NCBI RefSeq assembly: GCF_003605405.2
Contig: NZ_QYTW02000011.1
Coordinates: 62,001-126,000 of the forward strand
Direction of reading: 5' to 3'
Source of the DNA: Siminovitchia terrae
GTDB lineage: Bacteria > Bacillota > Bacilli > Bacillales > Bacillaceae_C
DNA: 64,000 nucleotides
Shown: piece by piece, positions 1 to 64,000 of the stretch
Position numbering within the stretch: the stretch's first letter is position 1
How the letters are laid out: the number at the start of each line of letters is the position of its first letter
The notes under the pieces: generated by a model
Databases searched by the model: none
The model's input: only the letters and a program-made list of their open reading frames with translations
What the model was told of the DNA's origin: nothing
Position numbers and translations under genes: made by a program

Positions 1-714
1 CAGCTTTTGAAGCCTCCGCTGGATGGAACAGTCTCTCTCTCCCAAATGGATAGTGTTTCCATGGACATCAGCCAACACCTGGATTTCCACATGGCGGAAA
101 TCATCGATATATTTTTCAATGTACACGCCTGGGTTTCCAAATGCGACGGCAGCCTCCTGCTGAGTAATTTCAATCCCTTTGATCAGATCTTCCTCCGCAT
201 GAGCCACCCGGATTCCCCGGCCGCCGCCTCCCGCTGTCGCTTTGATGATCACAGGATATCCGATTTCTTCAGCAATTCCCTTCGCTTCCTCCATCGTTTC
301 GACGATCCCGTCTGAGCCTGGTACAATCGGCACCCCGGCAGCTTTCATCGTGGTGCGCGCCACATCCTTGGTCCCCATTTTCGTAATGGCTTCCGGGCTC
401 GGCCCTACAAATATGAGATTACATTCACGGCACAGTTCGGCAAAATCCGCATTCTCCGCCAGGAACCCATAGCCCGGGTGGATGGCATCGCATTCCGTCA
501 GCTTAGCTACACTGATGACATTGGCTGAATTCAAATAGCTGTCTTTGGATGCGAGCGGTCCAATGCAGTAGGCTTCATTCGTCAATTGAACGTGCAGCGC
601 CTCTTTATCCGCCTCGGAATGTATAGCGACTGTTTCAATGCCCAACTCCATGCATGCCCGTATGATACGGACAGCAATTTCTCCCCTGTTTGCTATTAAA
701 AGTTTCTTTATCAT
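1..714 (-). CDS. accC: Biotin carboxylase subunit of acetyl-CoA carboxylase (3' end outside window)
   Basis: The first 238 codons are visible and the frame is open to the window edge. The protein begins [18 protein letters not shown], the standard biotin carboxylase N-terminus. It carries the ATP-grasp glycine loop [11 protein letters not shown] and the motif [13 protein letters not shown] at the edge. It would carboxylate the biotin on AccB using ATP and bicarbonate. Its ATG lies 12 bp after the accB stop, so the two are co-transcribed. The pair lies downstream of a 5-oxoprolinase operon, so it may be a second, catabolism-linked accBC copy rather than the housekeeping one; the sequence here cannot decide that. 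Confidence 0.93.
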
Positions 715-726
715 ATTTTACGCTCC

Positions 727-1236
727 TTACTTGGGCTCGACTAAAAACAGCGGCTGACCGTATTCCACAAGCTCTCCATCCTTCACAAGGATTTCCGCTA
801 TTTCCCCATCCACTTCTGCTTCGATTTCGTTGAACAGCTTCATTGCTTCTACGATGCATACGATGGAGCCAGAAGTGACTTCAGAACCGACATTCACATA
901 CGAGTCGCTGTCAGGGGAAGGAGCCTGATAAAAAGTGCCGACCATCGGAGATACAATTTCATATAAATTGCTTTTCTCTTCAGCCTTGGAAACTAGAGTG
1001 GACTCAGTTGCGACAGGTGCCTGTTCCGTAGCCGGCTGTTTGGATTTGCTTTCCTGTTGAGCGGCTGGCTGAAGGGCAGGCACAGGTCCTGTCACATATC
1101 GTACGGTTTCCTGTGCAGGACTTTTACCTTTCTTTTTCAATTCAATTTTTAAATCGTCTTGCCTATAAACAAATTCATCAATATCCGACTCGTCAATCAA
1201 CTTGATAATTTCTCGGATTTCCTGTACTTTTAACAT
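727..1236 (-). CDS. accB: Biotin carboxyl carrier protein of acetyl-CoA carboxylase
   Basis: The product is 169 aa from the ATG at 1236, which starts [18 protein letters not shown]; a longer in-frame reading upstream does not resemble the family. The order is N-terminal helical segment, a Pro/Ala/Gln-rich flexible linker (about residues 50-90), then the biotinyl domain. The biotinylation motif [15 protein letters not shown] places the acceptor lysine at about residue 133. It carries CO2 between biotin carboxylase and the carboxyltransferase. A purine-rich ribosome binding site (GGAAAGAAAGGAAG) precedes the start. It is the first gene of an accB-accC pair. Confidence 0.93.
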
Positions 1237-1553
1237 GGAGAATACTTCCTTTCTTTCATTAACGACTTCATATGAAATGTCTCTTGCGGATTCATGAAAC
1301 AACTTTTGACAGATGATGATGTTTTACAGGTCTTGACAGCTTCATATCCTCTAAAACCTTAAGGTGTTTTTGTCTTTCGTTCTCTTCATAGTCATTCAAG
1401 AACCATGAACCGCTAACTCTCTCAGTGTCAAATAACCTCAGCTTTAGTGAAAAAATTCAAGATACCTAGCGTTTTAATGACACTTTGATTCATTTACATG
1501 CCTCTTTGTTCATTATATTTTTAAAAGAATCATCAAAACAATAAACTAATTTT
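1237..1553. other. Intergenic region upstream of accB
   Basis: This 317-bp spacer separates the symporter stop from the accB start. It is AT-rich, has no ORF with a ribosome binding site and no clear terminator hairpin. It presumably contains the accB promoter, but I could not identify one with confidence. Confidence 0.4.
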
Positions 1554-2987
1554 TTAGCTTACCATTTTTTCAAAAACAGCTATCATTTTTTTCGACGGCT
1601 TTGTCAGCCTGCTAATAATAATAATGACAATACATGTAACGATTAATGTCGGAATCATTGGGTCAATTCCAGCAGAAATAACGCCAACTCTCTGCGTGAG
1701 CTTCCAACTGATGGCAATGATACTGCCGGATATGATTCCGCCCCAGGCAGCCTCTTTTGTCATACTGCGGTAGTACATACTCATAATGATGATTAAGCCA
1801 CCTGTGCTTCCTGCAATTAGATAAGCAAGATTCATCATCTCCATAATATAAGCTGGGCGCCAGATCCCAATCGGCACTGAAAGGGCTCCCAAAAAAAGAA
1901 CAAGCAATTTGGTCACAACAAGAAGATTCCTTTCAGAAACATCTTTATTTAACAGTTTTTGATAAATGTCTCTTCCCAAACTTGTTGCTCCTGCCAAAAG
2001 CCAGGTATTTGCAGAGGATAATATGGCTACAAAAAGACCTGCCATTGCAATACCCACAATAAATGGAGGAGCAAGATCAAACGTATAGGTTAACCAAATT
2101 GTTTCTGGATCTTGTATATTCGGGTAAATTGTTTTCGCAAAGAATGAAGACCCAAAAAATATAAATGACACCGGAAGATAAATCAATGCAATGGCCATGC
2201 CTGCTTTAACAATATCCCTGACACTTGAAGCCGCATAGAATCTGGTTAAATAACCGGGGTTCCCTAAATAGCCAAACAGCCAGATGAAAAGCCAAGAAAA
2301 TGCCATGAAAGGAGTCAGTTCACCAGCATTTGTAAAATAGTCGGGCTGCGCCGCACGTACAGCTTCAGTTACCGGTCCCCAGCCTTCGGTGGCTTTAACC
2401 AAAAAAGGCACTGTGATAACCAATGCGGCAGTTAGTATAATCATGGCGATAAAATCAGTATTAAGAACTACTACCATTCCTCCCAAAATCGTGAATATAA
2501 TCACCATGGCGCAAACAATAATTGTACTGGAGGAATAACTCATACCGAATAGTTCTGAGAACAATAATCCACCCTGTACATAGAGTGATCCCAGGAGAAC
2601 AACCATCCAAACAGAAGCAATGATGGAAAATATCGGTCCTAATAGTGGACTGTCAAATCGACTTGCCAGATAATCAGGAATTGTAAGTTGACCAAACCTA
2701 CGCAATTTCGGTCCAATAAAGAAACAGAGAACGAAATAGCTCCACGCAATTCCTATGTTAATCCAGAGAGTCCCCGCTCCCAGGTTATAATAGTAGGACA
2801 TCATTCCCAAAAAGGAAGCACCGCTAATACCAGAAGCGAAAAGAGAGCCTAGAATGAGGTACCATTTCCCTCCTCTTTCCGCTATATAAAAAGAAAGCAA
2901 ATCTTTTGATTTCATATAGGAATAAACAGCTACCCCAAACATCAACAGTAAGACAATAGCTATACCGAGTAAAATATGTGAATTCAA
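1554..2987 (-). CDS. Sodium:solute symporter (SSS family)
   Basis: The product is a 477-aa polytopic membrane protein with about 13 hydrophobic segments, typical of SSS transporters in length and pattern. The start is a TTG at 2987 behind GGGAGG with 7-nt spacing; no better ATG is present. It lies 12 bp after a 55-aa one-TM protein of the kind that accompanies such symporters, and downstream of pxpBCA. It may therefore import 5-oxoproline or a related acid; this is inferred from position only. The substrate cannot be read from the sequence. Confidence 0.85.
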   Translation of the reverse strand: MNSHILLGIAIVLLLMFGVAVYSYMKSKDLLSFYIAERGGKWYLILGSLFASGISGASFLGMMSYYYNLGAGTLWINIGIAWSYFVLCFFIGPKLRRFGQLTIPDYLASRFDSPLLGPIFSIIASVWMVVLLGSLYVQGGLLFSELFGMSYSSSTIIVCAMVIIFTILGGMVVVLNTDFIAMIILTAALVITVPFLVKATEGWGPVTEAVRAAQPDYFTNAGELTPFMAFSWLFIWLFGYLGNPGYLTRFYAASSVRDIVKAGMAIALIYLPVSFIFFGSSFFAKTIYPNIQDPETIWLTYTFDLAPPFIVGIAMAGLFVAILSSANTWLLAGATSLGRDIYQKLLNKDVSERNLLVVTKLLVLFLGALSVPIGIWRPAYIMEMMNLAYLIAGSTGGLIIIMSMYYRSMTKEAAWGGIISGSIIAISWKLTQRVGVISAGIDPMIPTLIVTCIVIIIISRLTKPSKKMIAVFEKMVS

Positions 2988-2999
2988 GTTGTTTCCTCC

Positions 3000-3167
3000 C
3001 TAGGATGTAAAACTTTTTGCTGTATCGGTTTCTTTATCCTCAAGCTGGTCTGTTTTTTCCCAAGGAAACCTATCATTTCTCAAATAGTAAGTACCAAACA
3101 CGAGAGACAAAATGATCGGAGCCGCACCAAACAGCCAGATCCAAAACATATCGGTAAACCAACTCAT
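3000..3167 (-). CDS. Symporter small accessory protein
   Basis: This 55-aa ORF starts MSWFTDMFWIWLFGAAPII and has a single transmembrane segment followed by a short charged tail. AGGTGG lies at good spacing before the ATG. It directly precedes the SSS symporter, with 12 bp between stop and start. Small one-helix proteins in this position are known as symporter small accessory proteins. Their exact role is unsettled, but they are thought to assist the large subunit. The short length makes it easy to miss in annotation. Confidence 0.75.
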   Translation of the reverse strand: MSWFTDMFWIWLFGAAPIILSLVFGTYYLRNDRFPWEKTDQLEDKETDTAKSFTS

Positions 3168-3191
3168 GGTAACCACCTCAGTTATTATTTT

Positions 3192-3956
3192 TTAAGCAAA
3201 CGGGGAATTCACCTCAATTCCGGCTTCTTCCAATCTTCTTTTGATAATCTTAATCATTTCCAATGCTGTCGGCGTATCTCCGTGGACACAAATCGTTTCC
3301 CCGTTCACTTCTATCTCTTCTCCTGTGATCGCTTTTACCTTGCCTTCTGTGACCATCCGGATGATCCGTTCTGCTACGAACTCCGGATCTGAAATCACGG
3401 CTCCTTCTTCTCTTCTGGAAACTAATGAGAAGTCCTTATGGTAAGAACGGTCCGCGAATATTTCCAGCTTAAACGGAAGTCCCTTCCGCTCGGCCACCTT
3501 ATGAAGCTGGGAATGTGGCTTTACAAACACCGTAAGATCGGGTCTGACAGATAGGATGGCATCAACAATATTGATCGCCAATTGTTCGTCGGAATCGGCC
3601 ATATTATTCAAGTTTCCATGTGGCTTCACATGCGTCATATTTACCCCGTGTTTTTGGCAAAAGATATCCAGAGCGCCGATTTGATAAATAATCAGATTCA
3701 TCAGTTCATCTCTTGGAATGTCCATGTTCCTTCTCCCAAATCCAGCCAAATCTGGGAGGCTGGGGTGGGCTCCGACTTCCACACCATGCTCTTTGGCAAT
3801 CTTTACGGTATGATCCATAATATTCGGGTCTCCCGCATGAAAGCCACAGGCCACATTGGCCGAGGAGATGTATTGAATAACCTCGTCGTCATTCCCCAGC
3901 TTGTAGTGGCCAAAACTTTCACCCATATCACAATTCAAATCGATCGTTTTCTTCAT
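3192..3956 (-). CDS. pxpA: 5-oxoprolinase subunit A (LamB/YcsF family)
   Basis: The product is 254 aa, the full family length, starting MKKTIDLNCDMGESFGHYKL. DLNCDMGESFG is the N-terminal family signature, and conserved VACGFHAGDP and VKPHGNLNN segments follow. Together with PxpB and PxpC it hydrolyses 5-oxo-L-proline to L-glutamate at the expense of ATP. It follows pxpC on the same strand with a short gap, and AAGGGGAA precedes the ATG. The order pxpB-pxpC-pxpA plus transporter suggests one operon for uptake and use of 5-oxoproline. Confidence 0.93.
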   Translation of the reverse strand: MKKTIDLNCDMGESFGHYKLGNDDEVIQYISSANVACGFHAGDPNIMDHTVKIAKEHGVEVGAHPSLPDLAGFGRRNMDIPRDELMNLIIYQIGALDIFCQKHGVNMTHVKPHGNLNNMADSDEQLAINIVDAILSVRPDLTVFVKPHSQLHKVAERKGLPFKLEIFADRSYHKDFSLVSRREEGAVISDPEFVAERIIRMVTEGKVKAITGEEIEVNGETICVHGDTPTALEMIKIIKRRLEEAGIEVNSPFA

Positions 3957-3977
3957 TATGGCTATTCCCCTTCCTTA

Positions 3978-4913
3978 TTAACAAGTCGCTTGTAAAATCC
4001 GAAAGTTATATTCCTGCTTCTTTAGCTCTTCCTGTGCTTCCTCAATGGGAATCTCGGTGAACGTAACTGTATCCCCCGGCTTTACCTGTCCGAGCTTCGG
4101 AAGATCGACGCTGATCACTCCCCCGATTTTGGTGTAGCCGCCAATACTCTGTCTTCCAACAAGAAAAATAATGGGCTGTCCATTTTTAGGCACCTGGATG
4201 GCCCCGTAAAAAATACCTTCCGAAATGATATCAGCCGACTCCACATGTTCAATGACAGGGCCATCCAGTCTGCATCCCATCCTGTCCACTTGTTGTGTGA
4301 CCTTGTAAGTGGAAGAGAGGAACGTTCGAATTCCCTCTTCTGTAAAAGATTCACCCTGCGGACCGAGAATCACTCGGATCTGGATGTCATCTGTATACTC
4401 GGGGATAAGGTCATCAGGTAGGCGCCTCCCCTTCAGGTGGTCACTTGATTTCGGAAAAACCCGGAGAATATCTCCTTTTTTCAGAGCCCTTCCTTTCATT
4501 CCGCCTATTTTTCCAACAAGATCGGTAGCTCTGCTCCCCAATACCTGTGGAACATCAAAGCCTCCGGCCACAGCCAGATATGACCTGCATCCCGAGCGTG
4601 CCCCCTTGAATTGGATCACGTCTCCCTCTTCGACTTTGATAGACTTCCACATCGGCACCTCTTTCCCGTTTATATCCGGACTGAGGTCTCCACCGGTGAT
4701 GGCGATGATGCCCGGTTCGCTCACAAGCAATTTCAACCCCATGAGAGTCACTTCCAACAGCGCTGCGTTTTCATCGTTTCCTACTATAATATTGGCCATC
4801 CGGTGGGAATACCCATCAGCGGGTCCCGATACCGCCAATCCGTATTTTTGATAGCCGTGCCTTCCCAAGTCTTGGATTGTCGCCAATAATCCCGGTTTCA
4901 ATACTTCAAATAT
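3978..4913 (-). CDS. pxpC: 5-oxoprolinase subunit C (biotin-dependent-carboxyltransferase-like, KipA type), with a non-canonical start
   Basis: The protein contains LKPGLLATIQDLGRHGYQKY and GLAVSGPADGYSHRMAN, hallmarks of PxpC/KipA. The first standard start in frame is a TTG at 4901, but that is 18 nt from the strong GGAGGAG site and drops residues normally present before LKPGL. Reading upstream in frame gives IFEVLKPGL, starting with ATA at 4913, with 8-nt spacing from AGGAGG. No ATG, GTG or TTG exists in frame between the site and 4901. I therefore give the ATA start (311 aa) and treat it as uncertain. The gene lies between pxpB and pxpA. Confidence 0.85.
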   Translation of the reverse strand: MFEVLKPGLLATIQDLGRHGYQKYGLAVSGPADGYSHRMANIIVGNDENAALLEVTLMGLKLLVSEPGIIAITGGDLSPDINGKEVPMWKSIKVEEGDVIQFKGARSGCRSYLAVAGGFDVPQVLGSRATDLVGKIGGMKGRALKKGDILRVFPKSSDHLKGRRLPDDLIPEYTDDIQIRVILGPQGESFTEEGIRTFLSSTYKVTQQVDRMGCRLDGPVIEHVESADIISEGIFYGAIQVPKNGQPIIFLVGRQSIGGYTKIGGVISVDLPKLGQVKPGDTVTFTEIPIEEAQEELKKQEYNFRILQATC

Positions 4914-4940
4914 GATAATCTCCTCCTTTCCCTTGTTGCA

Positions 4941-5663
4941 TCATCCCTTTATGCGTTGGGAAGAGTGGATGTTCCAGGTTTCATTGTTTTTCTCTATCTC
5001 TTCAAACTCTTCTTCGGTAATCTCCTCGAAAAATACCTTGTCCCCCGACTCCAGGAGGAACGGATTCTCTTTTTCCGGATCGTACAGGCGCATAGGCGTA
5101 CATCCGATCAGCCGCCAGCCACCGGGACTCTGAACAGGGTAGATTCCAGTTTGGTTGTTGGCGATCCCAACACTTCCTGCGGGTATGGAAACCCTTGGGG
5201 AAGGCAGTCGCGGAGTACTGATTTTCTCCGACATGCCTCCCATAAACGGATAGCCCGGAGTAAAGCCCAGGAAATAAACCAGATATTCTCCACCTGAATG
5301 GATGGAGATGACCTCCTCTGGACTAAGGGCGTTATGTTCGGCTACATCCTTCAGGTCCGGTCCCCGTTCGCCGCCATATAAAACAGGAATGTGAACCTCC
5401 CGGCCGCCGGATGAACCGGCGGCAGAAGCGTCCTTTCCCCATCCCTGCAGCTTTTCCTGCACCTCCACATAGGAAAGCTTCACAGGATTATAGTGGATCA
5501 GCAAAGAGCGATAACCGAGAATAACCTCGCCCATACCAACGTCCGATTCCTTCTCCGCCAAATAAGCAAGCTGGCGTACCATTGCGTTTGTCTCTTGATC
5601 AATCTTATTTTCAAACTCGACAAGGACGGCCTGGTCACCCGCCGGCTTACATATAAATTTCAT
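4941..5663 (-). CDS. pxpB: 5-oxoprolinase subunit B (KipI/allophanate hydrolase subunit 1-like)
   Basis: The product is 240 aa from ATG 5663, which has AGGG at 8-nt spacing; a GTG at 5672 in frame is less well placed. It begins MKFICKPAGDQAVLVEF and contains YLVYFLGFTPGYPFMGG and GVSIPAGSVGIANNQTGIYP-like sequence typical of the family. It forms a complex with PxpC and is the first gene of the pxpB-pxpC-pxpA run. In B. subtilis the homologue is also known as the kinase inhibitor KipI, but the genomic context here points to oxoproline catabolism. Confidence 0.92.
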   Translation of the reverse strand: MKFICKPAGDQAVLVEFENKIDQETNAMVRQLAYLAEKESDVGMGEVILGYRSLLIHYNPVKLSYVEVQEKLQGWGKDASAAGSSGGREVHIPVLYGGERGPDLKDVAEHNALSPEEVISIHSGGEYLVYFLGFTPGYPFMGGMSEKISTPRLPSPRVSIPAGSVGIANNQTGIYPVQSPGGWRLIGCTPMRLYDPEKENPFLLESGDKVFFEEITEEEFEEIEKNNETWNIHSSQRIKG

Positions 5664-5789
5664 GAATATCACCCTAGCTTTTTTCTTAATGGAAATTCAC
5701 CGTACTGTTTGCTTTTTTTCCTGATGGAACTGACTGTATTATTTCTTGAAATCTGTTCCAGGTTCTTCATCACTTCAATGATGCATGTT

Positions 5790-6310
5790 TTTTTGCAGCC
5801 AAAGCCTCTTCAAGAGCCCTATCAAACTCTTCATTTGTATTGGACCCTCACGGCATGTACACCCAGAGATTCCCCCATCTTTGCAAAATCGCCAAGGCTC
5901 AGCTCGGTGCCAACACTCTTTCCGGATAATGCATCTCCTGAATGCATGCGGATGGATCCGTATAAACTATTGTTGAATATAACGGCAATGACGGTAATGT
6001 CGTACCTTGCCGCTGTTTCCAGCTCCTGGGTAAGCAGTCTTGACGCCGATTGCAGCCGGAAGCCCAAGCATCCGAAGTCAGACCAATATATATTTTCGGC
6101 TTGTTGAAAATGAAAAATAGCTATGCAACCAGCAAAATTGCTGCATCATTTGTAATGATGGCATCTTCCGGAAAGTTGTTCACTTTTTCTGACAATTGGA
6201 TATATGAGTCATACATGGACACTGGGAAAACAGGATGAATGAAATCATCCAACTGGGCTTTCAGAGCTTCAATGACGGGAACGCCGGATGCCTCCAACGT
6301 TCCAATCGGT
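5790..6310 (-). pseudogene. Remnant of a thiamine-diphosphate-dependent enzyme (acetolactate synthase-like)
   Basis: Three pieces on the minus strand, in different frames, match the C-terminal domain of this family. They are VNNFPEDAIITNDAA (about 6140-6190), LPAAIGVKTAYPG (about 6025-6060) and ARYDITVIAVIFNNSLYGS continuing to FAKMGESLGVHAVRV (5840-6010). The segment carrying the GDG half of the ThDP-binding motif is missing between LPAAIGVKTAYPG and the retained NN half, and stops and frameshifts separate the pieces. The gene cannot make an active enzyme. Upstream, 6310-6420 encodes VRVITPSTKGGYALEFYKVG in one frame, possibly from the same or another lost gene. Confidence 0.7.
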
Positions 6311-6535
6311 ATATTCGTAGAGATGCCATTCGGAACAGCCTCCTGCCGCCTGCGAACTCGGTCCGGGTATCGGCGTGTCCAACTTTATAAAATTCAAGAG
6401 CATAGCCCCCTTTGGTAGAAGGTGTGATAACCCTTACATTTTCTTTTTGTGTTTCATTAAATGAACTATCGTTTCAATCTATGGTTTCAGTATATCGACT
6501 GACTTTTAAAATTTCAATTTATTTTTAAAATTTTA

Positions 6536-7738
6536 TTAATAGTTTTTTCCTGACACCTTCATAAACAACGGATTTCTCTCCTTTTTTTTCAATGCGATGT
6601 AAAGGACAATACACTGTTCAAACGATTGGGGGTCAATTCGGCTCAGCTCACTAATCTTGTTCAACCGGTACATCAAAGTGTTTCGATGGATATAGAGATT
6701 TCTCGCAGCCTTGCTGACATTCATGCTACTTTCGCAGTAAGCGATAAAGGTCTCAATCAGCATGTCAGATTCGGGGAACTCCCAAATGTTCCGTATATCG
6801 TCGGCAAACAGCTCAAGAAAGCGAAGGTCGATATCTTCCAGAAATATATCCGGCAGGATGGACCAGCTGTCAAAAGAATACACACTTTCCTCCGAGTCAC
6901 TTCTCAGACCAGCCATTATGGCTTTCTTGGCCTGTTGATAGGAACGAGCCGCCCCTTCCAGTCCCATATAACTTTTCCCATAAGCGATGGTGACCCGACC
7001 ACGGACACCTTCTCGATCCAAAAAGGCAGTCAGTTTGCCAATGGCGCTTTCACATGTCCTTCTTAATTTCGGCTCACCCTTCGAATCAATGATTTTGAAA
7101 ACCACCCACTGCTCTTGATTGACAGGACAGACAATGTCCTCATTACTTTCCCGAAACAAGTAGCCGATCAGGCTCTGCAGTTGTGTCTGCAGCGGGTCTG
7201 CCTGTGAGGATGATTCCTGAAGGACAGGAAAATGAATCAGCAAGCATACCCTCAATCTGTTGAAATGCACTCCGAGCAATTGGCAGTATTCTTCAAGTTT
7301 ACTTGTATCCTTCCAATCCTCATAATGAATCAGGTGCTGTACAAATAATTCTGTCGTCTTCATTTGGACAAGCTCTGACTCCGTGCGGAAGCTCTCCCTG
7401 AGAAACATCTCAATATGGCTGTGGATAAATTTCACATACTTCCTGACACTTTCCGGCTCGCCGACAATGCCCAAAACACCGATGACCTTATGGTCAAAGC
7501 AGATGGGAGCCGCAATTCCCGGCAGAACATTCTCCATGTTATCCACCTGCTCTTTCGTGAAGACGACCTCTCTCCCCTCTTCGATTACCCGGGAAGATAC
7601 CGGATGCAATGTCCCTATCCTGTCTTTGTTATCGGAACCGATAATAATACCCTTTTCGTCTGTAATACTGAGAGAGATGCCCAGCAATGATGATGCCTGT
7701 TCTACTAGAGGTTGTGCAACCTGCTCAAAAAGCTTCAT
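6536..7738 (-). CDS. CdaR/PucR-family transcriptional regulator (sugar-diacid-recognition type)
   Basis: The product is 400 aa. The N-terminal third (MKLFEQVAQPLVEQASSLLG through GVLGIVGEP) matches the putative sugar diacid recognition domain. The C-terminal end (ESSMNVSKAARNLYIHRNTL) is the PucR-type helix-turn-helix. A GGDEF-like middle region, common in this family, fits about residues 140-280. It sits between the 5-oxoprolinase cluster and the second symporter and is divergent from the latter. It may sense a carboxylic acid and control one or both transport and catabolic units; the ligand is unknown. Confidence 0.85.
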   Translation of the reverse strand: MKLFEQVAQPLVEQASSLLGISLSITDEKGIIIGSDNKDRIGTLHPVSSRVIEEGREVVFTKEQVDNMENVLPGIAAPICFDHKVIGVLGIVGEPESVRKYVKFIHSHIEMFLRESFRTESELVQMKTTELFVQHLIHYEDWKDTSKLEEYCQLLGVHFNRLRVCLLIHFPVLQESSSQADPLQTQLQSLIGYLFRESNEDIVCPVNQEQWVVFKIIDSKGEPKLRRTCESAIGKLTAFLDREGVRGRVTIAYGKSYMGLEGAARSYQQAKKAIMAGLRSDSEESVYSFDSWSILPDIFLEDIDLRFLELFADDIRNIWEFPESDMLIETFIAYCESSMNVSKAARNLYIHRNTLMYRLNKISELSRIDPQSFEQCIVLYIALKKKERNPLFMKVSGKNY

Positions 7739-8117
7739 TTCCTTTACCTCCCAACTGTCAAGACTTCAACATAGCAATGATTATATCAAAATACAGACGA
7801 TATAGTATTCTAAATTTTGTGCATGTTGTTTCTTGAAAGGGAAATAGACTTAGTTATAATTACATGTACATAACAACAGGCCGAGGAAGGCTGGAGGAGG
7901 ACTGATAGAGAAAAAATCCGAGCTGCATTCCGTAAGACAGGATGATCTGACGAATATGAGGGACTTTATCCGTGGCAGGTCTTCAGGAGAATTATGAACC
8001 CTGAGGTCTGTGCTGACAAACGAATGTGCAAGCCTTGAAGTAATCATTTTTGAAAGCGCTTTACATGTTCTTATATTTTTATTACCCAATCGAAGCTTAT
8101 TTAAGGTTTACTAGGAT
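7739..8117. other. Intergenic region between the divergent regulator and symporter, left part
   Basis: No convincing gene is present. A minus-strand frame at 7850-8089 has no family resemblance or ribosome binding site. The plus-strand phrase KKSELHSVRQDDLTNMRDFI (about 7910-7970), behind a GGAGGA, may be a decayed gene start, but nothing downstream supports it. The region must hold the regulator promoter. Confidence 0.35.
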
Positions 8118-8312
8118 ATCAAATGCGCCTTGGCGTATTTGCGCCAAGATTTTATTGAGCTCCGCTCGATAAATTTCCTCTGAAAATCTGTGGCATCCGC
8201 CGGAGGCTTTGACTTTATTCAGCCGGGGTTTGAACCCCCACTGAATGGAATACCGATATGCATTCATCTTACCACTTATAGAAGTGGGAGATTTCTGCTG
8301 AATGAAGTTAAA
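8118..8312 (+). repeat. 195-bp structured dispersed repeat, copy 1
   Basis: This copy runs from ATCAAATGCGCC to GAAGTTAAA. On paper it folds into a 5' hairpin (TTGGCG 8130-8135 with CGCCAA 8142-8147) and a 10-bp hairpin (8151-8160 with 8164-8173). A four-way junction follows, closed by ACTTTATTCAGC (8212-8223) with GCTGAATGAAGT (8297-8308). The junction encloses GGGGTTtgAACCCC (8225-8238), TGAATG/CATTCA (8242-8266) and CCACTT/AAGTGG (8272-8287). It is non-coding. Five more copies occur in this window. It lies 190 bp upstream of the symporter. Confidence 0.9.
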
Positions 8313-8501
8313 CGTTCATTGGACTCTTAAACGGACTGATCAACTCCAAGCCGACGGGTGAAATCGGCTGCCAAACATTTCAACGGGAAATTATAAACGT
8401 TTAAATTCCCAGGGTAGACATCGGCTCTCCAGCAGACTTGACGTCTTTGCCGATTTATTAAACTGGGATTTTCCCAATCAAACAAAAAGGGAGTAGATTA
8501 T
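8313..8501 (+). promoter_or_regulatory. Probable structured 5' leader of the symporter gene
   Basis: Between repeat copy 1 and the ATG there are three possible hairpins: AGCCGA/TCGGCT (about 8350-8370), a GGGAA/TTCCC stem around an AT-rich loop (8383-8409), and TGGG/CCCA just before the ribosome binding site (8464-8475). This could be an untranslated leader, but it matches no riboswitch class I know. Confidence 0.3.
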
Positions 8502-9983
8502 ATGCATACGACTATTTTAGTAGAATTCATCCTCTACTGTCTCGCCATGGTCGCCATTGGGTATTATTTCAGCAGGAAAGAGATGGAACACTCCGACTTC
8601 CTGATCGGCGGCGGCAAATTGCCTGGCTGGGCCCTCGCTTTTTCCGAAAGGGCCACAGGAGAATCCGCCTGGCTGCTCTTGGGTTATACAGGATTTGTCT
8701 TCATGACAGGATTCTCCGCCATCTGGGTGGGGGTCGGGATTGGATTGGGGGTTGCCTTCTCCTGGCTCTTCCTCGCCAGAAGGTTTATGGACGAGGCTAA
8801 GAAGTATAATGTTATGACACTTCCTGGATACCTTGCAGCAAGATTTGAATCAAAAGGAAAAATCATCCTTTGGCTAGCAACAATCTTAATTGGTAGCTTT
8901 ATGATGTTTTACTTCGGCGCCCAGATTGCTGGAGCTGGAAAGACATTGTTCACCGTCTTTGGGATTAAACCGCTGACCGGTATTCTCATCAGCTTTGCCA
9001 TCGTCATCGCACTTTCGTACCTTGGCGGATTTGTTGGTGTTGTCTGGACGGATATGATTCAGAGTGTCATGATGCTCATTACACTCGTCGGACTTCCCAT
9101 TATGGCTTTAATCAAAATCAACTCTGAAGGCCTATCAGTCATGGATGCCGTTGTAGCTGCAGGTCCGACAATGGACTCCTGGACCGGCGGGTTGACAGGA
9201 TTCGCTTTGGGTATTCTGCTCTTCAATAACTTCGCCTGGTTCTTCGGATTCTTGGGCGGACAGCCTCAGCTCAGCGCCCGATTCATGGCATTGAAGGACA
9301 AGAAAGAGGCAAGGACAGGGGCAACTGTCGCGGTAGTCTGGGTTATTTTAGCTTATGTAGGCGCCTTTCTCATCGGTTTGACTGCATTGACCCTTTACCA
9401 GGGACAGGCATTCGCTGATGTGGAAACGATTCTACCGTTCATGATACTCGACCTTTTCCCTGAGTGGGCAGCAGGCATCTTGCTTGCCGGTATACTGGCC
9501 GCCATCATTTCAACAGCGGACTCACAACTTCTAGTTATTACAAGCTCAGCAAGTGAGGACATTATCCGTAATGCCCTCAGCATCAAATTGACCGAAAAGC
9601 AACTTGTATTAGTATCAAGATTGACCATTGTTGGAGCCGGAATCGTCGGTCTGATGATCGCCCTTTTCTCCAAATCGCTCGTCTATCTCGTTGTCGGATG
9701 GGCATGGGCCGGAGTCGGATGTACATTGTCGCCTGCGATCATTCTTACGTTCTTCTGGAAAAAATATTCCGGAGCCGGAGTCATCGCAACAATTATTTCC
9801 GGATTTGTGTCAACAGTCGTGTGGATCTCCACGCCGCTTGAAGAAATCATCTCCTCCCGGTTCACAACATTCTTTATTGCTCTCGCGTTCGGTATTGTCT
9901 TCAGTCTATTATTCCCCGAGAAGCAGACAACAGCTGCCAAAGACGAAAAGGAAATATCTGCCGAAAATGCGATCAACGTCTAA
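8502..9983 (+). CDS. Sodium/solute symporter, PutP-like
   Basis: The product is a 493-aa membrane protein with about 13 transmembrane segments. It starts MHTTILVEFILYCLAMVAIG behind AAAGGGAG. ERATGESAWLLLGYTG corresponds to the conserved early region of PutP-type sodium/proline symporters (RASDMSGWLLMGLPG in typical members), and STADSQLLV fits the conserved sodium-binding helix 8 region. It is most like proline/amino-acid symporters of the SSS family. Neighbouring ornithine cyclodeaminase-like and amine oxidase genes support an amino acid or derivative as substrate. A hairpin terminator follows. Confidence 0.88.
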   Translation: MHTTILVEFILYCLAMVAIGYYFSRKEMEHSDFLIGGGKLPGWALAFSERATGESAWLLLGYTGFVFMTGFSAIWVGVGIGLGVAFSWLFLARRFMDEAKKYNVMTLPGYLAARFESKGKIILWLATILIGSFMMFYFGAQIAGAGKTLFTVFGIKPLTGILISFAIVIALSYLGGFVGVVWTDMIQSVMMLITLVGLPIMALIKINSEGLSVMDAVVAAGPTMDSWTGGLTGFALGILLFNNFAWFFGFLGGQPQLSARFMALKDKKEARTGATVAVVWVILAYVGAFLIGLTALTLYQGQAFADVETILPFMILDLFPEWAAGILLAGILAAIISTADSQLLVITSSASEDIIRNALSIKLTEKQLVLVSRLTIVGAGIVGLMIALFSKSLVYLVVGWAWAGVGCTLSPAIILTFFWKKYSGAGVIATIISGFVSTVVWISTPLEEIISSRFTTFFIALAFGIVFSLLFPEKQTTAAKDEKEISAENAINV

Positions 9984-9997
9984 CCTCGCAGCGAATA

Positions 9998-10028
9998 AGC
10001 GTCGGGTATTTCAACCCCGGCGCTTTTT
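9998..10028 (+). terminator. Rho-independent terminator after the symporter
   Basis: The GC-rich inverted repeat AGCGTCGGG / CCCCGGCGCT has one wobble and one bulge, closes a short loop, and is followed by TTTTT. It lies 15 bp after the stop codon. Confidence 0.75.
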
Positions 10029-10347
10029 GCTGCAGTGTTAGTCCGCAGGAGGGGGGCTTGAGGCGTCTCTTGGCAGATGTTCATGTTTTGGCATGCCCCC
10101 ATGGCGGTTATTTGAAACTCCTCTTTGCTGATGACCAAGATTCACAGGACTCAAGGCATCACCATGGGACCTCTTGCTTTAGATAAATACGATTTATACG
10201 TCTCATGACTATTTCATAAAATCGCTTTTTTCGGTGTTCACAATTTGCACGTTTGCTGAGCTTTGCCCCCTCCCCAAACTTCACTCACACAGAAAACCGC
10301 CCAGGCATCACTTTCCGTGAAGTTCTGGACGGTTCCTCTGTTTTTAT
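10029..10347. other. Intergenic region with a possible two-way terminator
   Basis: No gene is seen. A hairpin at 10295-10334 (AACCGcCCAG with CTGGaCGGTT, plus an inner ACTT/AAGT stem) has A-rich sequence on its left and CTCTGTTTTT on its right, so it could end transcription in both directions. Repeat copy 2 lies between it and the minus-strand gene ending at 10586. Confidence 0.45.
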
Positions 10348-10541
10348 ATCAAATGCGCCTTGCGTATTTGCGCCCAGATTTTATCGAGCTCCGCTCGATA
10401 AATTTCCTATAAAAATCTGTGGCATCCGCCGGAGGCTTTAACTTTATTCAGCCGGGGTTTGAACCCCCACTAAATGGAATACCAATAGGCATTCATCTCA
10501 CCACTTACAGAAGTGGGAGACTTCTGCTGAATGAAGTTAAA
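10348..10541 (+). repeat. 195-bp structured dispersed repeat, copy 2
   Basis: This 194-bp copy has the same ends as copy 1 (ATCAAATGCGCC to GAAGTTAAA). A one-base deletion in the first hairpin (CCTTGCG for CCTTGGCG) weakens that stem, while the perfect TTTATCGAGC/GCTCGATAAA hairpin and the four-way junction are kept. It lies 45 bp after the 3' end of the ornithine cyclodeaminase-like gene, pointing opposite to it. Confidence 0.9.
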
Positions 10542-10585
10542 ATTCATGAGGCCAAATCCCCGCTTGGAAGCTCCGGTATTTGTTA

Positions 10586-11599
10586 TCAAACCTCCATTTT
10601 CGATGAAAAAGGAGAAAGTGCATCCAATGAAATTTTTTGGCCAACCTGTTCCTTAAGTGCTTTTTCATAAAGGTATCTGGCAACGACCACATCAGCTACA
10701 GCCAGTCCGACCGATTTGAAAACCGTAGTCTCCCGTTCGTGCTCCCTCCCCGGTAGCTGACCACTGATGATATGTCCAAGCTCCCCATGGATGCTGTCTC
10801 TATGAAATTTTCCTTCATTGATTGGAATCAGCAGATCGCCTGCTTCTTCCAATGCTGAGTTGATTGATTCCACTACCACCTTGCCCGCATTTGCTATGAC
10901 ATGGCTAGGCAACTCCTGCATGGATGGGGTATAGGAGCCAATCGCATTGACATGGACACCAGGCTCAAGAGTTTCCGAAAAGACAGGCTTGCTAGAGCTT
11001 GTGGCCGTCACAATTATATCCGCTCCCCGTATCGCTTCATCGGAATCAGAATGGGTAGATATGGCCACTTCATGTCTCGATTGAATATATTCTGCAAGGA
11101 TTTCGGCCTTTTCCTGCGTCCGGTTATATAATTTCAGCTGGGTGATATCCCGTACTGCCTTGATTGCTTTGAATTGCCCGATCGCCTGCTCGCCAGTACC
11201 GAGAATAGCCAAAACTCCCGAATCGGCACGGGACAAATATTTGGATGCCACCCCTGAAAGCGCGCCTGTCCGCATAACCGTCAAATAAGAGCCCTCTAAC
11301 AGTGCAAGCGGCTCTCCCGTATCAGTATCTACCAACAACACCACTCCGTTGATAGATTTTTTCCCAAGAACGGCATTCCCGGGAAAATTACTAACATATT
11401 TCATTCCAAGACTTTTTAAACCCTCCGCGACAGAAGGCATGAATATGGCATTGCCTTCCTTTTTCTCCAACTGTAGGACAGTCCGAACCGGTGTTGTGGT
11501 CCCAGCAGCCGAATATTCTCTCAGCGACTCGCCTACAACTTCTACCATTTCGGACATATTCAGCAGCTTTTGCTGGTCCTCAGCATTAATGATCAGCAT
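10586..11599 (-). CDS. Ornithine cyclodeaminase / mu-crystallin family enzyme
   Basis: The product is 337 aa starting MLIINAEDQQKLLNMSEMVE, with AGGAGGG six bases before the ATG. GVLAILGTGEQAIGQFKAI is the Rossmann NAD(P)-binding motif (GTGEQA), and GMKYVSNFPGN and the R-T-G-A-x-S pattern (MRTGALSGVASKYL) are family signatures. Members convert ornithine to proline, reduce cyclic ketimines or oxidise alanine, so the exact reaction is open. Next to an amino-acid symporter, an SDR and an amine oxidase, a role in amino acid breakdown is likely. Confidence 0.9.
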   Translation of the reverse strand: MLIINAEDQQKLLNMSEMVEVVGESLREYSAAGTTTPVRTVLQLEKKEGNAIFMPSVAEGLKSLGMKYVSNFPGNAVLGKKSINGVVLLVDTDTGEPLALLEGSYLTVMRTGALSGVASKYLSRADSGVLAILGTGEQAIGQFKAIKAVRDITQLKLYNRTQEKAEILAEYIQSRHEVAISTHSDSDEAIRGADIIVTATSSSKPVFSETLEPGVHVNAIGSYTPSMQELPSHVIANAGKVVVESINSALEEAGDLLIPINEGKFHRDSIHGELGHIISGQLPGREHERETTVFKSVGLAVADVVVARYLYEKALKEQVGQKISLDALSPFSSKMEV

Positions 11600-12008
11600 G
11601 GATTACCCTCCTTCGCATCAGCAGTCATCGTTAACAGACTAGCAGTATTAGCTACATTACTTTTTACGACAACCGCTTGCCTATATTTCAGAAATAACTG
11701 ACTAATCTATCATTATAACGACTTAGAACGGAAATTCATATGGGCACAATCAACAAAAAAGGCGCTTGTAATTTATCTATTTTGCTAACTTTTTATTTCT
11801 TTCTTGCGGTTTAACAGCTCTCTCTTTAAAAAATCCACACTTTGCAGCCTCTCCAGCCGCCTCTTCTTAGGTATTTCTTAACAAATACTCAGGCTTTTCC
11901 ATGGCCCGCCATCTTATTTATGGAAAAGAATCTCATCCGCTCCCCTAAATACCGCCCACACCCTCACATAGACAACATCCTCCACTCTCCTACATTTAAA
12001 AAAAACGC
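11600..12008. other. Divergent intergenic region
   Basis: About 400 bp separate the divergent ornithine cyclodeaminase-like and SDR genes. No ORF with a plausible start is present. The right edge contains the SDR promoter, listed separately. The left edge must hold the promoter of the minus-strand gene, which I could not place. Confidence 0.4.
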
Positions 12009-12086
12009 TTGCAAAAGGTAGAAAATTTATAATATAATCACTTTAACGAATTCCGAAAAAAGGTCTATTTGGTCCGAATTTCGGAA
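12009..12086 (+). promoter_or_regulatory. Promoter and candidate operator of the SDR gene
   Basis: TTGCAA (12009-12014) and a perfect TATAAT (12033-12038) with an 18-bp spacer form a sigma-A promoter. Just downstream, TTCCGAAA (12051-12058) and TTTCGGAA (12079-12086) are perfect inverted repeats over the likely transcript start, and a third related phrase GTCCGAA lies at 12072. This is the geometry of a repressor operator; the regulator is unknown. Confidence 0.6.
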
Positions 12087-12107
12087 AAACAACTGGAGGG
12101 TTACAGA

Positions 12108-12893
12108 ATGAGATTACTAGATAAAGTGGCAATTATTACGGGCGGGAGCCAAGGAATTGGTGAAGGGATCGCCCGGACGTTCGGAAAGAATGGAGCAAAG
12201 GTTGTCATTGCCGATGTGAACGAAGAAGCAGGTAAACTGGTAATAGACCGGTTTATCGACGAAGAAATTGACTGTCTTTTCGTCAAAACGGATGTTAGCA
12301 GCGAAGAGGATGTAAAAAACTTGATCAGCACAGCAGCCGAACATTTTGGCGGGGTAGATCTCCTCGTCAATAATGCTGCGGTCAACATTCGGAAATCAGC
12401 TGTAGACACCTCTTTTGAAGAATGGAATAAAGTGATCGGAGTCAATTTGACAGGAGCTTTCCTTTGCTCAAAATATGCAATCCCTGAGATGGAAAAGCGC
12501 GGCGGCGGAGCCATTGTCAATATCGCTTCCTGGCATGCAGAGAAAACAATTACAAGACTAGCAGCCTATGCGGCATCAAAAGGAGGAATGACCGCCCTTA
12601 CAAGACAGATGTCCCTTGACTGCGGCCCACTGAATATCCGCGTAAACGCTGTATGCCCAAGTTCAGTGGACACCCCACTACTCCATCAAACATTCGCCAG
12701 CCTGGAGGATCCCGACGCAGCGTTTGAAGAAACGCTCAGATTTCAGCCAATGGGAAGAATCGGAACAGTAGACGATATTGCCAACGCCTGCCTGTTCATG
12801 TGTTCGGACGAAGCCTCTTATGTCAGCGGACAAACACTCATGGTAGATGGGGCAGCCGTCAACAAAATCGCACGCCCATTGATGTTTGACTAA
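12108..12893 (+). CDS. Short-chain dehydrogenase/reductase (SDR)
   Basis: The product is 261 aa from ATG 12108 (GGAGGG nine bases upstream), which begins MRLLDKVAIITGGSQGIGEG; a frame extension upstream is not conserved. TGGSQGIGEG is the NAD(P)-binding motif, VNNAAVNIR is the NNAG-type motif, and the catalytic residues appear as NIASW and YAASK. The C-terminal SGQTLMVDGA is typical of classical SDRs of the 3-oxoacyl-reductase type. The substrate is unknown. It is followed by an FAD amine oxidase and a broken etfB. Confidence 0.9.
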   Translation: MRLLDKVAIITGGSQGIGEGIARTFGKNGAKVVIADVNEEAGKLVIDRFIDEEIDCLFVKTDVSSEEDVKNLISTAAEHFGGVDLLVNNAAVNIRKSAVDTSFEEWNKVIGVNLTGAFLCSKYAIPEMEKRGGGAIVNIASWHAEKTITRLAAYAASKGGMTALTRQMSLDCGPLNIRVNAVCPSSVDTPLLHQTFASLEDPDAAFEETLRFQPMGRIGTVDDIANACLFMCSDEASYVSGQTLMVDGAAVNKIARPLMFD

Positions 12894-12960
12894 TTCCGAT
12901 CTTCCTTTTACCACTTCACCGTTGCATTTATGAAAATATGCCTTGCAAAGGATGGTTCAA

Positions 12961-14124
12961 ATGAATAAATATGATGTCATTATTGCTGGCGGAGGCATCA
13001 TGGCCTCCAGTCTGGCCTACAACCTGCGCAAAGACGGATTCACTGGAAGCATTGCGGTTTTTGAGAAAGATCAGATGTACGAATTCTCTTCCACTCCGCG
13101 GAGTGAGGGTGGTATCCGCCTTTCTTTCACAACGGAAATCAATATACAGATGAGCCGTTACAGTCTGGACTTTTACAAAAATTTTGCAAAAGAGATGGAA
13201 GTGAATGGCGAAACACCGCAGATCGATTTCAAGCAGAACGGGTATCTGTACCTCGGTACAAGCGAAACAATGCAGAGATTGATAGAGGAAGCCAACTTCC
13301 AAAACCAGTGCGGAGCCAACATGGAAGTCCTGTCCGTGGAAGAAATCCATCATATCGTTCCGGAACTGAATACGGAGGATCTGGCCGGAGCCACATTTGA
13401 TACAGATGCAGGATACATGGACCCGTATACAATCCTTCAGTTCTATGCGAAAAAAGCGAGATCCATGGAAGTGGATTATATCTACCAACCAGTCCAGTCA
13501 CTCCTTGCTGAAAACAGGAGAGTAACAGGTGTCCGACTTGAATCTGGAGAGGAGTATCATGCTCCGATCGTTGTCAATGCATGCGGCGCATGGTCAGGCG
13601 CACTGAGCGAGACAATCGAAGTCAACATTCCTGTTAAGCCGTTCCGCTATCAGATTTTCTGCCTGGATTTGACAAAGAAATTCTCTAAATCACTGCCGCT
13701 CGTTTTCGATCCGACCGGATTCTACTTCCGCGAAGAAGGAGAGAAGGTAATTACTGGTATGCCTCATAAAGATCCGTACAGCTTTGAATTCTCTTCGAAT
13801 AAGTCCACTTTCGAAGAGGAAGTATGGCCGATTTTCTATGAAAGAAGCCAGCTGTTCGAACAGCTGAAAGTGGAACGTAGCTGGGCTGGATTATATGATT
13901 TCAATACAGTAGACCAGAATGCGATTATCGGCGGACATCCGGAAATGAATGGCTATTACGTCATTACCGGCTTCAGCGGACATGGGTTCCAGCAAGCACC
14001 TGCAGCGGGAAAAGGGTTATCTGAACTGATCCGTCTTGGAAAATATGAAACAATGGATCTGTCTTCCCTCTCTGTTGAAAGATTTGCCAATAACCAGTTG
14101 ATACTTGAAACAGCCATTCATTAA
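12961..14124 (+). CDS. FAD-dependent amine/amino acid oxidoreductase (DAO family)
   Basis: The product is 387 aa from ATG 12961, which has AAAGGA at 8-nt spacing; an in-frame TTG at 12943 is less well placed. MNKYDVIIAGGGIMASSLAY is the FAD-binding dinucleotide motif, in the variant form GGGIMASS. The C-terminal GYYVITGFSGHGFQQAPAAG matches the DAO family second flavin contact and resembles sarcosine oxidase, glycine oxidase and dimethylglycine dehydrogenase relatives. It would oxidise a secondary amine or amino acid. A nearby etfB remnant hints that electrons once went to an electron-transfer flavoprotein. Confidence 0.88.
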   Translation: MNKYDVIIAGGGIMASSLAYNLRKDGFTGSIAVFEKDQMYEFSSTPRSEGGIRLSFTTEINIQMSRYSLDFYKNFAKEMEVNGETPQIDFKQNGYLYLGTSETMQRLIEEANFQNQCGANMEVLSVEEIHHIVPELNTEDLAGATFDTDAGYMDPYTILQFYAKKARSMEVDYIYQPVQSLLAENRRVTGVRLESGEEYHAPIVVNACGAWSGALSETIEVNIPVKPFRYQIFCLDLTKKFSKSLPLVFDPTGFYFREEGEKVITGMPHKDPYSFEFSSNKSTFEEEVWPIFYERSQLFEQLKVERSWAGLYDFNTVDQNAIIGGHPEMNGYYVITGFSGHGFQQAPAAGKGLSELIRLGKYETMDLSSLSVERFANNQLILETAIH

Positions 14125-14234
14125 TCACTTACCGGGCTTGCGGTACGCCAATATTTCCACAGCTGCCAAAACAGATTCTGTTTTTCCCAGGTTCGGCATG
14201 GATTTACTATAATCTGATTGCGCGGAGGTCTATA

Positions 14235-14527
14235 ATGGATTTTTGTATTATTGACGGACATTTGATTCGGAAGAAAACATCGTGATTGCAAATGACGCTA
14301 TCGACGACAGCAACGCCGAATTTATTATGAATCCTTACGATGAATATGCAGTGGAAGAGGCGGTCAGCCTTCGAGACATGCACGGCGGGGCAGTGACGGT
14401 CATCACCGCAGGCGATGAAGAAGCGGAAAAGCAGCTTCGCACCGCCCTTGCCATGGGGGCAGACAAAGCAGAAGTGATTCCGGTCCTTATTGAGGAATTA
14501 AAGAAAGAGCCGGCCTTAGCTGGCTGA
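14235..14527 (+). pseudogene. etfB: Truncated electron transfer flavoprotein beta subunit
   Basis: A GGAGG and ATG are preserved at 14224-14237, but the first frame stops after about 16 codons. The following frame reads TFDSEENIVIANDAIDD, then NPYDEYAVEEAVSLRDMHGG and EEAEKQLRTALAMGADKAE, which are clear EtfB sequence. Small deletions between 14237 and 14265 break the frame. The reading stops at 14527 after about 85 family residues, whereas EtfB is about 255 aa. The adenosine-phosphate-binding region is lost, so it is a dead gene. Confidence 0.8.
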
Positions 14528-14620
14528 CGGACGCAAATTGCGTAGAGTTGTTGTGGTGCCAAGAACCCGCGCAATTTAGACATAATTCAGGATTATACGG
14601 GTGCCTGGCACCTGCAGTAC

Positions 14621-14654
14621 AGCCCTTAAGAATACCGTGACGTTCTTAAGGGCT
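14621..14654. terminator. Strong stem-loop, probable terminator
   Basis: AGCCCTTAAGAA (14621-14632) pairs perfectly with TTCTTAAGGGCT (14643-14654) and is followed by TTCATATTTTT. Just upstream is the palindrome GGTGCCTGGCACC (about 14600-14612). It lies after the etfB remnant and probably ended that operon. Confidence 0.65.
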
Positions 14655-14782
14655 TCATATTTTTATATAATCTATTAGACTAGCTGCTACAAGGTGAACA
14701 TACTCCAAAATACTTTCAAAACGAACGTGCGGATCAACGTCGCAGAAATTTGGAAAAGGCTGTTTTTGAAGACAATAAATAA

Positions 14783-14928
14783 AAAGGATATTTTAATCGG
14801 GGGCGCTGGATAAATGAATTTATCCAGCGCCCCCGATTATTATTAGTTAATTACAAAGGGAATTCTCACTGCAAAGAATTTCCCTATAGAGTTAAGGGAA
14901 AGCTCACTTTCTTAGCAAAATATCCTTT
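14783..14928. mobile_element. MITE-like palindromic element (146 bp)
   Basis: Perfect 12-bp terminal inverted repeats bound the stretch: AAAGGATATTTT (14783-14794) and AAAATATCCTTT (14917-14928). Inside is a perfect 21-bp hairpin (14795-14815 with 14818-14838, two-base loop) and two weaker hairpins (about 14858-14884 and 14892-14915). It encodes nothing. The layout resembles a small non-autonomous element; no target duplication is evident, and no transposase with such ends is in the window. Confidence 0.45.
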
Positions 14929-14956
14929 CCACCTCTTAAATTAAGAAGATTTTTTT

Positions 14957-15151
14957 ATCAACTGCGCCTTGGCGTATTTGCGTCCAGATTTTACCGAGCT
15001 CCGCTCGATAAATTTCCTCTGAAAATCTGTGGCATCCGCCGGAGGCTTTGACTTTATTCAGCCGGGGTTTGAACCTTCACTGAATAGAATACCAATAGGC
15101 ATTCATCTCACCACTTATAGAAGTGGGAGATTTCTGCCTAATGAAGTTAAA
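14957..15151 (+). repeat. 195-bp structured dispersed repeat, copy 3
   Basis: This full-length copy has more substitutions than the others: ATCAACTGCGCC at the start, GTCCAG in the first hairpin, and CCTTCAC where others have CCCCCAC, which breaks the GGGGTT hairpin. The outer junction helix is kept apart from GCTGAA to CCTAAT. It lies 18 bp after the 3' end of the uvrA-like gene, pointing opposite to it. Confidence 0.88.
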
Positions 15152-15169
15152 TCATAATATATGTTACAG

Positions 15170-17626
15170 TTACAAATACTTGCCTGTATAAGATTTTGGA
15201 TTTTTGACAATTATATCCGGTGTTCCTTCAGCAATAATTTGACCACCGTGATCTCCTCCTTCTGGCCCCAAATCAACAATCCAGTCAGCTCCTTTAATCA
15301 TTTGGCTATTATGCTCAACCAAAATAACCGTATTACCTGCATCTACGAGACGATTCAAGAGTTTTAATAATTGAGTGACATCATTTGGGTGTAAACCAGT
15401 TGTTGGTTCGTCTAATAAATATAATGACCTTTTATTTCCTTGCTTTATTAGTTCTTTTGCTAGTTTTAGCCGTTGCCCTTCCCCACCTGATAGGGTCGTT
15501 AATGATTGTCCCATCTTTAAATAACCCAAACCTATCTCAACAAGTAATTCGAGAACTCCTCTCACTTTTTTCTCTTCTTTAAAAATACTTGAACAATCCA
15601 GAATAGAACTTTCAAGTATATCATTAATGGAAAGCCCATTATATTTTACGGATAGTACCTTTTGTTGAAATCGCTTGCCATGACAAACGGGACAAACCAC
15701 CTCCATCTCTGGAAAGAAGAGCATATTCGTTGTTACATACCCCAGCCCTTGACAGTTTTCACAACGCCCACCTACAGTATTAAAAGAAAAGTGCTTTGCC
15801 GAGAACCCTTTTGCTTTCGCAGATCTATCCTTAGCAAAAATACCTCGAATATGTGTAAACACATCAATATAAGTTGCTATATTGGATCGTTTCATCCTGC
15901 TAAGTGGGGATTGACCAACTATGATCATCTGGTCAAAATGGTCAAGTCCTGTTACCTTATCAAAGCCTTCATGTATTTTGTTATCGCCTTTTGCTAAAAC
16001 ATCAAAAACGAGTGACGATTTCCCTGAACCAGACACACCTGTCACAGCTGTGAGACAACCAATTGGGAAAGTTACTGTTACATCCTTTAAATTATGTACC
16101 TCTGCATGATGTACAGTTATACCTTCGCCAGTTCCATCTCGATATGTTTTCTTTATAACTCCTTCTTCACGTAAAAACTTTCCTGTCACAGATCTTTCTA
16201 TATTGATCAACTCTTGCAGAGTACCTTGACCAACTACTGTTCCTCCTTGTTTACCCGCTCCTGGTCCAATATCAATAATATAATCTGCTTCTTTCATTAC
16301 ATCTACATCATGCTCAATAAGTAAAACAGTATTTCCTAAATCTCTTAGCCTTTTTAATACACTTACTAGACCCATGGTATCCTTTGGATGCAGTCCAACA
16401 GTCGGTTCATCCATGATATAAAGTACACCTGTCAATGCTGAATCAAGAAGGGCGGACAATTTTAACCTTTGTGCTTCTCCTCCTGACAGAGTGATTACTT
16501 GACGATCCAATGTCAAATAGCCTAGCCCAATTTTTATTATTCTGGTAAGTTTCGTTTTCAGATCTTGTATAAAGTTTTCAACGAGTTTGTAACTTTTTTT
16601 ATCTAATGTTTTCTCAAGATGAAGCGTCCAGTTGAACATTTCTTCCAAAGAATGGCTGACTAACATTGGAATTGTCATATTTTCTACTGTTACATTTCTA
16701 CTTATTTCATTTAATCTCTCTCCTTCGCAATCAGGACAAACTTGTGAATAAAAATACTCTTCCGCCTCGGTAGATGAACCGGACTTTTCTGTAAACCTCC
16801 TCCACATTCCAGTTAAAACACCTTCAAATTTACCTTTTTCAACAGTTTTGGGAGGCTTCATATCAGGAAAGTGCTCTTTCACTTCTTCACTCTCTACACC
16901 GTAATATAGAATTGCTTTTTGTTCTGGGCTGTATTCTTGCAAAGGAACTCTTTCTTCAAGTGGTACACCATAATAAGACATTGCAGCTTTTACAACAGAT
17001 ATCTGCCATTCAGCATAACGGCCTTTCCATAAATCAACTGCTCCTTCTTCAATAGAAAGTTGTTGGTGAAAGACAGATTCCTGATGTATGTCTACAGTCT
17101 CTCCAAGCCCTTTACAAGTAGGACAAGCTCCTTCCGTCTTATTATAAGAAAAGTGGGTCCGTGTTAATTTTTCCATACGATCATGACAGTTGGGGCAGAA
17201 AATGTATTCTTTAAAACTACCTTCTTCTTTTTCAATCTCTTCAGAATTAAATGTTGGATCAATTTCATGATGACAAACAGGACAATGTCTCTGACCAAGT
17301 TTTTCAAAAACCATCCGTAAACTTGTGTACATATCAGTTACTGTACCTACAGTTGAACGTGGATTTCTATTTGTATTTTGTTGGTTGATACTAATGGCCG
17401 GAGAAAGTCCGCTCATCGAATCAACCTTTGGCTTATTTATCCCTTGTAACCCCATAGATTCTAAATACTGTCTTTGACATTCCTTAAATAGAGTATCCAT
17501 CGCAAGTGTGGACTTTCCCGAACCGGATGGACCTGTCAACACAACCAGTTTATTTTTTGGTAAAGTTACCGACAGATTTTTTAGGTTGTTTTCTCTTGCA
17601 CCCTTTACATGAATGACATCGTTCAA
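15170..17626 (-). CDS. UvrA-like ABC ATPase (paralogue, possible drug self-protection)
   Basis: The product is 818 aa from a TTG at 17626, with AAAGGAGG seven bases upstream; an in-frame ATG at 17695 gives an N-terminus unlike the family. Two ABC modules are visible: Walker A GPSGSGKS near the N-terminus and GVSGSGKSS in the middle, each with a signature (TLSGGEAQRLKL and TLSGGEGQRLKL) and Walker B-type DEPT. Zinc-finger cysteines CPVCHHE, CPNCH, CPTCKG and CENCQG/CPVCHG are present. Shorter than true UvrA (about 950 aa), it belongs to the shorter paralogue class, some of which protect against DNA-binding drugs. It is divergent from a MerR-type gene. Confidence 0.88.
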   Translation of the reverse strand: MNDVIHVKGARENNLKNLSVTLPKNKLVVLTGPSGSGKSTLAMDTLFKECQRQYLESMGLQGINKPKVDSMSGLSPAISINQQNTNRNPRSTVGTVTDMYTSLRMVFEKLGQRHCPVCHHEIDPTFNSEEIEKEEGSFKEYIFCPNCHDRMEKLTRTHFSYNKTEGACPTCKGLGETVDIHQESVFHQQLSIEEGAVDLWKGRYAEWQISVVKAAMSYYGVPLEERVPLQEYSPEQKAILYYGVESEEVKEHFPDMKPPKTVEKGKFEGVLTGMWRRFTEKSGSSTEAEEYFYSQVCPDCEGERLNEISRNVTVENMTIPMLVSHSLEEMFNWTLHLEKTLDKKSYKLVENFIQDLKTKLTRIIKIGLGYLTLDRQVITLSGGEAQRLKLSALLDSALTGVLYIMDEPTVGLHPKDTMGLVSVLKRLRDLGNTVLLIEHDVDVMKEADYIIDIGPGAGKQGGTVVGQGTLQELINIERSVTGKFLREEGVIKKTYRDGTGEGITVHHAEVHNLKDVTVTFPIGCLTAVTGVSGSGKSSLVFDVLAKGDNKIHEGFDKVTGLDHFDQMIIVGQSPLSRMKRSNIATYIDVFTHIRGIFAKDRSAKAKGFSAKHFSFNTVGGRCENCQGLGYVTTNMLFFPEMEVVCPVCHGKRFQQKVLSVKYNGLSINDILESSILDCSSIFKEEKKVRGVLELLVEIGLGYLKMGQSLTTLSGGEGQRLKLAKELIKQGNKRSLYLLDEPTTGLHPNDVTQLLKLLNRLVDAGNTVILVEHNSQMIKGADWIVDLGPEGGDHGGQIIAEGTPDIIVKNPKSYTGKYL

Positions 17627-17652
17627 ACCTAACGCCTCCTTTTCAACTTCTA

Positions 17653-17683
17653 AATCAAGCATACAACATTTATGCAAGTGCAA
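17653..17683 (-). promoter_or_regulatory. Candidate MerR-type operator/promoter of the uvrA-like gene
   Basis: On the minus strand TTGCAC (17683-17678) is followed by a 19-bp spacer containing the dyad GCATA-n7-TATGC (17675-17659), then a weak -10 TTGATT. A 19-bp spacer holding the dyad is the classic layout for MerR activators, and the divergent gene encodes such a protein. The weak -10 keeps confidence low. Confidence 0.45.
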
Positions 17684-17796
17684 GGTTTTATGCATTATGT
17701 TACTATTATGGCGGAGTTTTAAACTAACAATCTCGTCATGGAGCTTTAATGTTTTAATTTAATCTTCAGCACAAAATGTGACTCCCGGAGGTTCAT

Positions 17797-18510
17797 ATGG
17801 AACTAAGACCAATAGATATTTCTCGAAAACTAGATGTAGGCACAAGTGCATTACGTCATTATGAAGAATGGGGGATCGTTCCGCCAGCCAAACGGAAATC
17901 AAATGGCTATCGTGTTTATACGGAAGAACACGAGGCATATTTCCAATGTATACGAGCAATGTATCATGGTTTTGGGATGACAACAGTTCGAAAAATAATG
18001 CCAATGGTTCAAAAGCATAAATTTACTCAAGCCTTATGGGAAGTAAATAGAGTCCAAGCCAGTTTATTTCAAAGAAAAGAACAAGCAACAAAAGCATTGG
18101 AAATTTTGAAACCTGAAAATATACAAAATTTTTTGGATAGAAGGAGTAAAAAGTGGTATACGATTGGCGAAGTGGAAAAGGAGATAGAGGTTCCTGCTTC
18201 AACACTTAGACATTGGGAAAAGGAAGGATTAATTAAACCTGGTAGACATCCGGAGAGTGGTTATCGTGTATATGACCGTGAAGATATTCGCCGTTTATTA
18301 ATTATTCGAACCGTCCAACCCTCTCTCTATTTCCTTGATTCAGTCAGAGAAGTCTTAGAAAAAATCAACCAACATAGTATTTCTGAAGCAAGAAAAATTA
18401 CAATGGATTCCTTGGCATATATGGACCACCAAATCGAACAACAACTTCGTGGAGCATATTACTTATACAAATTAATTGAGCTGCTCAAGAAAAAAGAAAA
18501 TGATTCTTAA
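17797..18510 (+). CDS. MerR-family regulator with two tandem HTH domains
   Basis: The product is 237 aa with GGAGG five bases before the ATG. Two separate MerR DNA-binding domains are visible: residues about 5-50 (DISRKLDVGTSALRHYEEWG with SNGYRVYTEE) and about 120-168 (YTIGEVEKEIEVPASTLRHW with ESGYRVYDRED). MerR proteins normally have one, followed by a coiled coil and a ligand domain. The gene is divergent from the uvrA-like ABC gene, so it probably controls it and perhaps itself. A hairpin terminator lies about 260 bp downstream. Confidence 0.85.
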   Translation: MELRPIDISRKLDVGTSALRHYEEWGIVPPAKRKSNGYRVYTEEHEAYFQCIRAMYHGFGMTTVRKIMPMVQKHKFTQALWEVNRVQASLFQRKEQATKALEILKPENIQNFLDRRSKKWYTIGEVEKEIEVPASTLRHWEKEGLIKPGRHPESGYRVYDREDIRRLLIIRTVQPSLYFLDSVREVLEKINQHSISEARKITMDSLAYMDHQIEQQLRGAYYLYKLIELLKKKENDS

Positions 18511-18564
18511 GATATGGAATCAGTTTCTTTTTGTTTTTAGGGAAATCTCCTTACAAATAAGAGA

Positions 18565-18705
18565 AAAGACTGAAGCAGCAAGGGTTCGCACAGAAAAACA
18601 CCCCGGTTTCGGAAATGTTGATTATCACCAAATAGGGGTTGGATTGAGAGATGTTTTTACTGGGTCGCCGTTGACGCAACGCTACCGCCTCGACATGTGT
18701 AGAGT
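18565..18705. pseudogene. Family-2 repeat copy plus a remnant of an rlmCD-like 3' end
   Basis: Bases 18565-18650 match the diverged intergenic family-2 repeat (ACCCCGGTTTCGGAAATGTT and ATAGGGGTTGGATTG). Bases 18655-18700 match the 3' end of rlmCD at 29150-29190, with about 28 of 33 bases identical. On the minus strand they read THVEAVALRQRRPSK, against [15 protein letters not shown] in rlmCD. The same order, repeat then gene tail, occurs at 28.9-29.2 kb. This is either a decayed duplicate or the last trace of a second RumA-type gene. Confidence 0.6.
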
Positions 18706-18771
18706 ACATTTTACACCTTCCCCAAAACATCATATCGATAACAAGTCCGTTTGCCATTCACGGAGAATAAA

Positions 18772-18826
18772 AAGTCCTATTTGCTTGCGAATTTAATCCC
18801 TCAAGCTAAATAGGACTTGTGTTTTT
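18772..18826 (+). terminator. Stem-loop terminator downstream of the MerR gene
   Basis: AAGTCCTATTT (18772-18782) pairs with AAATAGGACTT (18808-18818), extended by GCTTG/CAAGC, and is followed by GTGTTTTT. The left flank is A-rich, so it may also work on the minus strand. Confidence 0.65.
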
Positions 18827-18831
18827 ACCTT

Positions 18832-18881
18832 TTAAGCACTTCGCTTTGATACAACAACAGTTTCCTGCCGTTTTCGATTTG
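18832..18881 (-). pseudogene. Exact 50-bp copy of the pbuX 3' end
   Basis: Bases 18832-18881 are identical over 50 bp to 22846-22895, the last codons and stop of pbuX. Upstream of the copy the sequence differs, and the pbuX frame is closed by a TGA within a few codons. In another frame it joins to LAGILRTFGFEQIENGRK, of unknown origin. The exact identity points to a recent duplication or recombination event. Confidence 0.75.
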
Positions 18882-19008
18882 CTCAAAACCGAATGTTCTC
18901 AGTATCCCAGCAAGCATGCAAATGATCGTACTAACTATTAATCCTACGTAAAGGATGGAAGGACAGGGATTGTTAGTGAGAAAGGAGTAAATGATTTTTT
19001 AAGGTTCA

Positions 19009-19674
19009 TTATTTTTCACTCCTTATGATATGTTGGACTTTAGCGTTTGGAGAGATTGTATAATTTTCTTTATAATAAAGTTTTTGGATATTGCAATTTT
19101 TACCAATTACTACCGTGTCCCCTTCAACAATTTCCGCATCTGTATAGGAAATTCGCAGGCAACCTGCTTTTATATACTTGCAGAATAGTTTTTTCCTTAA
19201 TAAAGAAAACGTTACCCTTTCCTTCTCTACATAGGCTTCATCAGCTATAAGCCGTTCAATAACACTTTCACCTGATAATTTTAACTGAAACTTTTTTGTA
19301 ATAATTTCCTTCGCTTGAACAATGCCTATTAAATCAACATTTTCCGATTGAATAATTTCTTCTACCGTTAACTTTCCAGAACTGTTAATCTTTGTTGTTT
19401 GCCCTTTTTTAATTTTTATATTACCTGTATTTACAATTTCTTTAATATCGCAATTGTTTTTTAAAACACATGATCCTGAGTTTTTTAAAACATCTGCTAC
19501 AACATCATTTTGAAAGGAGCTATGTCCATGAGTTGAAATTTTATTAGTATGTATATCCTGCTGGAAAGCAACAGAGCCACGAATTTTTAATAGTTCATAT
19601 GTTGTTGAAAAATCTTTAATAGTGCCACTTGTAAGGGTTATGCTACGTAACTTCTGATTTTGTTCATCTTTCAT
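19009..19674 (-). CDS. Bactofilin-like polymer-forming protein
   Basis: The product is 221 aa, rich in short beta-strand repeats of the type SGSCVLKNNCDIKEIVNTGN and GKLTVEEIIQSENVDLIG. This is the pattern of a right-handed beta-helix as in polymer-forming cytoskeletal (bactofilin, YhbD/YhbE-like) proteins. No signal peptide or membrane segment is present. The ribosome binding site GGTGGTG is modest. A large AT-rich palindrome sits directly upstream and a MarR gene precedes it on the same strand, so expression is probably repressed by that MarR. The biological role is unknown. Confidence 0.65.
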   Translation of the reverse strand: MKDEQNQKLRSITLTSGTIKDFSTTYELLKIRGSVAFQQDIHTNKISTHGHSSFQNDVVADVLKNSGSCVLKNNCDIKEIVNTGNIKIKKGQTTKINSSGKLTVEEIIQSENVDLIGIVQAKEIITKKFQLKLSGESVIERLIADEAYVEKERVTFSLLRKKLFCKYIKAGCLRISYTDAEIVEGDTVVIGKNCNIQKLYYKENYTISPNAKVQHIIRSEK

Positions 19675-19692
19675 TTTTTAACACCACCATAG

Positions 19693-19737
19693 TTTAATTA
19701 ATATATATTTCACTTACTAAAATATATATTAATTAAA
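19693..19737. promoter_or_regulatory. Large AT-rich palindrome, probable MarR operator
   Basis: TTTAATTAATATATATTT (19693-19710) and its perfect 18-base inverse (19720-19737) flank a 9-bp centre. It lies 19 bp upstream of the bactofilin-like gene. Related words (TTAAAATATAT, TATATAATTAA) occur upstream of the neighbouring marR, suggesting one regulator binds both. Confidence 0.6.
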
Positions 19738-19901
19738 TCATATCAGATTTATTGTGGCAAGAATAGAAGATCCCATTATATACCCCTATTTAATACGAGC
19801 TACCACTAAAAAATGTAGGGCAAGGAAAGTACTAGAAGAAACTGAAGCAAGGCATACATCTACTCATACAATAAAAAAAAGATTTCAACATCGTGAAATC
19901 C

Positions 19902-20315
19902 TTAAAAAATTTTATTCATTAACTTATTGATATCCATTAGTACCTTTGCTATATTGGTTAATTTTTCTTGTGGGAATTTCAAAAATATTTCATGAACCTT
20001 ATCCCTACCTATATTTGTTAGAACCATTTTTACAACTCTTCGATCCTCACTTTTTCTTACCCGTTGTACTAAATTCAGTTTCTCCAGTTTATCGCACATT
20101 GATGTAACGGCTCCAGGGGTCACATTGAAAAAATCAGCAATATCAGTTGCTTTCATTCCACCATTGATTTCTAACTGTAAAAGAAGAATAAGCTGGTTTT
20201 GGGAGAGTGATTCTCCTTCAGAAAGTAAATTTACAAATCTCTTGGATTTTTGTTGTAGTTCAAGCATCTCACTCATAATTAATTTTACTTTGTTCATTTG
20301 ATCGTTTTCCGACAT
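19902..20315 (-). CDS. MarR-family transcriptional regulator
   Basis: The product is 137 aa with the winged-helix core QNQLILLLQLEINGGMKATD, FFNVTPGAVTSMCDKLEKL and wing residues RVRKSEDRRVVKMVLT. DRR in the wing is the MarR hallmark. It lies upstream of the bactofilin-like gene on the same strand, about 230 bp apart. An inverted repeat TACTTA/TAAGTA (20343-20364), set in sequence like the large palindrome, lies just upstream and suggests autoregulation. Confidence 0.88.
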   Translation of the reverse strand: MSENDQMNKVKLIMSEMLELQQKSKRFVNLLSEGESLSQNQLILLLQLEINGGMKATDIADFFNVTPGAVTSMCDKLEKLNLVQRVRKSEDRRVVKMVLTNIGRDKVHEIFLKFPQEKLTNIAKVLMDINKLMNKIF

Positions 20316-20682
20316 ATTATCACAGCCTATTAAAATATTTATTACTTAAAATATATGGTAAGTATATAATTAATCCCTGCGACCGCCAACAATTTCTTAC
20401 TTTTATGGGTGACGATAAACAATGTAGTAGATATTTTGGGCATTTGGAAAATAGAGTGGAAAAGTCAGCACCATAGATTTCTTCATATCCCCATCCATTC
20501 CGAGTATGTGACCAATTTGGGATGTAGAAGGTTATTCCTTAATTCCTTGCCGTTTCAATACCGACTTTTTATCATGGAAATCGTGTCTTACCTAAATCCC
20601 TTTGTCTTCGGCTACCCACTTTATAAGATTCCTAGGTAAACTTTAAAAGTAGAACGACTACAAAAGAAAGGAGGTTATCTCA
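20316..20682. other. Intergenic region upstream of marR and of the YjzC-like gene
   Basis: Apart from the inverted repeat TACTTA-n10-TAAGTA at 20343-20364 and the ribosome binding site AAAGGAGG at about 20667-20674, nothing convincing was found. Plus-strand frames here lack start signals. Confidence 0.4.
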
Positions 20683-20844
20683 ATATCTAATTTAATAAAG
20701 CCTGGTATGGACACTCAAAGGCCCGGAAAATACAAAGAGGTCGGTCCTAGAGGGGGAAATGTCGATAATCCTAGGATTGTCACTATAGACAAAGGTGATA
20801 GACTTCCTCCAACTCTAGAAAAAGGTAAAAAATGGGAAAAGTAA
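20683..20844 (+). CDS. YjzC-family small protein, apparent ATA start
   Basis: A 53-codon frame reads SNLIKPGMDTQRPGKYKEVG and then PRGGNVDNPRIVTIDKGDRL, ending in GKKWEK. This matches the short YjzC-like family (KPG...G.Y.E.GP.G, DKGDRLPP). A strong AAAGGAGG lies eight bases before ATA at 20683, exactly where an ATG is expected (ATATCTAAT for ATGTCTAAT). The only in-frame ATG downstream (about 20704) is far from the site. Either ATA is used inefficiently or the start has been lost. A perfect 14-bp terminator hairpin follows. Confidence 0.6.
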   Translation: MSNLIKPGMDTQRPGKYKEVGPRGGNVDNPRIVTIDKGDRLPPTLEKGKKWEK

Positions 20845-20846
20845 TA

Positions 20847-20892
20847 GGGTTTGTCAAATAAAGTGTGTAAGTACACTCTATTTGACAAACCC
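20847..20892 (+). terminator. Stem-loop terminator
   Basis: GGGTTTGTCAAATA (20847-20860) pairs perfectly with TATTTGACAAACCC (20879-20892), with an inner AGTGT/ACACT stem. It lies two bases after the YjzC-like stop. No T-run follows directly, but the stem is long. Confidence 0.65.
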
Positions 20893-20932
20893 AGAGAATC
20901 AGCTTTTTCTTATCAATTAAGCAGGGGCCGTC

Positions 20933-22240
20933 CTATGATTTAATGTACAATTTTATTTCAATTCCCTCTACCGTGAAACTTTTCATATCTGGTTTACTTT
21001 CAAAATGAACCGAATTAATAATGAGATTTCTTTGAACTAATTCATCAAATTTAATCAATACTTTTTGAAGCCACGAATCAGTCTGAACAAAAAGATCTAC
21101 TCTTAGATCAACTGGAAGATTCAATTCTTTCCGATAGCTTTGAACAGCTCGAACGAATTCTCTTACCAATCCTTCTTCTTTTAATTCTTGCGTCAATGTT
21201 GTTTCTAATAGGACAATAAAATTACTTCCTTCTGATAACTCATAACCTGTTCTTCCTTTTTTTTCAACAAGTACATCTTCTGTTGTAAGAGTTACAGTTT
21301 CACCTGAATTCAATGATAACTGTATTTCTTTGTCACCAATGAATTTTTTCTTATTTTCTTCATCTAATTTATCAACTATATTTTTTACTTCTCCAACTGG
21401 TTTACCTAACTTTGGGCCAACTTTAGAAAAATTTAATTTTAGATCAAGCTGTAACAAATCCTGGGAATCCTTCCTGAATTCCACTTCTTTTATATTCATT
21501 TCTTCTTTAATAATCGACGAATACTTTTGTAACTGAGATAACGTAACTTTTTCTGACGGAATTACTACTAATTGAGCTAATGGCTGTTTTGTTTTTATCC
21601 CCACTGTATTTCTAACTGAACGTGTAAGTTCTATTATTTCTAAGACAGCATTCATATCCTACTCTAATTGCTTATCAATAAGAGTTTCATCTAGTATAGG
21701 ATAATCTGATAAATGAACACTATCTTTCACTAAATTTGAGTATATGTCTTCTGTAACAAAAGGTGTATAAGGAGCCATGAGCTGTGACAACTTCTTTAAG
21801 ACCTCATATAAGGTGCTAAATCCTGACCTCTTATCATCAGTCATGCCATTACTCCAAAAACGTTGCCTGGAACGCCTTACGTACCAATTACTAAGTTCAT
21901 CAATAAATGTTGAAATTGATCTCGCCCCTTTGGTTATATCATAGTCATCTATACTTTGTGTAACTTCCTTAATAACAGTATTTAGGCGAGAAATAATCCA
22001 TTTATCGAGAGTTGTCTGAACCCCACCCACGTCACTTTCTGGATTAAATTGATCAATTTCCGCATACATTGAGTAAAAGGAATAAACATTCAAAAGTGTA
22101 TCTATAACTTTGGACTTGGCATGACTGACAGTTTTTTTAGAAAAACGTTTATTATTCCATGGTGAACTGTCAGCTAACAAAGCCCATCTTAGTGAATCAG
22201 CTTTTACGAACTCTTAATTCTCTTTCAACACTAGACTCCT
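20933..22240 (-). pseudogene. ileS: Internally deleted isoleucyl-tRNA synthetase (IleS2-like)
   Basis: Two minus-strand frames, 21659-22240 and 20933-21655, cover only the C-terminal half of an isoleucyl-tRNA synthetase. The first contains [20 protein letters not shown] (end of the catalytic core) and the anticodon-binding domain ([24 protein letters not shown]); the second is the C-terminal extension ending GIEIKLYIKS. A stop separates the frames near 21656. The HIGH and KMSKS regions are absent: a few leader codons (GTGTTGAAAGAGAAT, about 22230) join directly to internal sequence. Sequence style fits the second, eukaryote-like IleRS of bacilli. It cannot charge tRNA. Confidence 0.8.
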
Positions 22241-22274
22241 TCAACATCATCGCCTCATTTCTCATTTTAATAAA

Positions 22275-22556
22275 AAAACTCGCCCCCACTTACGCAGGGC
22301 CGAGTTTATATCAGGATAAAACCTTCAATCAACAAAATAAAAAAAACCACAGTAGTGGTTGGTTTTAATCAGTTAATATCACACTACGCACTATCATACG
22401 TGTCCTGGGTATCGGTAGAATGCCGTCAAAGTTTAATGTACTTTCAACTTTGCTTCTCGGAGAGGATTTTCATTATGGTCTTAACGTTGACTTTCAGCAA
22501 ATCGTCAACTCTCTGTAGATAAGATAAACATAACTACTCTTTCTCGTCATAGAATT
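22275..22556 (-). promoter_or_regulatory. Degenerate T-box leader of the ileS remnant
   Basis: On the minus strand GACGAGAAAGAGTAG (about 22550) begins a leader. The AGAGAGTTGACG...GCTGAAAGTCAAC stem-I segment (about 22520-22490) follows, then GAAAATCCTCTCCGAG, in which ATC (22467-22465) sits where an isoleucine specifier codon is expected. Two T-tailed hairpins follow, at 22346-22360 and 22277-22307. The conserved T-box sequence (GGTGGTACCGCG) is not recognisable, so tRNA-dependent antitermination is probably lost. Confidence 0.6.
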
Positions 22557-22673
22557 TAATATGAAATTGTTCTTCATAGTAACAAAGAAAAATTCATAAG
22601 TCAAACATGAATGTTAGACTCATTTTACTTTGAAAATAACAACTTGATCCACTCACATCTATTTCTCTTAACC

Positions 22674-22811
22674 TTATATGCAACATCCGGCAGAGCACTT
22701 TGACGCTACATAAATTTCTGGTTCGTTTTCATCGCCTGTATTACCCCAAAATAAGGCATTCCTGCAAAATCTAAAATGACCATCTCCACAAAACTTCTTT
22801 GTCTGTTCCAT
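22674..22811 (-). CDS. Candidate small cysteine-rich protein
   Basis: A 45-codon frame starts MEQTKKFCGDGHFRFCRNAL and ends with EIYVASKCSAGCCI. It has five cysteines, three of them in the last six residues. It begins 34 bp after the pbuX stop on the same strand. The ribosome binding site is weak (GTAGATGA). I do not recognise the family; it could be a metal-binding or peptide-type product, or chance. No other reading in this stretch looks better. Confidence 0.3.
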   Translation of the reverse strand: MEQTKKFCGDGHFRFCRNALFWGNTGDENEPEIYVASKCSAGCCI

Positions 22812-22845
22812 TCATCTACATGATTTTCAAAATGAATTAACCTGC

Positions 22846-24752
<1,907 letters not shown>

Positions 24753-24761
24753 CTAACTGAT

Positions 24762-24952
24762 ATCAAATGCGCCTTGGCGTATTTGCGCCCAGATTTTATC
24801 GAGCTCCGCTCGATAAATATCCTCTGAAAATCTGTGACATCCGCCGAAGGCTTTAACTTTATTCAGCCGAGGTTTGAACCCCCACTGAATGAAATCCAAT
24901 ATGCATTCATCTCACCACTTACAGAAGAAGACTTCTGCTGAATGAAGTTAAA
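24762..24952 (+). repeat. 195-bp structured dispersed repeat, copy 4
   Basis: This 191-bp copy has the same ends as the others; small deletions affect the third junction hairpin (CAGAAGAAGACTT). It lies on the strand opposite to xpt, exactly between the riboswitch terminator (ends 24957) and the xpt ribosome binding site (about 24745), so it is transcribed as part of the xpt leader. Confidence 0.9.
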
Positions 24953-24956
24953 ATAC

Positions 24957-25145
24957 AAAAAACTCGCAGACAACGCCCCTCTTTAAATGCAGGGTAGCAA
25001 AGTCTTCGAGTTTAATTCTTAAAGAAATAGAAAAACAAGATTTCCACATAATCTTATTTTTCCAATCACTTGCCACCCATAGTCGATTTGTTTACGGCAA
25101 ACCGGTAGAAACTTACAGGCCCTATTCCTGCGATTATATGAGTGT
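24957..25145 (-). promoter_or_regulatory. Guanine-type purine riboswitch controlling xpt-pbuX
   Basis: The minus strand at 25145-25074 reads CACTCATATAATCGCAGG, then AAGTTTCTACCGG, CCGTAAA and TCGACTATGGGTG, the standard purine aptamer core. The base in GACTATG that contacts the ligand is C, as in guanine/hypoxanthine-sensing members (T in adenine types). A terminator follows at 25013-24957: AAACTCGAAGAC pairs with GTCTGCGAGTTT and a T-run. Ligand binding would end transcription before xpt. Confidence 0.92.
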
Positions 25146-25168
25146 GTCATATATTGTAGAATATTGTT

Positions 25169-25196
25169 ATTATAGCATGTCTAATCGGATTTTCAA
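25169..25196 (-). promoter_or_regulatory. Promoter of the xpt-pbuX transcript
   Basis: TTGAAA (25196-25191) and TATAAT (25174-25169) on the minus strand with a 16-bp spacer form a good sigma-A promoter, about 25 bp upstream of the riboswitch aptamer. Confidence 0.7.
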
Positions 25197-25254
25197 TCAT
25201 TACTTTTAGGTAATCGAAAAAGGATCCTATCCATAGATACGAATTAAAAAGTTT

Positions 25255-25400
25255 GGCAATAAACCCCTCTCATTTTATCCGCCACTTAACCCGCATTCCT
25301 CCGTCCGAGTGAAAATAAAGATATCCTACCGAACCATACCTTTCCTTAATTTCATGAATATTTACCCGTTTTCAGTTTTAAAATATAGTTTTCCGATAGG
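25255..25400. repeat. Diverged intergenic family-2 repeat, left half
   Basis: The phrases AACCCGCATTCCTCCG and GAGTGAAAATAAAGAT (25290-25322) recur at 27297-27331. The later GTTTTAAAATATAG with CCGATAGGGG (25374-25400) recurs at 27419-27445. It is non-coding and AT-rich. Confidence 0.5.
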
Positions 25401-25527
25401 GGATAAAGTATCTATTTAAAAAATAAAGTTTGATCATTTCTAATTTAACTAAAGCCCCCGGAGTTTGGGTCTCTTTCTTAGCAAGCTTTTCTATAGTTTC
25501 TTTGATGTGTTATTGAATATCCTCTGC

Positions 25528-25557
25528 TTGAATTTCGAAATATAGTCAGTTATACTG
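25528..25557 (+). promoter_or_regulatory. Promoter and palindromic operator of the second marR gene
   Basis: TTGAAT (25528-25533) and TATACT (25551-25556) have a 17-bp spacer. The palindrome CAGTtatACTG (25547-25557) overlaps the -10 box, a likely autorepression site for the MarR protein encoded next. Confidence 0.6.
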
Positions 25558-25601
25558 ATTATATAATGTGCTGATTAATATTCGGAGGTGTATATTAATT
25601 A

Positions 25602-26021
25602 ATGGAAAAGTGGAATCAATCCTATGGTTTTTTGCTGGGAAAAGTTCTTCAAAAAATGGAAATTAAATTTGTTGAAGGCCTTTCTCCATTTGAGATTAAT
25701 GCTAGACAATATGGTGTTCTTTTATTTATTGAAGGGAACCCTCATTGTTCACAAAAAGATATTTCTGAAAAACTACAAATCGACCGAACGACAATGGTTA
25801 GTCATATTGACCACTTAGAAGGTTTAGGATATGTAGAGAGAACAAAGAATCCAAATGACAGAAGGTCTTATAGTCTTTTGCTTACAGCTAAAGGAAAAGA
25901 TGTATTAGACTCACGTTGGGAGTTTTTGACTCATACAGAATCAGAAATTTTAGCCCCTTTAAGCGAGCCAGAAAAACAATTATTGAAAGAGATCCTTATT
26001 AAAGTTTGGATTACTCTATAA
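25602..26021 (+). CDS. MarR-family transcriptional regulator
   Basis: The product is 139 aa with the winged-helix core INARQYGVLLFIEGNPHCSQ, DISEKLQIDRTTMVSHIDHL and the wing TKNPNDRRSYSLLLT. GGAGGTG precedes the ATG by 11 nt. It is followed after 17 bp by a rhodanese-domain gene on the same strand, so the two form an operon. It probably represses its own promoter through the palindrome over the -10. The signal is unknown; pairing with rhodanese suggests reactive sulfur, oxidants or thiol-reactive compounds. Confidence 0.88.
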   Translation: MEKWNQSYGFLLGKVLQKMEIKFVEGLSPFEINARQYGVLLFIEGNPHCSQKDISEKLQIDRTTMVSHIDHLEGLGYVERTKNPNDRRSYSLLLTAKGKDVLDSRWEFLTHTESEILAPLSEPEKQLLKEILIKVWITL

Positions 26022-26038
26022 AACTGGAGGTAACAATT

Positions 26039-26431
26039 ATGAATGCACTTGAGTATTTTAATGCACGTCTAGAAGCAACAATTAGCCCTATGGATTATTT
26101 AAAATTAGCGTCAAGCGAGCCAGATAAATACTTTTTGATTGATGTGAGAAATGGTCCTGATCATGTAAAAACTTTAACAATTAAGGATGCACACATTATT
26201 CCTCAACAAGAGCTGCAAGATCGTTTAAATGAAATACCGAAAGATAAGGAAATTATTGTTTACTGTTGGGATGTTTGGTGTAACACAGCCGCCAAAGTAG
26301 CCTCATTTTTATTAGAACGTGGCTATAAAGTGAAAGAACTGACCGGAGGTATTGCAGCTTGGAAGGAGATGAACTTTCCTGTTTCGGATTTGACTAAAAA
26401 TAATAATATTTCTGATAGCTGCAAGTGCTAA
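26039..26431 (+). CDS. Rhodanese-like domain protein
   Basis: The product is 130 aa, a single rhodanese domain, from ATG 26039 with GGAGG eight bases before. FLIDVRNGPDHVKTLTIKDA and the C-terminal ELTGGIAAWKEMNFP are typical. The active-site loop reads VYCWDVWCNTAAKVA: the first Cys matches the catalytic position, but the usual arginine-containing CxxGxR loop is replaced by CWDVWC with a second Cys. It would carry a persulfide sulfur. The protein ends SDSCKC, adding two more Cys. It is co-transcribed with marR. Confidence 0.85.
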   Translation: MNALEYFNARLEATISPMDYLKLASSEPDKYFLIDVRNGPDHVKTLTIKDAHIIPQQELQDRLNEIPKDKEIIVYCWDVWCNTAAKVASFLLERGYKVKELTGGIAAWKEMNFPVSDLTKNNNISDSCKC

Positions 26432-26490
26432 TTCTGCCCATTGAATAGGCATTGGATTGGATTGGTGTTGCTTCACGAGACCATGCAAAC

Positions 26491-26641
26491 CTTTTTTCAC
26501 CTTTTTTTGTATTTTAAATAAATTCCTCTCAAATTATTGCACACGAGGAAACACCCGAAATCTTTGTTCTATTCCGGGTTTAAGCAGAAAAAGACCCCGA
26601 CTTCGGAAATGTTTATTTTCACGAAATCGGGGTTGGAATCG
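26491..26641. repeat. Diverged intergenic family-2 repeat, copy in the rhodanese-ywbE gap
   Basis: It begins TTTTTTCACCTTTTTTTGTA and ends with the hairpin CCCCGACTT...AAATCGGGG (26595-26632), then TTGGAATCG. It shares AGAAAAAGACCCCGA and CGGAAATGTTTATTTT with 27495-27528 and, less closely, with 18592-18640. It is non-coding. The rest of the gap, 26642-26817, shows nothing recognisable. Confidence 0.55.
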
Positions 26642-26817
26642 AAATTAATTATTGAATTGAGGATATTAACTTTAGATCTTATTGCGTGCAATACCCAAAG
26701 TTTTTTATTAATGTAACGCGGATGAAAAATGGAAGAAATACTTAATCGTATAGGCTGGCCACTACTCCCAAAATAGGATAAATGATATATAAGAAAACAT
26801 CAACTTGGGGTAGTATA

Positions 26818-27012
26818 CTACTCCAATATTTCCTTCACTCTACCAACAATGCCGCTTTCAAGCCGGACTTTAATACCATGATGATGAGTGGCTGAGTTTG
26901 TTAATATGTCCAGAACCACACCTTCTGTTAATTTTCCAGAACGCTGGTCTTGTTTTTGTACAACTTTTACTTTGGTACCTTGTTTTATATTTTCTCGTTT
27001 AGTTCCCGACAT
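26818..27012 (-). CDS. ywbE: YwbE family protein
   Basis: The product is 64 aa starting MSGTKRENIKQGTKVKVVQK, with AGGAG eight bases before the ATG. The sequence GVVLDILTNSATHHHGIKVR followed by GIVGRVKEI matches the short YwbE family, a KOW-like small basic beta protein. Its function is not established. It stands alone between repeat-rich spacers. Confidence 0.85.
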   Translation of the reverse strand: MSGTKRENIKQGTKVKVVQKQDQRSGKLTEGVVLDILTNSATHHHGIKVRLESGIVGRVKEILE

Positions 27013-27280
27013 AAAAACCGCTCCTTACCTATGTTTGTGCAACAAAAATAAACTTTCTCACAAAACCCCATTCCATTGCCGATAAATAAAGACTTCCTAT
27101 AGAACTTGATTTTCCCTCCAATTCGAGGAAAATGCCGCCCTTTTTCACCTTTTTTCGTATTTAAAATAAAGTTTTCTCAATGTATCACAAAGAAAGAAAA
27201 CCGAACAGATCAAAGGATCAGACAGAAAATCCCAACAATTTTAGTGAGACAATTTCTGTGCAACCAAAATATACTCTTCC
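27013..27280. other. Intergenic, AT-rich, partial family-2 repeat
   Basis: No gene is present. Bases 27138-27215 (CTTTTTCACCTTTTTTCGTA onwards) resemble the start of the family-2 repeat. The ywbE promoter must lie at the left end. Confidence 0.4.
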
Positions 27281-27552
27281 CATTTCACCCGTCCTCAACC
27301 CGCATTCCTCCGTTCGAGTGAAAATTAAGATTTCATCCCAAACCACTTTTTCATACTTTCAGGATAAAGTTTTACCTGTTTTTCCGCCACTTTTCCGCCT
27401 GTTTTTTCACCTTTTTTTCGGTTTTAAAATATAGACCACCGATAATGGAAGGAAGAAAAACATCGAGTAAAGACTGGAGCAGCAAAGGTTTGTACAGAAA
27501 AAGACCCCGAAATCGGAAATGTTTATTTTATGTAAGAAGAGTTTATTTTTGG
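27281..27552. repeat. Diverged intergenic family-2 repeat, longest copy
   Basis: This copy contains both halves: AACCCGCATTCCTCCG with GAGTGAAAATTAAGAT (27297-27331), as at 25.3 kb, then TTTTTTCACCTTTTTTTCGG (27402 on) and CAGAAAAAGACCCCGA with CGGAAATGTTTATTTT (27494-27528), as at 26.5 kb. It is non-coding. Bases 27553-27722 show nothing further. Confidence 0.55.
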
Positions 27553-27722
27553 GTTACATTGTTGAAATAAAAGCGAATGCGAAGAAAAACAATGAATTTA
27601 AGTCCATTCCATTTGCTTAATTTCCTTAAATAAAGCAACCAGGAAAACCAGCCGAATGAATCAGTTTGGGGCCATAAGAATTGAACCAAAGCCCCCCGAT
27701 TTTATACAGGGGGTCACATCAT

Positions 27723-28706
27723 CTACTGTTCCCCCATTTCATCAAGATTCTTTGGCCCAAAATTATCGAGCATCGCACGCACTTCATCTGTTGACTCTGT
27801 ACTCATTAATTGATTTCTTAATTGACTCGCCCCTCGAAATCCTTTGACATATATCTTAAAAAAGCGATGAAGAGCCTTGAACGGACGTAGCTCTAATTTT
27901 GAGTATTTATCATGGAGATCCAGATGCAATCTTAAAAGGTCAAGCAATTCCTTACTGCTATGATCTTTCGGCTCTTTTTCAAAGGCAAATGGATTATTGA
28001 AAATACCACGCCCAATCATAACCCCATCAACACCATATTGATCAACGAGCTTCAAGCCAGTTTGACGGTCAGGAATATCCCCATTGATCGTCAAAAATGT
28101 TTCTGGTGCCGTCCTGTCACGCAGTTTCTTGATCTCCGGGATCAGCTCCCAATGAGCATCTACTTTACTCATTTCCTTCATTGTACGCAGATGAATGGAT
28201 AGATTGACAATGTCTTGTTTCAATATGTGTGTCAGCCAATCCTGCCATTCGTCTACATCCGTGTAGCCAAGCCTTGTCTTTACACTTACGGGTAGTCCTC
28301 CTGCTTTTGCTGCTTGTATTAAATCTGCCGCAACTTCTGGACGACGGATAAGGCCGCTTCCCTTCCCATTCTGTGCCACATTAGGTACAGGACAGCCCAT
28401 ATTGATATCTATCCCCCGAAAGCCTAGTTTCGCCATACCAATACTCATTTGCCGAAAGTATTCAGGCTTATCCCCCCATATATGGGCTACAATTGGTTGT
28501 TCATCCTCTGTAAAAGTCAAACGCCCACGCACACTCTGAATCCCCTGTGGGTGACAATAACTCTCCGTGTTTGTAAACTCTGTAAAAAACACATCAGGTC
28601 TGGCTGCTTCACTCACTACATGGCGGAAAACAACATCTGTCACATCTTCCATTGGTGCCAGTACAAAAAACGGCCTTGGTAAATCACGCCAAAAATTATC
28701 TTTCAT
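27723..28706 (-). CDS. tRNA-dihydrouridine synthase
   Basis: The product is 327 aa from ATG 28706 (GAGAGG at 8 nt); a TTG two codons upstream is inside the ribosome binding site spacing. It is a flavin TIM-barrel: [19 protein letters not shown] is the FMN-binding start, [19 protein letters not shown] holds the catalytic Cys, and [13 protein letters not shown] and [16 protein letters not shown] are phosphate-site motifs. It reduces specific uridines in tRNA. The divergence of the N-terminus suggests the DusC/YfjN-like branch rather than the DusB encoded near the translation locus. Confidence 0.88.
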
Positions 28707-28760
28707 ATTCAAATCCTCTCATTATCGGACACCTGGGCAAGCCCTTGTCCCCAAAAATAA

Positions 28761-28785
28761 AAAGCAAGGATTTCCCTGCTTTTAT
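28761..28785. terminator. Probable two-way terminator
   Basis: AAAGCAAGG and CCCTGCTTT form a stem with one mismatch, flanked by A-rich sequence on the left and TTTTATT on the right. It lies between the dihydrouridine synthase start and the rlmCD 3' end and could terminate the rlmCD transcript. Confidence 0.5.
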
Positions 28786-28924
28786 TACACCTATATCGTG
28801 CTTAAGTACCTTTTATCAAATAACAGTAAATTTTAATCATTATACATTTTAATATTAACAAATAAATAGTGCAAAAAAATCGGGGAAGTTGAGGTGATTT
28901 GAGACACAGATATAGACATATTGT

Positions 28925-29060
28925 CCAGGTTTCCGCATTTTTTCACATTTTAAAATAATGTCTTCAAAAATAACGAGAAAATCCAGGAAGGACAAGGGAT
29001 TGAGCATGAAACAGCCTCGAAATAGGAAAAGTATTTCTTCACAAAATCAGGGCTGCAATC
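28925..29060. repeat. Diverged intergenic family-2 repeat, copy beside rlmCD
   Basis: It starts CCGCATTTTTTCACATTTTA, continues with GGGATTGAGCATGAAACAGC and CGAAATAGGAAAAG, and ends with AAAATCAGGGCTGCAATCGG. It is more diverged than the other copies. The gap 28707-29139 holds nothing else apart from the terminator-like hairpin. Confidence 0.45.
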
Positions 29061-29139
29061 GGAAAAGATTTTTGCTTTACATTTTTGTATAACAAAAAAG
29101 TTAATCACCGAAATCCCCCGCCCTGAGAAATGTTTATAT

Positions 29140-30522
29140 TTAGTGGGACAATCGTCTTTGCAGCAACGCCACCGCCTCGACATGCACACTCTGCGGAAAC
29201 ATATCCACAGGCTGCACCTGCACGGTTTCATATCCACCATCTTCCAAAACCCGGAGATCCCTCGCCAAAGTAGCTGGGTTACATGACACATAGACGACTT
29301 TCTCAGGTTTCATTTCAATAATGGTCTGCAGCAAGGTTTCGTCGCAGCCCTTCCTAGGGGGATCGACAACCAAAACATCGGCTTTCACACCTTGTTCATA
29401 CCATCGAGGTATGACTTTCTCCGCCTCTCCCACTTCGAATTCCACGTTTGTAATGCCATTCAGTTCAGCGTTTCTCCTTGCGTCTTCGATGGCTTCCGGC
29501 ACGATTTCTACACCGTACACTTTTTTCGCACGTTGCGCTAAAAATAACGAGATGGTCCCAATTCCACAATAGGCGTCGATGACGGTTTCTTCACCGTTCA
29601 ATCCGGCGTATTCCAGCGCTTTGTCGTACAGTACCTTCGTCTGCTCTGGGTTGACCTGGTAAAAAGAGCGGGTCGAGATTGCAAATTTCACGTCTCCGAT
29701 ATAGTCAAAGATGAATTCTTCTCCCCACAGTACATTCGTCTGCTCACCGAAGATGACATTGGTTCGCTTCGTGTTGACGTTCTGCACCACCGACTTGATT
29801 CCCGGAACTTCCTTCACAATTCTTTCGACGAGTTTTCTCCTGTTCGGAATGTCCGGCGTACGGGTGATCAATACGACCATGATTTCCCCTGTCACTTTTC
29901 CGGAACGGACCATAATATGCCGCAATGTTCCTTTGTGCGTTTTTTCATTATAAGCCCTGACTCCAAATTCTCCGCAGATGGACTTTACTTTTTGTAAAAC
30001 TGCATCGTTCTCCTCTTGCTGAATGAGGCAAGCTTCCATATCAACAATTTCGTGGGAACGTTGTTTGTAAAAGCCGCCAACGAGTCCACCTTCATGTTCT
30101 CCAATTGGCACCTGCGCTTTGTTCCTGTAGTGCCAAGGATTTTCCATTCCAAAAACTGGATGGACTTTTACATTTTCCAGCTTGCCAACCCGCTCCAGTA
30201 CATCCCGCACTTGCTTTTCCTTCGCTTGCAACTGCCCTTCATAACTGAGATGCTGTAGTTGACATCCTCCGCATTCCACAAAGATTGGACAGGCTGGTTC
30301 GATTCGGAACTCACTTTTTTCATATAAGTCAATCAAACGGCCGAAGCCATAGCCTTTGTTCAGCTTCGACACTTTGATTTTTGCTTTTTCTCCCGGAAGA
30401 GCATTGGCTACAAATAACGGATACCCGTCTACTTTGGCCACGCCTTTTCCGTCGTGGGTCAAATCTTCAAAAATCACATCTATTTCATCATTTTTCTTAA
30501 TAGGTACATATTGTTTGCTCAT
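29140..30522 (-). CDS. rlmCD: 23S rRNA (uracil-5)-methyltransferase
   Basis: The product is 460 aa. The N-terminus is a TRAM domain ([20 protein letters not shown]). The iron-sulfur cysteines read [15 protein letters not shown] with a further Cys later. The SAM-binding region is [20 protein letters not shown], and the C-terminal [11 protein letters not shown] and [14 protein letters not shown] carry the catalytic Cys. It methylates uridines of 23S rRNA. Its position near dgkB and the gat genes matches yefA in B. subtilis, but here several genes lie between. A degraded copy of its last 40 bp is at about 18655-18700. Confidence 0.92.
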
Positions 30523-30590
30523 TTTTTTCGTCCTTTTCCAGCTAATGTGCTTTTACGATTGTACCATATGAGTCGATACCATAAAAATAA

Positions 30591-30608
30591 GGAAGGCTGA
30601 AGCCTTCC
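30591..30608 (-). terminator. Terminator of the sirtuin gene
   Basis: GGAAGGCTgaAGCCTTCC is a perfect 8-bp stem five bases beyond the stop codon. On the minus strand it is followed by TTATTTTTATGG. Confidence 0.7.
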
Positions 30609-30612
30609 GCTA

Positions 30613-31332
30613 CTATTTTTGAGTCACCAGTCCCTCGTCCAGCTCTTCCAACAACTCTCCGATTTTACGGCCATGAATCGTTTCATCTGCATAAATGTCC
30701 AGGTCCGTTGGTTCCATGTTAACGATGGCAAGGTAGGCTCCGTTCTGCTTGGCTATCAAAGGAAACTGGTTGGCCGGTGTTACAGTCAGCGATGAACCTA
30801 AAACGATAAAGAGATCAGCCTTCTTACTTTCTTCAGTAGCCCTCAGCAGGGCATTTTCAGGCAGCATTTCTCCAAAAAGTACGACAGATGGGCGTAGTTT
30901 GCCTCCGCAATCGCATTGATATTGTTTATTTACATACTTGTCGCTATCGTATTCTTTCCCGCACGAATGGCAATGAACTTTTTGCAAAGTTCCATGAAGC
31001 TCGGCCACATTCTTGCTACCTGCTTCAGTATGAAAGCCATCAACGTTTTGCGTAATGACACTTTTAATGATTCCTGTTTTTTCCCATTTAGCTAAAATGT
31101 CATGTCCGGCATGCGGTTTACATTCCTGCAGCCCCAAGACGCGATGACGGTAAAACTCAAAAAATTTCTCGATATTGCGGTTCAGCGCATCCGTGCTTGC
31201 GATCCGGCTTGGATCCTCTTTTTCCCAAAGACCGTCGGAAGATCGAAAATCAGGAAGTCCACTCTCAGTTGACATACCTGCACCTGTCAGCACAACGGTA
31301 TAAGTAGATTCTTTCAATTTCTCAAGCAGCAC
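30613..31332 (-). CDS. cobB: NAD-dependent protein deacylase (Sir2 family)
   Basis: The product is 239 aa from GTG 31332, preceded by AAAGGAG. An in-frame ATG at 31359 has no ribosome binding site and lies only a few bases from a TATACT box, so it is less likely. GAGMSTESGLPDFRS and TQNVDGFHTEAG are the Sir2 NAD-binding and catalytic (His of ELHG) motifs. The zinc site is CHSCGKEY with CDCGGKLRPSVVLFGE, four cysteines with close spacing in the second pair. It would remove acyl groups from protein lysines. Confidence 0.9.
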   Translation of the reverse strand: MLLEKLKESTYTVVLTGAGMSTESGLPDFRSSDGLWEKEDPSRIASTDALNRNIEKFFEFYRHRVLGLQECKPHAGHDILAKWEKTGIIKSVITQNVDGFHTEAGSKNVAELHGTLQKVHCHSCGKEYDSDKYVNKQYQCDCGGKLRPSVVLFGEMLPENALLRATEESKKADLFIVLGSSLTVTPANQFPLIAKQNGAYLAIVNMEPTDLDIYADETIHGRKIGELLEELDEGLVTQK

Positions 31333-31359
31333 CGTTTCAGCACTCCTTTCCGTTCTCAT

Positions 31360-31660
31360 ACAAGTATAGCACGGAAGATGAGGGGATGAATTGGATTGAT
31401 ATGAGAAACAGCTACTTGTGATTCATCATTGAAGCAAACACTTATATAAGGCTTCAAATTTGAATCAAATGAGCGATAAACTCATTTACTCGATTCATTA
31501 TTGAATCAAGGAAAGCGTATATCCTACACATCATCCCAATACCAGGGAGACAGCTAAAACTCTCGGGATATCACAGCCACCACCCAACAGCGGTTTTTAA
31601 GTGCTGCGGGCCCGGCTGTTTCATTATCTGGAAAAGAATCCCTTAGTTGACTTGAGGATT
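31360..31660. other. Intergenic region upstream of the sirtuin
   Basis: No gene is present. TTGAAGCAA (31429), TTGAATCAA (31460) and TTGAATCAA (31501) recur at distances of 31 and 41 bp. The sirtuin promoter lies at the left edge, with TATACT just before the coding region. Confidence 0.35.
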
Positions 31661-31800
31661 GGATAGTATTCCTTTTTCTTGGACAGTATTTCATTTTTTT
31701 GGACAGTATCTCGGCCAAACTGGATTGTATTGCTTTTTTCCGGATAGTATTCCTCTTACCTGAGACAGTATCTTCTCAAAGTGGACAGCGTTTCTTTTCC
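31661..31800. repeat. Seven-unit array with 20-21-bp period (core GGACAGTAT)
   Basis: Cores at about 31661, 31681, 31701, 31722, 31742, 31763 and 31783 read GGATAGTATT, GGACAGTATT, GGACAGTATC, GGATTGTATT, GGATAGTATT, GACAGTATC and GGACAGCGTT. Each is followed by a T/C-rich filler. The spacing is 20-21 bp throughout, while the fillers differ. The array lies in the gap between the convergently placed sirtuin and lipoprotein transcripts. Confidence 0.8.
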
Positions 31801-31850
31801 GCACAACAAGTATAGTATTTCTCACCTTATATTTTTTTCTAACCAAAAAA

Positions 31851-31872
31851 GGCACAAACCTCAGCCTGTGCC
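31851..31872 (-). terminator. Terminator of the PCYCGC lipoprotein gene
   Basis: GGCACA (31851-31856) pairs with TGTGCC (31867-31872). On the minus strand it is followed by TTTTTTGG. It lies nine bases beyond the stop codon. Confidence 0.75.
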
Positions 31873-31880
31873 CTTCATTC

Positions 31881-32372
31881 TTAAACTTCTTTCGTTGGTG
31901 TCGGTTCCGCATATCCTTCTTTGTATTTCTCATCAATCTCTTTTCGGATTTCTTTTATGGATTTGCCATTTTTATAGTCGCTGATTGATTGGGCAGCAAT
32001 TTCAAGGCAGACGATGCATTTGGTTCCATGGTCATCCCAAACAATGCGGTCGTCATCCTTATTATCGTGTATGAAGCAGTCATAGTTATCCTTGTGTCCA
32101 ACAGATTCTCCGCATCCGCAATAACATGGCATTTTTTCCAATAGTTCTTTATTGAGTGCAGCCGCCTGGTAAACGATTTGCATGTCTTCAGGCTTGCCTT
32201 CGAGAAATTCCGGCAATTCCTGTGGGCCGCTTGTCTCTTCCCGAATATCACCGTGCTGCATTTCCTGCCCCTCGCTCACATGTTGGTCATCTGCGTGTTC
32301 CTTCTCTGTACTTGAACATGCTGCCAGCACCATATTTATCATGATCAAAGCTACAATGAACAGCTTCTTCAT
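31881..32372 (-). CDS. PCYCGC-motif lipoprotein
   Basis: The product is 163 aa. The N-terminus MKKLFIVALIMINMVLAACS is a lipoprotein signal peptide with lipobox LAAC. The mature part has an acidic, His-rich linker, then MPCYCGCGESVGHKDNYDCF and TKCIVCLEIA. The PCYCGC motif with the later CxxC pairs suggests metal binding outside the membrane. The role of this family is not established. It is a single gene with its own terminator. Confidence 0.85.
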   Translation of the reverse strand: MKKLFIVALIMINMVLAACSSTEKEHADDQHVSEGQEMQHGDIREETSGPQELPEFLEGKPEDMQIVYQAAALNKELLEKMPCYCGCGESVGHKDNYDCFIHDNKDDDRIVWDDHGTKCIVCLEIAAQSISDYKNGKSIKEIRKEIDEKYKEGYAEPTPTKEV

Positions 32373-32545
32373 CCTGTATGACTTCCTCTCATGGTTATTT
32401 ATACAAAAAGTGTACTTTTTTAAAACAAGAATTTCAACATGATGCCGCTCCTTTTTCTAACAGGTCAGTGAACTTATGTCCTATAAAACTGCGTATATTT
32501 TTGAATTATGGTAAAATAAATTTGGCGAACGGGAGGTATTTATGT

Positions 32546-32845
32546 ATGCTGATCGGCCTGGGGGTTATGATTGTTTCATTTATCTTAGTAGGAGTATTGG
32601 CGATATGGGGGGTTAAATATACTCGAAGGCATATCCATGAGGACAGAAAAAAGAAGTTTGCAGCAGCAAAATATCTTCTTCTGCTGGGGATAGTGGTAGC
32701 TGTCGGTTATATTATTTTTGCGAAGAAATTTTCCCATAATATTGATTTGGTTATGTCTTGGATTTTGCTTGCTTCGGGCTGTTTTTTCGCGTCAGGATTG
32801 GCATTTTTCATAGGGTATTATCACGAAAAAGAGAACTCAAAGTAA
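32546..32845 (+). CDS. Small membrane protein of unknown function
   Basis: The product is 99 aa from ATG 32546, with GGGAGG nine bases before; a closer ATG at 32542 opens a frame that stops after 20 codons. It has three hydrophobic segments (about residues 3-22, 44-60 and 70-92) separated by a basic stretch RRHIHEDRKKK. I do not recognise the family. It precedes a GNAT acetyltransferase gene by 23 bp and may be co-transcribed with it. Confidence 0.65.
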   Translation: MLIGLGVMIVSFILVGVLAIWGVKYTRRHIHEDRKKKFAAAKYLLLLGIVVAVGYIIFAKKFSHNIDLVMSWILLASGCFFASGLAFFIGYYHEKENSK

Positions 32846-32868
32846 AATAAAGAAAGTAGGATTGCCTT

Positions 32869-33363
32869 ATGGAGATCAGGCACATACGCCTGGAGGATGC
32901 AGAGCAATTTTCCACTTTAATTGCCAGCGTCGACTCCTCTAATATGATGTTATTTGAACCTGGTGAAAGAAAAACCAGTAAAGAGCAGGAAGAGCAAAAT
33001 ATTGAGAAGATCCTTCTTCAGGGCAATTCCACTATCATTGTCGCAGAAGACAATGAGCGTCTGATTGGATTTGTAACGATACTTGGAGGGGAGTCTTCTC
33101 GAAGTCAGCATGCCGCGCGCATTTCTGTTGGAGTAACTGAGGAATTCCGAGGTAAGGGTGTGGCAACGCGCTTGTTGAAAGAAGCATTCCGTTGGTCGAA
33201 AGAAGTGGGACTATCTCGGCTTGGAGTAACGGTAATGAAACACAATGAAAGAGCTTTTAGTCTGTATTTAAAAATGGGATTCGAGGTGGAAGGTGAAAAG
33301 TTCCAGTCATTGATGATCAATGGCAAACCGATTGATGAATTTTACTTATATAAATTGTTGTAA
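32869..33363 (+). CDS. GNAT-family N-acetyltransferase
   Basis: The product is 164 aa starting MEIRHIRLEDAEQFSTLIAS. The acetyl-CoA-binding motif reads GVTEEFRGKGVATRLLKEAF (the Q/R-x-x-G-x-G/A type). LGVTVMKHNERAFSLYLKMG is motif B, ending in the family-typical GFEVEGEKF. It is most like RimI/spermidine-type or general N-acetyltransferases; the substrate is unknown. The gene follows the small membrane protein on the same strand. Confidence 0.88.
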   Translation: MEIRHIRLEDAEQFSTLIASVDSSNMMLFEPGERKTSKEQEEQNIEKILLQGNSTIIVAEDNERLIGFVTILGGESSRSQHAARISVGVTEEFRGKGVATRLLKEAFRWSKEVGLSRLGVTVMKHNERAFSLYLKMGFEVEGEKFQSLMINGKPIDEFYLYKLL

Positions 33364-33884
33364 ATTTCGGGATTTAGACCATTTCACTAGAACAATTTAT
33401 GCTAGGGCGACACCATTTCGATCCGGCCCCGCTCTTATCCTCTCATCCACCACCAGAACAAAAGCGTAATCACCTGTTCATCGACGTACAGACTGAGCTG
33501 AAATGTGAAGACGGCGTTTAGGGGCGACAAGCGCTGGCCGCCGAATGTCGCCACGTCCTGTGACGTCGGCGGCACTAGGACATCCTGTCCGTCGGAGATC
33601 AATCCAGTAAAGTCGTTCTTTGACTTCATTGGATTGATCGAAGCGACCTCGAGCCCCTACCGTCTGCAATTAGACAATAGTGACTCCAACGAGATAAAGA
33701 AACACGAAGTGCGAGAGTAACCTGATTATCGGCTCAAAGCTAGACGAGCGCTGAAGAAGGTGTAGGCTAGTTGATAGGCGCTGGAGCTGGACGATGCACA
33801 ATTTGATAAACAAGTTATACACAAACATAGAATTTTATAATTCCTATACCACGAAAAAGCAGCCGGAAATCGGACAACGGCTGC
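33364..33884. repeat. Gene-free spacer with a Bacillaceae dispersed repeat
   Basis: No convincing gene is present. The right part (about 33735-33800) read on the minus strand contains GTCCAGCTCCAGCGCCTA. A related phrase, GTCCAGCTGCAGCGCTCAGC, lies at 51942-51961. Spacers with this wording are common in this family of bacteria. The middle (33500-33660) is GC-richer than its surroundings and is probably part of the same type of element. Confidence 0.45.
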
Positions 33885-33885
33885 T
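33859..33885 (-). terminator. Terminator of dgkB
   Basis: AGCAGCCG (33859-33866) pairs with CGGCTGCT (33878-33885). On the minus strand it is followed by TTTTTCG. The stem overlaps the last bases of the gene. Confidence 0.75.
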
Positions 33886-34796
33886 TAGACTTTATCTTCC
33901 GGACGAATATCATGAATAGGAACAAACACTTCCAAATGGCGGTATAAGTTGTAAAACTCTGCTGGAAGCAGCCCTCCGTATTCCCCGTCAATGTTCAATT
34001 GGACTTTTTCTTTCGATTTGACTTTTATATGATTCGCTTTTGAATAAATCACATTCGGATCATCTATATGTTCCCCTCTTAATGCGAGTGAAGCCACACG
34101 GATGAACTCCGCCAGATTAGTCTTTTTCAAGATCAGTAATGAGAAAAGGCCATCATTGATGGAGGCATCCGGTGCAAGTTTTTCGAAGCCCCCAACCGAG
34201 TTGGTCAGCGCAATAAGGAACAGCATGATTTCCCCTTCGAAAAGTTTGCCGTCGTATTCGATGGTTACATCCGTCGAGCGGATGGACGGCAGCATTTCAA
34301 TCCCTTTTAAATAATAGGCAAGCTGTCCCAGGACGGTTTTCATTTTCGCCGGTACTTCGTATGTAAGCTCGGTCAGCTTTCCGCCACCGGCAATATTGAT
34401 AAAATAATGATCATTCATTCGCCCGATATCCATCGGTATCGTATCACCCGCTGTGATAACATCGACAGCGGCATCAATATCCCGTGGAATATGCAAGGCT
34501 CGGGCAAAGTCGTTCGTCGTTCCTGTTGGAATAATGCCCAGCTTCGGACGGTATTCCTGCTCCGCCAGGCCATTAACCACTTCATTGATCGTTCCATCGC
34601 CGCCTGAACAGATGACGACATCATATTTTCTTTCCACAGCCGTACGAGCGGCAGCTGTCGCATCACCAGCACCCGTTGTAGCATGGCATGATGCTTCATA
34701 TCCTGCTTTCTCTAGCTTTTGTAAAACATCAGCAATACGCCGCTTAAAGATTTCACGGCCGGCTGTCGGGTTATAGATAATACGTGCTCTTTTCAA
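33885..34796 (-). CDS. dgkB: Diacylglycerol kinase
   Basis: The product is 303 aa starting MKRARIIYNPTAGREIFKRR. The nucleotide-binding motif VVICSGGDGTINEVVNGL and GIIPTGTTNDFARAL are signatures of the DagK/lipid kinase family. The Asp network GGDGT is intact. It phosphorylates diacylglycerol released during lipoteichoic acid synthesis, returning it to phospholipid. In B. subtilis dgkB lies between gatB and rlmCD; here about 14 kb of extra genes separate it from gatB. Confidence 0.92.
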   Translation of the reverse strand: MKRARIIYNPTAGREIFKRRIADVLQKLEKAGYEASCHATTGAGDATAAARTAVERKYDVVICSGGDGTINEVVNGLAEQEYRPKLGIIPTGTTNDFARALHIPRDIDAAVDVITAGDTIPMDIGRMNDHYFINIAGGGKLTELTYEVPAKMKTVLGQLAYYLKGIEMLPSIRSTDVTIEYDGKLFEGEIMLFLIALTNSVGGFEKLAPDASINDGLFSLLILKKTNLAEFIRVASLALRGEHIDDPNVIYSKANHIKVKSKEKVQLNIDGEYGGLLPAEFYNLYRHLEVFVPIHDIRPEDKV

Positions 34797-34877
34797 TTCA
34801 CATCATCCTTCGAACTCTATATACCGAAGCGTTGATCTAGATGCTTCCACTAAATAATCATACCTTTTTATCACTTT

Positions 34878-35768
34878 TTAGTCTACCTCTACCATATTAG
34901 CATGATTAATCGTGATAGTATTTGTCCCTTTTCCGAAAGAGATGTGTCCAGATTTTATGCCCTCTGCATTTATATCTTTGATATTTTTCCATTCGCCTTC
35001 CAGTTCATATACTTTGTTCGCTTCAATCTTCATATCCGCCTTTTCGCCCGACTCGATTTTTACCCAGCCTGAGGTATTAATCTCCCAATCATTTTTCAAT
35101 CCCCTAGGTTTAAACGTTAGGTTTCTCTCACTCCCTTTGAACTCAACCTCCTTGTCTGCAGGTATGAGCAAAGTTGCGTCTGCATCACTGTAATGATCTA
35201 TAAACCTCTGACGAGGTAATTCCTTCAGTTTAATAAAAAGCGTATCTCCTTTTTTCTCTGCCAGCACATACTCCGAAGCGTTTTTGATCAATTTTTCACC
35301 ATTGATGGCCTCGTCTTGATAGGTTCCAAATAAAGAAACAGCCTTTTCCTCAGTACTTTCAACGGTTAGAGGAAAGGTTCCCGTATCAACGACAATCCGA
35401 TCAATTCCATTTAATGAGGCTTCTTCATACTTCGGAAGATCGGCAGTCTGGACTTCAGCTCTCACCACATTACCTGCCAATTCCAAAAGGCCGCTCGCAC
35501 TCAGCATCGCCATTGCCAGCCCGCAGGTTCCAAGGGCTGCTATGAAAATAATGCTGATAAAATCATATTGTATTGCTACCTTCTCTTTTTGGGAGCGGGC
35601 CAAGTACACAATAATCTCAACACCAAGAACAATGAAAATGAACGGCCACCAAGAAAGAAGGGCTACCGCCGGGTCCCCCCATTTGAAAACCTGTGACAGC
35701 AACAGGAAGATGCCGAGCAATAAAAGGGCCGCCCCCATTGAAAAAGAACCGACTCTCCATGTTCTCAT
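34878..35768 (-). CDS. Membrane-anchored protein with C-terminal beta-rich extracytoplasmic domain
   Basis: The product is 296 aa. The N-terminal 95 residues hold three to four hydrophobic segments, including GAALLLLGIFLLLSQVF and WWPFIFIVLGVEIIVYLAR, as in LiaF-TM/DUF5668-type proteins. The rest is hydrophilic and beta-rich (IDRIVVDTGTFPLTVEST, DATLLIPADKEVEF), resembling adhesin-like DUF4097 folds. The ATG overlaps the stop of the preceding gene by four bases. It is the last gene of the ECF sigma operon and probably acts in envelope stress sensing or response. Confidence 0.7.
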   Translation of the reverse strand: MRTWRVGSFSMGAALLLLGIFLLLSQVFKWGDPAVALLSWWPFIFIVLGVEIIVYLARSQKEKVAIQYDFISIIFIAALGTCGLAMAMLSASGLLELAGNVVRAEVQTADLPKYEEASLNGIDRIVVDTGTFPLTVESTEEKAVSLFGTYQDEAINGEKLIKNASEYVLAEKKGDTLFIKLKELPRQRFIDHYSDADATLLIPADKEVEFKGSERNLTFKPRGLKNDWEINTSGWVKIESGEKADMKIEANKVYELEGEWKNIKDINAEGIKSGHISFGKGTNTITINHANMVEVD

Positions 35769-36847
35769 TTTGATTCACCTTCCCTGCTATACTTTGTTTT
35801 TCTACCTGACAAAAGCTTGATGCCCCCGCCTATTAGGATAAGGCAGATGATTGCAGGCTTAACATATGACTGAATCCAGAAATAAAGATTGATACCATAT
35901 TTTTCGTCCAAGATCGGATCTATCATCGGAAAGATGACACTCGCTCCGATATAATACAAACCCAATACGATCAGCCCGATGCCAAGCCATTTTTGATGAT
36001 TGACTAAATAAGACACAATCGGTTCATCCTCCACTTCCCCGCTTTCATATTGCGAGGCTTTCTGCAGTCCGTCAAAAAAGCTGTAAAACCAAATGATCGG
36101 GACGATGAAGAGAAAAATCCCCAGCCTCAGCACATCGAGAATATAGATGGCGAACAAGAACGCCGCCATTAACTGGATCCCGCGTTTTTGAAGACCAAGG
36201 TACAAATGCCCTGCGCCAGGCACGATTGAAAGCAATGTAGCAATTGACTTGCTCTTTCTGCCATCAGGCCGTTTGCTTTCCAGTTCTTCAAGTACTGACC
36301 GGTCTTGCAAAACTTCCCCTTTTGACTTGCGGTCCAGCAGCTGCATGACATCGAAAAATCCGTAGATCCAAATAATTGGCAACGAAGCTAAGAAAATGAG
36401 AAACTCCGACTGTCCTGTCATCATGGTGACAAAAAGAATCATAACACCAAGCCCCAAAAACACAGCTAGCAACGTGATTCCCCGATAGACAAGGCCTAAC
36501 TGAAAGTGCCCAAGCCCCGGAACAAAGGATAGAACAATAGTGAAAAAGCGTTCAGAATCTGGATTTTTTTCAATTACTGCTCCTTCATCCATCGGCTCAG
36601 TGCGATTATACAGCTTCGAAGCTGTCACCACTGTATCAATAAAGTTGACGATATACATGAGTAGCCCGCCTAGAGCAAAGACAAGAAAAAACTGAGAACC
36701 TGTGACAGCTACAGCTACTACCGCCAAAGCAGGTATGCCAAAAACAACCGCTGTATAGAATAACCCTCGCAATACTTTTCCAAGATACATCAATCCTCCG
36801 CCGGGAAAAAAGGCGAGAAGAAAAGCTATGATAGGATTTTTATTCAT
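35765..36847 (-). CDS. Multi-pass membrane protein with three internal repeats
   Basis: The product is 360 aa from ATG 36847, with GGGAGGG eight bases before; the frame extends further upstream without a ribosome binding site. A motif recurs three times: AFFPGGGLMYLGKVLRG, SFVPGLGHFQLGLVYRG and SIVPGAGHLYLGLQKRG (P-G-x-G-x-x-x-L-G). Each is followed by two hydrophobic segments, so the protein is a threefold tandem of a TM2-like unit. The start overlaps the anti-sigma stop. Its function is unknown; it is translationally coupled within the sigma operon. Confidence 0.7.
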   Translation of the reverse strand: MNKNPIIAFLLAFFPGGGLMYLGKVLRGLFYTAVVFGIPALAVVAVAVTGSQFFLVFALGGLLMYIVNFIDTVVTASKLYNRTEPMDEGAVIEKNPDSERFFTIVLSFVPGLGHFQLGLVYRGITLLAVFLGLGVMILFVTMMTGQSEFLIFLASLPIIWIYGFFDVMQLLDRKSKGEVLQDRSVLEELESKRPDGRKSKSIATLLSIVPGAGHLYLGLQKRGIQLMAAFLFAIYILDVLRLGIFLFIVPIIWFYSFFDGLQKASQYESGEVEDEPIVSYLVNHQKWLGIGLIVLGLYYIGASVIFPMIDPILDEKYGINLYFWIQSYVKPAIICLILIGGGIKLLSGRKTKYSREGESK

Positions 36848-37307
36848 GCTTGTTTCCCTCCCTAAGATTGTCATCAATTTTTTCTGTAATGGACTCTGTT
36901 TTATTTAACCAGTCATTTATAACTGACTGTTCTTGTTCAGCAGCTGTATTTTCGAAAGTGCTGATAGTCGACGTCAATTGTGAGAAGATACCTGTTGACA
37001 TAAGAACAAGTGTCATTGCTGCAGCTATCGTGTAATGGACCAAAGTCTGCCTTCGCAAGTTTTTCCTCGGCTTCACTTTGTTCTGCGTTTTTTCTTGTAC
37101 ACAGCCAATTTCTTTCATGATGGAATCTGTAAATCCTGTCGGATTAGTCAGCACCGGCATCTGTGATTCAGCTTCTTCTACAGCTTTCAAGTAAAGCTCC
37201 AAACAGTGATCACAGCTGTAAAGATGGTTTTCATATTGAGAGCGAGTTTCTTCATTAAGAGAATCAGTCGCATATAACATCCATTTTTCATAATTGATAT
37301 GGTTCAT
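36840..37307 (-). CDS. Anti-sigma factor with zinc-finger (zf-HC2-like)
   Basis: The product is 155 aa. The N-terminal ENHLYSCDHCLELYL gives the H-x3-C-x2-C zinc-binding core of anti-sigma ZAS domains. One transmembrane segment follows (TIAAAMTLVLMSTGIFS, about residues 92-110), then an extracytoplasmic tail. It would hold the cognate ECF sigma factor at the membrane. The ATG overlaps the sigma factor stop by four bases, as usual for such pairs. Confidence 0.85.
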   Translation of the reverse strand: MNHINYEKWMLYATDSLNEETRSQYENHLYSCDHCLELYLKAVEEAESQMPVLTNPTGFTDSIMKEIGCVQEKTQNKVKPRKNLRRQTLVHYTIAAAMTLVLMSTGIFSQLTSTISTFENTAAEQEQSVINDWLNKTESITEKIDDNLREGNKHE

Positions 37308-37846
37308 GAAAAATCATCCTCCTTCCAGTGCTTCTTCATCCATTGTCTTGCCCGATAGAGCCTCACTTCGACCGTCTTCACTTTCACATCCAGCTCTTGT
37401 GCCAATTCCTCGTAGGTTTGCTCCTTTATGTAGAATCCTTCGACGACCCCTCTGTAATTTTCCGGAAGTTCGTCAAGCCGCTTCCTTAGAAGGTTTTGCC
37501 GCTCCCTTTTCAAAACAAGGAATTCGACACTTTCGCCGGGCGGCGCATGACTCGTCTCTTCATACTCAACATTCATCTCTTCCTGCCGTCGAACCTTTTT
37601 TCTCTTTATATCAATGGCATGATTAACTGCAATTCTTGTGATCCATGTTTTAAAACCTTGCTTCTCATATTGGGGGAGAGAAGTATAGATTTTCATGAAC
37701 ACTTCCTGCGCAGCGTCCTCGGCATCTTTTTCATTGCGCAGGACACCGTACACTGAGTGAAAAATGTAATTGCGGTATTTCTCCACAATCAATCGGAATG
37801 CATGGTCATTTCCGCTCTTGATTTTTTCAATGAGCACATCATCCAA
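37304..37846 (-). CDS. ECF-type RNA polymerase sigma factor
   Basis: The product is 180 aa from TTG 37846, with GGGGGGAG at 7-nt spacing; an in-frame ATG at 37867 lies within the ribosome binding site region and is less likely. Region 2 reads VYGVLRNEKDAEDAAQEVFM with KTWITRIAVNHAIDIKR, and region 4 reads LPENYRGVVEGFYIKEQTYE with VKTVEVRLYRARQWMKK. It directs transcription under envelope stress and is expected to activate its own operon (sigma, anti-sigma, two membrane proteins). Confidence 0.9.
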   Translation of the reverse strand: MDDVLIEKIKSGNDHAFRLIVEKYRNYIFHSVYGVLRNEKDAEDAAQEVFMKIYTSLPQYEKQGFKTWITRIAVNHAIDIKRKKVRRQEEMNVEYEETSHAPPGESVEFLVLKRERQNLLRKRLDELPENYRGVVEGFYIKEQTYEELAQELDVKVKTVEVRLYRARQWMKKHWKEDDFS

Positions 37847-37879
37847 AACTTCTCTCCCCCCTTTCATGCGTCACCCTTA

Positions 37880-37915
37880 TAGACGCCGGCTGGTGGTATG
37901 GTCACTACACTATTT
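37880..37915 (-). promoter_or_regulatory. Candidate autoregulated ECF promoter
   Basis: On the minus strand GTGACC is followed after 14 bp by CGTCTATAAG, about 25-30 bp before the gene. The CGTC element is typical of ECF -10 regions, but the spacing is shorter than the usual 16-17 bp, so this is tentative. Confidence 0.25.
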
Positions 37916-38091
37916 ATAAAATTTTTTTTGAGAACGTCCTATTTTGATCCGAGTTCGTGGATTTGATCATAATACCCATGTATTTTCAGGTCAAAATCTA
38001 TATTTCAATTAGAACTCAACCCTCCTATTTTACCATTTAAGGAAACTTTTCATAGTGCAAGCCGTAGAGATAAAGAAGGAAATCAGTGGGA

Positions 38092-38286
38092 TTTAACTTC
38101 ATTCAGCAGAAGTTTCCCACTTCTGTAAGTGGTAATATGAATGCATATTGGTATTCCATTCAGCGGGGTTCAAACCCCGGGCTGAATAAAGTCAAAGCCT
38201 CCGACGGATGCCACAGATTTTCAGAGGAAATTTATCGAGCGGAGCTCGATAAAATCTGGGCGTAAACACGCCAAGGCGCATTTGAT
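38092..38286 (-). repeat. 195-bp structured dispersed repeat, copy 5
   Basis: This full-length copy is in the opposite orientation to the other five: it begins with TTTAACTTC and ends with GCGCATTTGAT on the plus strand. All hairpins of the four-way junction are intact, including GGGGTTtgAACCCC. It lies in the spacer between the ECF operon and the MFS gene. Flanking parts 37916-38091 and 38287-38508 show no gene. Confidence 0.9.
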
Positions 38287-38508
38287 TCGTCTTAAAAAAT
38301 AAAGGAAGTTGATTTGAGAGTCCTTGAGGTTTTAAAAAATAGAATGAAAAAGATGGAGAGAAGGAGTTTCAAGTCTGGTTCAACAGCCTGAATTAGTGTC
38401 TCCTAGAGCGTTACAAGATAATAGAAAGTCGCCCAGTTTAAAAAAGAGTACGGCTTGTCTCGGCAGGATCAGACGAAAGATTTACAATTTTTCAGTGAAA
38501 AATCAAGA

Positions 38509-38558
38509 AAGTCCCAGTTGGTCATCAGATAGCGATTATCTGAAACCAATAGGGACTT
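38509..38558 (-). terminator. Terminator of the MFS transporter gene
   Basis: AAGTCCC (38509-38515) pairs with GGGACTT (38552-38558), extended by TTGGT/ACCAA and CAGATA/TATCTG inside. On the minus strand it is followed by TCTTGATTTTTC. Confidence 0.65.
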
Positions 38559-38572
38559 GTTGGATTAAAAAA

Positions 38573-39862
38573 TTAAGCCGCTTTTCTGGATTTTCTTTTA
38601 CTTCGTGACCAGATGACAACCGGAACCAGCAGCAGGGACAAGAGCCCGCCTGCAAGTGATAATACAGCATAACTAAAATAGGCCGCAATGATGCCGGATA
38701 ACGCTCCGCCAGCAGCTCCTGCAAGAGCGATGAAGACGTCGATGGCACCTTGGGTTTTTGCCCGGGTAGACAGATTAGTTGAATCGACTATGAGAGCTGT
38801 CCCGCTGATCAATCCAAAATTCCAGCCAAGTCCAAGCAAAGCGAGTGCGATGATAAGCATTAGCATCGATTCGCCAGACGTCAATCCAGATACCAAACCT
38901 GCTGCCAACAAGGTGGCACCTGCTGCGGCAGCCATGGTCATTCGCCCGATTTTATCCACCAGTATCCCTGTAACAAGTGATGGCAGGTACATGGCACCGA
39001 TATGGATTCCAATCACAATCCCTACATCTCTCAATCCGTGGCCGTGATGTTCCATATGTACCGGAGTCATCGTCATGATAGCAACCATAACGATTTGAGT
39101 AAGGATCATCACTGTAGCTCCGATGACAATTCCGCGCCTGTCGGATGTAACTTCCTCTTTATTGAAAGAATGCGTTTCTTTCTTGGCCGACGCATCCGCT
39201 ATCGCTTTTGCAACTACTAGAGGATCAGGACGAAGCATAGTAATTAGAACAAGCCCAGCAAGCAGATACGCTGCCGCAGCCAATATGAAGGGCCCTGCCA
39301 AAGGAGGAATGCCGATTCCCTCCGCGAACCTGCCCATCACACCTACAAGATTAGGGCCCGCTACTGCACCAAATGTGGTTGAAACCATCGCGATACTGAC
39401 AGCAGTAGCTCTTTGGGTCGCATTAGCCATATCCGTCCCAGCGTAGCGTGCCTGAAGATTGGTGGCCGTTCCTGCTCCATAGATAAACAATGAAACAAAA
39501 AGCAGGAAAACATTATTCATAACTGCGGCAGCCACTACTCCAATTGCACCAATGCCTCCCGTTATGAATCCTGCTCCCAGTCCGAAACGCCGGCCAAATC
39601 TCTGAGAGAGCCGTCCCACAATCAGGGCTGCCGCAGCAGAACCAAGTGTGAACAATGCAACAGGAACTCCTGCAAAACTGTCTGTTCCCAGCATATCGCG
39701 TGCAATCAGCGCTCCCACCGTTATACCGGCAGCAAGTCCTGCACCACCAAAAATCTGGGAAAGCATGACAATTACGAGAGTCCGCTTATAAAGCTCCTGC
39801 TGCTTTGACGGGGACTTCATATACTTTTGCAGCCAAGCTGGCTGATCATTTTTTTCAGACAT
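38573..39862 (-). CDS. Major facilitator superfamily transporter
   Basis: The product is 429 aa with 12 predicted membrane helices, starting MSEKNDQPAWLQKYMKSPSK (a cytoplasmic tail), with AAAGGCGG before the ATG. The loop between helices 2 and 3 reads GRLSQRFGRRFGLGAGF, the MFS motif A, and a second copy, GILVDKIGRMTMA, occurs in the C-terminal half. Substrate unknown; drug or metabolite export is typical. It is a single gene with its own terminator, divergent from two small membrane proteins. Confidence 0.85.
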   Translation of the reverse strand: MSEKNDQPAWLQKYMKSPSKQQELYKRTLVIVMLSQIFGGAGLAAGITVGALIARDMLGTDSFAGVPVALFTLGSAAAALIVGRLSQRFGRRFGLGAGFITGGIGAIGVVAAAVMNNVFLLFVSLFIYGAGTATNLQARYAGTDMANATQRATAVSIAMVSTTFGAVAGPNLVGVMGRFAEGIGIPPLAGPFILAAAAYLLAGLVLITMLRPDPLVVAKAIADASAKKETHSFNKEEVTSDRRGIVIGATVMILTQIVMVAIMTMTPVHMEHHGHGLRDVGIVIGIHIGAMYLPSLVTGILVDKIGRMTMAAAAGATLLAAGLVSGLTSGESMLMLIIALALLGLGWNFGLISGTALIVDSTNLSTRAKTQGAIDVFIALAGAAGGALSGIIAAYFSYAVLSLAGGLLSLLLVPVVIWSRSKRKSRKAA

Positions 39863-39957
39863 TCAACTACCGCCTTTCAAAGTCATCATGTCAATAAATT
39901 GTATTATATAAGATCAAAAATTATTTTATTTAAGATTTATAGAAAGGAGAAATATAT

Positions 39958-40398
39958 ATGGGTTATTATAACATTGCCATAGTTCTTCAAATTTTACTAT
40001 TTTTTTATTTTGAAGTGACAACTTTGCTCAACCTTTTTCCCTGGAATGATCTATCAAAATATATCCGTAAGGAGACATTCACGGAAGCCATCACCAATGG
40101 TTTATTCATCCTTCTTTGTATCGGACTGTTTGCAACAAAAATCAAATGGCTCATGGCTATTTCGGTTATTTTTTACCTTGTCTTCCTTGTAATGCAGATT
40201 CTTACCTGGTGGATGCCCTATTGTACCGGGATTCATTTAAAGCAGTTTCCCAAATCTCTTTACGAATCCCATTTCAAAGACACAATCAAATGGCTGCCAC
40301 CTATAAAAGACCATATCATTCCCGACGCCCAGCACAATGTACTTCAGCTCCTATCTATGATTACGCTAATTGTAAGCTCTATTTCCCTATTTATGTAA
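39958..40398 (+). CDS. Hypothetical four-helix membrane protein
   Basis: The product is 146 aa with AAAGGAG eight bases before the ATG. Hydrophobic segments lie at about residues 3-22, 44-60, 63-82 and 124-144. A conserved-looking loop WWMPYCTGIHLKQFPKSLYE lies between the third and fourth. I do not recognise a named family. It is followed 17 bp later by a small two-helix protein and a shared terminator, so the two form a unit. Confidence 0.65.
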   Translation: MGYYNIAIVLQILLFFYFEVTTLLNLFPWNDLSKYIRKETFTEAITNGLFILLCIGLFATKIKWLMAISVIFYLVFLVMQILTWWMPYCTGIHLKQFPKSLYESHFKDTIKWLPPIKDHIIPDAQHNVLQLLSMITLIVSSISLFM

Positions 40399-40415
40399 AA
40401 AAGGAGTTGCTCGAA

Positions 40416-40574
40416 ATGAAAATAAAAAATCATGTAATCGGCTTTTCTTTAGGCTATTTCGCATGCATGCTAATCATCTACTTAGTCACAGGTTATTTTT
40501 CCTGGAGTTTTGTGCTTGGTTCTTTGGCAGGCATCGTCCTATTTGCAGTATTAATGAAATTATTGAAAAAATGA
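40416..40574 (+). CDS. Small two-helix membrane protein
   Basis: The product is 52 aa starting MKIKNHVIGFSLGYFACMLI, with AAGGAG nine bases before the ATG. Two hydrophobic segments (residues 6-24 and 30-48) end in a basic KLLKK tail. No family recognised. It is co-transcribed with the preceding membrane protein and followed by a terminator. Confidence 0.6.
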   Translation: MKIKNHVIGFSLGYFACMLIIYLVTGYFSWSFVLGSLAGIVLFAVLMKLLKK

Positions 40575-40579
40575 GAGTG

Positions 40580-40614
40580 TACGGCTGCTCCACATAAAGG
40601 AACAGCCGTTTATT
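40580..40614 (+). terminator. Terminator of the two-gene membrane protein unit
   Basis: ACGGCTG (40580-40586) pairs with CAGCCGT (40602-40608), with an inner TCC/GGA, followed by TTATTTTT. It lies just after the stop at 40574. Confidence 0.75.
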
Positions 40615-40627
40615 TTTCTAGCCCCTG

Positions 40628-41087
40628 CTATATTCTACCTACTTCAATTTTCGCCAGGTTAGATTCCTCAATTTGATCCACCTCCATGTGGACTTGATCA
40701 CCATATCAAATGCGCCTTGGCGTATTTGCGCCCAGATTTTATCGAGCTCCGCTCGATAAATTTCCTCTGAAAATCTGTGGCATCCGCCGGAGGTTTTGAC
40801 TTTATTCAGCCGGGGTTTGAACCCCCACTGAATGGAATACCAATACGCATTCATCTCACCACTTACAGAAGTGGGAGATTTCTGCTGAATGAAGTTAAAA
40901 TGGAAGTTTCATATTCCCCGTTCTCAAGGTCATCACCCTCAACCTAGTGAAATCCTCATTGTTTCTAATAAGATAGTCGGTAAAGTGCAGCCCCTCCGAA
41001 CATTTATGCATAAAAACGACAATTATATTTTCAAAGTTCTCCTCCACCATTAACTCTTCTCTATTTTGTTCAAAAAACCTTTATATC
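40628..41087 (-). pseudogene. ORF split by repeat copy 6
   Basis: On the minus strand a frame runs from about 41087: FENIIVVFMHKCSEGLHFTD, then [15 protein letters not shown]. It is stopped at once by the TTTAAC end of repeat copy 6 (40705-40899). Beyond the repeat a frame reads [20 protein letters not shown] and ends VGRI at a TAG (40628). Joining 40900 directly to 40704 gives CCATATGG and an uninterrupted frame (KLPYGDQV). No ATG with a good ribosome binding site is seen upstream, so the gene may also have lost its 5' end. Family not recognised. Confidence 0.65.
40705..40899 (+). repeat. 195-bp structured dispersed repeat, copy 6
   Basis: This is a full-length copy with intact hairpins, running from ATCAAATGCGCC to GAAGTTAAA. 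It lies within a minus-strand ORF whose frame is restored by precise removal of these 195 bp, leaving CCAT joined to ATGG. No target duplication is visible. Confidence 0.92.
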
Positions 41088-41156
41088 TATTTGTAGTGTT
41101 TTCTGTGTTCGGCTCGTCTAATAGATTAGAGCAATTAGTTAAAGGTGGGAGAAATC

Positions 41157-41843
41157 GTGATTGTTGTTAAAAATGTAAGTCATGCTTTCGAGGTTGGAAA
41201 GAGAGGACATAAACACAAGATACCTGTTCTCAAGGACGTTTCCCTTACAGTTAAGGAAGGTGAGATGGTCACCATCGTTGGAAGAAGTGGTTCAGGCAAG
41301 TCAACTCTATTAAATATAATCAGCGGATTCCTCAAGCCGACTCAAGGAGAGGTATGGATTGCCGGAGAAAAAGTCAGTGATCTGAATGAAACGAAATTTG
41401 CAGATTTCCGATTAGAGCATCTTGGATTTATTTTTCAAAACTTTCAACTCATCCCTAGTATGACAGCTTTCCAAAACGTTGAGCTTCCACTCGTTTTAAA
41501 AGGAATGAACGAGCAGAAGCGTAAACTAAAAACAGATGAAACACTACAAAGAGTAGGTTTGCTGGAATACAAAAATCATTATCCAAATGAGCTGTCAGGC
41601 GGACAACAGCAGCGTGTCAGCATTGCGAGGGCTCTTGCCGTTAATCCTCCTCTTATTCTTGCAGATGAGCCGACCGGCAGCCTTGACAGCGAAACAGAGG
41701 AGCAACTTCTTCAATTCATCAAAGAATTGAATGAAGAGGGCATCACTTTTTTAATTATTACGCATGATGATAAGGTTGCAGAAATCGGGCACCGGGCGAT
41801 TGAAATTGCCGATGGGAAAATATTGGAGGCGGTGTTGGTATGA
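41157..41843 (+). CDS. ABC transporter ATP-binding protein (MacB/LolD type)
   Basis: The product is 228 aa from GTG 41157; an in-frame GTG at 41145 overlaps the ribosome binding site AAAGGTGGG. Walker A is GRSGSGKST, the Q-loop is [11 protein letters not shown], the signature is [16 protein letters not shown], and Walker B is [13 protein letters not shown] with the H-loop ITHDD. It couples ATP hydrolysis to the FtsX-like permease encoded next; the two genes overlap by four bases. Confidence 0.9.
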
Positions 41844-43171
41844 CGCTCAAAGATCAGATCAAGTTTGTCAGACAAAATATGAAAAAGAACAAGTCCCGGA
41901 TTTTTATGACGATGTTGGCAACAGCCATTGGCTGTGCATTCCTAATTGTGCTTGCCTCAATTGGCTTTGGTCTTCACAAATCAATCATCCAGGAGTTGAT
42001 GGAAGATCGGCTTGTGACTGAAATAGAAGTTCATGCCCAAATCGATGATAAAGAGAACTATAAAGCAATCAATGATCGGCATATCGAATATTTTGAGGCA
42101 TTAGATGATGTCAAGGCAGTCACTAGGAGACAGATGCTTCAGCAGACTCCCATATATGAATTGGGAGAATACAGTATTCAAGCTAACACTTTTTCCGCTT
42201 TTTTCCCTGCAGAAGTTAAAGCAGGATTTGAGTTGTCTGAAGGCCGCCTCCCTGAGAAATCAGATGAAATTATTGTTGGTTATTCCTTCCTAAATGAGTT
42301 GGCAAAAAAAGTTGAGGATGACGTCAACCCATATAACGATGACGGAACGGTTAAAGAGAAATATGCCTTTAAAGAAAGCTTAATCGGAAAAACTGTCAGT
42401 ATGGAAGTGAAGGATAGAAAGGATTCCACAACTACGATTCCGCTTACCATTGTAGGGATTGCTAAAAAACCTGCAAAAGATTGGCTGACTAATTCTGATG
42501 TATTTATTTCGGATTCCGTTTTAAAGGACATTGAGGCTTTTACTGGGACTCGTGGAGGCTCATTAGACGTGGAAGAGAAAGAAATAAAAGCTGAGGAGGA
42601 AAAAACTTACGATCAGGTGAATATTTATACCAACAGTGTTCAAGATGTGGAAGGCATTATCGAAAAACTGGACATGGACAGATACGCGACATTTTCAATC
42701 GTCAACGAAATGAAACAAGTGAATATGATCTTTACCATCATGAAAATCGGATTGATATTAGTAGGTACAATCGCTCTGATTATTGCTTCAATTGGTATTT
42801 ATAACACGATGACAATGGCGGTCACGGAACGAGCGCCTGATATTGGCATCATGAAGGCAATCGGCGCCAACCCTAGTACCATCAAAAAGATATTTCTGTT
42901 GGAAAGCAGCTACATCGGATTGATCGGTGCATTGGTTGGAACGGTGGTTGCCTATGGAGTGAGCTTCGCAGTCAATTTCTCATTGCCGATAGTCGTTGAA
43001 AGTATGTTTAACGAGGCGCCGCCTGAGAATTTACTATTTTCATATATCCCATGGACCCTTGCACTCATCAGCATTGCCATCTGTTTGATCATCACTATAT
43101 TTTCCGGATGGAGGCCTGCTCAGCGAGCTACACGAATTGATGTCTTGCAAGCAATGCGAAGGGAAATATAA
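41840..43171 (+). CDS. ABC transporter permease (FtsX/MacB family)
   Basis: The product is 443 aa. One transmembrane helix lies near the N-terminus (MTMLATAIGCAFLIVLASIG). A large extracytoplasmic domain of about 230 residues follows, then three helices at the C-terminus (from MIFTIMKIGLILVGTIALII). ERAPDIGIMKAIGANPSTIK is the conserved FtsX-domain loop. Such pairs export peptides, antibiotics or lipoproteins, or sense peptides. No two-component genes lie nearby. Confidence 0.88.
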   Translation: MTLKDQIKFVRQNMKKNKSRIFMTMLATAIGCAFLIVLASIGFGLHKSIIQELMEDRLVTEIEVHAQIDDKENYKAINDRHIEYFEALDDVKAVTRRQMLQQTPIYELGEYSIQANTFSAFFPAEVKAGFELSEGRLPEKSDEIIVGYSFLNELAKKVEDDVNPYNDDGTVKEKYAFKESLIGKTVSMEVKDRKDSTTTIPLTIVGIAKKPAKDWLTNSDVFISDSVLKDIEAFTGTRGGSLDVEEKEIKAEEEKTYDQVNIYTNSVQDVEGIIEKLDMDRYATFSIVNEMKQVNMIFTIMKIGLILVGTIALIIASIGIYNTMTMAVTERAPDIGIMKAIGANPSTIKKIFLLESSYIGLIGALVGTVVAYGVSFAVNFSLPIVVESMFNEAPPENLLFSYIPWTLALISIAICLIITIFSGWRPAQRATRIDVLQAMRREI

Positions 43172-43186
43172 GTTTATTAAAATGAA

Positions 43187-43220
43187 CGAAGCACTCACCG
43201 TAAACATCGGGAGTGCTTCG
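43187..43220. terminator. Terminator between converging ABC and glucosaminidase genes
   Basis: CGAAGCACTC (43187-43196) pairs perfectly with GAGTGCTTCG (43211-43220). It lies in the 66-bp gap between the converging genes and can serve both. Confidence 0.7.
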
Positions 43221-43237
43221 ATATATCGAACATTCGG

Positions 43238-46200
43238 TTACATTTTTTTATAGACCGGGATATCATAAACAAGTGTATATGAATTGACCAACATATATAA
43301 ATTGTGGATTTGTGTAATTTGTTTTACCGCCCATCCGATATCCGTTGCATATTGGTGGGTGGCTTTCCCTGTATTGCTTGCTGCTGCTGGATTCCATCTC
43401 ATTTTATAGAGAGTGTTTTGTCCGGCATTGATATAGTTTTGACCAATAAATTGAGCTCCTCCAATAATGGCGGCCTCAGGAGTGAACCATCCTGCATTGT
43501 AGGCAAACTCTGCTCCCTTTTGTACCGCTACCCCATCGTAAGCACCGATGCCGTACATATTGTAAACTGTTTTGCCGTTAATCTTTACGCCTTTGGCCAA
43601 TTGTGAAGCCCCATTACCCGTCTCAAGCAAAGCATGGGAAATCAGGTACATTTCGTTGACACCATGAATTTTACCCGCTTCTATGAATGAAGCAGCTTTT
43701 CCGGCTAAAATACCTTTTCCGGAAAGGATTTTCTCATTTATTTCGGCTGCTTGGGCATTCGCTGTTTTTGATAGATTAATAAACTGAAGCGATTTTACAG
43801 GATCATTGATGAAATTGTTTGGATCAAGATAATATTTTACATCTTCCGGCTTAGCTGTTACCCATCCGGTTTTATATTGCACCTGATACCAAGTATATCC
43901 ATCTTTTCCTTTTTGGGAAGATATAATGTTTAAAGTGCTTCCTGCACTGACTTTTCCGAGGGAATTAAAATCAGCCCCGGCTCCACTTCGGACGTTCCAA
44001 GTACCGCTTAAAACAGTTCCTGACTTAGCACCAGAGTTTAGCTTTAATGCATCTTCTCTTATGTAAGTTGGATACTGCTTATCTGTCTGTGGATTTGCAG
44101 CCATTTGAATTTTAACCATTTCATCCAAAGTAAGATTGTAATTGGAGTAATCGGTTGTTTTGGAGCCATTGTCCAAATCTCCCGGTGGATTAGTAGCCGC
44201 CGATAAATATTGAAGGCTCACATAACCCGTTTTGCCGTTCGCTGTAATCTTGGCCCAGCCGCCGCCAGCGTCTGAATGATAAGTTACCTTGGTGCCGTTT
44301 GCCAATTTAGCAATTATATTTGCTGTTGTTGAAGGAGCAGATCGCATGTTTAAATTAGATCCGGAATTAACTGTCACATATCTAATTTGATCAGTTGAGC
44401 CTGGCAATCCTTCATCCGGTTTATTAACGGGCTTTTTATCTGAGAGGAACTTGGATTGAACATACCCAGTAGAACCGTAGGCCTTGACTTTGGCCCAGCC
44501 GTTTTCTTCAGATAGTACTTGAACAGCTACTCCTGAAGCAATTTGAATGACGATAGACGAATTGGTTGATGCGCTCTTATACATACTTGCTCCAGATACA
44601 GAAGAACTATTGATGTATTTAGTTTTTGGTTCGGCAGTCTCAGTGTTTCCATTGGTCTTGGCTAAAAATTGACTGCTTACATAACCTGTTTTCCCATTTA
44701 CTTTTACCTTCGCCCAACCATTTGCTTCAGATTGAACTTCAACTGCAGTTCCACGTGTAAGTCGATCAACCACACTGGCACTCGCAGAAGCCTGACTTCG
44801 CAAATATAAGATTGAACCAGCATTTACATTCACATATTTAATCGTTTTGTTAATAGGCCTTTCGACTGGAGAAACCTCAGTTGGGGCCTTTGCTGTCAAA
44901 TACTCACTGCTTACATAGCCTGTCTTTCCATTCACTGTTATCTTCGCCCAACCGCCAGATTCTGATTGGACCGATACTTTCGCTCCAGCAGACAATTTTG
45001 CGATAATGCTTCCGCTCGTCGACGCTTTGCTCCGTACATTCAGCGATGAACCGGATTTGACATTTACATATTTAGTGACCGTTTTATTTTGCGTGGAAGG
45101 AGGCTTCGTAACAGATGGAGCACTCGTAGATAAATATTGGCTGCTTACATAGCCTGTCTTTCCATTCACTGTTACTTTCGCCCAACCACCAGATTCTGAT
45201 TGAACCGATACTTTGGACCCAGAAGACAATTTAGCTATGATGCTTCCGCTCGTTGACGCTTTGCTCCGCACATTTAATGATGAACCAGATTGAACGTTCA
45301 CATATTTTGTTACGGTCTTGGATGACGTTGGCGGCACTTTATTGGACGTTGGCTTACTAGATGCTGGTGCACTCGCAGATAAATACGTGCTGCTTACATA
45401 GCCTGTCTTTCCATTCACTGTTACCTTCGCCCAACCACCAGATTCCGATTGAACCGATACTTTTGACCCGGAGGACAATTTAGCTATGATACTTCCGCTC
45501 GTTGACGCTTTGCTTCGTACATTTAATGACGAACCAGATTGAACGTTCACATACTTTGTGACAGTCTTGGATGATGTTGACGGCACTTTATTAGCTGAGG
45601 GCTTGCTGGATGCAGGTGCACTCGTAGATAAATACGTGCTGCTTACATAACCTGTTTTTCCATTCACTGTTACCTTCGCCCAACCATTTGCTTCAGATTG
45701 AACCGACACTTTTGACCCAGAGGACAATTTAGCTATGATGCTTCCGCTCGTTGACGCTTTGCTCCGTACATTTAATGATGAACCAGATTGAACGTTCACA
45801 TATTTTGTGACAGTCTTGGATGACGTTGGCGGCACTTTATTGGCCGTTGGCTTACTAGATACAGGTGCACTCGCAGATAAATACGTGCTGCTTACATAAC
45901 CTGTTTTTCCATTCACTGTTACCTTCGCCCAACCGCCAGATTCTGATTGAACCGATACTTTTGACCCGGAGGACAATTTAGCTATAATGCTTCCGCTCGT
46001 TGACGCTTTGCTCCGCACATTTAATGACGAACCAGATTGAACGTTCACATACTTTGTAACGGCCTTGGATGATGTTGACGGCACTTTATTAGCTGAAGGC
46101 TTGCTGGTTGCAGGTGCACTCGCAGATAAATACGTGCTGCTTACATAACCTGTTTTTCCATTCACTGTTACCTTCGCCCAACCGCCAGATTCTGATTGAA

Positions 46201-47302
46201 CCGATACTTTGGACCCGGAGGACAATTTAGCTATGATACTTCCGCTCGTTGACGCTTTGCTTCGTACATTTAATGACGAACCAGATTGAACGTTCACATA
46301 CTTTGTAACGGCCTTGGATGATGTTGACGACACTTTATTAGCTGAAGGCTTGCTGGTTGCAGGTGCACTCGCAGATAAATACGCACTGCTTACATAACCC
46401 GTCTTTCCATTAACTGTTACCTTCGCCCAACCGCCGGATTCTGATTGAACCGATACTTTGGACCCAGAAGACAATTTCGCGATAATGCTTCCGCTTGTTG
46501 AGGCGTTGCTCCGCACATTTAATGATGAGCCGGATTGAACGTTCACATATTTTGTAACAGCTTTTTTCGTTGATGGAGCAGCTACCGTTGATGGAGCAGC
46601 TACCGTTGATGGGGCAGCTACCCTTGATGGAGCGGCTGCCATTGGCGTCGCTGCTTGTTTATTATTGGCTTTTGGCTGATTGACGGGAATACTGGCTGAC
46701 AAGTATTGGGTACTTACATAGCCTGTCTTTCCATTAACAACAATCTTAGCCCAGCCGTTAGATTCTGATTGAACGGATACTTTCGTTCCTCGCTCCAATT
46801 GGGCAATTACATTCCCGCTTGTTGAAGCGCTGCTTCGCATGTTCAGTGAAGAACCTGAATTTACACTTATGTATTTTGTCACTTCTTTAGCTGGTGTTGC
46901 TGCTGGTGTTGCTGCTGGTGTTGCTGCTGGTGCAGGAGCAAGTGCTGGTTCTACTGGTGCAGGTGCTTCTGCCTGCTTTGTAGCCGATTGGCTTTTTGAG
47001 GCGCCGGACGTCAAAAATTGTGCACTAACATATCCTGTCTTCCCATTGATTGTTATTTTTGCCCAGCCGCCAGATTCTGATTGAACGGATACCTTCGTTC
47101 CATTTGGCAATTTGGCAATCACACTGCTGCTCGGTGACGAACTACTCCGAACGTTAAGTACTGAACCTTTGTCTACGGAAACATATTTCGTTTCTAATTG
47201 GGCTTTTATGGCCGGAGGTTCAGCAGCCAGTACAGCCTCTTCAAAGGCTATTGTCGATAATGCTGCAAAACACAAACCGGGAATGACGAGCTTTCTTTTC
47301 AC
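43238..47302 (-). CDS. Secreted N-acetylglucosaminidase with twelve or more SH3b repeats
   Basis: The product is 1354 aa from GTG 47302 with AAAGGAAG upstream. Residues 1-27 form a signal peptide (MKRKLVIPGLCFAALSTIAF then cleavage near VLAAEP). Twelve bacterial SH3 repeats follow (KYVNVxSGSxLNVRS...NGWAKVxVNGKTGYVSS), and a thirteenth, more distant one is near residue 1080. Linkers are Pro/Ala/Ser-rich. The C-terminal 200 residues are a glucosaminidase domain (HGVNEMYLISHALLETGNG holds the catalytic Glu; NMYGIGAYDG). It cleaves peptidoglycan glycan strands, and the repeats bind the wall. Similar in plan to LytD/Atl-type autolysins, but with far more SH3 copies. Confidence 0.92.
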   Translation of the reverse strand: MKRKLVIPGLCFAALSTIAFEEAVLAAEPPAIKAQLETKYVSVDKGSVLNVRSSSSPSSSVIAKLPNGTKVSVQSESGGWAKITINGKTGYVSAQFLTSGASKSQSATKQAEAPAPVEPALAPAPAATPAATPAATPAKEVTKYISVNSGSSLNMRSSASTSGNVIAQLERGTKVSVQSESNGWAKIVVNGKTGYVSTQYLSASIPVNQPKANNKQAATPMAAAPSRVAAPSTVAAPSTVAAPSTKKAVTKYVNVQSGSSLNVRSNASTSGSIIAKLSSGSKVSVQSESGGWAKVTVNGKTGYVSSAYLSASAPATSKPSANKVSSTSSKAVTKYVNVQSGSSLNVRSKASTSGSIIAKLSSGSKVSVQSESGGWAKVTVNGKTGYVSSTYLSASAPATSKPSANKVPSTSSKAVTKYVNVQSGSSLNVRSKASTSGSIIAKLSSGSKVSVQSESGGWAKVTVNGKTGYVSSTYLSASAPVSSKPTANKVPPTSSKTVTKYVNVQSGSSLNVRSKASTSGSIIAKLSSGSKVSVQSEANGWAKVTVNGKTGYVSSTYLSTSAPASSKPSANKVPSTSSKTVTKYVNVQSGSSLNVRSKASTSGSIIAKLSSGSKVSVQSESGGWAKVTVNGKTGYVSSTYLSASAPASSKPTSNKVPPTSSKTVTKYVNVQSGSSLNVRSKASTSGSIIAKLSSGSKVSVQSESGGWAKVTVNGKTGYVSSQYLSTSAPSVTKPPSTQNKTVTKYVNVKSGSSLNVRSKASTSGSIIAKLSAGAKVSVQSESGGWAKITVNGKTGYVSSEYLTAKAPTEVSPVERPINKTIKYVNVNAGSILYLRSQASASASVVDRLTRGTAVEVQSEANGWAKVKVNGKTGYVSSQFLAKTNGNTETAEPKTKYINSSSVSGASMYKSASTNSSIVIQIASGVAVQVLSEENGWAKVKAYGSTGYVQSKFLSDKKPVNKPDEGLPGSTDQIRYVTVNSGSNLNMRSAPSTTANIIAKLANGTKVTYHSDAGGGWAKITANGKTGYVSLQYLSAATNPPGDLDNGSKTTDYSNYNLTLDEMVKIQMAANPQTDKQYPTYIREDALKLNSGAKSGTVLSGTWNVRSGAGADFNSLGKVSAGSTLNIISSQKGKDGYTWYQVQYKTGWVTAKPEDVKYYLDPNNFINDPVKSLQFINLSKTANAQAAEINEKILSGKGILAGKAASFIEAGKIHGVNEMYLISHALLETGNGASQLAKGVKINGKTVYNMYGIGAYDGVAVQKGAEFAYNAGWFTPEAAIIGGAQFIGQNYINAGQNTLYKMRWNPAAASNTGKATHQYATDIGWAVKQITQIHNLYMLVNSYTLVYDIPVYKKM
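45077..46555 (-). repeat. Six near-identical 249-bp tandem repeats inside the glucosaminidase gene
   Basis: Repeats 3 to 8 start at residues 250, 333, 416, 499, 582 and 665, an exact 83-residue period. Their SH3 cores differ by only a few residues (ESGG versus EANG; AYL, TYL, QYL). DNA is also nearly identical between units. Flanking repeats 1-2 and 9-12 are more diverged, so the middle block looks recently expanded and prone to copy-number change. Confidence 0.85.
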
Positions 47303-47440
47303 ACTATCACTTCCTTTAGATCGAAAAAGATATACTGTTATTCTACCATAATTCGGTTTGGCTGGAATAAATATGCATTTATTAATCTATTTTTGTGTAA
47401 CTATATCTATTTATCGGTAACTTCGACAAAACTTGAAGCC

Positions 47441-48238
47441 CTAAAATAAATTTACGCCTCTCTTTTTTAAAAAATCCAGTGCCGGCTCTATTGAATTTCT
47501 ATCAATTTGATAGACTTCATGGATAAGGTTGATCCATTTTTCCTGTTCATTGATCTGCAGCTCACTTATGTTGCGGTAGGTCATCACCTTCATCGTGCGG
47601 TTTCTAAGAAAAAAGCACTGATGTCCATTAAAACGGACAGCTGTTATTCTTCTCATCGTGATGTTTTCTTCTGAATCAACATAAGACTCATCTATATCAT
47701 GCGATATTTGTTCCTCCGAAAGGGGCTCCCATTTGATCAACTTTTTCACGAAGGATTTTCCGTTTGAGCGCCGGTCTATTTCATATTCGCCAAATCTTAT
47801 TTTTGTAAAAATAATTTCTTCGCCAAAGCCATGCAGAACATGGTGAGGTTTTGCCTCAAGTTCGACAGGCTTCGTAATAGGAGACCCGTAGCCTACATCC
47901 ACATATAAGCGCTTACCGTTGATTCTAACCATAATTGCCAAGTGTGATGGCTGCACCCTGACCAGGGAACAATCAAAGCCAAGTTCAGAGAGCAAGCGTG
48001 CGAAATTCATATTTAAGGTAAAACAGGTTCCCCCCCACCCTCTCTCTGTTAAATTTTTTACAAAATCGGGCAGTGAAGGAACCAGCTCAGGTCCATTTAA
48101 ATAATAGTGAAACTTGCTGAAAGTTTCATAAGGAACCAGCGAGAGATGGTGCTGAATTAGTCTTTGTAAATAATTGATGCTTGGTAACTCCTCTTCCAAT
48201 CGTAAATGCTGTAAATATTGACGGACAGCCGTTTTCAT
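47441..48238 (-). CDS. Arylamine N-acetyltransferase
   Basis: The product is 265 aa from ATG 48238 with AGGAGG nine bases before; nine further codons upstream lack a site. The catalytic triad is visible: Cys in RGWGGTCFTLN, His in VQPSHLAIMV and Asp in LYVDVGYGSP. It transfers acetyl from acetyl-CoA to arylamines or hydrazines. It stands alone between the glucosaminidase and gatB. Confidence 0.9.
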   Translation of the reverse strand: MKTAVRQYLQHLRLEEELPSINYLQRLIQHHLSLVPYETFSKFHYYLNGPELVPSLPDFVKNLTERGWGGTCFTLNMNFARLLSELGFDCSLVRVQPSHLAIMVRINGKRLYVDVGYGSPITKPVELEAKPHHVLHGFGEEIIFTKIRFGEYEIDRRSNGKSFVKKLIKWEPLSEEQISHDIDESYVDSEENITMRRITAVRFNGHQCFFLRNRTMKVMTYRNISELQINEQEKWINLIHEVYQIDRNSIEPALDFLKKRGVNLF

Positions 48239-48413
48239 ATCTTGGCACCTCCTCATTGGTTTCAAAGAGCTAAGTCAATTTCTCCTTTCATTCTATAAAA
48301 AAACTCCTTGATGAATCAATAACAGTATTCTTTGCATTTTGAATCATCTCTTGACCTAAATAAGATCTGGTTCGAAAAAATATGAATTCCAGGAAGTATG
48401 GATTCGTAATAAA

Positions 48414-48454
48414 AAAGACAGTTTAATCAGCACAAGCTGCATTAAACTGTCTTT
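48414..48454 (-). terminator. Terminator of the gatCAB operon
   Basis: AAAGACAGTTTAAT (48414-48427) pairs perfectly with ATTAAACTGTCTTT (48441-48454). On the minus strand it is followed by TTTATTACG. It lies just beyond the gatB stop. Confidence 0.85.
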
Positions 48455-48464
48455 CATTTTAAGC

Positions 48465-49895
48465 TTATCTTTTTTCAATTTCCTGAGCAAGCAATTTGTT
48501 AACAAGCGGCGGGTTGGCCTGTCCTTTTGTAGCTTTCATCACCTGACCAACCAAGAAGCCCAGCGCACGCCCCTTTCCGCTCTTGAAGTCTTCAACGGAC
48601 TGCTCGTTAGCATCGAGTACTTCAGCAATGATTTTCAAAAGTGCTCCTTCGTCGGAAATTTGGACAAGTCCTTTTTCCTTGACGATTGTTTCAGGATCTC
48701 CGCCTTTTTCAATCAATTCACTGAATACTTTTTTGGCGATTTTCGAAGAGATTGTGCCGTTTTCGATCAGCTTGATTAAGCCGGCCAATCCTTCAGGAGT
48801 CAACTCAACGTCTTGGAGTTCTTTCTGCTCCGCGTTCAAATAGGCGGATACTTCTCCCATGAGCCAGTTGGATGCCTGCTTCGGATCAGCACCTTGAGCG
48901 ATCGCTGCTTCAAAGAAATCGGACATTTCTTTTGTGAGCGTAAGTACCATCGCATCGTATTCCGGAAGTCCAAGTTCTCCGACATAGCGCTGTTTTCTCG
49001 CATCTGGAAGTTCAGGAATTTCCGCGCGGACTCTTGCTTTCCACTCATCGTCGATGATGAGGTTGACAAGGTCCGGCTCAGGGAAATAGCGATAATCATC
49101 CGCTGTTTCCTTGACACGCATCAGGATTGTTTTCCCTGTTGCTTCGTCGTATCGGCGTGTTTCTTGTAAAATTTCTCCGCCTGAAAGGAGTACTTCTTCC
49201 TGACGTTTTTCTTCGTATTCCAGTCCTCTTTTTACGAAGTTAAAAGAGTTCAGGTTTTTCAATTCTGTTTTTGTACCGAATTCTTCCTGTCCAACTGGAC
49301 GCAAAGAGATGTTCGCGTCACAACGGAGGGAGCCTTCTTCCATTTTACAATCCGATACGCCTGTGAATTGGACAATGGCTTTCAATTTTTCCAAGTAAGC
49401 ATAAGCCTCTTCCGGAGAACGCATATCCGCTTCAGATACGATTTCGATGAGCGGAGTTCCCGCACGGTTTAAGTCCACCAAAGAATAGCCTTTTCCTGTA
49501 TGCGTAAGCTTCCCTGCATCTTCCTCCATATGGACGCGATTGATGCGGATTTTTTTCTTCTCGCCGTTCACTTCGACTTCAATCCATCCGTTCTTTCCTA
49601 TTGGATTGTCCTGCTGAGAAATTTGATATGCCTTTGGGTTATCTGGGTAAAAATAGTTCTTTCTGTCAAAATCGGTTTCAGTCGCAATTTCACAGTTCAA
49701 AGCCATGGCTGCTTTCATTGCATATTCGACCGCACGTTTATTCAATACCGGCAATACTCCCGGATAAGCAAGGTCAATCACTGTTACGTTCGCATTCGGT
49801 TCAGCCCCGAAATGGTTCGGTGCCGGTGAAAATATTTTTGAATCTGTTTTTAGTTCTACGTGTACTTCAAGTCCGATAACCGTTTCAAAGTTCAT
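48465..49895 (-). CDS. gatB: Aspartyl/glutamyl-tRNA amidotransferase subunit B
   Basis: The product is 476 aa from ATG 49895; an in-frame GTG at 49904 is part of the ribosome binding site [27 protein letters not shown] is the GatB start, and [20 protein letters not shown] and [20 protein letters not shown] are hallmark segments. The C-terminal Yqey-like tail ends [17 protein letters not shown]. It binds mischarged tRNA and transfers ammonia to form Gln- or Asn-tRNA. It is the last gene of gatC-gatA-gatB. Confidence 0.96.
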
Positions 49896-49907
49896 TTTTT
49901 TCACCCC

Positions 49908-51365
49908 TTACAGTTGTGGTTTCTGTTCATGATAGTTTGTTGCCTGTTCGAATGCATGAGCCACGCGATAAATGGTCTCTTCGTCAAAGTAATTTCCGAT
50001 GATTTGAAGACCAAGCGGCAATCCGTTACTATAACCGCACGGAACAGAAATCGCTGGAAGTCCGGCAAGGTTGACAGGGATTGTCAATAAATCGCCCGCA
50101 TACATCGTCATAATGTCGTCGATCATTTCGCCCATCCTATAGGCAGGAGTCGGAGTTGTCGGTCCGATGACAACATCATATTTGGAAAGGACGTTGTCAA
50201 AGTCCTGCTTGATTAGAGCTCGTGCCTGTTGGGCTTTTTTATAATAGGCATCATAATAGCCAGCACTTAGAGCAAACGTTCCTAGCATGATGCGGCGTTT
50301 TACTTCGTCACCGAAACCTTCGGAACGGGTCTTTTTATACAAGTCCATAAGGTTTTTCGGATTCTCAGTTCTGTATCCGTAGCGGACACCGTCAAAACGG
50401 GCAAGGTTGGACGATGCTTCGGAAGACGTTACGATATAATAAGATGCCAATCCATAATCAGAATATGGAAGGGATACCTCTTCCCAAGTCGCGCCAAGGC
50501 CTTCCAAGACTTTTAATGCGGCAAGGACAGCTTCTTTGGATTCCTTGCTCACACCTTCTCCAATATATTCTTTTGGAACGGCGATTTTTAACCCACGAAC
50601 ATCGCCTGTGAGGCTGTTCACATAGTTTGGAATCTCACGCTTGATGGATGTGGAATCGCGATCATCGTGGCCGGAAATTGCCTCTAACACAGCCGCGTTG
50701 TCTTCAACTGTACGTGTAATCGGACCAACTTGGTCAAAAGAAGATGCAAATGCTACGACTCCGGAGCGGGACACTCTTCCATACGTAGGTTTCAATCCAA
50801 CTACACCGCAAAAAGCTGCCGGCTGTCTAATGGAGCCGCCTGTGTCAGTTCCAAGGGAAAACATGACTTCTCCAGCCGCCACTGCCGCAGCAGAGCCTCC
50901 AGAAGAACCTCCCGGAACATAATCCAGATTCCAAGGATTGTATGTAGGATGAAAGAAGGATGTTTCCGTTGTCGAACCCATTGCAAACTCGTCCATATTC
51001 GTTTTTCCGATCGTAACCGTACCTTTTGAATTCAACTTCTCCATAACGGTTGCGTTATAAATAGGATCGAAGTTTTCGAGCATTTTGCTCGCACAGGTTG
51101 TGACCAGTTTTTTCGTTACAATATTATCTTTGATACCTGAAGGTATCCCGAAAAGAGCTTGGTTGGATGAATCTGTTCCAATCTGCTCGTCCAGTTTTTT
51201 CGCTTGCGCGCGTGCATTTTCTTCGTCAACTGTAATAAATGCTTTTACTTTGTCTTCCACCTCGTTGATCCGTGCAAGAGACTGATCGACAAGGTCAGAA
51301 ACCGTAACTTCTTTTTTATGTAAAAGTTCATTTACTTCGGATATCTTACGGTCTAACAATGACAT
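49908..51365 (-). CDS. gatA: Aspartyl/glutamyl-tRNA amidotransferase subunit A
   Basis: The product is 485 aa starting [20 protein letters not shown], with GGGAGG before the ATG. The amidase signature is intact: [15 protein letters not shown] (catalytic Lys) and [16 protein letters not shown] with [12 protein letters not shown] (the two catalytic serines). It hydrolyses glutamine and supplies ammonia to GatB. The gene follows gatC by 12 bp and precedes gatB by 12 bp. Confidence 0.96.
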
Positions 51366-51377
51366 GTGGTTTCCTCC

Positions 51378-51668
51378 CTATTCCAAAATCTGCGGAACTT
51401 TGATTAGTCTGCCTTCGCATTCCGGTACATTTTTCATCGTTTCTTCAATTGGAAGTCCTTCAACCGTCTCATCATCCCGCATGACGTTCTCTTGGATGAA
51501 AACATGTGACATCGGTTTGACATTCGTAGCATCCAATTGATCCAGCTTCTCAACCATATTGATCATGTCATCAAGCTGGCTAGTAAACAATTCGGCCTCT
51601 TCTTCATTAATTTCCAAGCGGGCTAAATCCGCGATATGATACACTTGCTCTTTGGTAATTCTTGACAT
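51378..51668 (-). CDS. gatC: Aspartyl/glutamyl-tRNA amidotransferase subunit C
   Basis: The product is 96 aa starting MSRITKEQVYHIADLARLEI. LDDMINMVEKLDQLDATNVK and the conserved PMSHV and MRDDE segments match GatC. It stabilises GatA and links it to GatB. It is the first gene of the operon, with GGAGGTG before the ATG. Confidence 0.95.
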   Translation of the reverse strand: MSRITKEQVYHIADLARLEINEEEAELFTSQLDDMINMVEKLDQLDATNVKPMSHVFIQENVMRDDETVEGLPIEETMKNVPECEGRLIKVPQILE

Positions 51669-51840
51669 CTATTTACACCTCCATTTATATTTCGAACCAA
51701 TCGCAATACTATTGATAATATCAGAAAAAGCCAGCGCCAGGCAAGAGATACAACGTGTTGGCGCTGCATTTGATCATGCTTTTTCTACTCTTGTAAAAAT
51801 CATTAGTCCATTGCTTAACATCTTGACTGTTCCATCCCTA

Positions 51841-51910
51841 ATTGTGCGAATTTCAGGATTATCGTGCGAAAAACGATTTTATCGTGCGAAATCGGCGTTT
51901 ATTGTGCGAA
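51841..51910. repeat. Four-unit array with exact 20-bp period (core ATTGTGCGAA)
   Basis: ATTGTGCGAA, ATCGTGCGAA, ATCGTGCGAA and ATTGTGCGAA start at 51841, 51861, 51881 and 51901, exactly 20 bp apart. The ten-base fillers differ. The array lies upstream of gatC, after the end of camS, in a spacer without genes. Confidence 0.85.
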
Positions 51911-51924
51911 CTCTGCTAAGCAGC

Positions 51925-52089
51925 CGCCTTCCGCTTTTCTTTTGTCCAGCTGCAGCGCTCAGCGACTAGCAGACTTCCTTCTCCTTCCTACGATAAGTCA
52001 ACATCGGCAAGCCTTTGGCTTGCCGTGTTTCCTTTATCTCGTCAGGAGGCGTCCAGTCTGTACGTCGCTTAACGAGCGCTTCCGCTTTT
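51925..52089. repeat. Dispersed intergenic repeat after camS
   Basis: Contains GTCCAGCTGCAGCGCTCAGC (51942-51961), CGATAAGTCAACATCGGCAA (51991-52010), the hairpin GGCAAGCCtttGGCTTGCC (52006-52024) and GCGCTTCCGCTTTT at the end. This wording is common in intergenic spacers of Bacillaceae. It is related to the spacer at 33.7-33.8 kb. The hairpin may end camS transcription. Confidence 0.5.
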
Positions 52090-53244
52090 CTAGTAAATAT
52101 GCACAAACGGCTTCTCCTCGCCGGCGTTTCTGACTATAAGCGCTTCAGCCCCGTTTACTGAGTTGATCTCCACTTCGACATTTAGATAATCCGGGAAGTG
52201 GTCGATAATTAATGATGTAGCCCACTGTGTGAATCCAACGACCTCAGCTTCACCGAACATTTGGACCGGGATTTCAATTTTCATGTCTACGAGCTGACCG
52301 TCCTTATAAAAGCCCCGTCCGATGACACCATTGTAATTCGGAAAATATTCTTCAATGTCATCTTTAAATCTCATATAAAAAGTCAAGTCATCGCGATGAT
52401 TTTTTTCTGCTTCTTCAGATGGGAAGAGGACATACTTCTCATCGATCTTTTTCCAATCCCCCAACGAATCGCCCTTATCTGATACGGCATATGTGAAGAA
52501 GTTTCCAGGAACGACGTCATTTTTTCCTTTTTGTTCAAACAAAGCGATGACGATTGGGACATCTCCCATTCCCTTCATGCCCCTCATCCGTGTCAGCACT
52601 TCATCAGCCATCTTTTTCCCTTCGGCTTCGAGCTTGTCGTGAGAAATTTTTTGTTCAAATGTTGCCCCGTACTTCTCTTTTTGGTAATAGTGAACAGAGT
52701 TAAGGGCAAGCCCTACAACGACCCCGCTCAATTTTACTGACTTTTCATTTTTGATTAAATAATTATGCTCCAAAACATGAGCTAGGTAAATCGGATTTTT
52801 TTCATTCTGTTCCTCAACAGACCCTTTCCCGTCGTTCAACGGATTCAAGCCCACATTCTGTTCTTCCTTGAGGCCTCTTTCCTTCAGCTGCTCCTTCGTG
52901 AATTTTCGGTTCAGCCACAGTCCAACCGTTTCTTTATCCAGATGCTGCCCTTCTTGGAATACGTATTTATCCGGTGAGAATTGTCCCGTCGCTACTCGCA
53001 TCAATCCCGTCTCAAACTCATTGATATCGTATCGTGAATTGAGATTTGAAACGACCATCCCCCTTGCTTTGCTCGGCTCAAAAGGAATAAGTGAACGATA
53101 GGAATCAGGAAGCTGGTAATTCGGAATGATGGATGTTCCTTTTTGATCATCCTTCTTTTTGACAACTTCCTTTTCATCTTTAAACCCAGGTGCACACCCT
53201 GTTATTAAAACTGCTCCCAACAGCAGAGAAAACCATTTTTTCAT
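52090..53244 (-). CDS. camS: CamS family lipoprotein (YerH)
   Basis: The product is 384 aa. The signal peptide MKKWFSLLLGAVLITGCAPG carries the lipobox ITGC. The mature protein contains PDSYRSLIPFEPSKARGMVV and YLAHVLEHNYLIKNE, typical of the CamS/YerH family, whose staphylococcal and enterococcal members release a pheromone peptide from the signal sequence. The mature protein's role is unclear. It lies 14 bp after ligA, in the pcrB-pcrA-ligA-camS run. Confidence 0.9.
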   Translation of the reverse strand: MKKWFSLLLGAVLITGCAPGFKDEKEVVKKKDDQKGTSIIPNYQLPDSYRSLIPFEPSKARGMVVSNLNSRYDINEFETGLMRVATGQFSPDKYVFQEGQHLDKETVGLWLNRKFTKEQLKERGLKEEQNVGLNPLNDGKGSVEEQNEKNPIYLAHVLEHNYLIKNEKSVKLSGVVVGLALNSVHYYQKEKYGATFEQKISHDKLEAEGKKMADEVLTRMRGMKGMGDVPIVIALFEQKGKNDVVPGNFFTYAVSDKGDSLGDWKKIDEKYVLFPSEEAEKNHRDDLTFYMRFKDDIEEYFPNYNGVIGRGFYKDGQLVDMKIEIPVQMFGEAEVVGFTQWATSLIIDHFPDYLNVEVEINSVNGAEALIVRNAGEEKPFVHIY

Positions 53245-53258
53245 TCATTCTTCCACCT

Positions 53259-55280
<2,022 letters not shown>

Positions 55281-55289
55281 TCAACTGCA

Positions 55290-57494
55290 TTACACTTTCT
55301 TGATGGGGGCGAATTCGGCAAGCAGACGCTTGATCCCTACAGGGCTTGGAAAAGCTATATCGAGCTCGACGCTTCCGCCATCTTTTTTTATACTGACAAC
55401 TGTTCCAGTGCCCCATTTTTTATGCTCCGCACGGTCTCCCACTTTCCATTCTGCTTGGTCTGTCTCGGAAGCAGCAGGACGGATAACCGGCTTTGCAGAT
55501 TTGGGCTGGCTTTCTCGGAAACCAAAAGAAGTAGCCATCCGCGGCTTAGCTCCTACTTCTTCTACCAGTTCATCAGGAATTTCGTCAATGAAACGGGAGA
55601 CTGGATTGACATTTGTACGTCCATAAAGAGTTCGCATATACGCGTTCGTCAGATACAGCTCCTCTTCTGCCCTTGTGATTCCGACATAGGCGAGACGGCG
55701 TTCCTCTTCCATCTCCTCTTCGTCCATTAAAGAACGGCTATGAGGGAAAATTCCTTCCTCCATACCGATTAGAAAGACGACCGGGAACTCCAGTCCTTTC
55801 GCAGAGTGCAATGTCATAAGCGTCACAGCATCATTGGCTTCTTCTGTGTCGTCCAGTTGGTCAATATCAGCTACGAGCGCCAAGTCGGTTAAAAACGCGA
55901 CCAGGCTTTTATCATCACTACCATCTTCAAAGCTTTTTGTTACAGATAAAAATTCCTCGATATTTTCAAGCCGGCTTTCAGCTTCAAGTGTCTTCTCGGC
56001 CTTGAGCATCTCTTTATATCCGGATTTCTCAATGACCTCTTCCACAATCTCTGTCACAGAAAGGTATTCTTGCATTTGTGCAAAGTTATTCATCAATTCG
56101 TGGAAAGCGGCTGATGCATTGGCGATCCTCGGACTGACGCCAATAAAATCAATCACATTCAATGCGTCAAACATGGAGATATCTTGCCCAGCTGCATATG
56201 CCGCAATCTTATCAATAGAAGTAGCTCCAATTCCTCGCTTTGGTACATTGATGATCCGTTGAAGGCTGATATCATCATCAGGGTTAGCAATCAGCCGCAA
56301 ATAGGCAAGCAAGTCCTTAATTTCTTTTCTATCATAGAATTTTGTACCGCCCACTATGTTGTATTGGATATTTGATTTCATTAACACTTCTTCCATTACA
56401 CGAGATTGAGCGTTCGTCCTATATAGAATCGCAATGTCGGATCTGTCTCTTTTTCCGCCTTCAGTCAGTTCTTTTATTTTTCCAGCAACAAACTGAGCTT
56501 CAGTTTTTTCTCCATCCGCACGATAATACATGATACTATCGCCATCATCATTGTCAGTCCAAAGGTTCTTGGGCTTGCGGTTCAAGTTATTTGTAATGAC
56601 TTCATTTGCAGCTTCAAGAATCTTTTTCGTTGATCGGTAGTTTTGTTCAAGTAAAATGACTTTCGCATTTGGATAGTCTTTTTCAAAAGATAGGATATTG
56701 GCGATATCCGCCCCTCGCCACCTGTAAATCGACTGATCGGAATCCCCGACAACACAAAGATTTTCAAATCGTTCCGCCAGCAGCTTCACAAGCATATATT
56801 GTGCACGGTTTGTATCCTGGTACTCATCCACATGGATGTAGTGGAATTTTCTTTGATAGTATTCCAGCACCTCTGGTATTCTTTCGAACAGCTGGATTGT
56901 TACCATAATCAGATCATCAAAATCTAAAGAGTGGTTTCTCCGAAGACGCCGTTGATACTCAGTGTAAACGTCACTTACAATTTTATCGTAATAGCCTGCA
57001 GCTTCCTTTTCGTAATCCTCCGGCGTAATCAACTCGTTTTTCGCATTGCTGATAGACCCCAGAATCGCTCGTGGATCGAATTTCTTTGGATCAATATTCT
57101 TATCCTTTAAAACACCTTTGATGACTGAAAGCTGATCGGTCGTATCCAGGATGGAAAAATTACGATTATATCCGAGGCGGTCAATATCTCGCCGCAACAT
57201 CCTCACGCACATGGAGTGGAAAGTCGATATCCATACATCCTGAGCACCCGTCCCGATAATTTTTCCAATCCGTTCCTTCATCTCTCTTGCAGCCTTATTT
57301 GTAAAGGTAATGGCAAGGATATTATAAGGGTTTACCCCTTTTTCCAACATCAAATAAGCTACGCGGTGAGTCAATACTCTCGTCTTCCCGCTTCCCGCGC
57401 CGGCCATAATCAACAAAGGCCCGTCCGTCGCTTTAACTGCTTCTTTCTGCTCCTTATTCAACCCTTCAAGCAGATTTCCGGCTAAAAATTGCAC
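55290..57494 (-). CDS. pcrA: ATP-dependent DNA helicase PcrA
   Basis: The product is 734 aa from GTG 57494, which gives the usual N-terminus ([20 protein letters not shown]); eight codons upstream belong to the ribosome binding region. Helicase motifs include Walker [27 protein letters not shown] (motif II), [15 protein letters not shown] (III), LEQNYRST (IV), and [19 protein letters not shown] (V) with [15 protein letters not shown] (VI). It is the UvrD/Rep-family helicase required for rolling-circle replication and transcription-replication conflict resolution. It is co-transcribed with ligA and probably pcrB. Confidence 0.96.
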
Positions 57495-57541
57495 ATCATC
57501 ACCCACCTCAAAGAACATTTGTTCTTATTATAACAATAATA

Positions 57542-58231
57542 TTATCTATTTTTAACAACTCGAACTGTTTTTAAAGCCTCTTCAAGGTTTTCATACACGG
57601 CATTGCCGACAATCACAACATCCGCATGTTCCCCCATTTCTTTTGCCTGGTTGGCCGTCGAAATGCCGCCCCCGTAAAACAAGGTCGTTTCTTCAAGCTC
57701 TTCTTTTACAGCCCGGACGATATTCGGATCTCCGTATGTACCGCTATATTCCAAATAAAAAACCGGCATGCGAAACATCTTTTCAGCCATCACTGCATAG
57801 GCGACGACGTCTGATTCTGTCAAATCTGTGTTGGCATCCGTCAGCTTCGCTGCCTTGCAGTCTCCATTTAAAATACAATATCCTTCAACAATCATTTCTT
57901 CCCAGTCGATTAATATTCCGTATTCCTTAACCGCTTCATGATGCAGTCCACTCACCCAGCGAACATCTCGGCTGTTCAGAACCGATGGGATAAAATATAA
58001 ATCAAATCCCGGTGTGATGGATTCGATATTGCTCACTTCCAAAGCGCATGGCACTGTGTAACGCCGGACTCTTGCCATGAGATCCAACACATTATCCAGC
58101 GTGACTCCATCTGTCCCACCAATAATAATAGCATCCGTTCCAGATTCACAAATTCTTTCCAGCGCCTCGGATGAAATTTCTTTATTCGGATCCAATTTAA
58201 AAGCATGGCGCCATTTCGTGACATCATACAT
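57542..58231 (-). CDS. pcrB: Heptaprenylglyceryl phosphate synthase
   Basis: The product is 229 aa from ATG 58231, matching the family start [20 protein letters not shown]; six extra codons upstream include the GGAGG site. It is a TIM barrel with phosphate-binding segments [26 protein letters not shown] and [15 protein letters not shown]. It links a C35 prenyl group to glycerol-1-phosphate to form an ether lipid precursor. It precedes pcrA by 47 bp. Confidence 0.94.
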
Positions 58232-58331
58232 AAGCCGCGCGTCCTCCATTCTCCAATTCCGTACACTATTATAACATTACAATGAGCAAACTCCGAGATG
58301 AAATATGTAGAAATGATCGGGGGAATTGATT

Positions 58332-58385
58332 GAGGTAGAATTTTTGGCCCTCTATTTGAAAACTGTAGCGCCTATTTGAAGAAGT
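58332..58385. repeat. Short 20-bp-period repeat (core CTATTTGAA)
   Basis: CTATTTGAA occurs at 58352 and at 58372, exactly 20 bp apart. A weaker match, GAGGTAGAA, lies at 58332. It is in the spacer between pcrB and yerC. Small, but with the same period as the arrays at 31.7 and 51.8 kb. Confidence 0.5.
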
Positions 58386-58442
58386 GCGTGATTATCAACT
58401 TATTACATTAAGCAAAAATATGATTTGCAGCAAACTAGAAAA

Positions 58443-58464
58443 GCCGCAGCATCACGTCTGCGAC
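58443..58464 (-). terminator. Terminator of yerC
   Basis: GCCGCAG (58443-58449) pairs with CTGCGAC (58458-58464) with one mismatch. On the minus strand it is followed by CTTTTCTAG. It overlaps the yerC stop at 58452. Confidence 0.6.
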
Positions 58465-58760
58465 TTTTCTTTTTCCACTATCCGGTTTAATACCATTTCA
58501 TATGAATCATTGCCATAATTCAGGCAACGTTTGACTCGGGAGATGGTCGCTGTGCTTGCACCGGTGGCGGCTTCAATTTTTTGATAAGTATTTCCTTCCC
58601 GAAGCATCTTGGCTACTTCCAGACGCTGGGACAAAGATTGGATTTCATTGATTGTGCAAAGGTCATCAAAGAATTCGTAGCACTCATCCATGTCTTTTAA
58701 CGATAAAATCGCTTCAAACAATTGATCAAGCGCTTTTCCTCTTAACTTTTCAATCTGCAT
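58452..58760 (-). CDS. yerC: TrpR-like protein YerC/YecD
   Basis: The product is 102 aa from ATG 58760 with GGGGATT at good spacing; ten codons upstream are unsupported. MQIEKLRGKALDQLFEAILS and LCTINEIQSLSQRLEVAKML are family signatures. The helix-turn-helix is EGNTYQKIEAATGASTATIS followed by RVKRCLNYG, as in TrpR. It is probably a DNA-binding regulator; its targets are unknown. It stands upstream of the pcrB run and downstream of yerB, as in B. subtilis. Confidence 0.92.
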   Translation of the reverse strand: MQIEKLRGKALDQLFEAILSLKDMDECYEFFDDLCTINEIQSLSQRLEVAKMLREGNTYQKIEAATGASTATISRVKRCLNYGNDSYEMVLNRIVEKEKSQT

Positions 58761-58944
58761 TTGAAAATCCCCTTTATAGTGCGTGTTCAAAAAGTTGCCA
58801 AATTAGAAGCAAAAAGGTCGAGGTGGCGAAGTTACATGCAGCGGAATGTATGCTTCTAAATGCATGGGCGGCAAAGAAACAAGCCCATGAAAAGATTTGC
58901 TGCTTATTATTTAGTGACTTCTTGAACTTCCTCTAATAGCTTTA

Positions 58945-59955
58945 TCATTCCCCAAATGAGACCATCGTCATTTCCGGAACAATATTGATCCATGTTTTTC
59001 CCGGTACCCATTTCATTGGCTCACCGTCTTTATATGGAAGAATTCTTCCATCTTCATTTTTCCATTCAGCTTCCTGCATGATTCCTTTTTGAAAAACATA
59101 TGCTTTTCCGCCTGAATTAAGATCAATATCCCGTCTACCTTTTTCATCCTTGGTTGTATGGGCTGCTTCAATAACAATCACATTATCAAGAAGAACGGAT
59201 TTATCGTTGTCGTATTCAACTGTCTCCGCCCCTTCGGATGAACGAGTATATTTTTCCTTTTGAGCGTCATATTTGTACTCTGCCGTAAAAGTTGAATTTT
59301 GGCTGTATGCTACCTTCACGTTTGAAGCTGCGTCACCTTCAAGGTTTCCAGCCTCTTCATCCGTGAGAAAGCTCAAAGGCTTCGGGGCTTTACTCAAGTC
59401 ATAGCCGGCATCTTTCGCACCTTTTTCGATATTTTTAAAAGTAATATAGGAATTATGCGGTGCTTTACGAAAGCTTGCACGCTTAAACAAAGTCCCGTCA
59501 TGCTGAATTCCGTTAATATTGTCAATTGTTCCTGATGCCAGTGTCTTCTTTGCTTCCGGACTGTATCCATGAGCTATAAATAAGGCATCATAGCCTTGAG
59601 CCAAGTCAATAAAATACTGCCTTGCACTACGAACCGGGCCGATATTCTCAGGTTTTTCACTTTGGAAGATGGCCAGAAATCTCGTAACATCTCCTTCAGC
59701 CAATACCTCATATACGATATCTGCTTGAGATAAACCGCTTTGCGGTCTCGCTTTCGGATGATTATTGATTGTTACGGCCACTGCACGTTCGGGAGATTCT
59801 ACCTTGGCTTCCACTCCAGTCAATGGGGCCGAGGTTTTTACTCCTTCTTGTTTTTCTGACTGCTTTTCAGGCTGCTGAGAGTCGTTTTTACTACATGCTG
59901 CTACAAACATCGTGAATGTTGCCATTATCACGAACACCAATCGTGTAAGTTTCAC
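58945..59955 (-). CDS. yerB: DUF3048 domain lipoprotein (YerB)
   Basis: The product is 336 aa from GTG 59955 with AGGGGATGGG before. The N-terminus KLTRLVFVIMATFTMFVAAC is a lipoprotein signal with lipobox VAAC. The mature part contains VAVTINNHPKARPQSGLSQA, ADIVYEVLAEGDVTRFLAIF and GPVRSARQYFIDLAQGYDAL, defining the DUF3048 fold. The function is unestablished; it is surface-anchored. The gene sits between yerA and yerC as in B. subtilis. Confidence 0.9.
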   Translation of the reverse strand: MKLTRLVFVIMATFTMFVAACSKNDSQQPEKQSEKQEGVKTSAPLTGVEAKVESPERAVAVTINNHPKARPQSGLSQADIVYEVLAEGDVTRFLAIFQSEKPENIGPVRSARQYFIDLAQGYDALFIAHGYSPEAKKTLASGTIDNINGIQHDGTLFKRASFRKAPHNSYITFKNIEKGAKDAGYDLSKAPKPLSFLTDEEAGNLEGDAASNVKVAYSQNSTFTAEYKYDAQKEKYTRSSEGAETVEYDNDKSVLLDNVIVIEAAHTTKDEKGRRDIDLNSGGKAYVFQKGIMQEAEWKNEDGRILPYKDGEPMKWVPGKTWINIVPEMTMVSFGE

Positions 59956-60000
59956 AATCCCATCCCCTAATTCACTCAAATTCTCTTACTCTCAACTATT

Positions 60001-61740
60001 TTAACGCATTAACGTTGGAAAGAGTACTGTTTTATTCATTACATCGTACATTCCTCGTTGAGTCACCCGAATATACGGCAAATGAGTAGAGGAAAGGAAA
60101 AATAAGGAATAGACAGGATCCGAAAACGGATATCCTCTATCTGCAAGCAGACCCCTTAACTCTTCTTCCTCTTCTATGAGCATCGGAAGCTCTTTATTTG
60201 ACATCATACCTGCAAGCGGGAGGCGAATCTCGTGGATAACCGATCCATTTTCAGCCAGTACAATACCGCCGCCGATTTCTTTCATTCTTGTAAAAGCAAG
60301 CCTCATATCATTCTTGTTTTTTCCAATAAGAATAATATCTCCGGTAGTGGAAAATGAAGAAACAAATCCCGATACATCTGTGGCAAATCCTTTTAACATT
60401 GTATTGATTCTCCACTTTCCCTTTCTGTCCACCAGTGCAAAAAAGGATTCGTCACTGTCCTTCGGCAGCTCATCCAATGAAACATCCATCGCTATGGAAT
60501 AAGGCTTCGTAATGACACTATTTATCATTTTTATCCCGAAAGGCATGGAAAATTCAAGGTCATCCATCGTTATTTCCCAATCCAAAACTAAGGGCTCAAT
60601 TCCATACTCTTCCCAATGAATATCTTTGTCTATGACAATCGGTTCCCCATCTTTTTTCAGCCACTGCCCTTTTGCAAGGACAGAAATAGGCGTCGGATTA
60701 GTCTCATCTTCCAGGAAGTTGATATTGGCAATTCTTCCTGTTCCAATCATGCCATGGAGATGCTGCAGGTTATAATGTCTAGCAACATTATAAGATGCCA
60801 TTTGATAAGCATCAATCGCGGGGACGCCGCTATCAATCGCCATGCGGATCATGACATCAATCATTCCTTGTTTGTAAAAAGCGGGTGTCGAACCGTCTGT
60901 TGTAAATAACATCGAGTCATACTGATCCAATTTCATCTTTTTCATATCCTTCAAAAGGACAGGTAAATCCGGTCGAATGGAAGAGTGCCTTAATGACACG
61001 GTATAGCCCTGCATAAGCCGTTTGTAAATATCCTCACCAGTCATTGCCTCATGGTCACAATCCGCGCCAAAGAGCATCAGCTTAGCAAGGGTTCTATCGG
61101 AAGCTCCAGGAAAATGCCCTTCGACTTTTTTACCAAGACGTTTTGTCTCTTGGATCCAATGCAACACGAGATCGTCGCCGTCCACAAGCTGAGGCCAGCC
61201 GCTCAATTCGCCGCCTTGAACAACTTTGTCATGTTCCAGCCAAGCTTTCACATCGCTGTTTGAAAAAATAATTTCTTCTCCATTCAGTTCTGTTTGAGCA
61301 TCATAGCGCGTCCACCAATACATCGTAACAGGCGATTCATCGAATTTACGCAATATAGAAAACGCTTTCTTTTTCTGTAAATGTAAAAAGAGAAGAAGGT
61401 TGTCGTTTATAGTTGTTGTCGTCCCAGTCTGTGCAGCGTACCGTGAGAATGTTTGCGGATTGTACAAAAGGAATGGATGAACATGCGGTTCAATATAACC
61501 AGGGACCAATGTCAGCCCAGTGCAGTCCACGACTTCAGTTCCCGCTGTATTTATTGGGAGTGCCTCACCTGCATACACAATTCGATCATCTTGAATCCAT
61601 ATATTTCCTTCCACCCACCTGCGAAGCATTGAATGTAAAAAGCGGGCGTTTTTCAATAAAATTTCAGGCGGCTTTTTTCCATCAATAATTGCTGCCTGTT
61701 CGCGTATCGCTTTATTCCTCCATCTATATCTCTGTTCCAA
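60001..61740 (-). CDS. yerA: Adenine deaminase-like amidohydrolase (YerA)
   Basis: The product is 579 aa from TTG 61740 with GGGAGGG seven bases upstream. The amidohydrolase metal site appears as PGYIEPHVHPFLLYNP (HxH). Later VEGHFPGASDRTLAKLMLFG and SLRHSSIRPDLPVLLKDM follow, with LFTTDGSTPAFY supplying the late Asp. It resembles adenine deaminase (adenine to hypoxanthine), but the YerA branch has not been clearly shown to have this activity. Confidence 0.88.
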   Translation of the reverse strand: MEQRYRWRNKAIREQAAIIDGKKPPEILLKNARFLHSMLRRWVEGNIWIQDDRIVYAGEALPINTAGTEVVDCTGLTLVPGYIEPHVHPFLLYNPQTFSRYAAQTGTTTTINDNLLLFLHLQKKKAFSILRKFDESPVTMYWWTRYDAQTELNGEEIIFSNSDVKAWLEHDKVVQGGELSGWPQLVDGDDLVLHWIQETKRLGKKVEGHFPGASDRTLAKLMLFGADCDHEAMTGEDIYKRLMQGYTVSLRHSSIRPDLPVLLKDMKKMKLDQYDSMLFTTDGSTPAFYKQGMIDVMIRMAIDSGVPAIDAYQMASYNVARHYNLQHLHGMIGTGRIANINFLEDETNPTPISVLAKGQWLKKDGEPIVIDKDIHWEEYGIEPLVLDWEITMDDLEFSMPFGIKMINSVITKPYSIAMDVSLDELPKDSDESFFALVDRKGKWRINTMLKGFATDVSGFVSSFSTTGDIILIGKNKNDMRLAFTRMKEIGGGIVLAENGSVIHEIRLPLAGMMSNKELPMLIEEEEELRGLLADRGYPFSDPVYSLFFLSSTHLPYIRVTQRGMYDVMNKTVLFPTLMR

Positions 61741-62106
61741 GTTTCAACCCTCCCTAGGGAGTTCACTCTGATTTTTCTAATTTTAACATACTTTTTAATT
61801 TAACGCAGTGAAGATTAAAAATCGAATCTAAAAAGTTTGTGAATAAAGGAGATGCGTATTCTTTTGGAGTAAAATAAGCCCGAAGCACAATACTCAGTTC
61901 GATGGAGTTTTTTCCAGCATCGTCTAGTTGCTCAATACTGTTTTAAGAGATTTGTAGCTATTGTGATTTCCATTCCATCTTTTTTTTCTCTTGATTATGA
62001 CTCTCAGAATTTTTGAACTTTACAACTTTCTCATTTTATTATGGGCAATAATGATTAGGAGAAGTATTAAACATGTTACGTGCCAATGAGGGATGGTACC
62101 CCAAAG
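61741..62106. other. Intergenic region between the MFS gene and yerA
   Basis: About 365 bp without a gene. The phrase GGGATGGTACCCC (about 62088-62101) resembles part of a T-box core but lacks its context. The yerA promoter should lie at the left side; not placed. Confidence 0.4.
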
Positions 62107-63342
62107 TTACAAAACGATATTATTGGTCCTTTTGTTCATGCTTTTATGATCTTGGATGATTTGTCCACGCCAAAAAAAGAAGATACTTATGATTCCCAAG
62201 AGTGCAAATCCTAAAAACATCACACTGCCACCAAAATGCAATAACAAGTATCCACCAACTAATGGTCCAAAGAAATTTCCTATGCCCGTCAAATTCTGGG
62301 CCCCATAATACATTCCGCGCAAGCGATCGGGTGTAATATGATCAATCATCATATACTCCGCCGGGATTACCATCGTCTCCCCAATCGTAAAGATCACCAT
62401 AAATAATATCATCGTAAACCAGCCAGTGGAGAATGCAAAACCGCCCATTCCAATTGAAAAGAGAAAACTGCCTGCAACAACAATCGTAAGCGGCTTAAAA
62501 CGCTCGGCCCATCTCGAAATAGGGTATTGAAACAAAATGACACAGACACTGTTCACGGTTAGAACTGAAGTATAAAGCAGTGTACCATTCATAAAATGTT
62601 CATTTAAATACTGTTGCATCGTGACAGACCATTGTCCATGTACAGTCGTACTTACGAGACCTCCCAATACAAAGAAGAAAAGGATCTTATCATATTTGAT
62701 GACACGAAAAGCTCCCTTTATCGTTTGCGATTCTTTCAATTGCTCCCCTTCAATCTGTTTAATGCCATATTTATTTAATAATACATGCAGTAAAAGGCTA
62801 TACCCACCATATAAACAGCCTGTGACCAAAAATGGATCAATCGTTTCTTTCAGCCACAAATAAGCCCCGATAGAAGGACCAATTGCGTATCCGATATTAT
62901 TAATCGTATAACGGATGGAGAATACGCGCATCCTTCGATCAACCGCTGTTAAGTCAGCAACTAATGCTTTGGATGCTGGAGCAAAAAAAGAGGTGCTGAT
63001 TCCCTGCAACAGCATCATCAAAATTAAGAAATATACTTGCTTCGATAACATAAAACCAAAAAATATGAAGGAGGATACGTATAAAGAACCCAACATTACC
63101 TTCCTTCGTCCGATAAAATCCGATACAACACCGGCGATAAAGCCACTGAACGTAGCAGCTAGTGATCCAATTCCTAGTATTAAAGCAATTTTCACAGGAT
63201 CAAAGTGTTGTTCCTTTACTAAATATAGAGGGAAATACAATATACTAATGCTGCTTCCGATCGCTAAGATCATCGTACCCAAAAGCAATGTATTAACAAT
63301 TGGATGATACTGATTGAATGCTTGAACAAATTTATTCACCAT
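62107..63342 (-). CDS. Major facilitator superfamily transporter
   Basis: The product is 411 aa with 12 predicted helices. VSDFIGRRKVMLGSLYVSSF is the MFS motif A after helix 2, and AERFKPLTIVVAGSFLFSIG fits the second half. The tail after the last helix is basic. It is most like multidrug/proton antiporters. It follows an ArsR-type gene by 13 bp on the same strand, so the regulator probably controls it. Confidence 0.87.
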   Translation of the reverse strand: MVNKFVQAFNQYHPIVNTLLLGTMILAIGSSISILYFPLYLVKEQHFDPVKIALILGIGSLAATFSGFIAGVVSDFIGRRKVMLGSLYVSSFIFFGFMLSKQVYFLILMMLLQGISTSFFAPASKALVADLTAVDRRMRVFSIRYTINNIGYAIGPSIGAYLWLKETIDPFLVTGCLYGGYSLLLHVLLNKYGIKQIEGEQLKESQTIKGAFRVIKYDKILFFFVLGGLVSTTVHGQWSVTMQQYLNEHFMNGTLLYTSVLTVNSVCVILFQYPISRWAERFKPLTIVVAGSFLFSIGMGGFAFSTGWFTMILFMVIFTIGETMVIPAEYMMIDHITPDRLRGMYYGAQNLTGIGNFFGPLVGGYLLLHFGGSVMFLGFALLGIISIFFFWRGQIIQDHKSMNKRTNNIVL

Positions 63343-63355
63343 GTATCTCCCTTAC

Positions 63356-64000
63356 CTATTTTTCTCCTTTGATGAACGCCATTATTTGCTCCCCAAGCTT
63401 TTCTATTTTACTTGTTCTCAAGCTGTATTTCTGTGCAGTTGATCTGCCGAAGTGATGAGCACGGATCAATCCTGCTCTCCTTAATGTAGAGATATGGTAA
63501 TTTGTTGTACTTTTTGCCAATCCAAGAAGTTTGTGAATTTCAGCAAAATTGGCTGGATACTGATTCAGTACACGCAGGATTTTCAAACGGTTAGAATCCG
63601 CAAGTGCTTGAGTAATCGCAACCAGAGAATACATCTTCCCACCAACTTCACCATTAGCCACTTTCATTGCACGCATAGATGGATATAAGCACGTACAAAT
63701 ATTTTCATGGAAATCTAAAATTGTAGCAGGATAATAATGATATTGCGGCGTTAAAATGACGGTCTTTACTTTTTCGGTTTCTTCAAGCCTGAGTCCGTTT
63801 GTTGCTTCTTCGATTAAATCAATTGGAGAAAGAGTTGTAAGCAACCGTTCCTTTTCTTCCGCATCATTTTCCAAAGAATGCAAGATATTGGAATCCATTT
63901 TTTGAAAGTATTGCTCATTCCACTTTGCTAATAGGTACACCATGCGATCACGGATCTCTCCAAGATTGCCCGGAATGGAATCTACCCATGGGGAGAGGAG
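63356..64000 (-). CDS. ArsR-family regulator with N-terminal extension (5' end outside window)
   Basis: The frame is open to the window edge (SPWVDSIPGNLGEIRDRMVY upstream of the first ATG at 63943), so the start lies beyond 64000. The last 100 residues hold the winged helix: ITQALADSNRLKILRVLNQY, then LLGLAKSTTNYHISTLRRAG. The N-terminal part (CTCLYPSMRAMKV) is not a typical metal-binding ArsR core. This two-domain ArsR type often controls an adjacent MFS exporter, here encoded 13 bp downstream. Confidence 0.8.
   Translation of the reverse strand, partial: LLSPWVDSIPGNLGEIRDRMVYLLAKWNEQYFQKMDSNILHSLENDAEEKERLLTTLSPIDLIEEATNGLRLEETEKVKTVILTPQYHYYPATILDFHENICTCLYPSMRAMKVANGEVGGKMYSLVAITQALADSNRLKILRVLNQYPANFAEIHKLLGLAKSTTNYHISTLRRAGLIRAHHFGRSTAQKYSLRTSKIEKLGEQIMAFIKGEK

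Follow-up and report, generated by a model that had tools for sequence, protein, structure and literature searches.

A short repeat occurs six times in the window (the whole 64,000-nucleotide stretch of Siminovitchia terrae DNA that was analysed), which raises the question of what kind of element it is and how it moves. The preliminary description listed six copies of 191-195 bp; all six were recovered at the coordinates it gave, each with an nhmmer score of 216.6-242.2 bits, while the remaining nhmmer rows in the window, all self-similar matches on the reverse strand, do not exceed 15.7 bits. These copies are a sample of about 600 in this genome (estimate 626), which, by arithmetic from that estimate, amount to about 2% of the genome. 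Of 299 genomes sampled from the order, 19 carry the family, and they fall in 10 of 117 genera. The repeat had no match in Rfam at gathering scores, none in plasmids and phages by blastn, and none in viral contigs for one exact pattern. No recognisable description of the family was returned from the open-access literature by a text search, which is blind to sequence and has subscription papers outside its scope.

The mobile unit and its target

Comparisons of filled and unfilled sites between congeners set the boundaries of the mobile unit, which is about 190 bp long (ATCAAATG...GAATGAAG), and show that it inserts next to TTAAA without duplicating it. The site of copy 4, flanked by a Pribosyltran-domain gene (24147-24752, minus strand) and a purine riboswitch (25060-25161, minus strand), holds TTAAA alone in three congeneric genomes (G001, G002 and G005), with nothing duplicated or lost, and is filled in G003. 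Among 166 distinct full copies, the adjoining pentamer is TTAAA in 146 and TTAAT in 9. The common ends described earlier hold for the window copies, but one copy begins ATCAACTG, and the final five letters, TTAAA, had been counted as part of the element; the unfilled sites show that they are target DNA instead.

Clean unfilled junctions, with TTAAA kept and nothing added or lost, were obtained in 13 of 20 printed comparisons at six distinct places; one of the six is no true unfilled site but a head-to-tail pair re-using one TTAAA. The remaining 7 of the 20 comparisons lack a clean TTAAA junction. Two of these seven (G001 and G003 against G000, 89-95% alike) represent one orthologous site; since it is orthologous and its junction is nevertheless unclean, a later change must be assumed there.

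The same sites bear on the reading of the repeat as an ordinary DDE-transposase MITE, a 105-bp unit with the 16-bp inverted ends TTTAACTTYATTCAGC. Self-matches plainly show the inverted ends of the 3′ part. However, the mobile unit begins 90 bp further 5′, the target is not duplicated and one of the "inverted ends" contains target DNA, so that the unfilled sites refute this reading and we give it next to no credence.

Table 1. Positions in the window of the six copies, their targets and the structural features of the reference copy
Feature	Positions	Strand	Remark
Copy 1, mobile unit, 190 bp	8118..8307	+	right boundary inferred from the unfilled sites at other copies
Copy 1, TTAAA target	8308..8312	+	
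Copy 2, mobile unit, 189 bp	10348..10536	+	
Copy 2, TTAAA target	10537..10541	+	
Copy 3, mobile unit, 190 bp	14957..15146	+	
Copy 3, TTAAA target	15147..15151	+	
Copy 4, mobile unit, 186 bp	24762..24947	+	
Copy 4, TTAAA target	24948..24952	+	also present in unfilled sites
Copy 5, mobile unit	38097..38286	-	
Copy 5, TTAAA target	38092..38096	-	
Copy 6, mobile unit, 190 bp	40705..40894	+	reference copy
Copy 6, TTAAA target	40895..40899	+	
Terminal hairpin CAAATGCGC/GCGTATTTG	40707..40728	+	fold; both-side changes in 4/9 pairs
Helix CAGATTTT/AAAATCTG around hairpin 40741-40757	40733..40777	+	both-side changes in 5/8 and 6/7 pairs
Cloverleaf, 16-bp closing helix around three hairpins	40795..40899	+	both-side changes in 7/16 closing pairs
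Internal TTTRA opposite target	40795..40799	+	possible guide
Subterminal "left-end" hairpin TCTC-CCACTT/AAGTGG-GAGA	40854..40878	+	one bulged base

Replication polarity and conserved fold

The orientation of the repeat follows replication. With the leading strand assigned by local GC skew in 41 stretches of this genome (864 kb), 97 of the 102 copies or pieces found there are antiparallel to it (binomial p 3e-23), copy 5 being the sole window copy that runs with it; the proportion in other genomes is 117 of 135. The antiparallel orientation is kept in all 8 cases in which two lagging-strand genes flank the repeat and in all 32 cases with convergent or divergent flanking genes. Since the bias holds whichever way the neighbouring genes point, transcription does not set the orientation. 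A near-constant orientation relative to replication suggests movement as a single DNA strand, and it identifies the lagging-strand template as the strand on which TTTAA lies 5′ of the left end.

Reverse-transcribed elements can also show replication bias, and a relative of group II introns that primes on lagging-strand DNA was considered on this account. RVT_1 matches occur in 8 of 12 genomes; however, G005 and G032 carry copies with no RVT_1 match, and intron-like ends were not seen with Rfam as the sole tool, which makes such an origin extremely unlikely.

The fold proposed earlier is more stable than expected by chance. As RNA it reaches -77.6 kcal/mol (z -7.7), with none of 200 shuffles as good; its complement gives z -5.1 when folded as RNA and, with five extra bases, z -7.0 when folded as DNA. 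The 12-bp closing helix of the preliminary description is present, but becomes 16 bp once the target is included, its last five pairs being the target. A lack of covariation had been named as the finding that would speak against the fold; instead, compensatory changes in the helices were observed over 37 copies. In these, 87.1% of cells were paired, compared with 82.9 in shuffled and 34-49 in slid versions, and the covariation score was 0.162, compared with 0.101 and 0.051-0.081, respectively. None of 500 shuffles reached any of the five fold measures. Changes on both sides were seen in 32 pairs, little more than in the slid versions (21-30), and the scored structure was drawn from one row of the alignment itself.

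Alignment A4 was drawn from 56 matches after removal of duplicates and of those that were most divergent or of odd length (L040/L066, L041, L063, L067, L068, L077, L078, L178-L181, L186 and the second match in L169). The RNAalifold structure of alignment A3 was poor (24 pairs, covariation term 0.11) and was not used as the fold; model R1, built on it, served only as a finder of copies. A closed 5′ domain (GCCUUGGCG with CGCCGGAGGC) appears as an alternative fold of several single copies; compensatory changes were found for its competitor, the terminal hairpin.

On the complementary strand, hairpins lie near both ends, and the terminal hairpin would be the "right end" if that strand is the active one. 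When the complement is folded as DNA, the minimum-energy structure contains the left-end hairpin, with the right-end arm paired elsewhere. The internal pentamer is TTTRA in 119 of the 128 script-readable copies (of 166); in G032 it is TTTCA, which pairs more weakly with TTAAA. Short guides 5′ of each hairpin, as in IS608, were not identified, the internal TTTRA opposite the target being the sole motif of this kind noticed.

The very stable fold and its compensatory changes would also suit a structured regulatory or catalytic RNA family, selected as RNA and spreading by another route. Against this, orientation tracks replication and not the flanking genes, Rfam gives no match at gathering scores, and G-T and A-C mismatches occur in nearly the same numbers (256 vs 270 within the family, 110 vs 113 between lineages), so that the printed strand is not favoured as the folding strand. 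We regard an RNA family as rather improbable, although it is compatible with movement as a single-strand transposon.

Candidate mechanism and enzyme

A target without duplication, replication polarity and compensatory changes together constitute an IS200/IS605-type signature. The repeat is therefore quite likely a gene-less, non-autonomous single-stranded-DNA transposon, i.e., a MITE working like members of the IS200/IS605 family. The active strand would be the complement of the printed strand, and an enzyme, putatively of the HUH type, would bind in trans to the hairpins near both ends. A strand of about 190 nt would be excised from one lagging-strand template, probably in circular form, and inserted into another such template immediately 3′ of TTTAA, leaving the target unduplicated. 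The internal TTTRA may help to choose the target by pairing with it. The orientation of the repeat fits the lagging-strand-template rule stated for IS608 and ISDra2 in a passage of PMC6006769. A section of PMC7290912 describes 22 IS605 copies of one species with no strand preference, which counts against this explanation.

The preliminary description suggested a non-autonomous element mobilised by a TnpA. The mode of movement agrees with this in its pentanucleotide, absence of duplication, strand bias, subterminal hairpins and unfilled sites, but the role of TnpA does not find the same support: no copy carrying tnpA or tnpB with these ends was present in the loci inspected, neither among the Y1 and TnpB loci nor as a split copy in L084-L386, where seven split copies have gaps of 56-72 bases, with no room for a gene. 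Complete copies lie near some of the IS200 TnpA (L124), TnpB and other Y1 loci, and none encloses a gene. In L240 (G254), a shortened element lies 0.1 kb from a decayed Y1 gene; this arrangement was considered as a parent and rejected, as order and content do not fit. No Y1_Tnp match was found in G156 and G276 (46 and 60 matches to the element, pieces included) or in G030 (42 divergent matches). There is a modest chance that the element lives without a Y1 partner, being moved by an unrecognised single-strand enzyme or any passing HUH enzyme and bringing its own target selector, i.e., the internal TTTRA, which would pair with TTAAA where a long helix ends and in this differ from the short guides of IS608.

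Alternatively, a resident RAYT-like protein (REP-associated tyrosine transposase; G000 contig 13, L140) could act as the enzyme, with the element as a large REPIN-like unit. The gene is present in the three members of the genus that are rich in copies (G000, G001 and G003), and no Y1 match was found in G002 (0 element matches) or G004 (1 match). Across the sampled order, a relative is carried by 16 of the 19 genomes with the element, compared with 162 of the 280 others (p 0.03). However, such relatives are widespread (178 of 299 genomes), G040, G156 and G276 have elements and are absent from the matches, and the RAYT-like protein scores 70.9 in NCBIfam, below the cut-off of 80. No element ends directly flank the gene at six RAYT-like loci, the nearest copy lying about 0.8-1 kb away in L139 (G001) and L136 (G003), and no GTAG foot was noticed on unsystematic inspection. 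On balance, a RAYT-like enzyme seems unlikely, though not negligibly so.

In having its target at one end only, a hairpin near that end and no duplication, the repeat also resembles IS91 and Helitrons, and it could be a rolling-circle (Y2) element with its origin end beside TTAAA. No Y2_Tnp match was found in 8 of 10 element genomes, this genome included, and we consider this very unlikely. Neither Y2_Tnp nor RVT_1 tracks the element across genomes.

Comparison with known systems

PATEs are gene-less derivatives of the IS200/IS605 family. The repeat resembles them and IS200/IS605 members such as IS608 and ISDra2 in the tetra- or pentanucleotide 5′ of the left end, the absence of duplication, the subterminal hairpins and the use of the lagging-strand template. 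It differs in having no tnpA/tnpB relative found to share its ends, hundreds of copies, several additional conserved helices and a TTTAA target that terminates a long helix, opposite a complementary pentamer inside the element. Part of the text of PMC7290912 mentions a PATE-like element. As a small multi-helix substrate, the repeat lends itself to asking how base pairing encodes target choice, and its hundreds of copies form a natural archive of single-strand insertion, recording fork polarity and target choice in one genome.

Like REPIN/RAYT systems, the repeat is short, palindromic, mostly intergenic and present in high copy number, and a Y1-type enzyme is plausible; unlike them, it is 190 bp long and has a TTAAA target, no GTAG tag was noticed, and RAYT presence fits only partly. 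CGTC-tagged REPs, presented in an excerpt of PMC3733652 as palindromic repeats without a dedicated transposase, share both properties with the repeat but differ in sequence. Some copies contain an inner repeat that resembles CGTC-tagged REPs by eye.

In Bacillus cereus, the repeats bcr1-bcr18 measure 100-400 bp, with up to 130 copies of bcr1 and a TTTAT motif tied to mobility, according to a portion of PMC6542083. The likeness to our repeat is one of description, replication bias and target having been measured for the present repeat alone. For bcr1 and other orphan repeats of Bacillus, the present family supplies a specific mechanism that can be tested.

Target site and abundance of the element

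Based on unfilled-site comparisons, copy 4, one of the copies in the window, is missing at the corresponding place in three genomes of the same genus (G001, G002 and G005). The unfilled site of G001 reads ...GAT TTAAA ATAC..., with one or two base differences from it in G005 and G002, all outside TTAAA; in the genome that contains the window (G000) and in its congener G003, the element lies immediately 5′ of that same TTAAA. Because the unfilled sites keep TTAAA, this sequence pre-existed the insertion and was neither duplicated nor lost.

Of 20 comparisons between filled and unfilled junctions, 13, covering six distinct places, had a zero gap, with TTAAA in the unfilled sequence. Copy 4 contributed six of these rows, drawn from G000 and G003, and two G000 copies that lie within another repeat family contributed four, compared with unfilled paralogues. 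The rest were a G005 copy compared with G000, a G000 copy compared with a 75/88% paralogue, and a head-to-tail pair in locus L028; that pair is not a true unfilled site, its second unit having re-used one TTAAA. The other seven had no clean TTAAA junction: in three the gap was zero with TATTT, TAAAA or GAAAA, and in four the junction was shifted. Two of the shifted comparisons concern a single site, compared between G000 and each of G001 and G003 (89-95% alike); there the unfilled sequence differs around the junction, and a later change has to be supposed. Among 166 distinct full copies with flanks, TTAAA was present in 146, TTAAT in 9, TGAAA in 3 and eight other sequences once each, while the region beyond the target was AT-rich with no fixed word. 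In G000, a different palindromic repeat family, with TTAAATCTTAAT on one side, is a landing site of the element.

A sequence search confirmed the positions of the six window copies reported in the preliminary description (table below), and a T-box and a purine riboswitch were the sole Rfam matches in the window at gathering scores. The window represents positions 62001-126000 of contig 3 in a 5.30-Mb genome, whose search returned 41 matches from the best 40 scored of 598 candidates. Using an HMM, we found 102 copies or pieces in 864 kb (the window and 40 stretches of 20 kb each); scaling gives ~626 copies per genome, which is only an estimate since the stretches were partly picked on contigs already known for copies. 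Copy 4 is probably inside the leader of the phosphoribosyltransferase-type gene.

Coordinates of element copies, variants, landing sites and RAYT-like genes
Locus	Positions	Feature
Window	8118-8312	Element copy
Window	10348-10541	Element copy
Window	14957-15151	Element copy
Window	24762-24952	Element copy 4
Window	38092-38286	Element copy 5 (reverse)
Window	40705-40899	Element copy
Window	24762-25161	Copy 4 between purine riboswitch and phosphoribosyltransferase-type gene downstream of the riboswitch
L313	964-1216	Composite copy
L297	4415-4666	Composite copy
L324	3575-3827	Composite copy
L186	1501-1750	Composite copy
L310	1890-2139	Composite copy
L295	5624-5858	Composite copy
L240	1959-2083	Short version
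L106	795	Palindromic repeat used as landing site (G000)
L114	11908	Palindromic repeat used as landing site (G000)
L140	1306-1872	RAYT-like gene (G000)
L139	1456-2013	RAYT-like gene (G001), neighbours in common with L140
L136		RAYT-like gene (G003), neighbours in common with L140 by flank match

Conserved helices and variants

The alignment A4 comprises 37 copies from 23 genomes, with the most divergent, odd-length and duplicate rows left out. Scored on the proposed structure, 87.1% of its cells were paired, the inner arms being weaker (54.7-88.3%); these percentages lean towards the structure because it was drawn from one row of A4. The covariation score was 0.162, compared with 0.101 for shuffled and 0.051-0.081 for slid versions, and none of 500 shuffles matched any of the five observed structure measures. 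Changes on both sides affected 32 of 64 pairs (18.8 shuffled, 21-30 slid), a count so close to the slid values that it says little alone, and 91 cells (36-62 slid). Support was best for the terminal hairpin, where one pair changes from A-T to T-A in eight sequences, for the helix CAGATTTT/AAAATCTG and the hairpin it encloses, with 20 T-A versus 10 A-T at one pair, and for the closing helix, with U-A 18, U-G 10 and C-G 3 at one of its pairs; the small hairpin in columns 83-92 showed no compensatory changes in A4. Mismatch types favour neither strand; the form in which the fold is needed may therefore be single-stranded DNA, RNA or both.

In composite copies, a second two-hairpin repeat of ~56-72 bases, in most of them AGGCCCACAGGACGTGGG...GCCACAGGATGTGGC..., takes the place of the second 5′ hairpin or fills it. 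One genome carries three composite copies that have this repeat in common; the composite itself thus seems to have spread. In the ~125-bp short version, the cloverleaf is reduced to a single hairpin, TTTAATTTTATTCAGC/GCTGAATAAAATTAA, a C-G pair of which has become T-A through changes in both arms, and the copy ends on TTAAT.

Distribution and candidate enzymes

Of the 34 genomes searched in the family, G000 included, 15 were matched by our covariance model, R1 (E <= 0.001): at least 74 matches each in G000, G001 and G003, 42 in G030, 29 in G032, 17 in G005, 6 each in G024 and G028, 3 in G022, and one or two in the remaining six. G002 had none at this threshold, and the single match in G004 was weak. 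Across the order, the element was found in 19 of 299 sampled genomes and 10 of 117 genera (E <= 1e-5, stricter filters). A pattern scan of named genomes gave at least 69 stretches, the matches listed including Psychrobacillus, Ureibacillus acetophenoni, Sporosarcina limicola, Filibacter tadaridae, Siminovitchia fordii, Niallia endozanthoxylica, Cytobacillus depressus, Schinkia azotoformans and Bacillus sp. HF117_J1_D. Plasmids and phages gave no blastn matches, and viral contigs no match to a 19-base exact element pattern. Many matches in G276 span only ~100 bases at the 5′ end or only the remainder, which suggests that the 5′ domain is combined with other 3′ parts in this genome.

Among the 12 genomes first searched, nine had hits to the transposase domain Y1_Tnp (none in G002, G004 and G030), as did 10 of 12 further genomes (none in G156 and G276). 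Besides an IS200-type TnpA (L124) and two genes that are broken or partial, the Y1 loci of G000 comprise a gene resembling REP-associated tyrosine transposases (RAYT; L140), whose protein scores 70.9 bits against NF047646, below the cut-off of 80. Within the genus, this RAYT-like gene goes with copy number: it is present in G000, G001 and G003, while G002 and G004 had no Y1 hit and G005 only damaged or partial ones. RAYT-like relatives occur in 16 of 19 element genomes of the order sample versus 162 of 280 others; they are common over the order and only weakly associated with the element. There are 46 element matches in G156, where the best full matches are 93-96% similar to the query copy, and 60, mostly pieces, in G276; neither genome had a Y1 hit or a RAYT-like relative. 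This could reflect loss after the element had spread, a gap in the draft assemblies or a different enzyme. A tnpA/tnpB copy with the same ends, considered in the preliminary description, did not emerge: no element ends enclosed Y1 or TnpB genes in the examined Y1/TnpB loci, and no split copies enclosing a gene were seen in L084-L386.

Orientation relative to replication

With the leading strand defined by positive local GC skew, 97 of the 102 copies or pieces in G000 are antiparallel to it; copy 5 is among the five exceptions. Based on a mechanical choice of ORFs, this orientation was found for 8/8 copies between two lagging-strand genes (along the genes), 41/45 between two leading-strand genes (against the genes), 32/32 in convergent or divergent gaps, 10/11 at stretch edges and 6/6 inside ORFs of at least 120 aa. 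The bias holds in every gene context; therefore, genes do not explain the orientation of the element. In other genomes (hits scoring 40 bits or more over at least 120 model positions), 117 of 135 copies were antiparallel, and 104 of 115 where the skew exceeded 0.05; some exceptions may be noise, given the short loci (~1-8 kb).

Single-strand transposition is well supported as the mode of movement; the same does not hold for descent from a particular IS200/IS605 element. The family is a single-strand element that lacks genes, is unusually abundant and has additional conserved helices, with no partner known. Its antiparallel orientation places the complement strand, with TTTAA 5′ of its left end, on the lagging-strand template. 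The same arrangement is described for IS608 and ISDra2 (PMC6006769), with general rules given in PMC7290912.
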